NCBI GenBank assembly: GCA_029237695.1
Contig: JAQRGA010000043.1
Span: forward strand, 124,001-188,000
Direction: 5' to 3'
DNA length: 64,000 nucleotides
Source of the DNA: Conchocele bisecta
Taxonomy: Eukaryota; Mollusca; Bivalvia; Lucinida; Thyasiridae
Shown: piece by piece, positions 1 through 64,000 of the stretch
Position numbering within the stretch: the first letter of the stretch is position 1
Layout: each line of letters opens with the position of its first letter
Position numbers and translations under genes: made by a program
The notes under the pieces: generated by a model
Databases searched by the model: none
What the model was told of the DNA's origin: nothing
What the model saw: the letters and a program-made list of their open reading frames with translations, nothing else

Positions 1-10
1 ATATACGCAC

Positions 11-164
11 CTCTTCTGAATCAGACCCATACTGTAGGAGCATATCAGAGTACAGCGAAGCACTGACGCTACGACGCTGCAGTATCGCCTTATCGCGGAT
101 GATTCTATTTATAGAACTGATGCTCGGGATATTCTTTTCGCTGCAGATTCCGTCTGCCAACAAT
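11..164 (-). CDS. Pax: Pax-family protein, paired-domain exon 3 (end of RED subdomain) and acidic tail
   Basis: Encodes the end of residue 360 through 411. The acceptor ctctgtcttcag precedes the exon. LLADGICSEKNIPSISSIN and RIIRDKA match the last helices of the RED subdomain and close the paired domain at about residue 386. Then follow LQRRSVSASLYSDMLLQYG and an acidic SDSEE. A candidate donor GAG followed by gtgcgt falls at positions 10-1. The reading frame also stays open to position 1, so the exon may run on. No octapeptide or homeodomain is present in the visible part. Confidence 0.92.
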
Positions 165-199
165 CTGAAGACAGAGATAAAGACAGGTGGTTGCAACAT

Positions 200-277
200 A
201 TGCTTCTAGGCGCAGGGAAAGAAAATATTTATGATTTTCCCCAATCAAAATGATATCCTTTAGCATGAAATGGGTTA
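200..277. mobile_element. Family C MITE remnant
   Basis: Half element ending in TAGCATGAAATGGGTTAA, the right terminus of the TTAA-bounded family C, with the catatgcttct arm. It lies about 35 bp outside the acceptor of the last visible Pax exon. Confidence 0.55.
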
Positions 278-372
278 ATAACGTTCAATATTTGAGACAC
301 GGTGCCTTCAACACAGGCAATCAGATACCTGCAATTGCAAAAATATTGTTCATAAAATGGTTTAGCGTTCAC

Positions 373-717
373 CAGCGCTCCAGATAAGTTTTGGATCTAA
401 GGAGTATTATACCCCAAGATTTCAAATTCAATGCGTATTTTACTTTTACAAATGTATTGTTGATTTTCTTCATTCTAAAATAGGGAACAAATGGTAAAAA
501 CATAAAACAAATTTAAAAATTCACTTAATTGAGCAAACACTGCTTTTTGCAGCTCAAATAAGTAAATTTTCAACTTTATTACACTACTCAATTTGAAAAT
601 CAATGCGCATTTTCACATTGCTGTGAGTATGTTGTACTCCCACTGTTGATAATCAATGGGTATTCAGCTAAAACAAGTGTGTAAAATACGCCAATACGCA
701 CCTTATCTGGAGCTCTG
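373..717. mobile_element. Family F foldback element, GCAAACA-type hairpin
   Basis: Ends are CAGCGCTCCAGATAAG and CTTATCTGGAGCTCTG. The centre pairs aattcacttaattgagc with the downstream caaataagtaaattttc, followed by long AT-rich inner repeats containing aatcaatgcgcattttc. No clear target duplication is seen. It is the same inner type as the copies at 18223 and 61611. Confidence 0.75.
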
Positions 718-848
718 CATTATTTCCATATAACTGTTTTGGAACTATCGGCAAGTACCAATTACACACACTGCAGAATACAAATCCTGCTATAATGATA
801 ATAATATATGATCCATGGCAATAAATATGCGAAACAATTACATGATAG

Positions 849-1039
849 CAGAGCTCCAGATAAGGTGCGTAATTTGGAGGTAAATTTCTTATTTCTCCAT
901 CAAAAATTGCAAGTTGGGAGTGCTTTAGAATCGTCTCAATGAGACGATTCTAAAGCACTACCAACTTGCCATTTTTGATGAAGAAATAAAAATATTTCAC
1001 CCCAAGTTGGTCAAATTACGCACCTTAACTGGAGCTCTG
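849..1039. mobile_element. Family F foldback element, GAATCGTCTC-type hairpin
   Basis: CAGAGCTCCAGATAAGGTG to CTTAACTGGAGCTCTG, with gatag on both flanks (844-848 and 1040-1044). The centre is a near-perfect hairpin around GAATCGTCTCAATGAGACGA, extended by arms reading ccatcaaaaattgcaagttg and its complement. Non-autonomous. Confidence 0.85.
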
Positions 1040-1465
1040 GATAGATATTACAATAACATTTCCCGCTGTAAACATCTCGCGCACAACCAACTACAACCAA
1101 CCAGTAGATATAATTACATATTTATCTTGCTACACACTGTAAGCAAATACATTTAAAATTGCTGTTCCCAATAAAACGATAGAAATCACTCGAAGCAATA
1201 AATAATTTGAATACAGTGATCATTCAAGCACATTCAATAGTCACGTCATTAAATGTAGTGGTGACCTGGGGCAAGCGGAACGTTCTGATAATATCACTTC
1301 GTACTTTTGGTGAAATAGGCTGAAATTAAATTTGATAATATTAAATTTTATCAAAATTTAAGAGTAAGCCTTCTTTTTATTTCGTGCGAAGGAGGTGGAG
1401 GAGCTGGGGAGAAGGACAGGTTTCGTGAAACAGACAGTAGTGCTCTACAACAAGGCCACAACACG
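1040..1465. other. Unassigned intronic DNA with a degenerate foldback fragment
   Basis: AT-rich. From 1300 to 1445 it resembles the ends of the foldback at 35900-36409 (gtttcgtgaaacagacagta, and an inverted aaggcttac/gtaagcctt-type pair). No coding signal is seen. Confidence 0.4.
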
Positions 1466-1709
1466 TAAAATATTTTGCATGCTGGGAAACTTGTGGGCTA
1501 TAAATAGTTCAAAACTAGTGGATACAAATGCATCAAATTTTCTTTTATTTCTCCTTTTAAATATATGAATACGTCTTGGAATTTCATTAGAATTGAGTCC
1601 TGAGGACTCAATTCTAATGAAATTCCAAGACATATTTACGGAGAGAAATAAAACATATACTCCAAATTGGTTTGGCGGATATTTTCACCGCGAGCATGCA
1701 AAGAGTTAA
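1466..1709. mobile_element. Family A TTAA MITE (left end decayed)
   Basis: The right end is GCATGCAAAGAGTTAA; the left end is decayed to taaaatattttgcatgctg. The central hairpin is TCATTAGAATTGAGTCC, loop TGA, then its complement. Non-autonomous; the apparent minus-strand ORF across it is a palindrome artefact. Confidence 0.8.
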
Positions 1710-2157
1710 GAATTACGACGCAGACATGACATGCATTGTCCCGTACACCACTATCAAGCCATCTGGTTAACGATGCGTGCATGTTCCGCATGAGCTCTCC
1801 AAATACAGGTAGCCATTAAACGTTCAGGTGAGCGATTGCCAGGGGCAACAAGATTCTACAGGGATTTAGATCATATCGCTGCGCGTTAAATTGACTGTAC
1901 GAGAGATACGTGAAACATTAGCCACGAATATTGAAAAGAGAGCGAACCGAATAATTGGCCCTAATCTGGCGATGTGATTTTTATGACCGAACCGATGTCG
2001 TGGATTTGTCATTATACTGACACATTGGTATCACATGATCGAAAAGCCACAGGTCATTTAACAAACATAAATTTTATCCAAATATTAATACCTGTAGTCG
2101 ATGGGAGCAATTGTAACAGCCATCAATTGTAAAATGGTTCAACTGTGCAGGGCCAAA
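1710..2157. other. Unassigned intronic DNA
   Basis: No repeat family or coding signal that I can support, apart from short AT-rich stretches. Confidence 0.4.
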
Positions 2158-2400
2158 TTAACCCATTTCATGCTGAGAATATGCCATTTCTATTGGGGAA
2201 AATCATAAATATTTTCTTTAAATGCGCTTGGAGTTGAATTTTTTCTCACCGAGACGGTTCAAATGAGTGGTTGCAGCATATACTTTCATTGAGAAATAAC
2301 AAAAACAACAATAACATATTTAAAACTAGAAAATGTGTTCATAGAACACGGATGCCCCACATAATCAATTATAGCAAATAAAGCAACATTATAAGTGGAA
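2158..2400. mobile_element. Family C TTAA MITE, incomplete
   Basis: Starts TTAACCCATTTCATGCTGAG. Only one arm of the core hairpin survives (gagacggttcaaatgagtgg). The right terminus is missing. Confidence 0.6.
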
Positions 2401-2767
2401 AAGGGGGAGATAATTCATGATGAGGGGTCGAATGAAAAATCTGAATAAACTTTGCGCATCTACTCATCATAAGGAAGCTATATACCACCAAGTTTCAGGT
2501 GTGTGTAGCTATTAGGGTTTAAAAGTTTTATGAGTTACAGGCAAAAATTTGACAATTTGATGTCGAAAAGGGGGAGATAATCCATGACTCGGGTGTCGAA
2601 TCAAAATAAACTTTGCGCATCTACTCATTATAAGGAAGCAGTATGCATACCAAGTTTCAAAAAATGACGTAAAACTGATTATTCTTAATTTTACCGCCAT
2701 AATTGGTTATTTACATTTTTTAAACTACATGTATCAGAAAATGCAGTGTAAATATAAATAATACAAC

Positions 2768-3171
2768 CATGGGCTGTTGCATGTACTGTGGTTTATACTT
2801 GGTCTGTTGCGTGTACTGTGGTTTATACTTGGTCTGTTGCGTGTACTGTGGTTTATACTTGGTCTGTTGCGTGTACTGTGGTTTATACTTGGTCTGTTGA
2901 GTGTACTGTGGTTTATACTTGGTCTGTTGCGTGTACTGTGGTTTATACTTGGTCTGTTGCGTGTACTGTGGTTTATACTTGGTCTGTTGCGTGTACTGTG
3001 GTGTTTATACTTGGTCTGTTGCGTGTACTGTGGTTTATACTTGGTCTGTTGCGTGTGTTCTGTGGTTTATACTTGGTCTGTTGCGTGTACTGTGGTTTAT
3101 ACTTGGTCTGTTGCGTGTACTGTGGTTTATACTTGGTCTGTTGCATGTACTGTGGTTTATACTTGTTCTGT
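2768..3171. repeat. 30-bp minisatellite, about 13 units
   Basis: The unit is gtgtactgtggtttatactt plus ggtctgttgc. Because 30 is divisible by 3, all frames stay open and give spurious Cys/Leu/Tyr-rich ORFs on both strands. The array ends exactly where the family A element at 3172 begins. Confidence 0.95.
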
Positions 3172-3416
3172 TTAACTCTTTGCATGCTAGCGGCGAAAAT
3201 ATCCGCCAAACGAATTAGGAGTATATGTTTTATTTCTCTCCGTAAATATGTCTTGAAATTTCATTAGAATTGTGTCCTCCGGACACAATTCTAATGAAAT
3301 TCCAAGACATATATCATGACATTTATAAGGAGAAATAAAAGAAAATATAATGAATTGTCATCTGCTATTTTTGAACTATTTATAGCCCACAAATTTCCCA
3401 CCATGCAAAGAGTTAA
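3172..3416. mobile_element. Family A TTAA MITE, intact ends
   Basis: TTAACTCTTTGCATGCTAGC to ACCATGCAAAGAGTTAA. The central hairpin is ATTAGAATTGTGTCC, loop TCC, then its complement. TTAA on both sides fits a piggyBac-type target duplication (inference from established superfamily rules). Confidence 0.85.
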
Positions 3417-3455
3417 AGTGTGTGGAGTCCTTCTTCGGACTCCACACACTTTAAA
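3415..3455. repeat. Short perfect hairpin
   Basis: aaagtgtgtggagtcc and its complement around a ttcttc loop, directly after the family A copy. Confidence 0.8.
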
Positions 3456-3520
3456 CAGACCAAAAAATGTATTGTAAATCTACAGAAACAGTAAACACAA
3501 CAGCCGATGGTTTTATTCCT

Positions 3521-3776
3521 TTAACCATTAGATGGCTACCGGTATCTTAATTGTTTTGTCGTCTACTGTTTATTTTCTATTTTCCATTTTTATCATCAAA
3601 AACATGTTTTGACAGCACTTTAGAATAATTTACAACATGCTTTGACAGCACTTTAGAATCATTTCCATTGGAAATGATTCTGAAGTGCTGTCAAACCATG
3701 TTTTTATTGAGAAATAAGGCAAGATATAAAAGCAACAGCAAACAACAATTGTTGTGAGTAGCGGTCTAAGGGTTAA
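3521..3776. mobile_element. Family B TTAA MITE
   Basis: The right end is GCGGTCTAAGGGTTAA; the left end is TTAACCATTAGATGGC. The core hairpin is AGAATCATTTCCATTGGAAA within arms containing tgctttgacagcacttta. One arm segment is duplicated (acaacatgctttgacagc). Confidence 0.82.
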
Positions 3777-3968
3777 TATTAACATTTGCAAACCATTGAT
3801 TTAATTGTTTCAACAATACAGACCTCTCTCAATACAATGTGCTAATGTTGCAAACAGTGTCGATCGTGATCTGCGCAATATGAAGTTTCTAATATTTTGA
3901 CAAAAATTATCCATTTTCAGATAAATGGAATTGCCTGAAAAATAACATGGGCAAGTCCCTTATACTAC

Positions 3969-4200
3969 TTAACCCATTTCATGCTGAGGATACTCTGATT
4001 TTTGTCGAAAAAATCTCATTATTTTGTTCATTCATCGATAAAGGTATATGTTGTTACCACTCATTTGAACCGTCTCGTTGAGACGGTTCAAATGAGTGGT
4101 AACAACATATACTTTCCAAAGGATATAAAGAAAATAGGGATATTTTTCTCTCAAAAGGTTCATATACTACTAAAAGTGTATCCCGTCTGTAATGGGTTAA
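3969..4200. mobile_element. Family C TTAA MITE, intact
   Basis: TTAACCCATTTCATGCTGAG to TCTGTAATGGGTTAA. The core hairpin is CATTTGAACCGTCTC, loop gtt, then its complement, about 60 bp in all. Almost identical to the copy at 44336-44565 in the opposite orientation. Confidence 0.88.
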
Positions 4201-4504
4201 GGGTGAAAAGTCAACCACAACACAGTCATTTCCATGAATGCCATGCCATAACATGATATAATATAGATAACGCAATCATTTAGTTCGTATAAATTTATCT
4301 CAAAATCAATATTTAAAACTTAAAATTCCCCCGGGACAATAAAACAGAGTATTTTATATCAGCAGCGGTTGATTACACACATTCATGCTGCGAAATTTGT
4401 TCCTGTTACAAAATAGGACATGACATGACAAATTGGGTCAAAATTAGGTTTAACAATTTCAACGCTAAAGAACTGGAATCACGTGATATGTCAATTTTTC
4501 TGAC

Positions 4505-4640
4505 CAATCCAACTGTCACAATATGTTTGTTTGTTTGTTGGGATTTAACGGCCTATCAACAGCTAAGGCCAAATCAGGCAAATCGTGATTCCTATATAAT
4601 GAGGAACCCATACCGTTAATTTACGCCGTCTCATTCGCCC
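4505..4640 (+). repeat. GTTTAACGGCC interspersed repeat fragment
   Basis: Starts tgtttgtttgttgggattta and carries cctatcaacagctaaggcc and ggcaaatcgtgattcc. Short copy of the repeat that is longest at 20306. Confidence 0.6.
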
Positions 4641-4723
4641 GACCACCACCCACCTGTCACAATATGATTTTCGGACTAGTCAATTTATGAAAACGGTGTG
4701 TTTTCCTTCTGTAAAATTATTGC

Positions 4724-4790
4724 AAAAAGTGTAGATCCTGATGAGACGGCTCGTTACGAGCTGGCTCATCTGGATCTACACTATTTACCG
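4724..4790. repeat. Imperfect palindrome repeat (GATCCTGATGAG)
   Basis: gtagatcctgatgagacggc followed by its near complement ending ctcatctggatctacact. Related copies lie at 29238, 44808 and 45972; half copies at 16600, 50757 and 51655. Confidence 0.65.
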
Positions 4791-4823
4791 ATACCACTAT
4801 ACAGGTCTGTAGTGTTGAATGGG

Positions 4824-5032
4824 TTAACCCTTAGAAAGCGGGGAAACACAAATATCGTCTGCTGTTGTATTTTGTTTTTATTCTCAATAAAAACATGGTT
4901 TGGCAGCACATTAGAATCATTTCCAATAGAAATGATTCTAAGTCTTGTCAAACCAAGTTTTTGATGAGGAAAATAGAAAATAAAACATAAACAGCAGACG
5001 AACAAAATTTAAATCAGCAGTGTAAGGGCTAA
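4824..5032. mobile_element. Family B TTAA MITE
   Basis: TTAACCCTTAGAAAGCGGGG to AGTGTAAGGGCTAA, with a core of AGAATCATTTCCAATAGAAA and flanking gtctgctgtt / aacagcagac arms. The right TTAA has decayed to CTAA. Confidence 0.82.
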
Positions 5033-5108
5033 ACCAATATACCGTCTCTATAAGAATTTTGCTGTTGCTGGGATGTTAAACTTTTAACTTCCACTTTCAA
5101 CCAATATA

Positions 5109-5177
5109 CAGTGACACCTCTCCAAAACGGACACCCTGGGAGGTCCCCAGGGTGTCCGTTTTAGAGATGTTCCACTG
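5109..5177. mobile_element. Short CAGTG-ended palindromic element
   Basis: CAGTGACACCTCTCCAAAAC to its near complement ending TTCCACTG, flanked by TATA on the left (5105-5108 read as atata) and TATA on the right. This fits a TA-site insertion of a Tc1/mariner-type MITE, but the class is inferred. Confidence 0.65.
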
Positions 5178-5179
5178 TA

Positions 5180-5655
5180 TACCAAGTTTGCAAGCACTTT
5201 AGTTACTCTGCACATCTCTGCGACACATCTTGATGAAATAAAGTAAATTTTGGGTCGCTGTGTAGGAAAAAATATTTTATTTCTTTTCAATTACCCACTC
5301 GTGACCAAATTGGTCAGTATATTTGCTCGTGATAATACATAAATCCCCTCTGTAACCTTAACTAATACAGAATTTGGGCAAATAGAAATGGTATAAGGTG
5401 TAATTATGTATCACAAAAATTAATAACATAGAATATTATTTAGAATAAAAAAAAAAAAATTCCCTACCGACTTACCTACCCACACCTAAATGGCACGGGT
5501 AGCGGGAGAGGAAACAAAGATATTTTTAACGTTGGCCTAGCTCGTTGCACAAGTGAGCTAGCTGACAAGCCCTTTTTTGCCGTTAAACATGTGACTTATC
5601 AACCCTGACATTTCATGTAAATAGATTTACATGTACTTGATATATCACCTGTTAT
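5180..5655. other. Unassigned intronic DNA
   Basis: AT-rich with an A-run near 5449. No repeat family or coding signal recognised. Confidence 0.4.
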
Positions 5656-5660
5656 TAATC

Positions 5661-5840
5661 CAATTTTTGTGACTGTGATTGGAGAAATGGAAATTATGGG
5701 TTTTATGACCAGTGTAGATCCAGATCAGCCTGTGCATCCGCACTGTCTGATCAGGATCTGCACTGTTCGCCATTCCAGAAGTGAAACACCCATCATGCTT
5801 GTAACAAGGACCATAGATCGCCATCAGGCTACAGGAGTGT
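5661..5840 (+). repeat. Family L element (GACTGGAGAAATGGGGCTTATGG), partial
   Basis: Contains gtgattggagaaatgg and tgtagatccagatcagcc, then the complementary tctgatcaggatctgcact. The in-frame peptide SVDPDQPVHPH is a by-product of the repeat, not a gene. Confidence 0.7.
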
Positions 5841-5854
5841 GCTATTTGACCAGT

Positions 5855-6100
5855 AGCCTATTTCATCAACATTGCAAAGCATACTTATCTAGCAAAGTAT
5901 ACTTTGAGGGAGAAATTTTCAATTATAGGATAAATTTATTATTTTTTATTATACTGAATTTATTACATTATCACAGCCATTTTGGCTGTGATAATGTAAT
6001 AAATTCAGTAAAATAATTCTGCATACTTGTAATCATCACATATATGCAGTTGTTAGTTCTATATGGCATAATGCATTTCGGGAAAAATAAATGGCTACTG
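5855..6100. mobile_element. Family H foldback element
   Basis: Contains the palindrome tgaatttattacattatcac (with complement) centred on gccattttggc, and the direct arms gcaaagtatactttgaggga. A second copy in reverse orientation lies at 42757-43025. Confidence 0.65.
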
Positions 6101-6159
6101 GTCTCAGCTACACCGGTCACAAATACCATAAGCCCCATTTCTCCAGCCACAACCACGTA

Positions 6160-6233
6160 TGCAGAACAGTGACAATAGCGTATGCAGAACAGTGACAATA
6201 GCGTATGCAGAACAGTGACAATAGCGCTGGACA
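6160..6233 (+). repeat. 23-bp repeat, three units
   Basis: gtatgcagaacagtgacaat plus agc, repeated in tandem. Confidence 0.85.
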
Positions 6234-6237
6234 GATC

Positions 6238-6599
6238 CAAGGTGCATGATCACGTGGTTACAACAACAACAACATCGCCCACTCCAAAGTAAGTATTATT
6301 TGATATTTTCCTTAATATGCAACGGATTTTGATGAAATATGGCGCAGCAAATGCGTCTACATGAGCTGCATTTGGTGGTATGGGGAGTTCGGCACAGACT
6401 TCTGTCATTTTTGCGAAGAATCAATTTCCGTGTCAGTAGAAAACGACAGAAGTTTGGGCGAAAATACAGAGACCACCACATGTAGCTGAACAAGACGCGT
6501 TTCATGCGCCATATTTCATCAAAATCCGTTACGTAATAAGGACACTATAAAAGAATACGTACTTTGAATCAGATGGATTCTGGAAGTTTCAGTACTCAT
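6238..6599. mobile_element. Family K element (AAGGTGCATGATCACGTGG end), incomplete
   Basis: The left end is AAGGTGCATGATCACGTGG followed by acaacaacaacaac. The inner arms (aaaatccgtt, tatggcgcagcaaatgcg) are inverted around a degenerate centre. The right terminus is lost where the family B copy at 6600 begins. Full copy at 48418-48840. Confidence 0.65.
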
Positions 6600-6813
6600 T
6601 TAACCCTTAGAATGCGGGAACCGAAAATAGTCGTCTGCTGATAATTCATATTTTGTCTTTTCTCTCAGTAAAAACATGGTTTGGCAGCATTTTAGAATCA
6701 TTTCCATTGGAAATGATTCTAAAGTGCTGCCAAACCAAGTTTTTGATGAGAAAAATGGAAAACAAAAAATATTCAGCAGACGACACAAATTAATTCAGCA
6801 TTGTAAGGGTTAA
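6600..6813. mobile_element. Family B TTAA MITE
   Basis: TTAACCCTTAGAATGCGGGA to GCATTGTAAGGGTTAA, with core hairpin AGAATCATTTCCATTGGAAA. Both TTAA ends are intact. Confidence 0.87.
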
Positions 6814-7412
6814 TAAATAGTTCCTGTTATATATTTTGGAAAGCAGAAGCTGATTCATGGTGAGTGAAAGAAAAACAAGAAATGGCATCGCTAAAGGAAG
6901 CTTATCCCCTCGCTGGCAACCTTGATAACAATACAAAAATAAAATAAAAAAATACCACAAGTCCTCAGTGACGGTCGAACGTTAATAAAAAATAAAATAA
7001 AATAAAAAACTTTGCCTTACAAATTTGCCTTACAAATATTGTGAACATAAGTGTGATGGACGGACGGACGGACAGACGGACGTTCCAACATTTTGGGTTT
7101 ATGGGGTACATGTATTTCCATTGTTTGAAGAACAATGAAAAAGCCCCTAAACAACAATAGAGTTTATGAGCTTACGGAATATTACAAAGGAATCTTTTGT
7201 TCCTAACCCCGCCCCTAAGCTCTCAAACCCCCGGACGTTGGCCCGGACGGACAGACAGACGGACAGACAGACGGTCCAAACACTATATAATGCCACCCGT
7301 TTCTTCGAAACCCGGTGGCATAAAAAGTGAAGTGGCCCTAATGGGCTTCCGTACTAACCTACTATAATTCTCTATATTGCAGTCTTCTCTCGTGTGGATT
7401 TACTGTACCTAC
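6814..7412. other. Intronic DNA with ggac/gaca simple repeats
   Basis: Holds ggacggacggacggacagac near 7056 and ggacggacagacagacggac near 7244, next to ccggtggcataaaaa. These are tails of a dispersed molluscan-style satellite unit. No coding signal until the Pax exon at 7413. Confidence 0.5.
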
Positions 7413-7550
7413 TTTTGCCTAATCTCCCATGCGAACATCTGAGGGTTCTCGGCCTTGTACATTCGCACCTTGGCCACCACACTGTTGGTCGTCACCTTCG
7501 GCTTGCTGCCCCCGATCTGGCCTGGGTTTATACTGCCCGTCTTACGGTAC
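7413..7550 (-). CDS. Pax: Pax-family protein, paired-domain exon 2 (linker and start of RED subdomain)
   Basis: Encodes residues 314-359 and part of 360. The run [17 protein letters not shown] matches the conserved Pax linker that lies in the DNA minor groove, followed by PKVTT and QMFAWEIRQ, the first helix of the RED subdomain. The usual Pro after VTT or VAT is Asn here (TTNSVV). The acceptor is gtattgttgcag. The donor is placed at AA followed by gtaggt, which gives phase 2. A donor three bases later would put TAG in frame and is rejected. It lies about 20.4 kb from the preceding exon, with the intervening intron full of MITEs and satellites. Confidence 0.93.
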
Positions 7551-7610
7551 CTGCAACAATACGAGATTGAAGAATATAAAACACTGCCCCCAATCTATGT
7601 TATGGTACCA

Positions 7611-7850
7611 TAGAGCTCCAGGTAAGGTGCGTATTGGCAGATTTTACACACTTATTTCCGCAGAATATGCATTGATTATCAAAAGTGTGAGTACTAAGTA
7701 CAAAGTCACTCACAGCAATGTGCAGATGTGCAGATGTGAAAATACGCAAATACGCAAATGTGAAAATATGCAATGATTTTCAAATTGAGTAGCGAAAATA
7801 CTGTCATAACGTTTTAATATTTACTTACTTGAGCTGCAAAAAGCAAACAG
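7611..7850. mobile_element. Family F element, one end only
   Basis: Starts tagagctccaggtaaggtgc and continues into the inner repeats gcattgattatcaaaagtg and agctgcaaaaagcaaac. The opposite terminus is missing. It begins about 60 bp outside the paired-domain exon at 7550. Confidence 0.6.
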
Positions 7851-7926
7851 ACAAAGAAGTTGCATTGCTGTGGATGGATTGGCAGTATACATACATGTAT
7901 ATAGCAACAAAATTTACACACTCCTG

Positions 7927-8401
7927 GGGGCCGTTTCACTAAACTTTGTACGACTAAAATGTTTGTAAGTGCAAATTTAGGATAGTCTGGAAATTTCAAT
8001 TGATCGATTTACATTAATTGAGTATATGCAGCCTATGCTCAATAAATGTAAATCCAATAATAAGAAAGCATTATTAACCCTTAGACCTCTGTCTTATTTT
8101 TTTTGTCATCTGTTGTTTATTTTCTACTTTCCATTTTTATCATAAAAAAAAATGCTTTGACAGCACTTTAGAATAATTTACAACATGCTTTGACAGCACT
8201 TCAGAATCATTTCCATTGGAAATGATTCTGAGTGCTGTCAAACCATTTTTTTATTGAGAAATAAGTCGAGATATAAAAGCAACAGCAGACAGACAACAAT
8301 TGTTGTGAGTAGCGGTCTAAAGGTTAATGTGAAATTTACAGACTATCATAATTTTGCACTTATGAACAGTTTAGTCGTACGACGTTTAGTGAAACGGCCC
8401 C
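7927..8401. mobile_element. Family I element (GGGGCCGTTTCAC), interrupted by family B
   Basis: GGGGCCGTTTCACTAAAC to TTTAGTGAAACGGCCCC, flanked by ctg on both sides (7924-7926 and 8402-8404). A family B MITE sits inside at 8074-8327. Confidence 0.8.
8074..8327. mobile_element. Family B TTAA MITE nested in family I
   Basis: TTAACCCTTAGACCTC to GCGGTCTAAAGGTTAA, with core AGAATCATTTCCATTGGAAA. The host element resumes after TTAA with tgtgaaatttacagactatc, as in the uninterrupted copy at 51268. Confidence 0.85.
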
Positions 8402-8485
8402 CTGTACTTGATGGTTGTGATGTATACCAAGTGTGAAGAGAATCCGCTGAAAACTGTAGTTGTATTTGTTCGGACAAGCAACACA

Positions 8486-8563
8486 TCGATGGTCCAGTAA
8501 CATAAGGTCGTAACTGCTATGCTAAAGCATAGCAGTTACGACCTTATGTTACTAGACCATCGA
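8486..8563. mobile_element. Family E short palindrome
   Basis: TCGATGGTCCAGTAACATAA to its complement, 78 bp. The stem is nearly perfect and closes in taactgctatgctaaagcat. Confidence 0.85.
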
Positions 8564-8697
8564 CATGTGATTATCAGAGATGAAATAGGGGCATAACTCT
8601 GGATAGTTCAGTAAAATGTTTAAGCTATGCACACTCGTACTTGATGATTGTATGTATACCAAGTATGAAGAGGATCGGCTGAAAACTAGAAGGAGTT

Positions 8698-9985
8698 CGC
8701 CGGACAAGCAATGTGTGATGGCCGGACAAGCAATGTGTGATGGCCGGACAAGCAATGTGTGATGGCCGGACAAGCAATGTGTGATGGACAGACAAGCAAT
8801 GTGTGATGGACAGACAAGCAATGTGTGATGGACAGACAAGCAATGTGTGATGGACAGACAAGCAATGTGTGATGGACAGACAAGCAATGTGTGATGGACA
8901 GACAAGCAATGTGTGATGGACAGACAAGCAATGTGTGATGGACAGACAAGCAATGTGTGATGGACAGACAAGCAATGTGTGATGGACAGACAAGCAATGT
9001 GTGATGGACAGACAAGCAATGTGTGATGGACAGACAAGCAATGTGTGATGGACAGACAAGCAATGTGTGATGGACAGACAAGCAATGTTTGATGGACAGA
9101 CAAGCAATGTGTGATGGACAGACAAGCAATGTGTGATGGACAGACAAGCAAGTGTGATGGACAGACAAGCAATGTGTGATGGACAGACAAGCAATGTGTG
9201 ATGGACAGACAAGCAATGTGTGATGGACAGACAAGCAATGTGTGATGGACAGACAAGCAATGTGTGATGGACAGACAAGCAATGTGTGATGGACAGACAA
9301 GCAATGTGTGATGGACAGACAAGCAATGTGTGATGGACAGACAAGCAATGTGTGATGGACAGACAAGCAAGTGTGATGGACGACAAGCAATGTGTGATGG
9401 ACAGACAAGCAATGTGTGATGGACAGACAAGCAATGTGTGATGGACAGACAATGGACAGACAAGCAATGTGTGATGGACAGACAAGCAATGTGTGATGGA
9501 CAGACAAGCAATGTGTGATGGACAGACAAGCAATGTGTGATGGACAGACAAGCAATGTGTGATGGACAGACAAGCAATGTGTGATGGACAGACAAGCAAT
9601 GTGTGATGGACAGACAAGCAATGTGTGATGGACAGACAAGCAATGTGTGATGGACAGACAAGCAATGTGTGATGGACAGACAAGCAATGTGTGATGGACA
9701 GACAAGCAATGTGTGATGGACAGACAAGCAATGTGTGATGGACAGACAAGCAATGTGATGGACAGACAAGCAATGTGTGATGGACAGACAAGCAATGTGT
9801 GATGGACAGACAAGCAATGTGTGATGGACAGACAAGCAATGTGTGATGGACAGACAGCAATGTGTGATGGACAGACAAGCAATGTGTGATGGACAGACAA
9901 GCAATGTGTGATGGACAGACAAGCAATGTGTGATGGACAGACAAGCAATGTGTGATGGACAGACAAGCAATGTGTGATGGACAGA
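8698..9985. repeat. 22-bp minisatellite, roughly 58 units
   Basis: The unit is gatggacagacaagcaatgtgt. The first four units carry gatggccggacaagc. Only a few units carry single-base indels. All minus-strand frames stay open because 22 bp cycles through them, giving three overlapping spurious ORFs over 400 codons long. The preceding unique sequence ends gttcgccggacaagcaatg, so the array may have grown from it. Confidence 0.96.
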
Positions 9986-9989
9986 GTAC

Positions 9990-10470
9990 AGAGCACCGCA
10001 GGGGAAGTAGAATTATTTTTTTATTAATTCGTTCCGTCCTCAATTTAACAATTTATTCCCATGAATTAACAAATCGTTACCACGAATTAACGATTTGTTC
10101 CCTCAATTTAACAATTCGTTCCCATGAAATAACAATTTGTTCCCAAGGGAATGAATTGTTAATTTGTGGGAACAAATTGTTAAATTAAGGGAACAAATTG
10201 TTAATTCGAGGGAACGAATTGTTAAATTAAGGGAATGATTTGTCATTTTGTGGGAACAAATTGTTAATTTGAGGGAACAAATTGTTATATTGTGGGAACA
10301 AATTGTTAAATTAAGGGAACGATTTGTCATTTCGTGGGAACGAATTGTTAATTTGAGGTAACAAATTGTTAATTCGAGGGAACAAATTGTTAAATTGAGG
10401 GAACAAATTGTTATTTTGTGGGAACGAATTAATAAAAAAAATCCATGTCCCCTGCGGGGTTCCGTAACAG
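9990..10470. repeat. Foldback element whose arms are about 21-bp tandem repeats
   Basis: The ends are complementary: gcaccgcaggggaagtagaa and catgtcccctgcggggttcc, each followed by ttttttattaattcg or its complement. The left arm repeats units such as caatttaacaattcgttccc. From 10146 to 10435 the same unit runs in the opposite direction, with about 13 units of ggaacaaattgttaaattaa type. Confidence 0.85.
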
Positions 10471-11114
10471 AGAGACACAGATGGGTGCAAATTATAATAC
10501 TCCCTGACTGCCAACCAGGGGGCATAATGACTTGAATAGGGGTGACACTATAACAAACATTTTACTTTTATATGGTCGAGACGCCAGTTTTCGGGGTAGT
10601 CGGAGTTTTCGGGGTATTCACATATTTTGTAAATTATAAACATGTGTGCAGCCGCGATGTGCTTTACGTCAGTTGATTAAAATAAGCATGACTTGACGCA
10701 CATTAAGTTCGTTAACAATGCCACCAACTCAAGTGTTTGGACTAAATACTGCTAATTTTTGCCACTTAGGTCATTTTTTTTCACGAACCTAGCGTGATTT
10801 CTGCGTCCGCATAAACAATAGAAAAGTTTCAAGTTTTCCTTCACTGTGCCTCATTCATCTGCGAGATGATCCAACAGCCAATGAAAACTCGGGACGAATT
10901 AGCAGATTTATTGACACTTTCGGAACATACCCCAAAAACACCTGATAGCAAGATAGCCGACTCCTGTGTTGGTAAACGCGCTGACGCGAATTTTAATCTA
11001 ACAACAATCTTATTTTGAAGGCAGGAAACATTGAAAGAAATGTTTACTTTTGGATTGAATTGACAAGTTAGCTCATATGTTATGTTTTATAAAAAACGCT
11101 AGTTGATGAACTTG
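10471..11114. other. Unassigned intronic DNA
   Basis: Includes repeated phrases gttttcggggtagtc and gttttcggggtattc near 10578-10610. No family or coding signal recognised. Confidence 0.4.
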
Positions 11115-11352
11115 TTAACTCTTTGCATGCTAGCGGTGAAAATATCCGCCAAACGAATTAGGAATATATGTTTTATTACTAAATATGTCTTGAAATTTCA
11201 TTAGAATTGTGTCCTCTGGACACAATTCTAATGAAATTCCAAGACATATTCATGACATTTATAAGGAGAAATAAAAGAAAATATAATGAACTGTCATCTG
11301 CTATTTTTGAACTATTTATAGCCCACAAATTTCCCAGAATGCAAAGGGTAAA
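11115..11352. mobile_element. Family A TTAA MITE
   Basis: TTAACTCTTTGCATGCTAGC to CCAGAATGCAAAGGGTAA (right TTAA decayed). The core is TTAGAATTGTGTCC, loop TCT, and its complement. Confidence 0.82.
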
Positions 11353-11587
11353 TACCCCGAAAACTACCGGTAGACACACGATCATACATAATGAATGTTA
11401 ATTATGTATACGCTACTAATATAGTTTCACGGTGTTGAATTCAGACATGACATATCAATGATATCATGATGGCGATATCAATTTCCCCGACCGGTTCATG
11501 TTCACCGAGATTACAAAATTACGGGACCGTAAAAATGAGGAAGTAAAAAATTTCAACTGTCATAGTATTACCGTAATATCACTACGT

Positions 11588-12353
11588 ATTGGTACACCCT
11601 GCATACATACATATTGGAACACACTAGTGACCCTACATATCAGTACACCCTACATATTGGTACACCCTGCATACATACATATTGGTACACTCTAGTGACC
11701 CTACATATCAGTACACCCTACATATTGGTACACACTGCATACATACATATTGGTACACTCTAGTGACCCTACATATCAGTACACCCTACATATTGGTACA
11801 CACTGCATACATACATATTGGTACACTCTAGTGACCCTACATATTGGTACACCCTACATATTGGTACACCCTGCATACATACATATTGGTACACTCTAGT
11901 GACCCTACATATCAGTACACCCTACATATTGGTACACACTGCATACATACATATTGGTACACTCTAGTGACCCTACATATTGGTACACCCTACATATTGG
12001 TACACCCTACATATTGGTACACCCTACATACATACATATTGGAACACACTAATGACCCTACATATTGGTACACACTGCATACATACATATTGGTACACTC
12101 TAGTGACCCTACATATCAGTACACCCTACATATTGGTACACACTGCATACATATATATTGGTACACTCTAGTGACCCTACATATTGGTACACCCTACATA
12201 TTCGTACACCCTACATACATATATATTGGAACACACTAGTGACCCTACATATCAGTACACCCTACATATTGGTACACCCTGCATACATACATATTGGTAC
12301 ACCCTAGTGACCCTACATATTGGTACACTCTACAAATTGGTACATGTTACATA
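11588..12353 (+). repeat. Complex tandem repeat (tacatattggtacac)
   Basis: A higher-order array. A basic unit near catattggtacaccctgcat alternates with ctctagtgaccctacatatc, with a repeat length of about 80 bp. It yields spurious HPTYWYTL-type peptides. Confidence 0.93.
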
Positions 12354-12419
12354 TTGGCTATTTGCTGGCTGGCTGGTCGTATATTTAAAGCAGAATTTAA
12401 ATTCAGGATTCCCACTGCT

Positions 12420-12652
12420 TTCTGAGAATCAAATTCAGGCACTATTTAAGCACTTTTAAAAATTCACTTATTTGAGCTGCAGCTCAACTAAGTGAATTTT
12501 CGACTTTATTACAGTATTTTCACTAGTCAAGTTGCAAATCAATGCGTATTTTCACTTTGCTGTGAGTTTTTTGTACTCCCACTTTTGATAATCAATGCGT
12601 ATTTGCCTAAAATAAGTATGTAAAATACGCCTGCACCTTATCTGGAGCTCTG
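12420..12652. mobile_element. Family F element, left-truncated
   Basis: The right end is CACCTTATCTGGAGCTCTGG. The inner hairpin is tcacttatttgagctgcagc and complement, with atcaatgcgtattttcac inner repeats. Confidence 0.68.
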
Positions 12653-12874
12653 GTGATCTAGAGCAACCGATGGCAAAGAAAGCAAATATATTAGCATGAT
12701 ACCTAATAAAATATTATAATATATTACATTTATAGTATTTTGTGACTATACATTAAATCACACAACCGTGATGACAAATTTCAATTTTGTGACAACAATA
12801 TTGCAACATTATTCATTAACCTGAAATATAGATGTTATATCACTTTAATACTACGGCAGTACTCACAGGCAGGT

Positions 12875-13484
12875 CAGAGCTCCAGATAAGGAATTAGTAA
12901 TTGAGTATTTTCACTCCATCATATCTGAAGCAAATTGGCTATTTCAATATTTTAACCCTTTCCCTGTTTTGCGATATTTCGACTCTTCCAAATCGAAAAC
13001 ATCTGAATAAAAGAATCAAATGCTGGGTCAAATGATGGTTAAATTATCTGATAGAGTAGAAAACATTGTGGGAAAAGGAGAAATTGCTTGTTACAAGCAA
13101 TTTCTCCTTTTCCCACAATGTTTTCAAAAGACATCTGCAGAGGCGTGAAAAGTCGTCTCTATCAGGGAAAGGGTTAATTGGGTAAAATAAAATCACACTA
13201 CTGTTTACACATCAACAGACAGCATGAATAGTTTTCTTCGAAATGAAAACATGTCCTGGCATTTCATTAGAATTGTCTCTTTAGAGACAATTCTAATGAA
13301 ATACCAAGATGTGTTTTCATGAAAAATATGCTATATTTGTGGTCTGTTTATTGTTTTCTGCAGCATGATAAAGGTACCACAAATTTGTTATTGCTCTTTG
13401 ATACTCGCTACTTCTGATCTCAATTGGGTTTATGGCAATTTTAATTGGGTATTTACGTAAATACGCAGCTTATCTGGAGCACTG
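12875..13484. mobile_element. Family F element, GAATTGTCTC-type hairpin, with nested family D
   Basis: CAGAGCTCCAGATAAGGAAT to CAGCTTATCTGGAGCACTG, with the duplication gcaggt at 12869-12874 and 13485-13490. The core is TCATTAGAATTGTCTCTT and its complement. A family D MITE is inserted at TTAA 12952-13177. Confidence 0.88.
12952..13177. mobile_element. Family D TTAA MITE nested in family F
   Basis: TTAACCCTTTCCCTGTTTTG to ATCAGGGAAAGGGTTAA, with hairpin gagaaattgcttgttacaag and complement. The family F copy at 26890 lacks it and reads atattttaattg at the site, so it shows the TTAA target before insertion. Confidence 0.9.
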
Positions 13485-13761
13485 GCAGGTGATAACTTGT
13501 CACATAGCACATCAATTCTATCCCATTATAGTCTCATGATATACCATTTTATTGACAAAAAAGTTCTACCGGTAATAATATCTTTATTTCACATCGGAAG
13601 AACACGGGACCACCATTTGAAGGGTCTCGTTGAGACTGGTTAAATGAGTTGTCACAACATGTACATTTATTGATAAATAACGAAAATAAAAATAAAACAT
13701 TTTAAAAAGTTCATACGTGTAAACACAAGTGACGAAGAAATCACATGACAATATAATATAG

Positions 13762-14465
13762 GGTTAACTGTATTGTATTGTAGTGTAGTGTGGCGTATAT
13801 CAGATAATTATATGTCGGAAAATCTGTTTAATGAGGACGCGCTAGCGGAGCCATTAAATGTTTTCCGACCTATCATTTTCTGATATTAGCAGCAAATTTC
13901 AAAATTACAATGCAGCTAACCTATTTCTAATGCACTCCTTTACTACTGGCGTAGGAATACATATTGAAATAATTTGTGACCGTTCATCAACAATGATATA
14001 CCTGTAATGTATGACCATCAGCCAATCAGATTGCATGACATTTATAGAGTGCATTATAATACAGTATATTATTAATATTTATTGCATAAAACGGGGGCTC
14101 ACAGCGTAATAACACAGTGTAATAATAACCATTCTAATGCACTCTATAAATATCACAGCATCTGATTGGCTTATGGTCATACATAACAGATATATCATTG
14201 TTGATGAACGGTCGCAAATTATTTCACTATGTATTCCTACGCCAGTAGTAAAGGAGTGCATCAATTAGAAATAGGTTAACCGCATTATAATTTTGAAATT
14301 TGAAACATTCGCCATTAAACAGATTTTCCGACCTATTATTTTCTGATATATGCCGCAAATTTCAAAATAACAATACAGTTAACCCTATATTACAATACAG
14401 TTAACCCTATATTACAATACAGTTAACCAGTTAACTCTATATTACAATACAGTTAACCCTATATA
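13762..14465. repeat. Large foldback (about 280-bp arms) ending in a short tandem repeat
   Basis: Left-arm blocks such as tctaatgcactcctttacta, cgtaggaatacatattgaaa and gaccgttcatcaacaatgat recur as complements between 14120 and 14300. gtcggaaaatctgtttaatg is mirrored at 14311-14335. The right end carries about four units of ttaaccctatattacaatac. Confidence 0.75.
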
Positions 14466-14479
14466 TTACACTATTGCAA

Positions 14480-14575
14480 TGAATATGCAAATTAGCTCAT
14501 TACAGAAAACATGTCTGGTGACCAGTACATATTCATATTAGCTCATTACAGAAAACATGTCTGGTGACCAGTACA
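14480..14575 (+). repeat. Direct duplication of about 45 bp
   Basis: attagctcattacagaaaac and atgtctggtgaccagtac occur twice in a row. Confidence 0.8.
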
Positions 14576-14637
14576 GCTTCAATGTTTTTCCCATCACCTG
14601 TGCCCATAAAGATGTATTCCAAATGTACTGTGATCAT

Positions 14638-15214
14638 CCATTTAAACGCCCCGGGGGCGTTGCATTTTCGAAACGGGGCTGTCTAAATGATATTGTTTTT
14701 TTTGAGAAATAAATATGGTATAAAACTGGCTTCCACATGCTCTAAATGACTCGAAATACGAGTGCTATTTCGATGGTCTAGTAACATAAGGTCGTAAGAA
14801 AGCATAGCACTTACGACCTTATGTTACTTAAGACCATCGATTTGCTGTGAAGTCCCATCGGACCGAATTGTCGTAGTACGCATACATACATACATGTATG
14901 GCGATACATTTCATTGCAATTTCAGCAAATATTTTATTTCACAATCTGCAATTCGCCGCTAACGGTTGCCTGGAGTCATAGTGAATGTACATCGAATCGC
15001 GTGAGCGGAAGTGCAGTTTAAACGAGTAGGAATATTACCACACCGCAAGTATTGATTGTATGTGACGATTACCGCTTCCGGATTATTTGTTTGCACTCTA
15101 AATTATACCGATTTGAAAATAAGTTTTGAGAAATTTTACCAGACTTGAGCATCTATGTTAATGGGAAGTGGGTTGTGGATTTTTTTAAAAAAAATGCCAG
15201 GGGCGTTTAAATGG
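14638..15214. mobile_element. Inverted-repeat element (TCCATTTAAACGCCCC ends) with nested family E
   Basis: Ends are ccatttaaacgccccggggg and ccaggggcgtttaaatgg. A family E palindrome interrupts it at 14770. No coding capacity seen. Confidence 0.65.
14770..14840. mobile_element. Family E short palindrome, degenerate centre
   Basis: TCGATGGTCTAGTAACATAA to its complement, with centre gtcgtaagaaagcatagcac. The arm centre has lost a few bases relative to the copy at 16458. Confidence 0.82.
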
Positions 15215-15218
15215 ACGA

Positions 15219-15480
15219 TTACGGTAATAGGCTAAAATGTCTTGTAGGAATAAACATGTTTTGAGAATGTAACAGGATATAAACTTTTGAAAGTCTGTAC
15301 TGCATGAAGGCCGGAAGGTATTGAATACCAGCCCGCATTTTTGGAAGTTTAAAAAGTTCAGCCTTCACCATGTATTGTTGAACTTTTGTAAGTTTACATC
15401 CCGGAGAAATTCTCAAACTAATGGAATAGAATTTATTCCTGTAAAATTCAAACTCCATTTTATTACAAAGTCGTTAAAAT
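15219..15480. other. Unassigned intronic DNA
   Basis: An open minus-strand frame of 79 codons is present, without recognisable motifs or splice-phase support. I do not call it a gene. Confidence 0.35.
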
Positions 15481-15483
15481 TAT

Positions 15484-15843
15484 AATAATTCCAGCACAAA
15501 AATATTTACATAATTCCCTAACATTTGATTGGTCCGTAGCAAGTCTCTGTCCAGAATTTATATCCCAGTAAACTCCCATGCCGAACTACTTTCCGTAACC
15601 GTGAGGCGCAGTTAAAATAATTCTTATGAAAACGGAAAATAAACACATTTTCTTGATGAATTTATTTCAAATGCTGGAATTATAAGAAATGAATGGCCTT
15701 TTTGTGGAATTTATCGGAGATATAAACTTGGAAAAGTCGTGGGAATACTGGACGAGGCCTTCTGGCCTTCGTCCAGTATTCCCGCGACTTTTCCAAGTTT
15801 ATACCCCGATAAATTCCACAAAAAGGCCATTCATTCCTATAAT
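15484..15843. mobile_element. Family G long-stem foldback
   Basis: Flank aataattccagcacaaaaat leads to a stem of about 150 bp: gaatgaatggcctttttgtg through ggaatactggacgaggcc and back. Because the stem is palindromic, both strands encode the same peptide (NGLFVEFIGDINLEK), which is an artefact. Confidence 0.82.
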
Positions 15844-16285
15844 CAATCTTACTTTTTATAGATTTCCCAGTTTCCAACAAAACTTTGTATGTGAATGTTC
15901 ATATGGTATGTGTTTCACGTCAAAATCATAGAATTAATTAATTGATGTATAATTCTTCAATCTTCAATCTTCAACGCCTTCAGGCTGTAGTTGACAACAC
16001 ATGTTACAGTATTGCTTGTTTACTCTTCTTGTATATTTGTCACTAATGAGATAATTCACTTGTAGGTTTATGAGGGTGCGCATATACATGTAAATACATA
16101 AATATCCTTAATTACTTCATTAAATTGTCTTGTTTTCTAACTTCTGAACCAAACATAATCATATACTCCATCTTCAGTAACCATTTACATATTATACAGA
16201 TATATATGTAGCATTTCATATTAATCAATATTGCTGTTCATAGACAGTTCATCGTTTGTCAATGCATAGACACATATAATGCTTT

Positions 16286-16457
16286 TTTTAATGGCGTTTA
16301 ACGGCCTGTCAACAGTAAAGGTAATTTTCCTCAGAATGGAGTGAATTAAACCTTTCAACCTCACAGGCCTGTAGAGTTTGTTTGTTGGGGTTTAACGGCC
16401 TATCAACAGCTAAGGTCATTTAAGGCCGGGTCAATGGGTTTAGTACTAAATCCCATA
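16286..16457 (+). repeat. GTTTAACGGCC repeat, two partial copies
   Basis: tggcgtttaacggcctgtca near 16292, and a second start tttgttggggtttaacggcc near 16381. The second runs to ttagtactaaatcccata, where a family E palindrome is inserted. Confidence 0.65.
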
Positions 16458-16535
16458 TCGATGGTCTAGTAACATAAGGTCGTAAGTGCTATGCTATGGC
16501 ATAGCACTTACGACCTTATGTTACTAGACCATCGA
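16458..16535. mobile_element. Family E short palindrome with provable TA target site
   Basis: TCGATGGTCTAGTAACATAA to its complement, 78 bp. Flanks read cccaTA and TAtattacctg. The same host repeat without insert at 20394 and at 53529 reads cccatatattacctg, so removing the palindrome plus one TA restores the empty site. Confidence 0.92.
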
Positions 16536-16909
16536 TATATTACCTGTACAAGTACATGTACATGTTCAAGTACATGTTGAGTGGTTGGTATTGGCAAACG
16601 GTGTAGATCCAGATGAGCCAGCTCGTGACGTAAGTAATTTTTATATTTGTTGACAACAAAAAAAACACCCCCTTTTCGTAAATGGACTAGTCAAATTTTT
16701 TGATGATTGGATTGTTCGGAAAATTGACATATCAAAGTCCATTCCAGTTACTTGGGGGTGAAAGGGTTAAGGAATTTAAGTTTGCCTATCTGTTATACAA
16801 TCTGCGGGTTTACAGTGGCAGCCCTATCTACCACACCAGTGCATCTGTAACAGAAGATGCCCCAGTTAGACGCCAGGGTGGTGCACTCACTTTCATTACT
16901 GTGACGGAT

Positions 16910-17188
16910 TACCGTATTTATTCTAATAAACGCCCCCGGGGCTATGCAATTTGTGGGGATCAAAAGGTGGAAAGTAGGATAAAAATATGTTATTTTCACA
17001 TATTTGGCTTTTGTATGTGAACAAACATATTTAGTATGCAAATATTAGAGGGGGGCTACTATTAGAGAGGGGGCTACTATTAGAGAGGGGGATACTATTA
17101 GAGAGGGGGCGGCTACTATTAGAGAGGGGGCTACTATTAGAGGCGGGCTACTATTAGAGAGGGGGCTACTATTAGAATAAATATGGTA
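16910..17188. repeat. Inverted-end element with 18-bp minisatellite core
   Basis: Ends accgtatttattctaataaa and ttagaataaatatggta are complementary. From 17046 to 17175 the unit gagggggctactattaga repeats about seven times with small indels. Confidence 0.8.
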
Positions 17189-17379
17189 GGCCAAAAAAAG
17201 GAAGAAATTGCGATGATCGAGGCAGCAGTCTAGAATATAGAATGTAGGGTCGTGATTTTTTTTATATTTTATACAACCTATAATGCACGTAGTACTTAGA
17301 TATTTTAAACCTTTAAAAGGCGGGAACCCAAAATTGTCGTCTGCAGTTGTCATATTTTCTTCTTTTTTTCCCAAATCAG

Positions 17380-17515
17380 AACAGAATATTTACATAAAAA
17401 AAAAGAGTTCAACCCTGAAATTATAATAACCTGACCTGGTGCCAGGTACATACGGTACAATAAAGCCAAAGCCACTTGGCCCGGCCATTCCCCTACAAGT
17501 AATGAATCCTGATCA
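17380..17515 (+). repeat. GTTTAACGGCC repeat, internal part
   Basis: Carries caaatcagaacagaatattt, acctgacctggtgccagg and ccacttggcccggcc, as in the long copy at 20306. It is interrupted at gatcattaa by family D. Confidence 0.65.
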
Positions 17516-17741
17516 TTAACCCTTTCCCTGATAGAGACGACTTTTCACGCCTCTGCAGATGTCTTTTGAAAACATTGTGGGAAAAGGAGAAATTGCTTGT
17601 AACAAGCAATTTCTCCTTTTCCCACAATGTTTTCTACTCTATCAGATAATTTAACCATCATTTGACCAAGCATTTCATTCTTTTATTCAGATGTTTTGGA
17701 TTTGGATGAGTCGAAATATCGCAAAACAGGGAAAGGGTTAA
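17516..17741. mobile_element. Family D TTAA MITE
   Basis: TTAACCCTTTCCCTGATAGA to AACAGGGAAAGGGTTAA, the reverse orientation of the copy at 12952. It shares its right TTAA with the family B copy at 17738. Confidence 0.9.
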
Positions 17742-17979
17742 CCCTAATACCGCTACACACAACAACTGTCGTCTGCTGTTGCTTTTATATCTTGCCTTAT
17801 TTCTCAATAAAAACATGGTTTGAGAGCACTTCAGAATCATTTCCAACGATCTGAAGGGCTGTCAAAGCATATTGTAAACAATTCTAAAGTGCTGTCAAAG
17901 CATGTTTTTGGTCATAAAAATGGAAAATAGAAAATAAACAGCAGACAACAAAAAATTAAGATAGCGGTGTAAGGGTTAA
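17738..17979. mobile_element. Family B TTAA MITE abutting family D
   Basis: TTAACCCTAATACCGCTACA to GCGGTGTAAGGGTTAA. The hairpin core is damaged (tcagaatcatttccaacgat). Confidence 0.85.
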
Positions 17980-18017
17980 AATACCCTTCCTGGTGGCTGA
18001 TGTAGAGGTTGAATTGG

Positions 18018-18222
18018 TTAACCCTTAGCCTGCTGAATGAAATGTTGTCGTCTGCTGTTTATGTTTTATTTTCGATTTTTCTCATCAAAAACATGCTTTG
18101 ACAGCACTTCAGAATCATTTCCATTGGAAATGATTCTAAAGTGCTGTCAAACCATGTTTTTATTGAGAAAAAGGGCAAAAAATAAAGCAACAGCAGACGA
18201 CAGTTTTCGCGATCAGCTGTAA
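18018..18222. mobile_element. Family B TTAA MITE, right end lost
   Basis: Starts TTAACCCTTAGCCTGCTGAA, with core AGAATCATTTCCATTGGAAA. It is cut after cagacgacagttttcgcgat, close to the start of the family F element at 18223. Confidence 0.78.
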
Positions 18223-18722
18223 CAGGGCTCCAGATAAGGTGCGTATTGGCGTATTTTATGCAATTATTTTAGCTGAATACGCATTGATTATCAAAAGTGG
18301 GAGTACAAAATACGCACAGCAATGTGAAAACACGCATTGATTTTCAAATTCAGTAGTGAAAATACTGTCATAAAGTTGAAAATTCACTTAGTTGAGCTGC
18401 AAAAAGCAAACACTGTTTGCTTTTTGCAGCTCAAATAAGTGAATGTTTAAATTTGTTATATTCTTTTATCATTTGTTCCCTATTTAGTAATTAAGATGAC
18501 CAATAATTCATTTGTAAAAGTAAAAGTAAAATACGCAATGATTTTGAAATTGAGTAGTGAAAATACTGTCAAAACGTTGAAAATTCACTTTGTTGAGCTG
18601 AAAAAAGCAACTCAAATAAGTGAATGTTTAAATTTGTTATATTTTTATCATGTGTTCCCTATTTAGTAATAAAGAAAGCAAAATACGCAATGATTTTTAG
18701 ACAAAGCTTATCTGGAGCTCTG
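18223..18722. mobile_element. Family F element, GCAAACA-type hairpin
   Basis: CAGGGCTCCAGATAAGGTGC to GCTTATCTGGAGCTCTG, with flanks ctgtaa and ctgcaa (one mismatch). The centre is aaagcaaacactgtttgctt. An internal stretch is duplicated in direct orientation (aagtgaatgtttaaatttgt at 18438 and 18619). Confidence 0.82.
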
Positions 18723-19047
18723 CTGCAAGTACATCTGGTCACGGTCACTGAATCTGATCCAGGGAAAACAAGCATATCCTGCCATTAATCAGAGTCGATT
18801 CTCCGCGGCCAGCCAGCCGTAACGTGTCAAACAAACCCCACGGCAATGACAGTCCATGGTGATACATGTCGGTCAATCTGCGTGATAATCTACCTTCAGT
18901 ATCGCAAAGGAAAAAGTGTGGTGAAGTAGGATGTTTTTTTTTAAACATGTTGTTTAGTGATATATGGCCTGTCGTCACACAAATGCCCCCCTCCCTCAGT
19001 AGCAGATTGGAACTCTGGCTCACCGACTCACACACACTACAGTACAT

Positions 19048-19279
19048 CAGGGCTCCAGATAAGGTGTGTATTTGGCGTATTTTACACACTTATTTTAGCA
19101 GCATACGCTGGGAGTATCAAATACTCATTGATTTTCAAATTGAGTAGGGAAATAAATTAAAAAATTTACTTAGTTGAGCCAATACTTATCTGGAGCTCTG
19201 GTTCTGCACCAGAGCTCCAGATAAGTATTGGCTCAACTAAGTAAATTTTTACAGACAGTAGTACTTATCTGGAGCTCTG
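19048..19279. mobile_element. Two small family F elements, back to back
   Basis: 19048-19200 runs from CAGGGCTCCAGATAAGGTGT to TTATCTGGAGCTCTG. Nine bases later, 19210-19279 runs from CAGAGCTCCAGATAAGTATT to TTATCTGGAGCTCTG. ttgagccaatacttatctgg in the first is mirrored in the second. Confidence 0.75.
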
Positions 19280-19371
19280 TCTGTGCATGTGTCAGTGGGA
19301 TAAGATGTTTGCTTTTTAAAACATGACGTTGTTTAGAGAGACAGATGCACTGTGCAACCGCTATATATATG

Positions 19372-19769
19372 CAGAGCTCCAGATAAGCTGCGTATTTGCT
19401 TAAATACCCAATTAAAATTGCCAAAAACCCAATTGAAATCAGAAGTAGTGAGGTATCAAAAAGCAATAAAACAATTGTGGCACCTTTATCATGCTGCAGA
19501 AAATAATAAACAGACCACAAATATAGCATATTTTTCTTATTTTCCATGAAAACACATCTTGGTATTTCATTAGAATTGTCTCCCAGGAGACAATTCTAAT
19601 GAAATGACAAAAGATGTTTTCATTTCGAAGCAAACTATTCAATATGTGCTGTCTGTTGTAAACAGTAAGTGTGATTTTATTTTACCCAATAAAAATTTTG
19701 AAATACCCAATTGCTTCAGAAATGATGGAGTGACAATACTCAATTACAAATTCCTTATCTGGAGCCCTG
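19372..19769. mobile_element. Family F element, GAATTGTCTC-type hairpin
   Basis: CAGAGCTCCAGATAAGCTGC to CCTTATCTGGAGCCCTG. The core is TTAGAATTGTCTCCCAGGAG and complement. The flanks do not show an obvious duplication. Confidence 0.85.
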
Positions 19770-20081
19770 TAGACCACGGGTATAAAAAGATAATCTAATG
19801 AATTTATTACCCAGGGAGGTGCAGCTGGAAAACACCAGGAATTAGATGCTTTTTAAAGTGGTCTGATAGCTTGGCCTTGGAATAAAATTCATGCCTGTTT
19901 TCCAGGGATTGTCATTTCCCAGACATTTTCCAATATCCATGGATATGGTTTGCTGTCTAACTCACATATCTATAACATTTTGCTGTCTAATTCACATATC
20001 CTTCCATACACTTGGTTCATAAAAAGACACCATTACTATAATTCTGTAACAGGTTCCTCAAATCATAAGCAAGAGTACATA

Positions 20082-20272
20082 CAGGGCTCCAGATAAGGTG
20101 CTTAATTTAACCAACTTGGGGTGAAATTTTGTTATTTCTTCATCAAAAATGGCAAGTTGGGAGTCCTTTAGAATCGTCTCATTGAGACGATTCTAAAGCA
20201 CTCCCAACTTGCCATTTTTGATGGAGAAATAAGGAATTTATCTCCAAATTACGCAGCTTAACTGGAGCTCTG
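20082..20272. mobile_element. Family F element, GAATCGTCTC-type hairpin
   Basis: CAGGGCTCCAGATAAGGTGC to CTTAACTGGAGCTCTG, with duplication tacata on both sides (20076-20081 and 20273-20278). The core is GAATCGTCTCATTGAGACGA. Close relative of 849-1039. Confidence 0.9.
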
Positions 20273-20305
20273 TACATATAGTCACTCGAATTTGAGTCAG
20301 TGATT

Positions 20306-20735
20306 TTGTTTGTTTTTGTTTGTTTGTTGGGGTTTAACGGCCTATCAACAGCTAAGGTCATTTAAGGCCGGGTCAATGGGTTTAGTACTAAATCCCATAT
20401 ATTACCTGTACAAGTGCATGTACATGTTCAAGTACATGTACAAATGGGGGGAAAATCCCAAAATCAGAACTGAATATTTACAATAACAAAACTATATATT
20501 CAGCCCTGAAATCAGAATAATCCTGATCTGATGCCAGGTCCTCGCCACACCAGAATCACTTGGCCCCTCCCAAAAGCAGTAGGATCAGTAATAATCTTAC
20601 TTAACTTTTATAATGGGCAATAACCCAATTCAACAACTCCCAGGTAACAAAAGAGCCAAAGATAAAAAGTACCTGAGGGCCAAACCAGGCAAATCGTGAT
20701 TCCTATAAGGAGGAAATAGTGCACAAATAATAATA
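20306..20735 (+). repeat. GTTTAACGGCC interspersed repeat, longest copy
   Basis: Begins with tttgtttgttggggtttaac, then ttaaggccgggtcaatgggt, an acatgtac-rich stretch, aaatcagaactgaatattta, tgatgccaggtcctcgcc, and ends near gcaaatcgtgattcctataa. Partial copies are scattered through the window (4505, 16286, 32346, 48902, 53449, 61080, 63120, 63690). It looks like a SINE- or LINE-tail-type dispersed repeat; the class is undetermined. Confidence 0.75.
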
Positions 20736-21067
20736 TTAATACCTAAATACGTCCTGTTCCTGTTCTCAAAAATACTAAGTCTGACCTAGATCAAGCAGGC
20801 AGTTAAATCAAAGTGTCGCCAACATGCCAAGTTTGATGGCTATCAGTCCCCCACCCAGCTACCTGCGATCCATGGCGAGTGAACACGCGCTCAACGAACA
20901 AAGCACGGCAGCTCCAATTACATACCCGACCTCCAAAACATTTACGCCCGAGTAATAACCAAACAAAAATTCACAGGTCAATGAATTTGCACAAATGGAA
21001 ACCACTGTCTCTTTTCATCAAAACAGACACGTTAATATTTTATCCTCCGCTCAGCAACAATCGGCAA

Positions 21068-21283
21068 TTAACCATTTATAAGCTGAGGATACGACACTTT
21101 TTGTTATTCTTAAATATTGTTCTTACTTGTTCTCGGAATTATATGCTGTGACCATCATTTGAACCGTCTCATCGAGACGGTTCAAATGAGTGGTCACAAC
21201 ATATACTTTGGATAAGAAATTTAAAATATTGTGAAAAAAAATGTTTATGCTCATACAGGGATAGGGATGTCTGCATGTAATAG
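21068..21283. mobile_element. Family C TTAA MITE, decayed ends
   Basis: TTAACCATTTATAAGCTGAG to a degraded right end. The core is CATTTGAACCGTCTCATCGA and complement, followed by gtggtcacaacatatacttt. Confidence 0.75.
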
Positions 21284-22000
21284 AAATAAAAAAGTATCTA
21301 TTTTAACACACTTACCCATAGTCCAACTGCACTAAGCCGACAAACATATAATCACAGGCCTCGCGTTATTAGGTTTAAAGTAAATGCACTCGTGATAAAC
21401 CCTACTAGTGACTTTGTACTAAACTCTAACAAGCTTAACAGTAACTTAGCCACAATAGACTAATCGACCGAACTTTAGAGCAAAGTTGTCCATAGTCGCT
21501 CGTTCAACCGTTACGACCTAAAGCATTTCACGGAGGCTTAAGCCCGGATAAATAGCTGCATTGAGCGTGCTCTGTATTCAATAGATCCTATTCACAAAGT
21601 GATTGAAGTCAATCGGCGAGAAATCGTACATTACCAGCACACCTTGCTGAGCAAATAACCAGTCATGAGGCAATTATATTTAAATAAACTTAAATCGCTG
21701 GTCATTGGTTTTATTGATACTGGGGGTCCAGATGAATTTGATGATGACCTGATAAATGTTAACACTATACTGGAAAACTGTCCCAATAAAATACAACAAG
21801 ACTGGGAAGGTTGAGAGAATTGTGAAATCATTGTGCAGTTCCAGTACAGCGATTTCTCTTATATAACCCATTATAATGCCTGAAGCAACAAGATTTTTAT
21901 GAAAATGTCCAAGAAAATCATTTATATGTTGTGACCACTCAATGGTTGTCACAGCATATAAATCCGAGAACAAGGAAGAAAAATATTTAACTAGAAATGT
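21284..22000. other. Unassigned intronic DNA with a small family C scrap
   Basis: Around 21925-21965 tatgttgtgaccactcaatg and ttgtcacagcatata pair as a family C arm lacking its core. The rest shows no recognisable feature. Confidence 0.4.
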
Positions 22001-22004
22001 GGCC

Positions 22005-24175
22005 TGTCGGCACACGAATGCCCCCGCTGGCAGCCAAAGAAAACGAGGCATATTTGATTATAAGCCATGTACCCGAGCGTTAAGGTTTCGAACGCACCAA
22101 GTCTGTGACCTTGACCCTGGGCTTAGCGGGGGTGGGACGAATATGGATTTGTCACAGGGCAGTAGAGGACCATTGGAGCAATGCGTGTGTGAAATGTGAA
22201 GCAGATCCGAGCCAGGAAACAGAAATTATAAGCCATTTACCCAGCGTTAAGGTTTCGAACGCACCAAGTCTGTGACCTTGACCCTGGGCTTAGCGGGGGC
22301 GGAACGAATGTGGATTTGTCACAGGGCGGTAGAGGACCATTGGAGCAATGCGTGTGTGAAATGTGAAGCAGATCCGAGCCAGGAAACAGAAATTATAAGC
22401 CATTTACCCAGCGTTAAGGTTTCGAAAGCACCAAGTCTGTGACCTTGACCCTGGGCTTAGCGGGGGCGGGCGGGACGAATGTGGATTTGTCACAGGGCAG
22501 TAGAGGACCATTGGAGCAATGCATGTGTGAAATGTGAAGCAGATCCGAGCAAGGAAACAGCAATTATAAGCCATTTACCCAGCGTTAAGGTTTCGAAAGC
22601 ACCAAGTCTGTGACCTTGACCCTGGGCTTAGCGGGGGCGGGACGAATGTGGATTTGTCACAGGGCAGTAGAGGACCATTGGAGCAATGCGTGTGTGAAAT
22701 GTGAAGCAGATCCGAGCAAGGAAACAGAAATTAAAAGCCATTTACACAAAGTTAAGGTTTCGAAAGCACCAAGTCTGTGACCTTGACCCTGGGTTTAGCG
22801 GGGGCGGGACGAATGTGGATTTGTCACAGGGCAGTAGAGGACCATTGGAGCAATGCGTGTGTGAAATGTGAAGCAGATCCGAGCAAGGAAACAGAAATTA
22901 TAAGCCATTTACCCAGCGTTAAGGTTTCGAAAGCACCAAGTCTGTGACCTTGACCCTGGGCTTAGCGGGGGTGGGACGAATGTGGATTTGTCACAGGGCG
23001 GTAGAGGACCATTGGAGCAATGCGTGTGTGAAATGTGAAGCAGATCCGAGCCAGGAAACAGAAATTATAAGCCATTTACCCAGCGTTAAGGTTTCGAACG
23101 CACCAAGTCTGTGACCTTGACCCTGGGCTTAGCGGGGGCGGGACGAATGTGGATTTGTCACAGGGCGGTAGAGGACCATTGGAGCAATGCATGTGTGAAA
23201 TGTGAAGCATATCCGAGCCAGGAAACAGAAATTATATGCCATTTACCGAGCCTTAAGGTTTTGAAAGCACCAAGTCTGTGACCTTGACCCTGGGCTTAGC
23301 GGGGGCGGGATGAATGTGGACTTGTCACAGGGCGGTAGAGGACCATTGGAGCAATGCATGTGTGAAATGTGAAGCAGATCCGAGCAAGGAAACAGAAATT
23401 ATAAGCCATTTACCCAGCGTTAAGGTTTCGAAAGCACCAAGTCTGTGACCTTGACCCTGGTCTTAGCGGGGGTGGGACGAATGTGGATTTGTCACAGGGT
23501 GGTAGAGGACCATTGGAGCAATGCGTGTGTGAAATGTGAAGCAGATCCGAGCCAGGAAACAGAAATTATAAGCCATTTACCCAGCGTTATGGTTTCGAAC
23601 GCACCAAGTCTGTGACCTTGACCCTGGGCTTAGCGGGGGCGGGACGAATGTGGATTTGTCACAGGGCGGTAGAGGACCATTGGAGCAATGCGTGTGTGAA
23701 ATGTGAAGCAGATCCGAGCCAGGAAACAGAAATTATATGCCATTTACCCAGCGTTAAGGTTTCGAAAGCACCAAGTCTGTGACCTTGACCCTGGGCTTAG
23801 CGGGGGCGGGACGAATGTGGACTTGTCACAGGGCAGTAGAGGACCATTGGAGCAATGCGTGTGTGAAATGTGAAGCAGATCCGAGCAAGGAAACAGAAAT
23901 TATAAGCCATTTACCCAGCGTTAAGGTTTCGAAAGTACCAAGTCTGTGACCTTGACCCTGGGCTTAGCGGGGGCGGGACGAATGTGGATTTGTCACAGGG
24001 CGGTAGAGGACCATTGGAGCAATGCGTGTGTGAAATGTGAAGCAGATCCGAGCAAGGAAACAGAAATTATAAGCCATTTACCGAGCGTTAAGGTTTCGGG
24101 ACGTACGTACGTACGTACGTACGGACACCGGTAACACTATATGCCCCCCTCACCATTCGGTGGCGGGGGCATAAA
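22005..24175 (+). repeat. 167-bp satellite, about 12 units
   Basis: Unit landmarks: accaagtctgtgaccttgac, cctgggcttagcgggggcgg, gtagaggaccattggagcaa, tgtgtgaaatgtgaagcaga, ataagccatttacccagcgt. Successive starts at 22094 and 22261 give the period. The array begins after cggcacacgaatgcccccgc. It ends in an acgt microsatellite (24099-24122) and a small hairpin atgcccccctcaccattcgg, as if it were the body of one mobile unit. Confidence 0.95.
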
Positions 24176-24642
24176 AATAACAAAAAGTGCTGTATCCTCA
24201 ACATATAAAGGGTCACCGAGACGGTTCAAATAGGTCACATCCAATATTTATTTTTTTTACAAATCTTGTAATTTCCAGCTTGGAAGTTGGAGAGAAATAT
24301 TGTGTTATTGCTTTTTTATCGTGTGTTCCCTATTTAATAATAAAGCAAATCAATAATCCATTTGTAAATATAAAATACCCATTTAATTTGAAATCAGGGG
24401 GCACAATACAATTTAGACACGCAGCTTATCTGAGAGAGGTTCCACTGTACTGGAGTCTCTCTCCACTCTTCATCTAAGAGACTGAATTATCACTGGACGA
24501 AAAACGGAACAATCCACTGAAAAGTTACAACAACAAAAACAACAACAACAGAGACGGTATGTAATGGACGAGTGTACGTAAGACTGCCCACAGGTATACA
24601 TCCTGTGTCGGTCACCTATGCCATGACAAGGTCAGTTGGTAA

Positions 24643-24892
24643 TTAACCCTCAGACCTCTACTCACAACAACTGTCGTCTGCTGTTGCTTTTATATCTTGC
24701 CATATTTCTCAATAAAAACATGGTTTGACAGCACCTCAGAATCATTTCCAATGGAAATGATTCTGAAGTGCTGTCAAAGCATGTTGTAAATTATTCTAAA
24801 GTGCTGTCAAAGCATGTTTTTGATGATGAAAATGGAAAATAGGAAATAAACAGCAGACGACAACAAAATTAAGATAGCGGTCTAAGGGTTAA
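24643..24892. mobile_element. Family B TTAA MITE
   Basis: TTAACCCTCAGACCTC to GCGGTCTAAGGGTTAA, with core AGAATCATTTCCAATGGAAA and one duplicated arm segment. Confidence 0.88.
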
Positions 24893-24969
24893 ACACAACA
24901 TGTAAACTACAAACATATACAAGTACATATATATATCTCAGCCTTACGGAAGGTAAATATGGCAAATAC

Positions 24970-25525
24970 CTGGCTGTTATTGGGGAAATGGGGCTTATGG
25001 GATTTGCGACCAGTGTAGCTCCTGGTCAAATAGCACACTCCTGCAGACTGATAACGATCTGTATTGCTTGTCAGACCTCATGTTGTCATGTCATGTGACT
25101 GGAGCGAATAAACGATTATTATTAATTATTATTATTATAGAAGCTTGACAAGTGTTTCATTGATCGACTGGCGAACAGTGCAGATCCTGATCAGACTGTG
25201 CGGATGCACAGTCTGATCTGGATCTACACTGGTCGCTAACTCTATACGCCCCATTAATCCAGTCACAGCAAATACCTATATACTTGGCTGTGACTAGATA
25301 ATTGGGTCCTATGGGAATTGTGACCAGTGTAGCCTCTGATCAAATATCACACTCCTGTAACCTGATAACGATCTATATCTCTTATTACAATCATGACAGG
25401 CGTTTCACAGATGGAATGGCGAACAGTGCAGATCCTGATCAGACTGTGCGGATGCTCAGGCTGATCTGGATCTACACTGGTCGCATAACCCATAAGCCCC
25501 ATCTTTCCAGTCACAGCCACATGTA
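24970..25525. mobile_element. Family L elements, two adjacent copies
   Basis: Two inverted-end units in tandem (about 24975-25265 and 25285-25520). Each goes from tggggcttatgggatttg or similar to a complementary cataagcccc / ccagtcacag end. Each has gcagatcctgatcagactgt and gctgatctggatctacact as an inner imperfect palindrome. Confidence 0.75.
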
Positions 25526-25724
25526 ATGTAACCTTAACATGTTTAATTGCTCTGGGCAAAGGCAGGATTTTTCGATAGTTAAGCGAGGCGTGAAATTTCT
25601 TTTCCTTTATGATGGTTGCCTATGGCTGGTAAAAAACAGCCCATAGATCTAGCAAACTTTGTCTACACTTGACCACCAAAACAGGGGGAAAATCAGATTT
25701 TTTTTCTCCAAATGTTCTTTATTT

Positions 25725-25870
25725 CTTCTCGAAAGTATGTATTGTTACCACTCATTTGAACCGTCTCGGCGAGACGGTTCAAATGAGTGGTAACAACATA
25801 TACTTTTGGTGGAAAATAAAAAATACGTTGAGACCATTCACTTAGAAAAATGCCACATCAGCGTGTATAG
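25725..25870. mobile_element. Family C hairpin module
   Basis: A perfect stem around CATTTGAACCGTCTC, loop ggc, with tgttaccactcatttgaacc arms. TTAA ends are not preserved. Confidence 0.75.
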
Positions 25871-26295
25871 GACTAATTGGCAATTAAGAACATTAGAGTA
25901 GGACCATTTCCTGTTGAAGTCAAGCATAAAGATTGGTTAATGAATCTTGCAAACCATGTCCCAACTTTGGTGGAAAATTTCCAAGTCTAAGCTGGGCAAC
26001 CGTAGTACATTGAAAAGCGAACGCAACCTGGTGACACCAATCAACAATTGGCAACAAAAGTAGAAATCATCATTATGTAAAGTCATCGACGTGGAACAAA
26101 ACCCAGGGTGTGTTGTACAGTTGAAAAATCACACAAAGCACTTGGGCAATTATTGTTGAATAATAATTTTCCTGTATTTGACAACAAAGGGTGCGAAAAC
26201 CTGGACAACTATTAGCTGCTGCCATGGAATTTCTTTACAAGTTTAAACAGCGGTTTTTCAAACTGTCTCTCTCCTCTCTGTTGTGTTATAACACA

Positions 26296-26655
26296 ATAAT
26301 TCCAGCACAAAAATATTTACACAATTCCTTAACATTTGATTGGCCCGTAGCAAGTCTATGTCCAAAATGTATATCCTTGTAAACTCGCATGCCGAACTAC
26401 TTTCCGTAACCGTGAGGCGCAGTTAAAATAATTCTTAAGAAAACGGAAGATAAACACATTTTCTTGATAAATTTATTTCAAATGCTGGAATTATAAGGAA
26501 TGAATGGCCTTTTTGTGGAATTTATCGTGGATATAAACTTGGAAAAGTCGCGGGAATACTGGACGAGGCCTTCCGGCCTTCGTCCAGTATTCCCGCGACT
26601 TTTCCAAGTTTATACCCCGATAAATTCCACAAAAAGGCCATTCATTTCTATAATA
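26296..26655. mobile_element. Family G long-stem foldback
   Basis: aataattccagcacaaaaat through tcatttctataat. Same structure as 15484, with centre gacgaggccttccggccttc. Confidence 0.82.
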
Positions 26656-26659
26656 ACCA

Positions 26660-26840
26660 ATAGGATAAAAATAAACAATTGGCGATAAAAAATTACAATT
26701 TTCGAAAAAAAAAAAAATAAATAAAAAATTCTCGAAAATTGTAATTTTTTATCGCCAATTGTTTATTTTTATCGCCAATTGCGAAATTGGATTTTCCAAA
26801 TTTATACCCCGATAAATTCCACAAAAAGGCCATTCATTCA
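26660..26840. repeat. AT-rich hairpin with ggcgataaaaaattacaatt arms
   Basis: Arms caattggcgataaaaaatta and its complement surround an A-rich loop. The same motif forms the core of the CAGGGATTCCGCTGG element at 61650. It is followed by a stray family G arm (cccgataaattccacaaaaa). Confidence 0.7.
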
Positions 26841-26889
26841 TATAGCGTATTAGAACTCATAATTGTAATACAGCAGTGTAATAAATATG

Positions 26890-27268
26890 CAGGGCTCCAG
26901 ATAAGGAATAAGTAATTGAGTATTTTCACTCCATCATATCTGAAGCAATTGGGTATTTCAATATTTTAATTGCGTAAAATTAAAATCACACTACTGTTTA
27001 CACATCAACAGACAGCAATAATTGAATACCGGTAGTTTGCTTCGAAATGAAAACAGGTCTTGGCATTTCATTAGAATTGTCTCCTTGGAGACAATTCTAA
27101 TGAAACACCAAGATGTGTTTTCATGGAAAATAAGAAAAATATGCTATATTTGAGGTCTGTTTATTGTTTTCTGCAGCCCATTTTTCATTGCTTTTTGATA
27201 CTCGCTACTTCTGATTTCAATTAGGTTTTTGGCAATTTTAATTGGGTATTTAAGCAAATACGCATCTT
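26890..27268. mobile_element. Family F element, GAATTGTCTC-type, right end decayed
   Basis: Starts CAGGGCTCCAGATAAGGAAT, core TTAGAATTGTCTCCTTGGAG. The end fades at gcaaatacgcatcttc. It preserves the empty TTAA site that is filled by family D at 12952. Confidence 0.8.
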
Positions 27269-27615
27269 CAATGCATGATGTTGTGTTTATGAAATAAATA
27301 GGCCAAGGAGTAACACCGTTGAAGACATGAAGAATTTAGACGAACATATATCCAAAATTGTTGAGGCATATTAGAAGTAGTGATCTCTATGTCTCACCTG
27401 GGCGAGACAAAAAATAGAGGAATATATTTTGAAATGTTTACACCCCTCAACTCTTTCAACACCACAGGCCTGTATAGTGGTATTGGCAAACAGTGTAGAT
27501 CCCGAGGAGTATCATCGGGATCTGCACTTTTTGCAAGTAATTTTTGAGAACAAAAAAAAAAAGTGAAAAAGTGAAAGTGTATGGGTTTAACATCCCACCA
27601 ACAGCTAATGTGATA

Positions 27616-27699
27616 TCGATGGTCTAGTAACATAAGGTCATAACTGCTATGCTTTAGCACGTCTAGTAACATAAGTACCTTATGTTACTAGACCATCGA
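27616..27699. mobile_element. Family E palindrome with internal rearrangement
   Basis: TCGATGGTCTAGTAACATAA to complement, flanked by TA on both sides. The second arm has a partial duplication (cgtctagtaacataagtacc). Confidence 0.82.
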
Positions 27700-27980
27700 T
27701 ATAGAGACGGGACCACAGTTTTAAGTCTCATCCGACAGTGAGATGGAAATACTATGAAAGTATTTTTGATGCCTACAGCGAGGATTGAACACACAATCTA
27801 TCTTGTTGAGAACAAAAACACCCCCTTTTCATAAATGGACTAGTTTGACAATAATTTTGCGATGGTTACATTGGTTGCAAAATCAACATATCAAAATCCA
27901 TTCCAGTTACTTGGGGTGGAAGGGTTCAAATTAAGGGGTATTCCACAAGTAATGGTATAGATACGAAACACGACACTCAC

Positions 27981-28146
27981 CTGTTGAGGATCTTGCTAAC
28001 ACAGCCGTGTGACACCTGTAGTTGGCGACTGATCTCGCACGGACGGATACCCTGCAGGGCGAGCTGTAGGATCTGCACCCGTAGGTGGTCGGGCAGCGGG
28101 CGGCCATTTGTGAACTCTCGCCCGTACTGGTTGATGTTACGCACGT
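27981..28146 (-). CDS. Pax: Pax-family protein, paired-domain exon 1 (PAI subdomain)
   Basis: Encodes model residues 259-313. It carries the beta-hairpin and the first helix-turn-helix of a paired domain. Landmarks are [21 protein letters not shown] and [10 protein letters not shown], all at the expected spacing. Residues at paired-domain positions 42, 44 and 47 are Gln, Gln and His. The usual hairpin NQLGGVFVNG is replaced by [10 protein letters not shown]. The acceptor is tattttccag and the donor is AACAG followed by gtgagt, ending in phase 2, so AG joins G of the next exon to encode Arg. The family is certain from these motifs; the subfamily is not. A lophotrochozoan-specific Pax group such as Pax-beta is one candidate, and a derived Pax2/5/8 or Pax1/9 type is another. 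Confidence 0.95.
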
Positions 28147-28295
28147 CTGGAAAATATTGGTTGGTTGGTTGTTTGGCTGGTTGGTTGGTTCGCTGGTTTT
28201 TTGGTTGATTGTATGGAGAGATGGTTAGTTGATTGGTTGGTTGGCTGGTTGGCTGGTTGGCTGGTTAGCTGGTTGGCTGGCTGGTTAATAGGGAG
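28147..28295. repeat. TTGG/CTGG microsatellite beside the paired-domain exon
   Basis: Irregular ttggttggctgg repeats start within about 10 bases of the splice acceptor and fill half of the 320-bp intron. On the gene strand this is a C/A-rich tract that includes pyrimidine runs. Confidence 0.9.
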
Positions 28296-28466
28296 GTGGG
28301 TTTTTTATGGATGGATGGGATACAGTGCAGAGAAATAAAATTTGTTTCATTTCAGTTTTATGTCCACCCAACAGAAAGGTCCAATGGAAATGATCTAAAG
28401 TGCAGTCAAGCCATATGTGTTTATTCATAAGAATGCAAAATATAAAACAACTGCAGACCCAAGTAC

Positions 28467-28836
28467 CTGGGTCTGTGCAAGAGGTCTTCTGTTCCCCGCC
28501 CTCGTCGCCCGTGCCCACCTCCCCACCCGGCAACACGCCCATTGGCGCCGCAGGCTTCACGACCAGGGTCACCCCTGGGCTACCCCCGGGCGGCACGCTA
28601 GGCGGCACTCCGGGGCTCCCACCCACGGGCATGGTGCTCGTCTCCATCAACGTCTTCTGCTCGGATTTCTGCGGTTGCACCTTATCGCCATTGGCAACAA
28701 GCTTGGCAACCATTTCCTTCTTCGCTTCAATGGCAACCACTTGACCATCAGTGGCAGTCTGACCTTCACCGCCATTTTCTTTGGAAAGGTCAAGGACGTT
28801 TAGAAGCTGTTGGTGTTGCTGTTGAAATGCTTGGCC
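28467..28836 (-). CDS. Pax: Pax-family protein, second coding exon (linker region)
   Basis: Encodes model residues 136-258 plus the first base of residue 259. The acceptor is ctacattttcag and the donor is CCAG followed by gtactt. The start (GQAFQQQHQQLLNVLDLSK) continues the Gln-rich helix of the previous exon. VLDLSKE resembles the CtBP corepressor-binding consensus P-x-D-L-S and the GLDLSKK variant known from HIC1. The middle is Lys/Glu-rich and the rest is a Pro/Gly/Val-rich repeat-like linker (PPSVPPGGSPGV). It ends in a short Glu/Gly stretch and TSCTDP immediately before the paired domain. A plus-strand ORF over the same bases is a shadow. Confidence 0.82.
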
Positions 28837-28972
28837 CTGAAAATGTAGAAACTCTGATGTAACTACAGCAGCAAAGTGTTGGCAGTTTTAATCCGTTCAC
28901 CCCTAGTAACGGGAATTGACACCCTCCATGTTGTTTTCAGACTATTACATTTATTGGGAAAGAGTATTGTTT

Positions 28973-29218
28973 TTAACTCTTTGCATGCTGGGAAACTTGT
29001 GGGCTATAAATAGTTCAAAACTAGCAGACAAAAATTCATCATATTTTCTTGTATTTCTCCCCGCAAATATCATGATTATGTCTTGGAATTTCATTAGAAT
29101 TGAGTCCTCAGAGGACTCGATTCTAATGAAATTTCAAGATATATTTACAGAGAGAAATAAAACATGCACTCCTAATTCATTTGGCGGATATTTTCGCCAC
29201 AAGCACGCAAAGAGTTAA
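28973..29218. mobile_element. Family A TTAA MITE
   Basis: TTAACTCTTTGCATGCTGGG to AAGCACGCAAAGAGTTAA, with core TTAGAATTGAGTCCTCAGAG and complement. Confidence 0.87.
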
Positions 29219-29237
29219 AGATCCGAAAATATCGTCA

Positions 29238-29400
29238 AATGGTGCAGATCCTGATGAGTTGGCTCATTGCGAGCCAGCTCATCTGGATCTACACAGGTTT
29301 TTCAAACATTTGCCGTGGCACGAGGGAACTGTTTGAACCCCAAGGCCGTAGGCCGCGGGTTCAAACAGTTTCCGAGTGCCACAGCAAACGTTTACCCACG
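29238..29400. repeat. GATCCTGATGAG palindrome plus a second long hairpin
   Basis: 29240-29296: gcagatcctgatgagttggc and its near complement. 29308-29388: tttgccgtggcacgagggaa, ctgtttgaacccc and their complements around ggccgtaggcc. Confidence 0.7.
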
Positions 29401-29990
29401 GCTGGACATGGTCGAACGTTATTGTTACATTTCCGTCAGAAATATCATGTAATTTGAGCATGTATGCAGTACTTTCGGTACTTTGATAACCAGCTACATT
29501 CAAATAGCTGATTTACACGTACATATTCCCGGACCACAGTACACGACGCGTGATGCAGCCGCATCAATTTCAAAATTTCAGTGCGACCGTTGTGAACTGG
29601 TCTGGTGACGTCATGGCGAGTTCTAGTAACGTCATGAACCACATGCATTACATAGGTGTTGGCTTGGGCCCTGAAAAGAGCATTGTCTACAGCCATGGTC
29701 AAACAGCATGCGATGTACCTTTGAACACGGCTGTGAGCAGTGTGGAACAACGGCAGTCATGTAACAATGCTTGTTGAGCCTTGAAATTCCTACACATTTC
29801 CTATCTGTGCCAGATGAACTTGAAAGCAAAGACACTAGCATGGTATTCTCTTAGCTACAATAATTTGCCTCCGATAAGTTATCTACGGCTACAATTTGCC
29901 CATTCAAATAAGAGCTGTAGGAGAACAGCATAACTCGACTACGAGGGTTGTCGATGTACACATAGCTTGACAAAGAAGGTGGCCGTGGCC
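29401..29990. other. Unassigned intronic DNA
   Basis: No exon signal supported. aattcctacacatttcctat to ggtattctctta (about 29786-29852) recurs near 31430 and 31780, so it belongs to a dispersed repeat. Confidence 0.4.
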
Positions 29991-29999
29991 CGCATAAAA

Positions 30000-30985
30000 A
30001 TCTTAACCAAGGTCAACTAAAACCTTAACCAAGGGGAATTAAGTAAGTAATTAAAGGTTAAATGTAGGTCAATGTCAGATATAGGTCAGGGGTTTTTGAT
30101 GTACATCACTAGGAGATGAAGTTTTCCAAGTATGGTTGCTGTAGGCCCAGGAGTATTGCATATACAAGCTTGACTAAAAACCTTAACCAAGGAAAAATAA
30201 ATAAGTAATCCAAGGGTAAAAGTAGGTCAAGGTCAAATATAGGTCAGGGATTATTGATGTACATCACTAGGAGATGAAGTTGTCCAAGTATGGTTGCTGT
30301 AGGCCCAGGAGTATTCCATATACAAGCTTGACTATAAACCTTAACCAAGTTTGAGTACAAACCTTAACCAAGGGGAAATAACTAAGTAATTCAAGGTTAA
30401 ATGTAGGTCAAGGTAAAATATAGGTCAGGGGTTATTGATGTACATCCCTATGAGAAAAAGTTATCCAAGTATGGTGTCTGTATGCACAATAGTATTCCAT
30501 CTACAAGCTTGACTAAAAACCTTAACCAAGGTTGACTAAAAACCTTAACCAAGGGGAATTAAGTAAGTAATTCAAGAGGAAATGTAGGTCAAGGTCAAAT
30601 ATAGATCCGGGGTTATTGATGTACATCCCTACGAGAAAAGGTTGTCCAAGTATGGTGTCTGTATGCACAATAGTATTCCATCTACAAGCTTGACTAAAAA
30701 ACTTAACCAAGGTTGACTAAAAACCTTAACCAAGGGGAATTAACTAAGTAATTCAAGGTTAAATGTAGGTCAAGGTCAAATATAGGTCAGCGGTTGTTGA
30801 TGTACATCACTAGGAGATGAAGTTGTCCAAGTATGGTGGGTGTAGGGCCAGGAGTATTCCATATACAAGCTTGATTAAAAACCTTAACCAAGGCGTGACG
30901 GTGACGCCGAAGCCGACGCCGGGGTGACTACATACATTTAAGCTCCAACTATTCTTCGAATAGTCGAGCTAAAAATGTGAGCCAC
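30000..30985 (+). repeat. 181-bp satellite, five units
   Basis: gatgtacatc recurs at about 30101, 30259, 30440, 30621 and 30802: the first interval is 158 bp, then three of 181 bp. Units contain aaccttaaccaaggggaatt and aagtatggtgtctgtatgca. The array ends in gacgccgaagccgacgccgg and tcgaatagtcgagctaaaaa, a tail style like those of the other satellites here. Confidence 0.92.
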
Positions 30986-31389
30986 CGAAGTGCATACCCA
31001 AACCTGTTGCATGTAGGTCAACATTTAGTAAACTGTATATTTTATACCTTTAAACAAATAATCTTTGATGTAGAACTAGTAAATTGCCAAAAATAATAGA
31101 ACAGGGAAATCATTTTCCCATGGAAGCCATGTTTTCTCTTGTTGTTGTTCAACATCCAACATAACAAAATAAAGCTTTCAAATCTACAAGATTTGCATGT
31201 AAATGTTCTTTATTAGTAATTTATTGATACAGCTTTGACAGTTTTATATCAATAACATATCAAACACGCCGGATAACCGATTGCAAAAATCACTCTTCCA
31301 TGTGTTACATTAAAAGAGATGGGGTTAAATTGCTACCCTTGCAAGAGGTATGGAGCGGGGTATCAATTTTGTTTCTAGGTATTCTCTAT

Positions 31390-31830
31390 GTAAAAAATAT
31401 CGGCTTGGAAATGGCAGGAATTCCTCGGCCAGCCTGAGAATTCCTACACGTTTCATAGCCTTGCCAGATGACCATGATAACAAAAGACACTCGCATGATA
31501 TTCTCTACTTAACTCTTTGCATGCTGGGAAATTTGTGGGCTATAAATAGTTCAAAAATAGCAGACGAGAATTCATTGTATTTTCTTTTATTTCTCTCTAT
31601 AAATATCATGAATATGTCTTGGAATTTCATTAGAATTGCGTCCAGAGGACATATTTACACTGAGAGAGAAATAAAACATATACATATAGTCCTAATTAGT
31701 TTGGCGGATATTTTCGCCGCTAGCATGCAAAGAGTTAAGAACTATCACCTTGGAAATAGTAGGAATTCCTCGGCCAGCCACAGAATTCCTACGCATTTCC
31801 TAGCCATGCCTGGTAGTTTCTATATACACG
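31390..31830. repeat. Dispersed repeat flanking a family A element
   Basis: cggcttggaaatggcaggaa and caccttggaaatagtaggaa, each followed by ttcctcggccagcc, lie on either side of the MITE at 31509-31738. Confidence 0.6.
31509..31738. mobile_element. Family A TTAA MITE, hairpin collapsed
   Basis: TTAACTCTTTGCATGCTGGG to AGCATGCAAAGAGTTAA. One arm of the core hairpin is deleted (ttagaattgcgtccagagga). About 95 bp from the donor of the first coding Pax exon. Confidence 0.85.
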
Positions 31831-31833
31831 TAC

Positions 31834-32238
31834 CTGAAGCATGGATTGTTGGAGATGCAGGAAGTTGATATACTGTTGCTGTAGCAACAGCTGGTAGTTT
31901 GCTGGTAAGATCAGTGGCGCCCCCGCATCTACCGTGGCAACATTCGCCAAGGCTTGGTTTGCCATGGTAACCGCGCCGGCGGCCATAGGAACCATCGGAA
32001 TTGATATTGGGCTGACTGTAGTTTGTGGTTGTGTTGCCATGGCAACTTGGTTAATACTGGTTGGTTGACTATCGTTCGTTGTTTCCGTGGTAACTGCAGA
32101 ATGAGGATTGACCATTTCCTCATACACCTCCGCTATTTCTTTCTTCACAATGATTGGATGTTCTTTAGTTGCCGTGGCAGCCATGGTTGCCATGGTTACT
32201 GGGTGGTCTGAGATGGCTGTGGCGCTGATGGTTGCCAT
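31834..32238 (-). CDS. Pax: Pax-family protein, first coding exon (N-terminal region)
   Basis: Encodes model residues 1-135. The start chosen is the first ATG after an in-frame TAG at 32268-32266 (MATISATAISDHP). A GTG seven codons upstream is in frame but is not a likely eukaryotic start. The sequence is low-complexity and rich in Ala, Thr, Val, Met and Gln, as in activation or repression regions. It contains PIIVKKEIAE, where VKKE fits the sumoylation consensus, and ends in a Gln/Leu-rich stretch (YQLLLQQQYINFLHLQQ) that could form an amphipathic helix. The donor is CAG followed by gtacgt, and the exon ends in phase 0. A long N-terminal extension before the paired domain is unusual for Pax proteins. 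Nothing in this exon alone identifies the family; linkage rests on reading frame and splice phase. Confidence 0.8.
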
Positions 32239-32325
32239 GGATACTGGTAAGTCTGGCACACAGGGCTATGGCAACCTCATGGTGAACATCAGCGATATAT
32301 TGCCAGCAAGAACATGAATGTTAGT
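32239..32325 (-). promoter_or_regulatory. 5' untranslated part of first coding exon with two tiny upstream ORFs
   Basis: A strong acceptor (ttttctcttttcag on the minus strand) ends at 32326, so the exon probably starts at 32325 and at least one untranslated exon lies further upstream. Between the acceptor and the chosen ATG are two short upstream ORFs: 32315-32289 (8 codons) and 32289-32266 (7 codons). Stop and start overlap as TGATG. The second is in frame with the main ORF and ends in TAG. Such upstream ORFs often dampen translation, but that role is inferred. Confidence 0.55.
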
Positions 32326-32345
32326 CTGAAAAGAGAAAAGTGAAT

Positions 32346-32700
32346 TTGTTTGTTTGTTTATTGGTGCTTAACGGCCTATCAACAGCTATGGTCATGTAAG
32401 GCCAAAATCAGAACAGAATATTTACATCGAAAAAAAATATATTCAGCCATGAAATTAGAATAACCTGACCTGGTGCCAGGTCCATGCCACACCAAAGTCA
32501 CTTGGTCCCTTCCCCTACAATAGGATTACGAATAATCATAATACTCACATAATGGGTATAACCAGATTCAACTGTCACATACAAAATACCAAAGACGTAT
32601 GTGAGGGCCAAACCAGGTCTCCAGTCGGAATTCCGTTAAGGATGAACCACGATCGTTAAATTACCCATCACATACTCGCACCCGCCACCCACTAGTGAAA
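32346..32700 (+). repeat. GTTTAACGGCC interspersed repeat
   Basis: Starts ttgtttgtttattggtgctt, with aaatcagaacagaatattta, acctgacctggtgccagg and gggccaaaccaggtctccag. At ccaggtctcc it shows the empty site that is filled by family I at 49925. Confidence 0.72.
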
Positions 32701-32715
32701 GCTTAAAATGATTTG

Positions 32716-32946
32716 TGGTTGTGACTGGAGAAATGGGGCTTACAGGTTTTGTGACCAGTGTAGATCCAGATCAGCCTGCGCATCCGCGCAGTCTGATCAA
32801 GATCTGCACTGTTCGCCATAAAAAAAACACCCGTCATACTTCTAAAAACCAACATAAATACATATCGGGCTACAACAGTGTACAATTTGAGCAGAAGCTA
32901 GTGGTGACAAATCCCAAAAGCACCAGTTCTCCAGTCACAGTCACAT
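32716..32946. mobile_element. Family L element
   Basis: gtgactggagaaatggggct to agttctccagtcacagtcac, with inner gatccagatcagcctgcgca and its partial complement. Confidence 0.78.
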
Positions 32947-33163
32947 GGTCTGCAGTTCATTTTCTATTTTCCATTTTTATCATCAAAAACATGCTTTAAC
33001 AGCACTTTAGAATAATTTACAACATGCTTTGACAGCACTTCAGAATCATTTCCATTGGAAATGATTCTGAAGTGCTGTCAAACCATGTTTTTATTGAGAA
33101 ATAAGGCGAGATATAAAAACAACAGCAGACGACGATTGTTGTGAGTAGCGGGCTAAGGGTTAA
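32947..33163. mobile_element. Family B TTAA MITE, left-truncated
   Basis: The right end is GCGGGCTAAGGGTTAA, with core AGAATCATTTCCATTGGAAA. The left end is cut at the boundary with the family L element. Confidence 0.78.
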
Positions 33164-33224
33164 TCATCACTTTGAAATACTGAATTTATTTTCTCCTCAG
33201 ACATTGCCCATGTAAATATATGAT

Positions 33225-35128
33225 CAGGGCTTAAAAATTCACTCGCCATGGCCAGTCAATTTTCATGTTGGCAGAGGATTTTCTTGTCACTGGTCCGATT
33301 TGGCGAGTGACACATCGGGAAAGGCCATTCTGTATTTTCAGAAAACTAAGAAAATTTGATTAATTTCCAGCATTTCAAATTATTTTCTTTAATTCACCGA
33401 GTTTAAGCTGTTTATGAAGTATTTCTGTAACTTTCATACACCCTATAGATTTCTGTTGTGAACCATGGTGTGTCCCCATTCACATTGACAGCATGACTTT
33501 GCATAAAAAAAAGAACATATCCTGGTTTAACATTAGCCCAGCACAGATTACTGTCTTATATACTGTGTCATTCCCATAAATTGTTTGATTTTGTCTTCCT
33601 CTGGTGCTGTTACACACCAAACAAGGAGTTTGAAGTTATCAAAAAATTGCACTAAAAACGAACTTTCTAGACCAAAATGTGAGTCAGTGACAGTAGTCGT
33701 GTTCTGACTTAGGGGAGATAACTCTTGTTTACTAATGGACTTATTATAGTGGAACATTTATTTTTGAAAATAACTTTATAATAAACGGATAAAGAAGGAA
33801 TAATACTATATAACCTTAATAATATATTCATTAGTACTCGTTTAAAAGCTGTAGTAATATAATTGTTAACACATTTATATTAATACTCCCTTTTAGGCAC
33901 CATCTCGTTATTACATTCATACACATGACTCCATTTTCTTGTCTAACACGAACACGCCAGTAGCAAAATAATTTGAACAAATTGGTTTCCCAGTGAAGGA
34001 AAGTTTTTACTTTCATTATAGGAATGAATGGCCTTTTTGTGGAATTTATCGGGGTATAAACTTGGAAAAGTCGCGGGAATACTGGACGAAGGCCGGAAGG
34101 CCTCGTCCAGTATTCCCGCGACTTTTCCAAGTTTATATCCCCGATAAATTCCACAAAAAGGCCATTCATTCCTTATAATTCCAGCATTTGAAATAAATTC
34201 ATCAAGAAAATGTGTTTATTTTCCGTTTTCTTAATAATTATTTTAACTGCGCCTGACGGTTACGGAAAGTAGTTTGGCATGGAGTTTACTGGGAAATAAA
34301 TTCTGGACAGAGACTTGCTACGGACCAATCAAATGTTAGGGAATTGTGTAAATATTTTTGTGCTGGAATTATTGTTAAATATACAAGGGAGCAGCCCTCA
34401 CCCAACCCACACAGTTTGCTGTTGAACATACATGTAACACCATTAGCAATCCATCAGTCATTATTATGTTCTCATGCTTCATATTTTGAACAAGTATAAT
34501 ACGAATCTAAGGGACTGGTCATTATTTATCTCCAAGGGGGTTGGGGTGGGAATGGGGCTGGATAAATTTTGTTAACTCACCTTAGAAAAGTACAAGCCCC
34601 CACCTCTTCCCACAGCTTTTCATTAAATTTTCAAGGACCCCCCCCCCCCATTGAACAATTAATAATGTTCAAATGAGACGGTTCAAATGAGTGGTAACAA
34701 CACCCCCACCCCATTGAACAATTAATAATGTTCAAGCCCAAAACGAGACGGTTCAAATGACTGATATCATATTTTTTTAATAAACATATATTGCATCTAC
34801 TGATTGCCATATTATGCAATAGGCAGGGGGACATATTGCCTTGCTCTTGAGGTTCTGTATGTCCGTCCGTCTGTGTACATTTAAATCAGAAAGTTTGTAA
34901 GAGTTCTCCAGTTTATAGAGTCCAGTATTCCAGAGGGGCACAGCCATGTTTTACAAACATAATGTCTAGTATTAATGTTGGTACAAAAGCTAATTTATTA
35001 AAGGTATTAATACATGTACTTACATTTTCCTAAAATGTTGGGCAAGTAGCGTTTTTGTCTGGGCGAGTAGATTATAATTGTACTTGCCCAGCTGGGCAAG
35101 TGTGAAAAGTGAATATTTTTAAGCCCTG
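33225..35128. mobile_element. hAT-like element, 1.9 kb, non-coding, with nested insertions
   Basis: Terminal repeats CAGGGCTTAAAAATTCACT and AGTGAATATTTTTAAGCCCT plus G, flanked by atgat on both sides (33220-33224 and 35129-35133). Subterminal motifs ttggcgagtgacac and tgggcaagtgtgaaaagtga / ctgggcgagtag. A family G foldback sits inside at 34017-34374, and family C scraps (gagacggttcaaatgagtgg) lie near 34675. No transposase frame recognised. Confidence 0.8.
34017..34374. mobile_element. Family G long-stem foldback, nested
   Basis: gaatgaatggcctttttgtg stem of about 150 bp, followed by the flank ending gtgctggaattattg. Reverse orientation to the copy at 15484. The centre reads gacgaaggccggaaggcctc. 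Confidence 0.85.
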
Positions 35129-35304
35129 ATGATAAATACATGACATGTTTTTTTCTTTTTAGGATCTACAAATATCGAGTGCACTGTTTGCGTATTATAC
35201 CAGTGTATGGACTTTCTAAACAGTCATGCACGTTGAAACAAGTTAAGACATTTATATTCTGAAAGAAATTTGTGTGTGATTGGAGGAACCAGGCTTAGGT
35301 ATTT

Positions 35305-35453
35305 CAGGGCACGAAAATTCCACTCGTGCGCAAGTCCTGACGAGTGGAAATGCCTGCAGGACGAGTGGAAATTTAAATTTTTGTAATGCAGATTTCTTTA
35401 ATTTTGCCATTCCTGTCAATGTAAGGATACATTTCAAGAATTTTTGTGCCCTG
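35305..35453. mobile_element. hAT-like MITE, 149 bp
   Basis: CAGGGCACGAAAATTCCACT to AAGAATTTTTGTGCCCTG, with duplication tattt at 35300-35304 and 35454-35458. Subterminal acgagtggaaat is repeated twice. Confidence 0.87.
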
Positions 35454-35463
35454 TATTTGCAAT

Positions 35464-35670
35464 CAATGTACACCCAAATCAGCCTGCACATCCGTGCAGT
35501 CTGATCAGGGTCTACACTGTTCGCCAATCGGTGAGACACAGGTCAAATACTTCAAACAAAGAATACAGTTTATTATCTGGCTGCATGTGTGTGCAGTGGC
35601 AGCAAACAAAACACAAGACTGGTCACAAATTGCCACACGCCCAATTTCTCCAGTCACAACCACATATACA
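35464..35670. mobile_element. Family L element
   Basis: tgtacacccaaatcagcctg through aatttctccagtcacaacca. One end is degraded. Confidence 0.65.
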
Positions 35671-35899
35671 CAAATAGGCAAACAAAATATAGACACTTCC
35701 GTAATGGACACTACAATGGCCCACTACAGACATGTGACAAAATAGGGGAATAAAATATTCATCAACGGTATCGGCTAGTACACTGGGTTTTAAAGGTATA
35801 TGCCTTTATATGAATTAAATAAGTGTATAATTGTGTCACTATTCCACCAGTTTCTAAATATTACAAGTGCCTGCTATAATTATACAGATATAATCATTT

Positions 35900-36409
35900 A
35901 TTGTCTGTTTCACGAAAGCTGCCCAAATTTTACAGCTATATAAACAATTGAAAAAAGACAATATTTTGTGAAATTTGGTCAAATATTGATTTTATTGCGA
36001 AAAAACAATTTCCCCATATTAAATCCCCATAGACATCTTCACAGAGTGAGTGAAGATGTCTATGGGGATTTAACATGGGGACATTTTTTAGAATTTCACT
36101 AATCCTGGACCGATTTTCAAAATTTAACTTTTGTTTTCTTAGTTTAATAGATCATTTCAGAGTCAATTTCCATTTTTTTTTTCGTTTTTTGACTCCTCCC
36201 ACACTCCTCTACCTCTTTTTCCCCCATGTTAAATTCCCATAGAGAAATCAATTTTTCGTAATAAAATCAATATTTGACCAAATTTCACGAAATAAAAAGA
36301 AGGCTCATTCTTAAATTTTCCTTTAATTTAATATTATCGAAAAAAATATTGTTTTTGGTTTATTTATATGGCCATAAAATTTGGGCAGCTTTCGCGAAAC
36401 AGACAGTAG
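35900..36409. repeat. Foldback with TTTCRCGAAAGCTGCCCAAA ends
   Basis: tgtctgtttcacgaaagctg and its complement near 36380-36407 form the ends. A second inner pair is aatttggtcaaatattgatt. The centre at 36012-36078 is a perfect stem, ccccatagacatcttcac, around agagtga. Confidence 0.8.
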
Positions 36410-36930
36410 TAATATTTATTTCACTGATAGTGACTCTCGCGGTGGTATATCAGGATATTTTCATATGCAAATGAGACATGATATTTTTTAATTATTTATA
36501 TTAATTACAAGACACATTGTCACCTGAAAAAATAATATTGTTGACAGATTATAAAGTATGTCATTATATAATGCACATCCAAAAATAAATACAGAGAATA
36601 AACAGTAATTTTAAGGAAACACTGTTATCACCCCTGATATCTGTGGAAATTTACGTCTGATATAAAATGTATAATAATGCCAATCAATACATGGGTAATG
36701 GTGAATGAATGTTTATTTTGCCAGAAAACGTCTCAAATGATGTCTCTGATATAAAGATATTTATCTGCCTACTGAGTGGGCATGTACCTTTAATTAACAT
36801 CAGTAAGCATTCCGTCCTCCACTGGACCGCGAAGCAAAGTGTTTTTTCAGCCGTGGTATAACGGCTCGTGTTTCCAACTGCAAATTATGTTATTTTCTTT
36901 CTCAAATTGTAGGGACATAATTAGCAATTG
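36410..36930. other. Unassigned DNA
   Basis: AT-rich, no repeat family or coding signal recognised. Confidence 0.4.
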
Positions 36931-37331
36931 CAGGGCTCCAGATAAGGAATTAGTAATTGAGTATTGTCACTCCATCATTTCTGAAGCAATTGGGTATTTC
37001 AAAATTTTAATTGTGTAAAATAGAATCACACTACTGTTTACACATCAGCAGACCGCACTTATTTAATAGTTTGCTTCTAAATGAAAACACATCTTGGTAT
37101 TTCATTAGAATTGTCTCCTTTGAGACAATTCTAATGAAATTTCAAGATGTGTTTTCATGGAAAAATAAGAAAATATGCTATATTTGTGGTCTGTTTATTG
37201 TTTTCTGTAGCATGATAAAGATACCAGAAATTTTTCATTGCTTTTTGATACTCACTACTTCTGATTTCAATTGGGTTTTTGGCAATTTTAATTGGGTATT
37301 TACGCAAATACGCAGCTTATCTGGAGCTCTG
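36931..37331. mobile_element. Family F element, GAATTGTCTC-type
   Basis: CAGGGCTCCAGATAAGGAAT to GCTTATCTGGAGCTCTG, core TTAGAATTGTCTCCTTTGAG. Target duplication not evident. Confidence 0.85.
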
Positions 37332-37388
37332 TTCACAAGAAATATAATTGAATGATGAATACCATTGAAGTTATGCCTCATCCACATC

Positions 37389-37786
37389 CAGCTCCAGATA
37401 AGCTGCGTATTTGCTTAAATACCAATTTAAATTGCCAAAAAATCAATTGAAGTCAGAAGTAGCGAGTATCAAAAAGCAATAATAAATTTGTGGTACCTTT
37501 ATCATGCTGCAGAAAACAATAAACAGACCACAAATATAGCATATTTTTCTTATTTTCCATCAAAACACATCTTGGTATTTCATTAGAATTGTCTCCAAGG
37601 AGACAATTCTAATGAAATGCCAAGACATGTTTTCATTTCGAAGCAAACCATTCAATAATTGCTGTCTGTTGATTTGTAAACAGTAGTGTGATTTTATGTT
37701 ACCCAATTAAAATTTTGAGATACCCAATTGCTTCAGAAATGATGGAGTGACAATACTCAATTACAAATTCCTTATCTGGAGCCCTG
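37389..37786. mobile_element. Family F element, GAATTGTCTC-type, opposite orientation
   Basis: CAGCTCCAGATAAGCTGC (two bases short) to CCTTATCTGGAGCCCTG, duplication cacatc at 37383-37388 and 37787-37792, core TTAGAATTGTCTCCAAGGAG. Confidence 0.88.
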
Positions 37787-37864
37787 CACATCCTCCCCCT
37801 CCCCAACAAGCCAGAGAAACACACACCAAAAAACGCAACAATGTGTTACTACATTGCAAAATAC

Positions 37865-38165
37865 AATTTTGTACAGCAAGGCCTAAATTAAAATATTGTT
37901 TGTTTGATCTTTACCTACCCAACATTTCAGGCAGGTAGGTAAATTATTTTATTTTATTTGAGATTAAAAAATAATAAAAAAAATTTCCACGATGATTCGG
38001 AGCATTTTGTAAATGGTTCTAATTAGCGAAAAGGAACCGAAATGGATGAAAATGGAGTCCGCAAAACGGAAAGGAAAAAAAATAAAATATTTTGAAATTA
38101 AAAAACTGAGGCGGGCGGTAAAGATCAAACAAACAATATTTTAATTTAGGCCTAAACGACCTTCT
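37865..38165. repeat. Inverted-end element
   Basis: gcctaaattaaaatattgtttgtttgatctttacc near 37880 is mirrored by ggtaaagatcaaacaaacaatattttaatttaggc near 38115. The interior is AT-rich without coding signal. Confidence 0.7.
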
Positions 38166-38411
38166 TGATAAATTTGGGAAACAAATTATGACATCTATCA
38201 ACGTTGTTGATATTCGATTTGACAACATAAGAAGACTCATGAATAAAATATCTTATAGAGGTGTACCGCTTTGAGCTGGCGCGTTATTATTGTAAATATT
38301 ATTGTAAACACGTCTATTTTTAAATAGTTTACGTCATATGTTGTAGACATGGTATTTGTATACCAGCACAAACGCATTAACATTCGATAGAATTGCTAAT
38401 AATACTAACAT

Positions 38412-38735
38412 CGTTTAGTGCTCTAGTGGGTAGATCGGCTCTTTTGTGATTGGACGGTCGTGAGTTCGAATCCCGCCAAAGGCATACATTTTTCTCTCGC
38501 TTTTACTATTTTGGCGCCTGAGGTAATGCACACATCACGAAACAGTCGTGCATTTACTTTTACACAACATTATAAAACACTTCACTTTGAACCTAATCAT
38601 TGTGAAATGCATTCTGCACATTCGTGTGTTATTGTGAAAGTCCACCTCGACTCATTACAAATGCAAATATGTTACGGAGAACACCATGTCGAAAAATAAA
38701 CCTCTCACTTCAGATAATAAACAAATAAATAAATA
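38412..38735 (+). repeat. tRNA-derived SINE candidate
   Basis: 38412-38485 resembles a tRNA: an A-box-like tagtgctctagtgggtagat and a B-box-like gagttcgaatcc at about the right spacing. It is followed by unrelated body sequence and an aaataaataaataaa tail. The 5' and 3' ends of the tRNA-like part do not form a good acceptor stem, so it is not called a functional tRNA. Confidence 0.55.
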
Positions 38736-38854
38736 AACGTGGATGAATGTGGTTAATAATTACCATGTCAATTGTTGTTACATGTAATAAAGATGCATTA
38801 AAAAGAAAAAGAAAACACAAAAACAATATTTAAAAAAATATATATATATATAAT

Positions 38855-38948
38855 GGCCAAAGTGAGGATCGAACGCATGCAGTGCAAAATTAAAATCAAG
38901 TGCCACCGTTGGCCGCCAGTTTACCCACTGCTCCAGTATGAGCAATTG
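38855..38948 (-). other. tRNA-like sequence, probably pseudogene or SINE head
   Basis: The minus strand reads tggagcagtgggtaaactgg (A-box-like) and gcgttcgatcctcact (B-box-like), spaced wider than in a standard tRNA. A ta dinucleotide run and T-rich sequence follow. Confidence 0.4.
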
Positions 38949-39140
38949 TTTTGTCAATCGCAATATATCGATCATGACTATAGCGACGCGCCATAATAAA
39001 CAGGAAAATTCCTACAGGAATTCCATGTTTATTTATACACCAATGTTTATATAAACAAAGCATGTAAACAACGCCATGTCAGGCTGGTATACTTATACAG
39101 GTGTAGGTTTGTAGCGTATCCCATATATAGCCTATTTGTA

Positions 39141-39359
39141 TAGCTCTTTGCATGCTGGGAAACTTGTGGGCTATAAATAGTTCAAAACTAGCGGACAAGA
39201 ATTCATCACATTTTCTTGTATTTCTCCCCGTAAATATCATGAATATGTCCTGAGGACTCAATTCTAATGAAATTTCAAGACATATTTACAGAGAGAAATA
39301 AAACATATACTCCTAATTCGTTTTGCGGATATTTTCGGCGCTAGCATGCAAAAAGTTAG
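39141..39359. mobile_element. Family A TTAA MITE, both TTAA ends decayed
   Basis: TAGCTCTTTGCATGCTGGG to GCTAGCATGCAAAAAGTTAG, with the left arm of the core deleted. Confidence 0.78.
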
Positions 39360-39529
39360 GTCATAAAAAAAATGTTATGGCCTAAACTAGAGTATGGGGT
39401 ACACAACAAACTTTTAAAAAGTACTTTGGTTCTCAGATATCGACGCGCCAGAAAAATCCCTGCGCGTCGAGTATTTTATCGTCATGGAGAAATACAATCG
39501 TACTGTCAATTCGCAACATCATCAATAAA

Positions 39530-40500
39530 CCAGATGGCCGCGGTCCACATGTCGAGCCCGCCGAGGCATTTGATGGTCTCAGAGGGTATTTATTTGAAGT
39601 TTGAATTAAGGGTTGTGGAGATATAAGGTATGTAAAAGCTTTAACGCAAATTTCAAAGTCATTTGACCTTGATCTTGGGCACGTGGGCCGCATAGGTGGG
39701 CTATAGAATGAAAATATGGATGATAATAAAGAATTATTTGAAGTTTGAAGTAAATCGGAGTAAGAGTTGTGGAGATATAAGGTATGTAAAAACTTTAACA
39801 CAAATTTAAAAGTCATTTGACCTTGACCATGAGCATGTGGAATGAAAATATGGATGAAGAAAAGGAAGTATTGGAAGTTGGAAGTAAATTGGAGTGGAGT
39901 GGAGGTATGTAAAAACTTTAACGCAGATTTTATAATAACCCAAACTTCTAAGTCATTTGGCATTGACCTTGGGACACAGGGGCCGCATGAGTGGGACACA
40001 GAATGAATATATGGATGATGCCCAATAAGCATACAAAGGTTCAAGCAAATCTGACTTATGGTTACAGAGAGGTATGTGAAAACTATAGCGCAACTTTTGA
40101 CAGACACTTTAACGAAAACTTCTAAGTCATTTGACCTTGATCTAGGGGCACAGGGACCGCATGAGTGAGACACAGAATGAATATATGGATGATGACCAAT
40201 AAGCATACAAAGTTTCAAGCAAATCCAACTTAGAGTTACAGAGATAGTACATGTAGGTATCTGAAAGCATTAACGCAAACTTCTAAGTCATTTAACCTTG
40301 TCCTTGGGCACAGGGGCCAAATGAGTGGGACATATAATGAATATATGGAGGATGACTAATAAGCATATGCAGTTTCAAGTCAATGTGACTTAGGACTGCA
40401 GAGATATAAGGTATTTAAAAACTTTAACGCAGATTTTGGACGGACACACTGACGCACAGACGGACACACGGACTTGCTTTCCGAAAGTGGGCCCATGTAC
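39530..40500 (+). repeat. Degenerate tandem array, unit about 130-180 bp
   Basis: Recurring phrases are cttctaagtcatttgacctt, gggcacaggggccgcatgag, gaatgaatatatggatgatg and aaaaactttaacgcaaattt. It starts with ccagatggccgcggtccaca and ends with ggacacacggacttgctttc. Open minus-strand frame is repeat-driven. Confidence 0.85.
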
Positions 40501-40529
40501 CCCTAAATATGTAAACAAAAATCCAAGTG

Positions 40530-41590
40530 TGTGTGCTTGTAACCTTGACTCTGGGCACGAATGTGAATTTGTCACACGGTGGTAGAGGTCCATTGAAGCA
40601 ATGCGTGTGTGAAATGTGAAGTAGATCCGAGCAAGGAAATAGAAGTTATAACCAATTTCTCTCATGTCAAGTTTTGTAAAGAGACTAACTATGTGACCAT
40701 GACCTCGTGATCAGCGGGGATTTGTCACAGCATGATAGTAGAGCCTTAGAGGAATGCATGCATGAAATATTAAGAATTTTCGATGAAAGAAATAGAAGTT
40801 ATAACATATTTCTCTGATGTTAAGTTTTGTAAAGAGACTAAGTAGGTATGTCACCTTGACCTTGGGATCAGCGGGGGTTGGATGGTCGTATATTTGTCAC
40901 AGCATGATAGTACAACCTTAGAGGAATGCACAAGTGAAATATTAAGAATTTTCAATGAAGGAAATAGAAGTTATAACTTATTTCTCTGATGTTAAGTTTT
41001 GTAAAGAGACCAAGTATTCGACCTTGACCTTGGGATCAGCGGGGGTTGGACGGTCGTGGAGTTGGCACAGCATGGTAGTAGAGCCTTACAGGAATGCATG
41101 TGTGAAATATTAAGCATTTTAGATGAAGGAAATAGAAGTTATAACAATATTTCTATGATGTTAAGTTTTGTAAACAGACTAAGTATTTGACCTTGACCTT
41201 GGGATCAGCGGGGGTTGGACAGTCGTGGATTTGGCACAGCACAGCATGGTAGTAAACTGACAGGAATGCATGTGTGAACTATTAAGCATTTTAGATGAAG
41301 GAAATCGAAGTTATAACAATATTTCTCTGATGTTAAGTTTTGTAAAGAGACTTAAAGTATTTGACCTTGGGATTAGCGGGGTTTGGACGGTCGTGGATTT
41401 GGCACAGCATAGTAGTAGAGCCTTACAGGAATGCATGTGTGAAATATTAAGCACTTTAGATGAAGGAAATAGAAGTTATAACAATATTTCTCTGATGTTA
41501 AGTTTAGTGACGGACGGACGCACGGACACACGGACAACCTGACTCCAGTATACCCCCCCCCCCACAACTCGTTGCGAGGGGTATAATAAG
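40530..41590 (+). repeat. Degenerate satellite related to the 167-bp array
   Basis: About seven units with ttgaccttgaccttgggatc, agcgggggttggacggtcgt, gaaggaaatagaagttataa. The first unit matches the 22-24 kb satellite (ggtggtagaggtccattgaa, tgtgtgaaatgtgaagtaga). Ends in gacggacgcacggacacacg and a hairpin-like ccccccccacaactcgttgc. Confidence 0.85.
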
Positions 41591-41654
41591 GGGAAATATT
41601 TTACAGAGAGAAATAATAAGAAAAACTAAGAAAAAACACTTCTAATGTGTAGGC

Positions 41655-41745
41655 AGTTATAATTCAGCACATCTTGGCATTTCATTAGAATTGTCTCCAA
41701 GGAGACAATTCTAATGAAATGCCAAGACATGTTTTCATTAGCGTG
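41655..41745. mobile_element. Family F hairpin fragment
   Basis: Only the TTAGAATTGTCTCCAAGGAG core and its arms (cacatcttggcatttcatta) remain. Confidence 0.7.
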
Positions 41746-41813
41746 CAGTGAGTAATAGAATCACCCGACTTGGTGGTGCCAGGTCCAGTTACCACACCAA
41801 AGTCACTTCCTTG

Positions 41814-42196
41814 TTAACCCTTAGAACGCTACGCACAACAATTGTCGTCTGCTGTTGCTTTTATATCTTACCTTATTTCTCAATAAAAACATGGTTTGAC
41901 AGCACTTCAGAATCATTTCCAATGGAAATGATTCTGAAGCGATGTCAAAGCATATTGTAAATTATTAAATTAAAGTGCTGTCAAAGCATGCTGTAAATTA
42001 TTCTAAAGTGCTGTCAAAGATAGTTGTAAATTATTCTAAAGTGCTGTCAAAGCATGCTGTAAATTATTCTAAAGTGCTGTCAAAGATAGTTGTAAATTAT
42101 TCTAAAGTGCTGTCAAAGCATGTGTTTGATGATAAAAATGGAAAATAGAAAATAAACAGCAGACGACAAAAAATTAACATAGCGGTGTAAGGGTTA
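41814..42196. mobile_element. Family B MITE with internal 33-bp expansion
   Basis: TTAACCCTTAGAACGCTACG to GCGGTGTAAGGGTTAG, core AGAATCATTTCCAATGGAAA. From about 41950 to 42120 the arm segment tctaaagtgctgtcaaagca plus tgctgtaaattat is repeated about five times. Other copies have one or two. Confidence 0.87.
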
Positions 42197-42354
42197 GTAT
42201 TCAACAACTCACTAATTATGCAAGTAAGTGTTGTCCTAATCTGTATGGTGTGATTCATATGCACCCCCTCACATCCGCTCACTGTGACAGGAGAAATGTA
42301 TAGCCACTGTAGACCCAAATCAGACTGTGTAGAAGTGGAGACTCGACTGCGTAT

Positions 42355-42756
42355 CAGAGCTCCAGATAAGCTGTGTATTTGTGTAAATACCCAATTAAAA
42401 TTGCCAGAAAACCCAATTGAAATCAGAAGTAGCGAGTATCAAAAAGCAATAACAAGTCTGTGGTACCTTTATCATGCTACAGAAAACAATAAACAGACCA
42501 CAAATATAGCATATTTTTCTTATTTTCCATGAAAACACATCTTGGTATTTCATTAGAATTGTCTCCAAGGAGACAATTCTAATGAAATGCCAAGACGTGT
42601 TTTCATTTCGAAGCAAACCATTCAATAATTGCTGTCTGTTGATGTGAAAACAGTAGTGTCATTTTAGTTTACCCAATTAAAATATTGAAATACCCAATTG
42701 CTTCAGAAATGATGGAGTGAAAATACTCAATTACTAATTACTTATCTGGAGCCCTG
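42355..42756. mobile_element. Family F element, GAATTGTCTC-type
   Basis: CAGAGCTCCAGATAAGCTGT to ACTTATCTGGAGCCCTG, core TTAGAATTGTCTCCAAGGAG. Inserted at the edge of a family H copy. Confidence 0.85.
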
Positions 42757-43025
42757 TAGCCTATTTCACCAACATTGCAAAGTATACTTATCTAGCAAAG
42801 TATACTTTGAGGGAGAAATCATTTATTTTTTCCGAAATGCATTATTTCATATAGAACTAACGAATGCATATATTTCATGATTAAAAGTATGCAGAATTAT
42901 TATACTGAATTTATTACATTATCACAGCCAAAATGGCTGTGATAATGTAATAAATTCAGTATAATAAAAATTAATAAATTTATCCAAAAATTGAAAATTT
43001 CTCCCTCAAAGTATACTTTGCTAGA
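42757..43025. mobile_element. Family H foldback element
   Basis: gcctatttcaccaacattgc; inverted arms gcaaagtatactttgaggga and its complement near 43000-43022; central palindrome tgaatttattacattatcac around gccaaaatggc. Confidence 0.75.
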
Positions 43026-43074
43026 AAGTCTGTCGAACGCGGATGCCACCGGCGGCATATTGAAGAAACTGACA

Positions 43075-43440
43075 AACGGGTGAACCAAAAGTGTTAAGTC
43101 AAAGGGTGAAGGTCATATGTAGTATGGCAAGGCAGGTGTAGCATACATGCAAATGAATGAAGTATGGAAATATTGAAGCAGTTAAGCAACTTATGTAGAT
43201 GCTATGGCCAGTTTGAGAAACTGTGACAAACTGGTTAACCGAAATTGCTAAGTCCTTTCAGCAGCCCTGTGAAGGTCAAAAGGTCAAGGTAATATAAAGT
43301 ATGACAAGGCAGGTATAGCACACATACCAATGAATGATGTGTTGAAATATTGAAGAACTTGAGCAACTTATGTAGAAGATATGGCCGGTTTGAGAAACTG
43401 TTACGCAGTGGTTAACCGAACGTGTGACGGACAGACGGAC
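43075..43440 (+). repeat. Two to three units of a degenerate repeat
   Basis: agtatggcaaggcaggtgta and agtatgacaaggcaggtata, each followed by aatgaatga and gcaacttatgtaga. Ends in gtgtgacggacagacggacg. Confidence 0.75.
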
Positions 43441-43954
43441 GGTCCGAACACCATAAAAATCACATTTTTAAGGCACATGGTTGGATCGGTTCACCTTTTT
43501 AAGGCTCATGGTTGGGTCGGTTTGTGGTCGGTAAAAAACAAAAAGGCCAGTGATTGTGATAGAGTGAAACTTGTGTTAACTGGCATCGTCTCGGACCAAG
43601 AGTTTGTCGGTTAACGTAGGGAGTCGGTTCAGCAAGTTTCTTTATATTCTACATAGCAACTCAGTTTCATATTCACATACTGTTGAATGTTGATCACTGT
43701 GAATGCGTTGCGTAATGCGTACATATTAATACCGTATCTGGTATAATTAAATACAAGACAATGAAGCGGCGATATAGTTGAAACGAATATCAGTGGGGGT
43801 GGCACGAGTGTGGATTTTTGGCAGGGCGGTAGAGGACCCTAGGAAGAACGCATACATGAAATATGAAGCACATCGGAGCAAGAAAACAGAAAATATAGGC
43901 CATTTACCCGAGCAGCGTTAAGGTTTTGAATTTTTGCATTCAATCTGAAACGGA

Positions 43955-44010
43955 GATATATCAAATCATATTGAAGATATATCAAATCATATTGAAGATA
44001 TATCAAATCA
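43955..44010 (+). repeat. 20-bp tandem repeat, about three units
   Basis: atatcaaatcatattgaag repeated. Confidence 0.85.
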
Positions 44011-44335
44011 TATCGAATCGTCCATTCGCAGGTTGTTGTTGTTGTCGCAGCTGTGAAGATCCGGTTTCCGCCACTTACTTTTCTCGGCATAGCAAAAAAA
44101 AAAAAATTTTTTTTTTCTTTTTTTTTTTTGGATCGGAGGTAAAAAAATCTAAAAAAAATCGGAAATTAAATTTTTTATTTCTTTCCACATTGTCAAAAAA
44201 TCGGGTCGGCGGATCTGTAAACCAACTAATAAAAAAAAACTGGCCTTAGCGACATTTCTCCAGTCACAGTCACAATTCGAGAGATATACAGTCACAAACC
44301 TCACTAAACCAGACATTGAGGAAGGTTAATTGTGG

Positions 44336-44565
44336 TTAACCCATTACAGACGGGATACACTTTTAGTAGTATGAACCTTTTGAGAGAAAAATATCCCTAT
44401 TTTCTTTATATCCTTTGGAAAGTATATGTTGTTACCACTCATTTGAACCGTCTCAACGAGACGGTTCAAATGAGTGGTGACAACATATACCTTTATCGAT
44501 GAATGAACAAAATAATGAGATTTTTTCAACAAAAATCAGAGTATCCTCAGCATGAAATGGGTTAA
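44336..44565. mobile_element. Family C TTAA MITE, intact
   Basis: TTAACCCATTACAGACGGGA to CAGCATGAAATGGGTTAA, core CATTTGAACCGTCTC, loop aac. Near-identical reverse copy of 3969-4200. Confidence 0.9.
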
Positions 44566-44650
44566 TGACTACGTATTTCATCACAATTTACATTCAATGA
44601 TATAATAGCTAATGCATGTTCATTACCGTAAAGAAACAACGCGTGTCTTG

Positions 44651-44755
44651 AAGTGATTCTGAAGTTCTGTCAAACCATGTTTTTATTGAGAAATAAGGCA
44701 AGATATAAAAGCAACAGCAGACGACAATTGTTGTGTGTAGCGGTCTAAGGGTTAA
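44651..44755. mobile_element. Family B MITE, right half
   Basis: gtgattctgaagttctgtca to GCGGTCTAAGGGTTAA; left half absent. Confidence 0.7.
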
Positions 44756-44807
44756 CCTCGAAGTAATTGACATGGACTATTTCACGAAAAAGTATCCAGA
44801 AATGGTG

Positions 44808-44872
44808 CAGATCATGATAAGACGGCTCGTTACGAGCCAGCTCATCATGATCTACACTATTTGCCAGTACCG
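44808..44872. repeat. GATCATGATRAG palindrome repeat
   Basis: gcagatcatgataagacggc and tcatcatgatctacact, around tcgttacgagcc. Confidence 0.65.
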
Positions 44873-45019
44873 GTATTAAAAAAGTGGTTTGAAGAAGTTA
44901 AATTCTGGGAATCAGAAATTTTACAATTTCAGAAAAAAACAAGAAACGAGGCAAAGCCACGAAGGCCAGGTTTTTCCAAGCATAGAGACTTGTATAACAT
45001 AATTATACCCACTTTTTGT

Positions 45020-45850
45020 AGACTAGATGGCCGTGGTCTGCATGTCGCGCCTTGGGGCGAGGCATGGACACTAAAAAAATAGATATAGTAGATGGAAAAA
45101 CTTTAACCAAAAAACTTTAACCGGACACACAGACGTATGGACGTATGCCAAAATGCCAACTATATTGCGCTTTCCGCAAGCGGGCGCGACAATAATGATA
45201 AACACCCATGTGAAGTATCAAGGTAATGGGTGAAGCAGTTGCAGAGATATTATAGTACACGAAAAAACTTTAAGAAAAAAATTCAAAGTAATTTGACCTT
45301 GACATTGGGCACAGGGGCCGCACGGTTGGGGGGTAGAATGAAAATATGGATGATCATAAACACCTATGTCAAGTTTCAAGGTAATGGGCGAAGCAGTTGC
45401 AGAGATATAGTATAACGAAAAACTTTAACCAAAAAACTTTAACCATACGTACGTTAAAAAGTTAACGTTGAAAATGGCTAAGTCAAGTACGTGTAGAAAT
45501 AATAGGTGAAGGTAAAAAAAATGGTCACATGTTGGATAGTTGTATGTGGTGGGCACCCTTTGGTTATGAAGGTGTGAAAGTTTGGTGGTCCTAGGTGGTA
45601 AAGTACCAAAGAAATGGACTTAAACACGAAAAGTTAACATTGTAAACGCGAAAAGTTAACATTGAAAATGGCTAAGTCGACTGCGAGGAAAAAATGGGTC
45701 AAGTTCAAAAAAAGGTAACATGTTGGATAGTGATATGTGGTGGGCACCCCTTGATTATGAAGCTGTGAAAGTTTGTTGGTCCTATGAGGTACAGTAACAA
45801 AGAAATGGACTTAAACACGAAAACTTAACATTGATTGTCGACGCCGCCCG
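45020..45850 (+). repeat. Degenerate satellite tracts
   Basis: Units with aactttaaccaaaaaacttt, aaggtaatgggtgaagcagt and tggatgatcataaacaccta, then a second unit set with aagttaacattgaaaatggc and gatatgtggtgggcacccc. Ends in a gcccgcccgcccgcccggct run. Confidence 0.75.
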
Positions 45851-45971
45851 ACGCCCACCGCCCGCCCGCCCGCCCGGCTTTCGCCAATCCAATAGCCTGG
45901 GGTTTTTTTTCCAAAAAAAAAACCTGGCTAAAAATTACTTTCTTGCAAATGGTGCCCACGTACTTCCCACA

Positions 45972-46032
45972 GGCTGCAGCATGATGAGACGGCTCGCTAT
46001 GAGCCAGCTCATCATGATCTACACTGTTTGCC
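45972..46032. repeat. GATCATGATGAG palindrome repeat
   Basis: agcatgatgagacggctcgc and its near complement ending catcatgatctacactg. Confidence 0.62.
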
Positions 46033-46212
46033 AATATTAAAAAAGTGGTTTGAAGAAGTTAAATTCTAGGAATCCGAAATTTTACAATTTCATAAAAAAA
46101 TGACTTTCTTACAAATGGTGCTCACCCTCCAACTGTTACTAAGGCAGTCCCCATGATAATCTTACCAGAAAACACCATCTCAAACGAACGTTATCAAGCA
46201 GTCGATGAACAA

Positions 46213-46467
46213 TTAACCCTTAGACCGCTACTCGCAACAATTGTCGTCTGCTGTTGCGTTTATATCTTATATATCCTTATTTCTCAATAAAAACATGGTT
46301 TGAAAGCACTTCAGAATCATTTCCAATGGAAATGATTCTGAAGTGCTGTCAAAGCATGTTGTAAATTATTCTAAAGTGCTGTCAAAGCTTGTTTTTGATG
46401 ATGAAAATGGAAAATAGAAAATAAACAGCAGACGACAAAAAAATTAAGATAGCGGTGTAAGGATTAA
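46213..46467. mobile_element. Family B TTAA MITE
   Basis: TTAACCCTTAGACCGCTACT to GCGGTGTAAGGATTAA, core AGAATCATTTCCAATGGAAA. Family G begins directly at its right TTAA. Confidence 0.88.
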
Positions 46468-46809
46468 TAATTCCAGCACAAACATATTTACACAATTCCC
46501 TACCATTTGATTGGCCCGTAGCAAGTCTCTGTCCAAAATTTATATCCCAGTAAACTCCCACGCCAAACTACTTTCCGTAACCGTGAGGTGCAGTTAAAAC
46601 AATTCTTAAGAAAACGGAAAATAAACTCATTTTCTTGATGAATTTACTTCAAATGCTGGAATTATAAGGAATTAATGGCCTTTTTGATATAAACTTGGAA
46701 AAGTCACAGGAATACTGGACGAGGCCTTCCGGCCTTCGTCCAGTATTCCCGCGACTTTTCCAAGTTTATACCCCGATAAATTCCACAAAAAGGCCATTAA
46801 TTCCTATAG
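46466..46809. mobile_element. Family G foldback, one arm shortened
   Basis: aataattccagcacaaacat to ggccattaattcctata. About 15 bp are missing from the left stem (aatggcctttttgatataaa). Confidence 0.8.
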
Positions 46810-46829
46810 TATTCAACTAAATGTACTCA

Positions 46830-47335
46830 CTAATTATGCAAGTAAGTATTGTCCTATATCTGTTTCCTGTCCGTAGAATTGTCACTGAGCTTCTTCATCA
46901 TACCTTGCAAGTAACTGTTTTATGAAGTGAATATTGTCTCTTGTCCGATATGTCTATCTTCCTTAAAATAGTTACAGATTTTCGTAATCATGAGTTTTCG
47001 CATCACACTTCGCAAAGGAAGTAATTGTTTCTTGAAGTCAAAATTGTCTTATCCTACATTCTGTCTCTTCCTTTAGACTCGGAACAAATTTTTTGTGTCA
47101 CACGTCGCAAGTACTTAAACGAACTTGTTTCTTCAAGCGGAAATTGTTTTTATCTCATAGTGGTCGTCCTTCCATGGACTCGGAACAGATTTTAGTCACA
47201 CTTAACAAAATACAAATATAATTGTGAAAATTGTCTTATCCTAAAAACTGTCGCTCTTTATTACATAATACACTCGAGAACAGATTTCTTTTTGTCACAG
47301 TTCAGAAGTACCTGTTTCTTGAAGCGAATATTGTC
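46830..47335 (+). repeat. Degenerate repeat, unit about 115 bp, four to five copies
   Basis: Recurring cacacttcgcaa or cacacgtcgcaa, agtaactgtttcttgaagtg-like blocks and attgtcttatcct phrases, each followed by a gactcggaacagattt block. Period estimated by eye. Confidence 0.55.
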
Positions 47336-47399
47336 TCGCAGTAAGGAAAGACCATCAGATATGCGTGTATGTCTGGTGGCTCTCGTATTACCGTTCACT

Positions 47400-47880
47400 G
47401 AACCGTGAACAAACAGTGGATCATTGACGGTATTGTTCGCCTCGAAATGCTTACCTGATTATGGCACAGACCAGGGACATCGGATAAACGATCAGATTTC
47501 CCGATTTTCGTCAAAATTAAACACAAAAACATGCGGATTGCGAGTACTTTTGAATCGTCTCGCTGAGACGATTCAAAAGAACTTGCACATCGCATGTTGT
47601 ACCAGAACTCCAAAGAATTATTTAATATTCACCAGCCAAGTACAAAGCTTATCATATGAGGTGGAACAGCTATTTTCAATGTCCACTCAGGCGGCACTGT
47701 TGCCTATTATTCCGAAACCTAGCACGACAACGGCCTCAGTATATGCCCCGGCAACTATTGTTCATTCAAGTCGAATATTTTTCGCGTGTCCACTGAACTG
47801 TTACATGGGTTTTATGTTATGTCAAGCGGGAAACCAAAGGCTGGAACTGAAAATAGCTCGTTATATATAATCCCTATGTA
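47400..47880. other. Region with lone core hairpin and a 148-codon open frame
   Basis: At 47540-47600 a hairpin reads TTTGAATCGTCTCGCTGAGA with outer arms acatgcggattgcgagtact / aagaacttgcacatcgcatg. The open plus-strand frame runs through it and shows no recognisable domain or composition shift, so it is not called as a gene. Confidence 0.45.
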
Positions 47881-47893
47881 CCGTTAATCTATC

Positions 47894-48108
47894 TTAACCC
47901 TTAGAAGGCGGGAACCGAAAACTGTTGTCTGCTGTTGTAACTTATTTTGTATTTTCTCTAAATAAAAACATGGTTTGGCAGCATTTTAGAATCATTTCCG
48001 TTGGAAATGATTCTAAAGTGCTGTCAAACCATGTTTTCGATAAGAAAAATTTGAAATAAAAAATAAACAGCAGACGTCAAATTTTTATTCAGCATTGTAA
48101 GGGTTTAA
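47894..48108. mobile_element. Family B TTAA MITE
   Basis: TTAACCCTTAGAAGGCGGGA to GCATTGTAAGGGTTTAA, core AGAATCATTTCCGTTGGAAA. Confidence 0.86.
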
Positions 48109-48417
48109 ATTTAAACCCGACAGACCATGAAGCCAATGATACTTTTGTAATTTATATTATTAATTTATTTGTTAATTTCAATGCACTTTTATATACTAAA
48201 TCATTTTAACACATGTAGCCATATCCATTTCACAGGCATGAACAGTACATATAGTAGCTTTACCAGCATTGCCACTATTACACAATCCCACGTTAGACGA
48301 GTTTGCATTAATGACAGAAATTCAATGATGTGTCACATAACCGGGGTGGAACGTGACATCCATATTTCAGTAGTCGAGCATAAACCAGAATATTGTATAT
48401 TTATTGGGGACGAGATC

Positions 48418-48840
48418 AAGGTGCATGATCACGTGGTACTACATAACAACAACAACAAGTACTGAAACTTCCAGAATCCATCCGATTGAAAGTACGTATT
48501 CTTTTATATTGTCCACATTACGTAACGGATTTTGATAAAATATGGCGCATCAAACACGTCTTGATATTAGCTGCATCTGGTGGTCTCTGTATTTTCGCCC
48601 AAACTTCTGTCGTTTTTGTGAAGAATCAATTTCCGTGTCTCCGACACGGAAATCGATTGTTTGCAAAAACGACATAAGTCTGTGCCAAACTCCCTGGACC
48701 ACCAAATGCATCTCATGAGGACACGTTTGCTGCGCCATATTTCATCAAAATCCGTTGCATATTAAGGAAAATATCAAATAATACTTACTTTGGAGTGGGC
48801 AACGTTGTTGTTGTTGTAACCACGTGATCATGCACCTTGA
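48418..48840. mobile_element. Family K foldback element, complete
   Basis: AAGGTGCATGATCACGTGGT to ACCACGTGATCATGCACCTT. Inner inverted blocks: ttacgtaacggattttgata, tatggcgcatcaaacacg, ggtggtctctgtattttcgc. The central stem is tttccgtgtctccgacacgg. Terminal repeats carry the CACGTG palindrome. Not assigned to a superfamily. Confidence 0.82.
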
Positions 48841-48953
48841 AGATGCACGCTTCACCCACTTGGTCAATGGTTAACTCAACTGTGGCTGTAACTGGCCAAA
48901 TGTTAGTTTGTTTGTTTATTGGTGTTTAACGGCCGATCAACAGCTCGGGTCAT

Positions 48954-49125
48954 TTAGCCCTTATAATGCGGGAACCGAAAATAGTTGTCTGCTGCTGTGT
49001 CATATTTTATCAATTCCATTGGAAATGATTCTAAATTGCTGTCAATCCATGTTTTTGATGTGAAAAATGGAACATAAAAAATAAACAGCAGACACCAAAT
49101 TTTTATTCAGCATTGTAAGGGTTAA
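48954..49125. mobile_element. Family B TTAA MITE, internal deletion
   Basis: TTTAGCCCTTATAATGCGGG to GCATTGTAAGGGTTAA. The left half of the hairpin is missing (atattttatcaattccattg). Inserted in a GTTTAACGGCC repeat. Confidence 0.8.
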
Positions 49126-49149
49126 GGCCAGGCCAACAGGTTCGATCAC

Positions 49150-49745
49150 GTATTTAACCTGCTGAAATTAGAAGTAGACCTTATGTTTGTAAAACATGGA
49201 TATGCCCCCATGTCATACTGAACTGTAGCCATAGAGAAACTCTTACAAACTTTTCGACCTAACAGTGTTTCAGCGACATTTCGAAGGTGACAAAGGTCAA
49301 GGTTGTGTTAATGGCCGCGCAAGTGTGTGACAAATGTTCAGGTGATTCAAGTGTCCATTAGTATCGAAGCAATCATTTGTGTAATATTGAAGATATTACA
49401 TGTTGGAGAAACTCTTACAAACATTTTGACGTAAATGCACATGGACGTACGGACGGATGGACGGAAAGGCGTACAGACCCTTAAGAGCTACACAATATGC
49501 CCGCTTAATTGCTATTGCATAGGCAACAAAAGGCTAAGTGTTTCAGCGACATTTCGAAGGTGACCAAGGTCAAGGTCGAGTTATTGGTGGCGCGAGTGTG
49601 TGACAAATGTTCAGGTGATTCAAGTGTCCAAGTATCGAGGCAATCCTTCACGTAATATTGATGATATTACATGTTGGAGAAACTCTTACAAACGTTTTAA
49701 CGTAAATGTACACGGACGTACGGAACCTTAAGAGCTACACAATAT
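49150..49745 (+). repeat. Degenerate satellite, two long units
   Basis: agtgtttcagcgacatttcg, gtgtgtgacaaatgttcagg and attacatgttggagaaactc occur in both units (about 49263 and 49536), ending in gtacggacggatggacgg and ctattgcataggcaac. Confidence 0.8.
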
Positions 49746-49924
49746 GCACTGCTTGCTATTGCTAACCTGACCAGGTGCCAGGTGCATACCACACCAAAAA
49801 TAACTTGGCCCGTTTGCCTAAAAGTAATAGGATTAGGAATAATCATATTACTCATACAAGGGGTATAACCAGATTTAACCGTCACATACAAGAATGCCAA
49901 AGACGTACATGAGGGCCAAACTAG

Positions 49925-50165
49925 AGGCCCGTTTCACTAAACTTCCTACGACTAAAATGTTTGTAAGTGCAAAATTATGATAGTCTGTAAATTTCACATT
50001 AACACTGTTTTCTTGTAAATAATTGTTGGATTTACATTTATTGAGCATAGGCTGCATATGCAGCCTATGCTCAATAAATGTAAATCCATCAATTCAAATT
50101 TGCAGACGATTCTAAATTTGCGCTTACGAACATTTTAGTCGTAAGAAGTTTAGTGAAACGGCCCC
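49925..50165. mobile_element. Family I element with empty-site evidence
   Basis: AGGCCCGTTTCACTAAACTT to AGTTTAGTGAAACGGCCCC, with palindromic centre ttgagcataggctgcatatg. Flanks are tag and cag. The uninserted host at 32608 reads aaaccaggtctcc, giving a 3-bp target duplication. Confidence 0.85.
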
Positions 50166-50284
50166 CAGGTCTCCATTCGAGATTCCGGTAAGGATGAATC
50201 CTGATCATTAAATTACCCATCGCATGCTCCCTAGACCTGCCACCAACAACTGGCGAAATAGGGCTTATGGGTTTTGCGACCAAT

Positions 50285-50345
50285 GTAAAAAAAGTTTTCC
50301 TCCCTCCATATAGACTCCTATAATATGGAGTCTATATGGAGGGAG
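50285..50345. repeat. Near-perfect hairpin cctccctccatatagactcc
   Basis: The stem pairs with ggagtctatatggagggag. Part of the same sequence recurs at 50660-50685. Confidence 0.8.
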
Positions 50346-50398
50346 TAAAAAAGAATTGTTTAATGTATTTAAAGACCTCGGTCCGTTACTTCAACGTG

Positions 50399-50625
50399 TG
50401 ACTGTGACTGGAGAAATGGGGCTTATGGGATTGATGACCAGTGTAGCTCCTGATCAAATAGCATACTTCAGTAGCCTGATAATGATCTATATTGTTTGTG
50501 AGAAGCATGACAAGTGTTTCATTGATGGCATGGTGAACAGTGCAGATCCTGATCAGATTGTGCGGATGCACAGGCTGATCTGGATCTACACAGGTCACAA
50601 AACCCATAAGCCCTATTTCGCCCTA
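50399..50625. mobile_element. Family L element
   Basis: gtgactggagaaatggggct to ccataagccctatttcgcc. Inner gcagatcctgatcagattgt and gctgatctggatctacac. Confidence 0.78.
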
Positions 50626-51098
50626 TTTGAAAATAAAATAAGCTAAAAACCTTTTTTACTCCCTCCATATAGATATGGAGTCTATTGAAAATTTGATTTG
50701 TTGGTTGAACGATTTATTGATCAATCCGTACATACCATAAAGGCAATATTTGCAAACAATGTAGATCCAGATGGGACGGCTCATCAAAAAAAAAAAGCTA
50801 AAAATTATTAAAATTATATTTCTTTTTTTTTCATTTATTGATGCTTTTAGGCATATTTAATGTATTTATAGACCTCGGTCCGTTACTTCAACCTGTGGTC
50901 AGTCACATTTACTGCTTGGGATACATCCATGTTTTCTCACAGAATAGTATGAATATTTCTCTTATTTATGCATGGAAGTATATGTGATGAAAAATTTGTC
51001 ACGGAATGATAGAGGACCACAATGTGAATACATAATTATGTTAACCCTTTGAACCCGAAAGCCCACTACAGCGGTGTTTGCAAACAGTGCAGATCCAG

Positions 51099-51316
51099 GG
51101 GCCCGTTTCACTAAACTTCTTACGACTAAAATGTTTGTAAGTGCAAATTTAGGATCGTCTGGAAATTTCAATTTATGGATTTACATTTATTGAGCATAGG
51201 CTGCATATGCAGCCTATGCTCAATAAATGTAAATTCATTAATTGTTTACAAGAAAACATTGTTAATGTGAAATTTACAGACTATCATAATTTTGCACTTA
51301 CGAACATTTTAGTCTC
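51099..51316. mobile_element. Family I element, right-truncated
   Basis: GGGCCCGTTTCACTAAACTT after cag, with the centre ttgagcataggctgcatatg. The right terminus breaks after cttacgaacattttagtc. Confidence 0.78.
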
Positions 51317-51409
51317 CTATCATTTTGTGAAGCTTGTATTGGTTGCAAAATTAACGTATCAAAATCCATTCCAGTTACTTAGGCGTGAAAGGCTTCGGGT
51401 TAACCCTTA

Positions 51410-51590
51410 GACCGCTATACACAACAATTGTCATCTACTGTTGCTTTATTTTATCTTGCCTTATTTCTCAAGAAAAACATGTTTTGACAGCACTTCAGAA
51501 TCATTTCCAATGGAGATGATCTTAAGTGCTGTCAGCATGTTGTAAATTATTCTAAAGTGCTGTTTAAGCATGTTTTTGATGATCAAAATG
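51410..51590. mobile_element. Family B TTAA MITE, right end lost
   Basis: TTAACCCTTAGACCGCTATA, core AGAATCATTTCCAATGGAGA (damaged). Replaced by ggacggacagacagatggac simple repeat. Confidence 0.75.
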
Positions 51591-51759
51591 GACGGACAGA
51601 CAGATGGACAGACATGGCGAAACCAATAGGGCACCGTCAAATCTTGGCAGGGCCCTAATTATGATGAGCCGTCTCATCTGGATCTACATTGTTTGCAAAT
51701 ATTGCCTTTATGGTCTGTACGGATTGATCAATAAATCGTTCAACCAACAAATCAAATTT

Positions 51760-52335
51760 TCAATCAAATCATTTGAATCTTAATTACATCTTCTATGTAT
51801 AGCGTGTATAGCGACGCAAACAGTTTGAACAAACAGCTATCGGTTACGGCTCGTCGACTAACAAAAGCCCCGTGAAGAGTTTTTAGTTATGCTCAGTTGG
51901 CTAAACAGCGGAACAATGACGCTCTAAGCGTTTAAGTACATCTATTGTACGACAAAATAACTATTTGACAGCCCTCACTGCGCTGGCTCGGCAAGTATCT
52001 TTAAACGTGCATTGAGCCGTCGCAAGTAAACTTAACCGAACGTTGTGTCTCGTTTCACATTGCTTCACTCGAACAAATTGTGAGTGTTGGTGGGGTTAAC
52101 CCCTGACATCGTCTTTGTTCAAATCAAGCCATGAAAATGCCGTGACAGTTTGAAGAAAGGAAAAGAAAATAATTTGTCTGAAAATTTCAAGTACTATCCG
52201 ATAAGCTTGATGGATTTTGGACAAAATTGTGCTTGTTTGGCGACATAATTACGGCCCGGGCGCAGTATGTTGTTTACATGTGATACCGCGGATTTTACCA
52301 TTCATGTCACAATGATCCAGCTCTCAAAACAACGT
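51760..52335. other. Unassigned DNA
   Basis: Less AT-rich than most of the window. No splice-bounded open frame or repeat family recognised. Confidence 0.4.
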
Positions 52336-52343
52336 CATTAGAG

Positions 52344-52744
52344 CAGAGCTCCAGATAAGGTGCGTATTTGCGTAAATACTCAATTAAAATTGCCAAAAAC
52401 CCAATTGAAATCAGAAGTAGTGAGTATCAAAAAGCAATGAAAAATTGTGGTATCTTTATCATGCTACAGAAAACAATAAACAGACCACAAATATAGAATA
52501 TTTTCTTATTTTTACATGAAAACACATCTTGGTATTTCATTAGAATTGTCTCCAAGGAGACAATTCTAATGAAATACCAAGATGTGTTTTCATTTAGAAG
52601 TTAAACTATTCAATAAGTGCGGTCTGCTGATGTGCAAACAGTACTGTGATTCTATTTTACACAATTAAAATTTTGAAATACCCAATTGCTTCAGAAATGA
52701 TGGAGTGACAATGCTCAATTACTAATTCCTTATCTGGAGCCCTG
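52344..52744. mobile_element. Family F element with 7-bp duplication
   Basis: CAGAGCTCCAGATAAGGTGC to CCTTATCTGGAGCCCTG, with attagag on both sides (52337-52343 and 52745-52751), core TTAGAATTGTCTCCAAGGAG. Confidence 0.9.
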
Positions 52745-53027
52745 ATTAGAGACATCACTTAGCGTTTTTGTACGAAGAAATATGTGCAATTTTTTATATA
52801 AAATATATCTACAGAAACTGTGATATTTTCTGTAAACGATATCGAAAATAGACGAAATGTGCAGAGCAAATGCGGAATTGAGTTTCGCATTGGCTATGAA
52901 AATTTCATCAACTTTGGATGTCGATAACGGAAAATATCAAAGTTTCCGTAAATATATGTAGTTTTCATTAAAAATTTCACAGGTACGAAATCACATGTCT
53001 CGTCTCATTGGGGGCTGACTGCATACA

Positions 53028-53255
53028 TAACCCATTCCTTTCAGAACACAACTTTACGGGTGTGAAATTTATTAAATATTTTATTTTTGTTATTTCTCAA
53101 TGAAAGTATATGTTGTGACCACTCATTTGAACCGTCTCAACGAGACGGTTCAAATGGTGGCCATGACATTTACTTCTGAGCACATAGAAGGAAAATATTT
53201 AGGATTTTCCGCAAACACAATGGCGTATCGATCCTCCGCATGAATAGGGTTTAAT
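53028..53255. mobile_element. Family C MITE, ends decayed
   Basis: taacccattcctttcagaac to gcatgaatagggtttaa, core CATTTGAACCGTCTC, loop aac. Confidence 0.75.
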
Positions 53256-53359
53256 GTGCTTATCATGTGTGTAGTCAGTCTACATCCAGATCTGTGACTG
53301 AAAATTGGCTTATTATATTTCTAGTCAGCCTATCGCCTGATCTGTGACGGCACAACTTT

Positions 53360-55060
53360 GATATTTCTGGTTAGATTGCACCCTGATCTGTGACTGGAGA
53401 AATGGGGCTTATGGTCTTTGAGCTCCTAATATGTGACTGGAGAAATGTTTGTTTATTTGTTTGTTGGTTTAACGGCCTATCAAGAGCGAAGGTCATTTAA
53501 GGCCGGTTCAATGAGTTTAGTACTAAATCCCATATATTACCTGTATAAATGGATGGAAAATCGCTTTGCCCCCTCCCATAAGCAGTAGGATCAGTAATAA
53601 TCTTACTACTTTTCTAATGGGCAATAAGCAAATTCAACTCCCAGGTAACAAAAGAGCCAAAGATAAAAACGTGCCCGAGGGACAAACCAGGGAAATGGGC
53701 TTATAGAATTTGTGGCCAGCCAAGCTCCTGAGCATTGACTGGAGAAATGGGGCTTAAGATAATTTGTGGCAAGCCGAGCTCCTGATCTGTGACTGGAGAT
53801 GGGGCTTATGAAATTTATTGCCACTCTAGTTCCTGATCTGTGACTGGAGATGGGGCTTATGGCATTTGTTGCCACTCTAGTTCCTGATATGTGACTGGAG
53901 ATGGGGCTTATGACATTTGTTGCCACTCTAGCTCCTGATCTGTGACTGGAGATGGGGTTTATGGAATTTGATGCCTATTTATCCTCTGATCTGTGACTGG
54001 AGAAATGGGGTTTATGGAATTTGATGCATATTTATCCTCTGATATGTGACTGGAGAAATGGGGCTTATGGAATTTGTGGCCTATTTATACTCTGATATGT
54101 GACTGGACGAGAAATGTGGCTTATGGAATGTGTGGCCTATTTATACTCTAATATGCGACTGAAGAAATGTGGCTTATGGAATTTGTGGCCTATTTATCCA
54201 CTGATATGCGACTGGAGAAATGGGGCTTATGGAATTTGTGGCCTATTTATCCACTGATATGCGACTGGAGAAATGTGGCTTATGGAATTTGTGGCCTATT
54301 TATCCACTGATATGCGACTGGAGAAATGGGGCTTATGGAATTTGTGGCCTATTTATCCACTGATCTGTGACTGGAGAAATGGGGCTTATGGTATTTGTGG
54401 CCTATTTATCCACTGATCTGTGACTGGAGAAATGGGGCTTATGGTATTTGTGGCCTATTTATCCTCTGATCTGTGACTGGAGAAATGGGGCTTATGGAAT
54501 TTGTGGCCTATTTATACTCTAATATGCGACTGAATAAATGTGGCTTATGGAATTTGTGGCCTATTTATCCACTGATATGCGACTGGAGAAATGGGGCTTA
54601 TGGAATTTGTGGCCTATTTATCCACTTATATGCGACTGGAAAAATGTGGCTTATGGAATTTGTGGCCTATTTATCCACTGATATGCGACTGGAGAAATGG
54701 GGCTTATGGAATTTGTGGCCTATTTATCCACTGATATGTGACTGGAGAAATGGGGCTTATGGTATTTGTGGCCTATTTATCCACTGATCTGTGACTGGAG
54801 AAATGGGGCTTATGGAATGTGTGGCCTATTTATCCTCTGATCTGTGACTGGAGAAATGGGGCTTATGGTATTTGTGGCCTATTTATCCACTGATCTGTGA
54901 CTGGAGAAATGGGGCTTATGGAAGTTGTGGCCTATTTATCCTCTGATCTGTGACTGGAGAAATGGGGCTTATGGAATTTGTGGCCTATTTTTATCCTCTG
55001 AATGGGATTATGGTATTTGTGGCCAGCCTAGCTCCTGATTTTTAACTGGGGAAATGGACC
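53360..55060 (+). repeat. About 54-bp minisatellite made from the family L end, roughly 27 units
   Basis: The unit is gtgactggagaaatggggct tatggaatttgtggcctatt tatccactgatct (spaces added). Early units (53700-53930) carry ttgccactctagctcctgat and keep a closer match to family L termini. A GTTTAACGGCC repeat interrupts it at 53449-53690. Confidence 0.92.
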
Positions 55061-55179
55061 TTTAGGCATTTGTGGCCAGTCTTCTCCCTGATCTGTGACT
55101 GGGGAAATGGGGAGTACAGCGTTTGCGATTTCATACGGGATGATACACAGGTATGACAACGTTCAACAAATTCTTGTTG

Positions 55180-55345
55180 AATCTATTTTTCGTTGTTTCT
55201 TCATGAAAGTATACGTTGTTACCACTCATTTGAACCGTCTCGGCGAGACGGTTCAAATGAGTGGTAACAACATATACGTTAAAGAGTAGAAATACCAAAA
55301 CAAAAATTATTCCGTGAGAACAATGGAGAATCTTCAGCATATGTC
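55180..55345. mobile_element. Family C hairpin module
   Basis: CATTTGAACCGTCTC, loop ggc, and complement, with gtatacgttgttaccactca arms. TTAA ends not preserved. Confidence 0.75.
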
Positions 55346-55504
55346 CAATCTCCCATGGCTGCAGTGACAATAGCACAATTAGTCAGTCGTTCAGCTGAGA
55401 AAAATAAAATGGACTTGTGGCATTCACAACCATTATAGAACCTGTGATTATACTACTGTCTGTTCCACGTTTTTCTGCCGACGAACGTTTGGCCATTAAA
55501 CACA

Positions 55505-55762
55505 TTAACCCTTAGACCGCTACTCACAACAATTGTCGTCTGTACGTTGTTGTTTTTATATGTTGCCTTATTTCTCAATAAAAACATGGTTTGGCAGGCA
55601 GCACTTCAGAATTATTTCCAATGGAAATGATTCTGAAGTGCTGTCAAAGCATGTTTTAAATTATTCTAAAGTGCTGTCAAAGCATGTTTTTGATGATAAA
55701 CATGGAAAATAGAAAATAAACAGGAAACGACAAAAACATTAAGATAGCGGTCTAAGGGTTAA
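55505..55762. mobile_element. Family B TTAA MITE
   Basis: TTAACCCTTAGACCGCTACT to GCGGTCTAAGGGTTAA, core AGAATTATTTCCAATGGAAA. Confidence 0.87.
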
Positions 55763-56929
55763 ATCTTACAAATATTTAAATGAAAGTGGCTGCAGTGACA
55801 ATAGCACAATTAGTCAGTCAGTCAGTCAGTCAGTCTGAGTCGTTCAGCTGAGAAAAAGGGACTTAATTGTGGCATTCAGAACTCCAGATAAAGAATTAGT
55901 AATTGAGTATTGTCACTCCATCATTTCTGAAGCAAATTGTGTATTTCAAAATTTTAATTGTGTAAAATAGAATCACACTAATGTTTACACATCAGCAGAC
56001 CGCACTTATTCAATAGTTTGCTTCTAAATGAAAACACATCTTGGTATTTCATTAGAATTGTCGCCTTGGAGACAATTCTAATGAAATACCAAGATGTGTT
56101 TTCATGGAAAAATAAGAAAATATGCTATATTTGTGGTCTGTTTATTGTTTTCTGTAGCATGATAAAGATACCACAAATTTTTCATTGCTTTTTGCAGGGC
56201 TTTCAATAGTAGCCGGTAGCCGGTAGCCGGTAGCCGGTAGCCGGCGGTTTACCGCCGCATATTCTCTAAAATATCGCCGCCTATATTTCGTTCAGAAAAA
56301 TAAAAAAATGAAAAAAATAATAAAAAAATCCAGGCTAAATTACGTCTTCAGTGACCCGAGAAGGCAAACTCGATGTTTACTGGTCCCTTTGAGCGTTGGT
56401 TCCCGGTTGGCATATAGTACGCAATGTACAATATTGGACTGCCGGGTTCAATTATTTTTCCGCAGACTTGATTTTGGGTGCTGGTCAAAACAATTTCACC
56501 CGCTTTCGGGTAAAATTGTGTTGTCAACGCCGGGAATAAGAATGCCGATATAAAGGTATCGTTTGTAGAAGATAGAGTTGCATGTCATAACGGAGTCGTA
56601 ACTATTACAATATTACTGAACATACAATAAACACATTTTTTTTTACATATTTTTATTTATTTCTGACGCGCGACAGGCTGATTTACTACAGTTTGGCTTC
56701 GCAGATTTCGGTAGCGCTTGCTTTATATATTATGTACAATAACTCCCCCCTTTCTAGTGCCTTTGTCATATTATCTTTAGGTAAATCTATGCAATGAATG
56801 TTTGCGGTTGTTATCCCCATTAAATGGTGGTTACCAGTAACCGTGATACATATACTCGTATTTCCGAATGAATTTGTGAAACTTCTTCACAACTTGTTGT
56901 TTGATTATAAATCGTAGTAAGATAATATG

Positions 56930-57958
56930 AAATAGGCATGCCTATAGCCTAATGGTTTTTTGTTTTTGAACTACATGCCTATAGCCTAATGGTTTTTTGT
57001 TTTTGAACTACATGCCTATAGCCTAATGGTTTTTTGTTTTTGAACTACATGCCTATAGCCTAATGGTTTTGTGTTTTTGAACTACATGCCTATAGCCTGA
57101 TGGTTTTTTGTTTTTGAACTACATGCCTATAGCCTGATGGTTTTTTGTTTTTGAACTACATGCCTATAGCCTGATGGTTTTTTGTTTTTGAACTACATGC
57201 CTATAGCCTGATGGTTTTTTGTTTTTGAACTACATGCCTATAGCCTAATGGTTTTTTGTTTTTGAACTACATGCCTATAGCCTGATGGTTTTTTGTTTTT
57301 GAACTACATGCCTATAGCCTGATGGTACATGCCTATAGCCTGATGGTTTTTTGTTTTTGAACTACATGCCTATAGCCTGATGGTTTTTTGTTTTTGAACT
57401 ACATGCCTATAGCCTGATGGTTTTTTGTTTTTGAACTACATGCCTAAAGCCTGATGGTTTTTTGTTTTGAACTACATGCCTATAGCCTGATGGTGGTTTT
57501 TTGTTTTTGAACTACATGCCTATAGCCTGATGGTTTTTTGTTTTTGAACTACATGCCTATAGCCTGATGGTTTTTTGTTTTTGAACTACATGCCTATAGC
57601 CTGATGGTTTTTTGTTTTTGAACTACATGCCTATAGCCTGATGGTTTTTTGTTTTTGAACTACATGCCTATAGCCTAATGGTTTTTTGTTTTTGAACTAC
57701 ATGCCTATAGCCTAACGGTTTTTTGTTTTTGAACTACATGCCTATAGCCTAATGGTTTTTTGTTTTTGAACTACATGCCTATAGCCTAATGGTTTTTTGT
57801 TTTTGAACTACATGCCTATAGCCTAATGGTTTTTTGTTTTTGAACTACATGCCTATAGCCTAATGGTTTTTTGTTTTTGAACTACATGCCTATAGCCTGA
57901 TGGTTTTTTGTTTTTGAACTACATGCCTATAGCCTAATGGTTTTTTGTTTTTGAACTA
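56930..57958 (+). repeat. 37-bp minisatellite, about 28 units
   Basis: The unit is catgcctatagcctgatggt plus tttttgtttttgaacta. An A/G variant (cctaatgg or cctgatgg) occurs in blocks, so blocks of units were copied together. Confidence 0.96.
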
Positions 57959-58087
57959 GGGTTTGTCTCTCAGAGGTCCATTTTGTGATTGTGGTCAAAA
58001 TAATTTTAATACATGTAATAGGATTTTGAACTTCACAATAACAAAATATTTTTATCACCATTTTTATCACCATTCCCTCCCCATCAG

Positions 58088-58350
58088 CCTCAACCATCAA
58101 CCAGTCAATATGCTTGGAATCAAGTCTCAACCATCAACCAGTCAATATGCTTGGAATCAAGTCTCAACCATCAACCAGTCAATATGCTTGGAATTAAGTC
58201 TCAACCATCAACCAGTCAATATGCTTGGAATCAAGTCTCAACCATCAACCAGTCAATATGCTTGGAATCAAGTCTCAACCATCAACCAGTCAATATGCTT
58301 GGAATCAAGTCTCAACCATCAACCAGTCAATATGCTTGGAATCAAGTTTA
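58088..58350 (+). repeat. Second 37-bp minisatellite, seven units
   Basis: The unit is tcaaccatcaaccagtcaat plus atgcttggaatcaagtc. Unrelated in sequence to the neighbouring array but of the same length. Confidence 0.95.
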
Positions 58351-58573
58351 TTATGTTATTGTGGAGGTTGGTTATTTCTCTGAGAGCTGAATAAGATCAT
58401 GTATAGGGAATTGGACATTTTAATGATGTGGTATTTGAATTTACAATATCCTGATATCCTGATATACATGAACTAGGGTTTGTCTATCAGAGGTCCATTT
58501 TGTGATTGTGGTCAAAATATCCTGTTATGTACTGTCAAATACCCATACCTGGTAAGGATATTTGACAGTACAT

Positions 58574-59425
58574 CAGGCCTCGACAAATCCACTCGTCCGC
58601 TCGTATTTACGAGTAACTTTTCAGCCTGGGCGAGTGAAAATTGAAAGCCGCTCGTCCAGTCGGGCGAGTGGAAATTTGAAGATCACCACTGTTTTGCGAA
58701 GCGAAATACTAAATTCCAATAAAATATTCAACTGATTACCGAGCGTGGTAAAGGGAGACTACCTACTACACTCGCCTTTCTGCGTTGCCAAGATACACAT
58801 ATACAATGTAGACTGTGTCCGACTTATTCCCATTCATGGCTGCAACTACTGAATTTAATACGTGCATTCTACAACCAGTCACTGTGACTTAGCATCCTGT
58901 TTAACTGTCGTCTGCTCTGTGTTTACAAACAAAACAAGATGTCAGACATACGCAGGTTTTTGCAGGGCGGCGGAGATATTGATAGATCCAATGAACAACT
59001 CGAAAAGGCGAAATTAATCACGGTTATCTGGCGAATTATATAAAAAACTTGGCAATCTTATTATTCCTGCAATACACAACGCTACGCTAAGCCGTTTACA
59101 ATAAGATGCAAACTGCAGTGAACCCCTCCCACCACGGCACCATTGTTTCACGCTGTGTAGCAACAGTTACACAAATTACATAAATTACATAATTTATTTG
59201 TTGAAGCCGCGCACCGAAAGCTGGAAATATAGATCTACACGGGCACATTGACTGTGGAAATATTATTGTTATCACAAAATATTATCACAAACTGTACATA
59301 CAAAAATGTATGTTTTGTTATTTGACCAAAAGTTTGGACGAGTAGAAGTCCAGTCTGGACGAGTAGATTTTTAGGTTCTCTCGTCCAGTGGGACGAGTCA
59401 GAAAATAAAAATTTGTCGAGGCCTG
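58574..59425. mobile_element. hAT-like element, 0.85 kb, nested
   Basis: CAGGCCTCGACAAATCC to AAATTTGTCGAGGCCTG, with tacat at 58569-58573 and 59426-59430. Subterminal gggcgagtggaaatttgaag and tggacgagtagaagtccagt repeats resemble those of 35305 and 33225. A 34-codon frame (58939-59043) starts MSDIRRFLQ. Confidence 0.85.
58939..59043 (+). pseudogene. Possible transposase N-terminal remnant
   Basis: Small frame starting MSDIRRFLQGGGDIDRSNEQ inside the hAT-like element. A short basic/aromatic MxDIRxFx start is seen in some TTF-type zinc-finger or hAT-derived proteins; that link is an inference. Ends at TAA after 34 codons. No second conserved block recognised. Confidence 0.3.
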
Positions 59426-59619
59426 TACATGTATATCAGGATATTGTAAATTCAGTGGTTTTTTTTTTATATTCCCGCATGGTGCAGATGTATTCCCATT
59501 AGATTGCTTTAATAGGCTTAGACTTAGTTGTTACCCCATCTCAAACGAGGTGTTGGCCATAGGCAGGCATGTTTCTAGTGTTTAATAAAATATGCCATGG
59601 CATGCTTTGTTAAATCAAA

Positions 59620-60670
59620 TACAACAAGAGGGCCATGATGGCCCTAATTCGCTCACCTGACTCCATGAACACCAGAGGAGAATGTGACATTGAGTTCATA
59701 TGTGTTTTAAAAAAAATTGTGCTATTTTTAGATGGCGGTCATCTTGGATTAAGCGATGACTCTCATTTTACCAAATCTGAAAATGCTTCACCCAAGGATC
59801 ATAACTTACTATGAAGTTTGGCCAGCATCGGCCATGTGGTTCCTGAGAAAAAGACATTCAAAATCTCGAATAAATGGACCTTTTGGAGGCCATCATGGAT
59901 GACATAATCATCTGATTCCAACAAATATTGCACCAGAGCAATCGTCTCATCGATACCTTCAATTTGATATATGACACGACCATATTTGGTAAAAAATAAA
60001 ATTTGACCCCACAGGCCACGTCCATTGTTGACCCCGGGATCACCATTTTAACAAATTTGAAAGAGAATTGTACATCGATCATTCCTACCAAGTTTCGTCG
60101 AAATCCGGCTGGCGGTTCATGAGAAGAAGATTTGTTAAGAATTTTTGCTATTTTTAGACGGCGGCCATCTTGGATTAGCGACGACCTCCGTTTTAACAAA
60201 TCTGAAAAGGCTTCACCCATGGACCATAACTGTGAAGTTTGGCCACCATGGGCCAAGTGTTTAGTGTGAAGAAGAATTTTGAAATCTCTAATAAAAGAAC
60301 GACCTTTTGACCTTTCAGCGGCCATCTTGGATGACATGACCATCCGATTTCGACAAAAAATGCACCAGAGCGATCTACTCTTTGATACCTTTTATTTGAT
60401 ATATGACATGACCATATTCGGTCAAATATAATTTGACCCCACAGGCCACGCCCATTTTTGACCCCGGGGTCACCATTTTAACAACTTTGAAAGAGCATTG
60501 TACATCGATCATTCCTACCTGGACCATGGCCATGAAGTTTGGTGATTGTAGGCCCAATGGTTACCGAGGAGAAGACGTTTGAAAATGTTCATGGACGACG
60601 GACGACGACGGACGACGGACACATTGCGATAACAATAGCTCACATGAGCTTCGCTCAGGTGAGCTAAAAA
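59620..60670. repeat. Dispersed repeat with gggccatgatggccc start and gctcaggtgagct end
   Basis: Internal units repeat about every 300-400 bp: cggccatcttggatta, cacaggccacgcccattttt, gaccccggggtcaccatttt, gagcattgtacatcgatcat. It ends in gacgacggacgacggacaca and acatgagcttcgctcaggtg, with ctcacctg at the start giving a short terminal inversion. Open minus-strand frames are repeat artefacts. Confidence 0.75.
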
Positions 60671-61074
60671 TACATATGCACACCAAAGTGTGAGGAGAAT
60701 TATTTTCTTTCTTTTTGAACACCTTTGCAAGGTATAATTTTTATCTATCAAATGATATAATTTGACTTCAGAATGCACCATTTGGCTTAATAGATTTCAA
60801 AATTTCTGGGGGAAGACCCCCCCCCCGACCCCCCATCTTCCTGAAGGGGGGCAACCCACCCCTCCCGAACCCTCCCCCCGCTTGGCACAAGTGCCGAGCG
60901 CTGCTGAGTCATTAGTAAATTGCCATCTACTATTTCAAAACATTCTGTTACTTTCATCCTTATTGAAAGCTCTGTTTTTGATACTCACTAATTCTGATTT
61001 CAATTGGGTTTTTGCCAATTTTAATTGGGTATTTACGCAAATACGCACCTTATCTGGAGCTCTGGGCATTCACC

Positions 61075-61225
61075 TGCAGCATTGGGGGGAAAATCCCAAA
61101 ATCAGAACGGATTATTTACATCGAGAAAAAATATATTCAGCCCTGAAATTAGAATAACCTGACCTAGTGCCAGGTCCATACGGCACCAAAGTCACTTGGC
61201 CCCTCCTATCATAGCATTGCGAATA
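61075..61225 (+). repeat. GTTTAACGGCC repeat, internal part
   Basis: gaaaatcccaaaatcagaac, acctgacctagtgccagg and gtcacttggcccctcctatc. Confidence 0.62.
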
Positions 61226-61530
61226 ATCGTAATTATCCCGTCACCACAGTGCGTATGTGCCGTGAAACATTTTTGATATCCTGTCAATACGACCAAATCA
61301 CTGCGTATGAATATGTGCGGTGACTGGTTATTTTTTTTGCATTTAAAAGCCATTTGTAGGTGTTGACGGGATAAATAGAATAGTAGGTTTAAGTGCCGTG
61401 AATGGGGAAAATATCTGGCTCGGCACGGAAACGGGATGTGCTCGGCAGCGCCTCGCCCATCCCGTTTCCTAAGCCTTGCCAGATATTTTTTCCCATTCAC
61501 GGCACTAACCTACTATTCTCTATTACCCTA
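61225..61530. repeat. Foldback with tctattctacc-type ends
   Basis: gggataaatagaatagtaggtttaagtgccgtgaa near 61370 is mirrored by ttcacggcactaacctactattctctatta near 61496. A further pair gaaaatatctggctcggcac / gccttgccagatattttttc surrounds cgggatgtgctcggcagcgc. Confidence 0.7.
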
Positions 61531-61610
61531 CTTCAATGGCTGAATGGCGAACAGCGTACTCCCTGATCAGACTGTGCGGGTGCTACACTGGTCACAAATG
61601 CCATTATGTC

Positions 61611-62137
61611 CAGAGCTCCAGATAAGCTTCGTGTCTAAAGCGTACTATACAGGGATTCCGCTGGGGAAAATAAAAAAATCGCCACTTAAAAAAATTGGCG
61701 ATAAAAAATTACAATTTTTTTTTTCCGAAAATTGTAATTTTTTATCGCCAATTGTTTATTTTTATCGCCAATTGCGAAAGTGGCGATCGCCAGCGGAATC
61801 CCTGACTATATCCCCTGATTTCAAAACCATTGCGTATTTTACTTTTACAAATGGATTATTGATTTTCTTAATTACTAAATAGGGAACAAATGATACAAAA
61901 TATAACAAATTTAAAAATTGACTTATTTCAGCTGCAAAAAGCAAACACTGTTTGCTTTTTGCAGCTCAACTAAGTGAATTTTCAATTTTATGACAGCTTT
62001 TCACTGCGCAATCTGAAAATCAATGCGTATTTTCATATTGCTGTGCGTATTTTGTACTCCCACTTTTGATAATCAATGCGTATTCAGCTAAAATAATGGA
62101 GTAAAATACGCCAATACGCACCTTATCTGGAGCTCTG
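61611..62137. mobile_element. Family F element with 8-bp duplication, GCAAACA-type
   Basis: CAGAGCTCCAGATAAGCTTC to CACCTTATCTGGAGCTCTG, with attatgtc on both sides (61603-61610 and 62138-62145). The centre is aaagcaaacactgtttgctt. A CAGGGATTCCGCTGG element sits inside it. Confidence 0.9.
61650..61804. mobile_element. CAGGGATTCCGCTGG MITE, nested
   Basis: CAGGGATTCCGCTGG to CCAGCGGAATCCCTG, duplication actata at 61644-61649 and 61805-61810. The core pairs aattggcgataaaaaattac with its complement. Related hairpin at 26660. Confidence 0.9.
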
Positions 62138-62424
62138 ATTATGTCCCTTCTCTTTGAAAGCGGGAACAATTGGTCACAGGTGGTCAAACAAGCTCATTAT
62201 CACTCATCATCCGTTGCCATGGTAACAGGTCAATAAGTGAACTGTTACTGTGACAACAGATAATGGTCACACTTCACACGATATTCCGTGTCACACTACC
62301 GGTGGTGCAGAGTCTGAAAATCAATGAGCGAATATTTTCTGGAAATAAACGAGGCTCCAGGCAGAAATCTCTTTAATTCGAATGGCGAGGATTGCAACAA
62401 TGCACAATTGATCTGATATCTGAT

Positions 62425-63060
62425 TTTAACCCTTTTTATGCCGAGGATACGTCATTATCCTAAATATTTTCCTTCTATGCGTTCAGAAGTATATGTCATG
62501 ACCACCATTTGAACCGTTGAGACGGTTCAAATGAGTGGTCACAACATATACTTTCATTCAGAAATAACACAATAAAAATAAGATATTTAATAAATTTCAT
62601 ACCCGTAAAGGTGTATTCCGAATGGAATGATTTTCATGTGCAATACCAATTCACAGGTATCAAAATTTACCAATTGATTTCTATTTTCTTTATATCTCAA
62701 TGAAAGTATGTGTTGTTACCACTCATTTGAACCATCTTGATAATACGGTTCAAATGGTGGTCACGACATATACTTCTGATGAGAAATAAATATTTTTTTT
62801 AAATATTTTATTTTTATTTTTGTTATTTCTCAATGAAAGTATATGTTGTTATCACTCATTTGAACCGTCTCGATAAGACGGTTCAAATGGTGGTCACGAC
62901 ATATACTTCTGATGAGAAATAAAGAATTTTTAAAAATATTTTATTTTTATTTTTGTTATTTCTCAATGAAAGTATACTTTTGGTTAGAAATACGGTAAGC
63001 AAAATAATCATACAAACTTTTGTATGAAAAACTTGATATCTTCAACATGAAAGGGCTCGA
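62425..63060. mobile_element. Family C element with serial hairpin modules
   Basis: Starts TTAACCCTTTTTATGCCGAG and fades at caacatgaaagggct. Three core hairpins occur in a row (about 62505-62550, 62700-62775, 62840-62915), plus a partial fourth. They are separated by aatattttatttttattttt and gttatttctcaatgaaagta. The hairpin stems have accumulated different lesions. Confidence 0.78.
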
Positions 63061-63114
63061 GTGAGCTAGGTTTTTTGTCCGTTCAGCAGTCATATAAAAT
63101 ACAAGTTCGATCCC

Positions 63115-63270
63115 GTTTTAACCTGCTGCATTGTCCCAAAATCAGAACAGAATATTTCCATCGAAAAATAAATATATTAAGCCCTGAAATTAGAATAACC
63201 TGACCTGGTGCCAGATCCATACCACACTAGTCACTTGGCCCCTTACCCTAAACTAGGATTATGAATAATA
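63115..63270 (+). repeat. GTTTAACGGCC repeat, internal part
   Basis: caaaatcagaacagaatatt, acctgacctggtgccaga and actagtcacttggccc, then ggacggacgtacggacagca. Confidence 0.62.
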
Positions 63271-64000
63271 AATGTACACGGACGGACGTACGGACAGCAC
63301 CTCAAGAGCAACACGATATGCCCCCTAGTTCTGAGTGCACAACTCTTAACAGGTAATTACAATTTATTATATTACATTACATAAGAGTTACGATGGAGTT
63401 ATCTTTTCAAATGTTGTGATTACCTGAGTTTATGGTAATTATCTTTGTGTCATATTGTAGAGGTGTCTATCAATAACAATATACCGAAATATGAATGCCA
63501 ACATCCTGAAGGTTTTGCCTATTCGCGAAGTGTAAATGATATTACGCACATTTTTACTGTGGTGTAGCGATATGCAACCGGATGCCTATAAAGCGGAGAA
63601 CGTGCAGCTACATGCCCCCCTTGCTATAGCATAGGCCGTGCATAAAAACGTCAGGCTATGCCTGTTCATATGTGCCATAATTTCCAAGTTTGTTTGATTG
63701 TTTGCTGGGGTTTAACGGCCTATCAAAAGCTAAGGTGATGCCATAATTTCCAAGACATGTACATCGGCTTCACCAATATGTTTGACCGTATTCTGTTAGT
63801 AGGCATTTGAATACGTATACTATAATGTCTGCTAATTCATGTACTTGAAAATGGCTATCGCGGACCTAATTTATAGAAACAAAATCCTGCTGGCTCCAAA
63901 AAAGGAGCCTCCCGTTGACGATGGCCTTGGTCTAACATTAGATAGAACCAGATGGCCGTGGCCAGCATGTCGAGCCCACCGTGGCCAGCATGTCGAGCAT
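63271..64000. other. Right edge of window, repeats and unassigned DNA
   Basis: Contains tgctggggtttaacggccta (63705) and, at the edge, gatggccgtggccagcatgt with gtcgagcccaccgtggcc repeated. The last phrase also starts the degenerate satellites at 39530 and 45028. No gene seen. Confidence 0.45.

Follow-up and report, generated by a model that had tools for sequence, protein, structure and literature searches.

A central hairpin core beneath two classes of ends among miniature elements of the bivalve Conchocele bisecta

MITE interiors are usually regarded as leftovers; can such an interior nevertheless be a unit that occurs under more than one kind of end? The question is raised by a stretch of 64,000 nucleotides of Conchocele bisecta (GenBank assembly GCA_029237695.1, contig JAQRGA010000043.1, positions 124,001 to 188,000; hereafter the window), in which a preliminary description had reported one hairpin motif in several element families and several hairpins in one family, and had suggested either module exchange or a core with its own function. 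All results below rest on this one 64-kb window.

End classes and their hairpins

The motifs quoted in that description were found in the window, which holds 74 short-loop hairpins with a score of at least 12 (71 in a stricter re-run, of which 48 score at least 20). Six dinucleotide shuffles of the window gave 0, 0, 0, 1, 0 and 0 hairpins at scores of at least 12 and zero at scores of at least 20; these shuffles and the profile comparisons below rule out chance or composition as the source of the hairpins and of the likeness of their cores. No Rfam family at gathering score and no tRNA was found in the window, and no Pfam match, including to transposases, was obtained in the 10 ORFs scanned of the window's 33 long ORFs. 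Like MITEs, families A, B, C, F1 and F2 are short and non-coding, have TIRs and TSDs, and occur as several evenly sized copies (A, 232–238 bp; B, 206–247 bp in four copies; C, 222–224 bp; F1, 191 bp; F2, 398–402 bp).

The ends fall into two classes (Table 1). TTAA flanks both sides of at least 14 elements (three A, seven B, two C and two I) and is damaged on one or both sides of others (A at 1474, 11115 and 39141); the terminal motifs of this class (CCCTT in B and I, CCCAT in C, CTCTT in A) are close, not all exactly, to the CC[C/T]T given in the text of PMC2872659 as the terminal motif of piggyBac-type MITEs, the 5′-CC of which differs from the 5′-RR of Kolobok ends (PMC9587614). Between A, B, C and I, the terminal 30 nt show no mutual match at p<0.01. 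F1 and F2 end in CAGRGCTCCAGATAAG, and F termini fit CAGRG...CYCTG; exact TSDs were found in 6 of the 11 two-ended F elements (5, 6, 6, 6, 7 and 8 bp), and none of at least 3 bp in the other five. An 8-bp TSD (5–6 bp in some groups) and CAGRG...CYCTG termini are hallmarks of hAT elements. F1, F2 and F3 have matching ends, none of which matches an end of the TTAA class at p<0.01.

Table 1 Elements and lone cores in the window (positions within the window; a dot marks features without an assigned strand)
Feature	Coordinates	Strand	Ends and target site	Hairpin and remarks
F1 element	849..1039	.	CAGAGCTCC ends; 5-bp TSD GATAG	889-989
F1 element	20082..20272	.	6-bp TSD TACATA	20132-20232
F2 element	12875..13484	.	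TSD GCAGGT	Split at TTAA by nested I element 12952-13177
F2 subtype x element	19372..19769	.	TSD looked for, none found	19546-19623
F2 subtype y element	36931..37331	.	No TSD found	Left half of large inverted pair with 37387 element
F2 subtype x element	37387..37786	.	TSD CACATC if damaged left end starts at 37389	
F2 subtype x element	42355..42756	.	TSD looked for, none found	42529-42606
F2 subtype y element	52344..52744	.	7-bp TSD ATTAGAG	52516-52593, perfect
F3 element	61611..62137	.	F ends; 8-bp TSD ATTATGTC	61907-61989; unrelated core GCAAACACTGTTTGC
A element	1474..1709	.	Damaged left end	1568-1636, A2-type
A element	3172..3416	.	TTAA both sides	3246-3312, central, A1-type
A element	11115..11352	.	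TTAA damaged on right	11182-11250
A element	28973..29218	.	TTAA both sides	29077-29143, A2-type
A element	31509..31738	.	TTAA both sides	Right arm mostly lost; GAC direct repeat at junction (by eye)
A element	39141..39358	.		Left arm mostly lost; GTC direct repeat at junction (by eye)
B element	6600..6813	.	TTAA both sides	6659-6755, at element centre
B element	41814..42197	.	Right TTAA damaged to TTAG	41891-41953; extra arm units
C element	3969..4200	.	TTAA both sides	4044-4112
C element	44336..44565	.	TTAA both sides	44422-44490
I element	12952..13177	.	TTAA both sides; CCCTTTCCCTG ends	13059-13125, perfect, unrelated
E1 element	32718..32941	.	GTGACTGGAGAAATGGGG-type ends	E core 32756-32811
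E2 core	4724..4827	.	Runs into TTAACCC-type end at 4827; left end not recognised	Core 4724-4786
Lone F2-type core	41668..41739	.	No recognised ends	Hairpin only
Lone core G	47528..47598	.	No recognised ends	Closest to F1 core

A core homologous between the two end classes

A, B, C, F1 and F2 have in common one hairpin arm at their centre, about 40 nt in length, which is longer than previously described and lies within a near-perfect hairpin core spanning about 75–100 bp. As had been reported, TTTCATTAGAATTGTSTCC is central, on at least one arm, both in A elements (3172-3416 and 11115-11352) and in F elements (starting at 19372, 26890, 36931, 37387, 42355, 52344 and 55877). F1 and F2 carry the shared core without TTAA TSDs. 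The related stems of B fit the proposed consensus TTNGAAYYRTYTC in TTTAG copies and not in TTCAG copies, and of the three F centres described as unrelated, GAATCGTCTC (F1) and GAATTGTCTC (F2) proved to be relatives (p-distance 0.33), only GCAAACACTGTTTGC (F3) looking unrelated. In many copies a TTATTTCTC-like box was noticed by eye farther out on the arm.

A profile built from A, B and C arms scored all 24 arms from F1, F2 and the lone hairpins G and Fc above 2400 shuffles, and a profile from B and C arms alone placed 20 of the 24 above all shuffles. Of 48 control arms, taken from 24 hairpins in the families E1, E2, D, H, I, J, K and F3, 45 lay at the floor; one control arm, D_50021_R (scores 3.5 and 6.0), was within the best-shuffle range and above the shuffles' 99th percentile. 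The alignment for this control-family test included the tested rows, and the test was later repeated without those rows and also without the control families. In reverse, when the 44 A/B/C arms were scored with an F1/F2 profile, 17 exceeded every shuffle (all 8 from A, 9 of the 22 from B and none of the 14 from C), so the link to C rests on the forward profile and the pairwise core comparison. Core similarity among A, B, C, F1, F2 and the lone core G, which the preliminary description had proposed to weigh against shuffled palindromes, beats the shuffles on the window copies, not for each family pair. By these profile and shuffle comparisons we show the central core to be homologous between the two end classes, which upholds the earlier claim of one core under unrelated ends. 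Within the window, it does not hold that every core belongs to a single end type: the A/F2 core lies in two end classes, and F ends enclose the F1 and F2 cores and the unrelated F3 core.

Scans for the core patterns in viral and prokaryote contig collections found no copies, which says little because of what those collections contain; papers among the matches listed in a literature search by sequence strings look unrelated by title.

Arm symmetry and its upkeep

Both sides had changed in 30 of the 38 pairs across a chosen set of 28 hairpins, and 189 cells were 93.1% paired, versus 36–43% when slid. Judged from the aligned arms, we show that the two arms of the core stayed complementary while family arms diverged (p-distance 0.19–0.49). 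The symmetry is concentrated in the hairpin: in 18 elements, arm identity was 0.87–1.00 within it versus 0.31–0.65 outside, where symmetry was weak (z<2 in 12 of the 18), yet positive in 17 (mean z 1.6). Outer symmetry was kept in the F1 element 849-1039 (z 4.1), in two B and two C copies (2.2–2.7) and in one I element (2.0), and may be what remains of an older, longer palindrome after decay from the outside. With the outer symmetry this weak, folding back of the entire element was not supported as the only origin of the hairpin.

The two arms of a resting copy decay almost independently of each other (B mismatch 0.102 versus 0.117 expected), so renewal would take place chiefly in the lineage that is being copied; that arms are homogenised within resting copies was mostly not supported. 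The same change on both arms was nevertheless seen more often than expected (2 cells in A, 4 in B, 2 in C and 2 in F2, versus 0.2–0.5 expected in each), for which inherited subfamily variants could be a source. Between F2x and F2y there are three hairpin differences, all on one arm and each turning a mismatch or wobble into a match, which is what one arm-copying event would give. Arms were lost at 3-nt direct repeats in two of six A elements, and gained in B element 41814 (right end at about 42193–42197, length about 376), which has extra arm units, four of them at 33-nt spacing (41993, 42026, 42059 and 42092).

We place roughly even confidence in a reading in which these are non-autonomous MITEs made of end modules and a hairpin core, the core being swapped and renewed by palindrome-provoked template switching and spread by transposition. 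The end modules would presumably be recognised by different transposases, piggyBac-like for the TTAA/CYC ends of A, B, C and I, and hAT-like for F, with its CAG...CTG ends and 5–8-bp TSD. The palindrome may stall replication, or be met during gap repair, and so provoke a template switch: a switch to the opposite arm would re-perfect the hairpin, slippage would duplicate or delete arms, and a switch to another element, or a nested insertion, would bring the core under new ends; copies transposing afterwards would spread the new combination, and resting copies would decay. The mechanism is suggested by the cross-class homology of the core, its compensated divergence and the one-arm F2x/F2y changes, together with arm loss at direct repeats, the 33-nt arm duplications and the I element nested in F2. 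For chimeric TIR elements, the text of PMC8277862 sets out a model of fork stalling and template switching followed by transposition. No junction recording a core swap was seen in the window. Selection for a hairpin would yield much of this pattern.

Such selection could act if the hairpin aided transposition, as a hinge or cruciform bringing together the ends of a 190–400-bp element, or as a binding site or enhancer for more than one transposase, and cores would then have spread because elements gaining one move better. We consider this rather unlikely, although the hairpin lies near the middle of elements in both end classes (centre offset 0–14% of element length in 18 elements, about 22% in the B copy 41814 with extra arm units), arm loss is found in scattered copies of families that keep the hairpin, the arms show compensated changes, and the authors of PMC2872659 proposed a role in transposition for a conserved interior. 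However, the unrelated cores E, F3, I and D are also repeated in the window, so that only the fold could matter, and F2x was copied despite three arm mismatches. The core may, as had been suggested, have a function of its own.

Recombination of ends and cores, and its precedents

The core common to two end classes, together with a second, unrelated core, E, which adjoins a TTAA-type end in E2 and sits under a non-TTAA end in E1, indicates that ends and cores recombined at least once. The best core tree (46 columns) has three end-class changes and separates F1 from F2, and family-level column bootstraps gave 0.90 for F2 being nearer to A than to F1, 0.78 for F1 being nearer to G than to F2, and 0.14 for F1 being nearer to B than to F2. 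The best tree thus points towards the discordance of end and core trees that had been anticipated, but the AU test does not reject one core clade per end class (p-AU 0.0898 and 0.18; 46 columns), and strict discordance, when tested, was not significant. What stands of the proposed module exchange is therefore at least one recombination; repeated exchange is not proven (p-AU 0.09 and 0.18). The trees are compatible with a single capture followed by divergence.

Such a one-off, functionless capture, in which an A-like TTAA MITE entered an F element (or vice versa), shed its ends and spread as a chimera, the hairpins being unmaintained relics both of an older and longer palindrome and of MITE birth by inverted duplication, strikes us as unlikely. 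It would fit the I element lying inside an F2 copy at TTAA, the single core clade per end class that is not rejected, the weak symmetry kept in outer arms, and the likeness, to one side of the hairpin, between the flanks of F2 and A (score 17 versus a 400-shuffle maximum of 16, which is weak with 91 pairs compared), as well as that between the two F2 flanks (p 0.0125). It leaves unexplained both the complementarity at 30 changed pairs while the outer arms largely lost symmetry, and the second shared core E. Selection of the core as an RNA hairpin (a small-RNA precursor or decoy) from read-through transcripts is highly improbable: the hairpins are strong (folded as DNA) and those of E1 keep regularly spaced mismatches across copies, but no Rfam family reached gathering score, and loops of 1–5 nt with near-perfect arms of 30–50 nt differ from those of usual pre-miRNAs.

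Template switching between MITEs, our preferred reading, has a bolder extension that we regard as improbable, in which the core would be a selfish module below the transposon level that rides MITEs of different superfamilies, perfects itself by arm-to-arm copying, jumps from one such host to another by template switching and can exist alone. The last property is prompted by the hairpins without recognised ends at 41668-41739 and 47528-47598, the flanks of which have no repeat in the window (blastn, E <= 1e-6, for the former).

The layout had been thought to match no named system; however, the CMITEs of corals (PMC2872659), the closest precedent, already show different ends around a conserved interior. 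Their published text describes TTAA TSDs, piggyBac-type CC[C/T]T ends and several families that differ in their TIRs but enclose one conserved interior of 75 bases; it also describes tandem arrays, and one element in which the interior and the TIRs fit different families. A conserved interior common to families with different TIRs is likewise found in the window by the profile tests. CMITEs are all of the TTAA class in that text, whereas F1 and F2 carry the window's core without TTAA TSDs, as a near-perfect hairpin with paired changes; the main text of PMC2872659, with which the comparison was made (the interior sequence being in a figure), does not contain 'palindrom', 'hairpin', 'stem' or 'secondary structure'. 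Relative to the CMITEs as that text describes them, it is new that the core is a hairpin, that its divergence is compensated and that it crosses end classes. Other likenesses, drawn from the accessible text of each source, are more partial: Foldback4 of Drosophila (ModuleOrganizer, PMC2955051) is non-autonomous and palindromic, with a modular interior of insertions, deletions and repeated modules, but its palindromes are terminal and exceed 400 bp, versus a short central palindrome in the window; Pack-TIR/FoSTeST chimeras (PMC8277862) are new TIR elements made by fork stalling and template switching and then transposed, but the captured piece is non-TE gene sequence, where in the window it would be a MITE-shared hairpin; and MITE-like elements of Anopheles (PMC3212995) have palindromic repeats and alike TIRs around different interiors, but that text describes no interior common to different TIRs.

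Together, these results suggest that the hairpin can pass as a part from one element to another and still fold. If this is true, an interior that persists as a hairpin beyond its own sequence, under different ends and TSDs, would be a second selected or self-renewing part of a MITE. The birth of MITEs, the mechanisms of which are called still unclear in the text of PMC2872659, would then be tied to palindrome-driven template switching, in a way that is testable genome-wide.

A hairpin core shared between end classes

At 38% GC and dense in short repeats, the window reads as animal-like genome, with no tRNA and no Rfam match at gathering scores. It contains 74 hairpins with 0-6-nt loops (71 in a stricter re-run; 48 scoring at least 20); six dinucleotide-shuffled windows together gave one hairpin at the lower threshold (score >=12) and none at the higher (>=20). 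Many of the hairpins are members of repeated families (A, B, C, F1, F2, F3, E1, E2, D, H, I, J and K), with a central arm sequence particular to each. TTAA borders the elements of families A, B, C and I, whose first five bases read CTCTT, CCCTT, CCCAT and CCCTT, respectively, and it is present on both sides in at least 14 elements. Because their 30-nt ends showed no match among these families at P < 0.01, this class rests on TSD plus short motif. F elements start with CAGRGCTCCAGATAAG and end with its complement, and the ends of F1, F2 and F3 match each other; exact TSDs (5, 6, 6, 6, 7 and 8 bp) were found in 6 of the 11 two-ended copies (copy 37387 being counted from 37389) and no TSD of 3 bp or more in the other 5. 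Comparison of F ends with TTAA-class ends gave no match at P < 0.01. 'hAT-like' and 'piggyBac-like' are provisional labels, given by terminus rather than proven by a transposase.

Aligned from the outside to the centre, the arms of A, B, C, F1 and F2 carry one module: a box resembling TTATTTCTC, seen by eye in many copies, is followed by some 40 nt with a near-centre end like CWTTWGAAYYRTYTC. Pairwise consensus tests (105 comparisons) chained A1 and A2 (the two A hairpin types), F2, F1, B, C and the lone core G through 11 significant pairs, not every pair, and gave a separate significant link between E1 and E2; D, H, I and K matched no family, and F3 had three marginal matches (A1, A2 and J; P = 0.004-0.02), where about two would be expected. 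Consensuses of small families (F1, A1, A2 and I; two copies used each) are weak.

The preliminary description had proposed a common core under unrelated ends, and the profile searches bear this out: an A+B+C arm profile, aligned alone, placed all 24 arms of F1, F2, G and Fc (a lone F2-type core) above 2400 shuffles, and a B+C-only profile placed 20 of the 24 above all shuffles and all 24 above the 99th percentile. The reverse F1/F2 profile placed 17 of 44 A/B/C arms above all shuffles (A, 8/8; B, 9/22; C, 0/14) and 27 above the 99th percentile. In an earlier run, whose training alignment included F rows, 45 of 48 control arms (a set without some E2, F3 and H hairpins) were at the floor, the others being D_50021_R (3.5), K_42897_L (0.5) and E1_25419_L (-3.6); with that run reversed, 47 of 48 were at the floor and D_50021_R reached 6.0. 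Core sharing between end classes is established within the window.

Paired divergence, arm renewal and instability

Complementarity is kept while sequence diverges. Among 28 fairly intact hairpins of our choosing (degenerate and one-armed copies excluded), 93.1% of cells pair, a value that describes that set, and two-sided change occurs in 30 of 38 pairs (189 cells); sliding one arm by 1-3 columns reduced pairing to 36-43% and two-sided pairs to 6-12. In B 16 of 36 arms, and in C 8 of 20, lack a close partner; tandem arm units are among them. Folding energies for five A-F hairpins, modelled as single-stranded DNA, were -31 to -39 kcal/mol (z -10.7 to -16.3). Across 18 chosen elements, identity was 0.87-1.00 in the hairpin versus 0.31-0.65 for the arms outside it, where symmetry was positive in 17 elements but less than 2 SD from shuffles in 12 (mean z 1.6). 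The fold is therefore more than a by-product of whole-element symmetry, although traces of an older, longer palindrome remain outside the hairpin.

That fold could have been kept by selection for a role in transposition, the main rival to the template-switching mechanism set out below. Between the F2 subtypes F2x and F2y, 3 of 78 positions in the hairpin and 20 of 323 outside it have changed; all three hairpin differences lie on one arm, and each turns a mismatch or wobble into a match. A single arm-copying event explains the step more simply than three selected mutations, although three sites make a small sample and F2x copy 42355 has an intermediate state at one of them. Within individual copies, arms decay almost independently (mismatch 0.102 in B, 0.106 in C and 0.087 in F2, versus 0.117, 0.117 and 0.096 expected if independent; per family, 2-4 cells have an identical change in the two arms, versus 0.2-0.5 expected), so renewal was mainly in the copy-making lineage.

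In two of the six A elements, a deletion between direct repeats of 3 nt (GAC, GTC) has removed most of one arm. One B element has its arm unit repeated, a single additional unit is present in several further B copies, and an I element is nested at TTAA within an F2 element. Deletion, duplication and nesting thus occur at or near hairpins.

A second core and other hairpin elements

E1 and E2, carriers of a second core (E), have a stretch in common that resembles GGCRAACAGTGYAGATCCTGATSAGAC, a consensus drawn by eye. E1 ends are GTGACTGGAGAAATGGGG; E2 adjoins different outer sequence at its different sites. Unlike the near-perfect hairpins of other families, E1 hairpins keep spaced mismatches (five copies compared by eye, one folded). 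The tandem array has the E1 element end TGTGACTGGAGAAATGGGGCTTATGG in its unit and, judging from that, is a satellite that arose from the end of a MITE. Equal 2-nt flanks in all four H copies (CA/CA, TT/TT, TA/TA and TA/TA) suggest that H is a hairpin element in its own right, with a TSD of 2 bp.

Positions of hairpin elements and other repeats in the window
Position	Feature	Description
8486-8563, 14770-14840, 16458-16535, 27616-27699	H	Pure hairpins, ~70-85 bp; TCGATGGTCYAGTAACATAAGGTCGTAA... arms; unrelated flanks
41993-42112	B arm unit	Unit recurs every 33 nt along one side of the element
47894-48108	TTAA on both sides	Extra base beside TTAA
4827	E2	TTAACCC-type end adjoining
5710-5765, 25171-25236, 25419-25484, 32756-32811, 50533-50598	E1 hairpins	Largely same mismatches every 4-7 nt
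53990-54947	Tandem array	53-bp spacing for the most part; also present at 53387, 53732, 55092
36929-37788	Two inverted F2 elements of different subtypes	Large palindrome; 367-nt arms, 91%
8637-9985	Long minisatellite	CPSHIACLSITHCLSVHHTLLV-like repeat unit; open frames on minus strand
47528-47598	G	Lone core
41668-41739	Fc	Lone core

Possible exchange of cores and a proposed mechanism

The arm tree unites A and F2 in one group (83/91), with A placed among F2, joins F1 to G (92/94) and needs three changes of end class. The preliminary description had argued for module exchange, of which sharing between end classes stands within the window, but repeated exchange is not established: with 46 columns, neither F1+F2 (p-AU 0.0898) nor A+B+C (p-AU 0.18) was rejected as a single clade. 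Further hints of it come from core E and from F ends that enclose the unrelated core of F3.

We see about an even chance that the mechanism was template switching at the palindrome, through fork stalling or gap repair, followed by transposition. A palindrome that stalls a fork, or gap repair there, would lead to template switching; switching from arm to arm would make the hairpin perfect again, slippage would produce arm losses and arm duplications, switching between elements, or nesting, would move the core, and transposition would come afterwards. Homology across end classes, paired divergence, arm loss, arm duplication and nesting are all observed, within one 64-kb window; stalling, switching and subsequent transposition are the steps that we infer. 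Such a chain (FoSTeST) is proposed for multicopy Pack-TIRs (PMC8277862).

Different TIRs round a conserved interior are already known in TTAA-class MITEs, the coral CMITEs (PMC2872659). The open-access literature searched, which lacks most subscription journals, yielded no account of a hairpin core that crosses from one TSD class to another. Set beside the CMITE precedent, the arrangement in Conchocele bisecta would be a known principle extended by a hairpin core that crosses classes.
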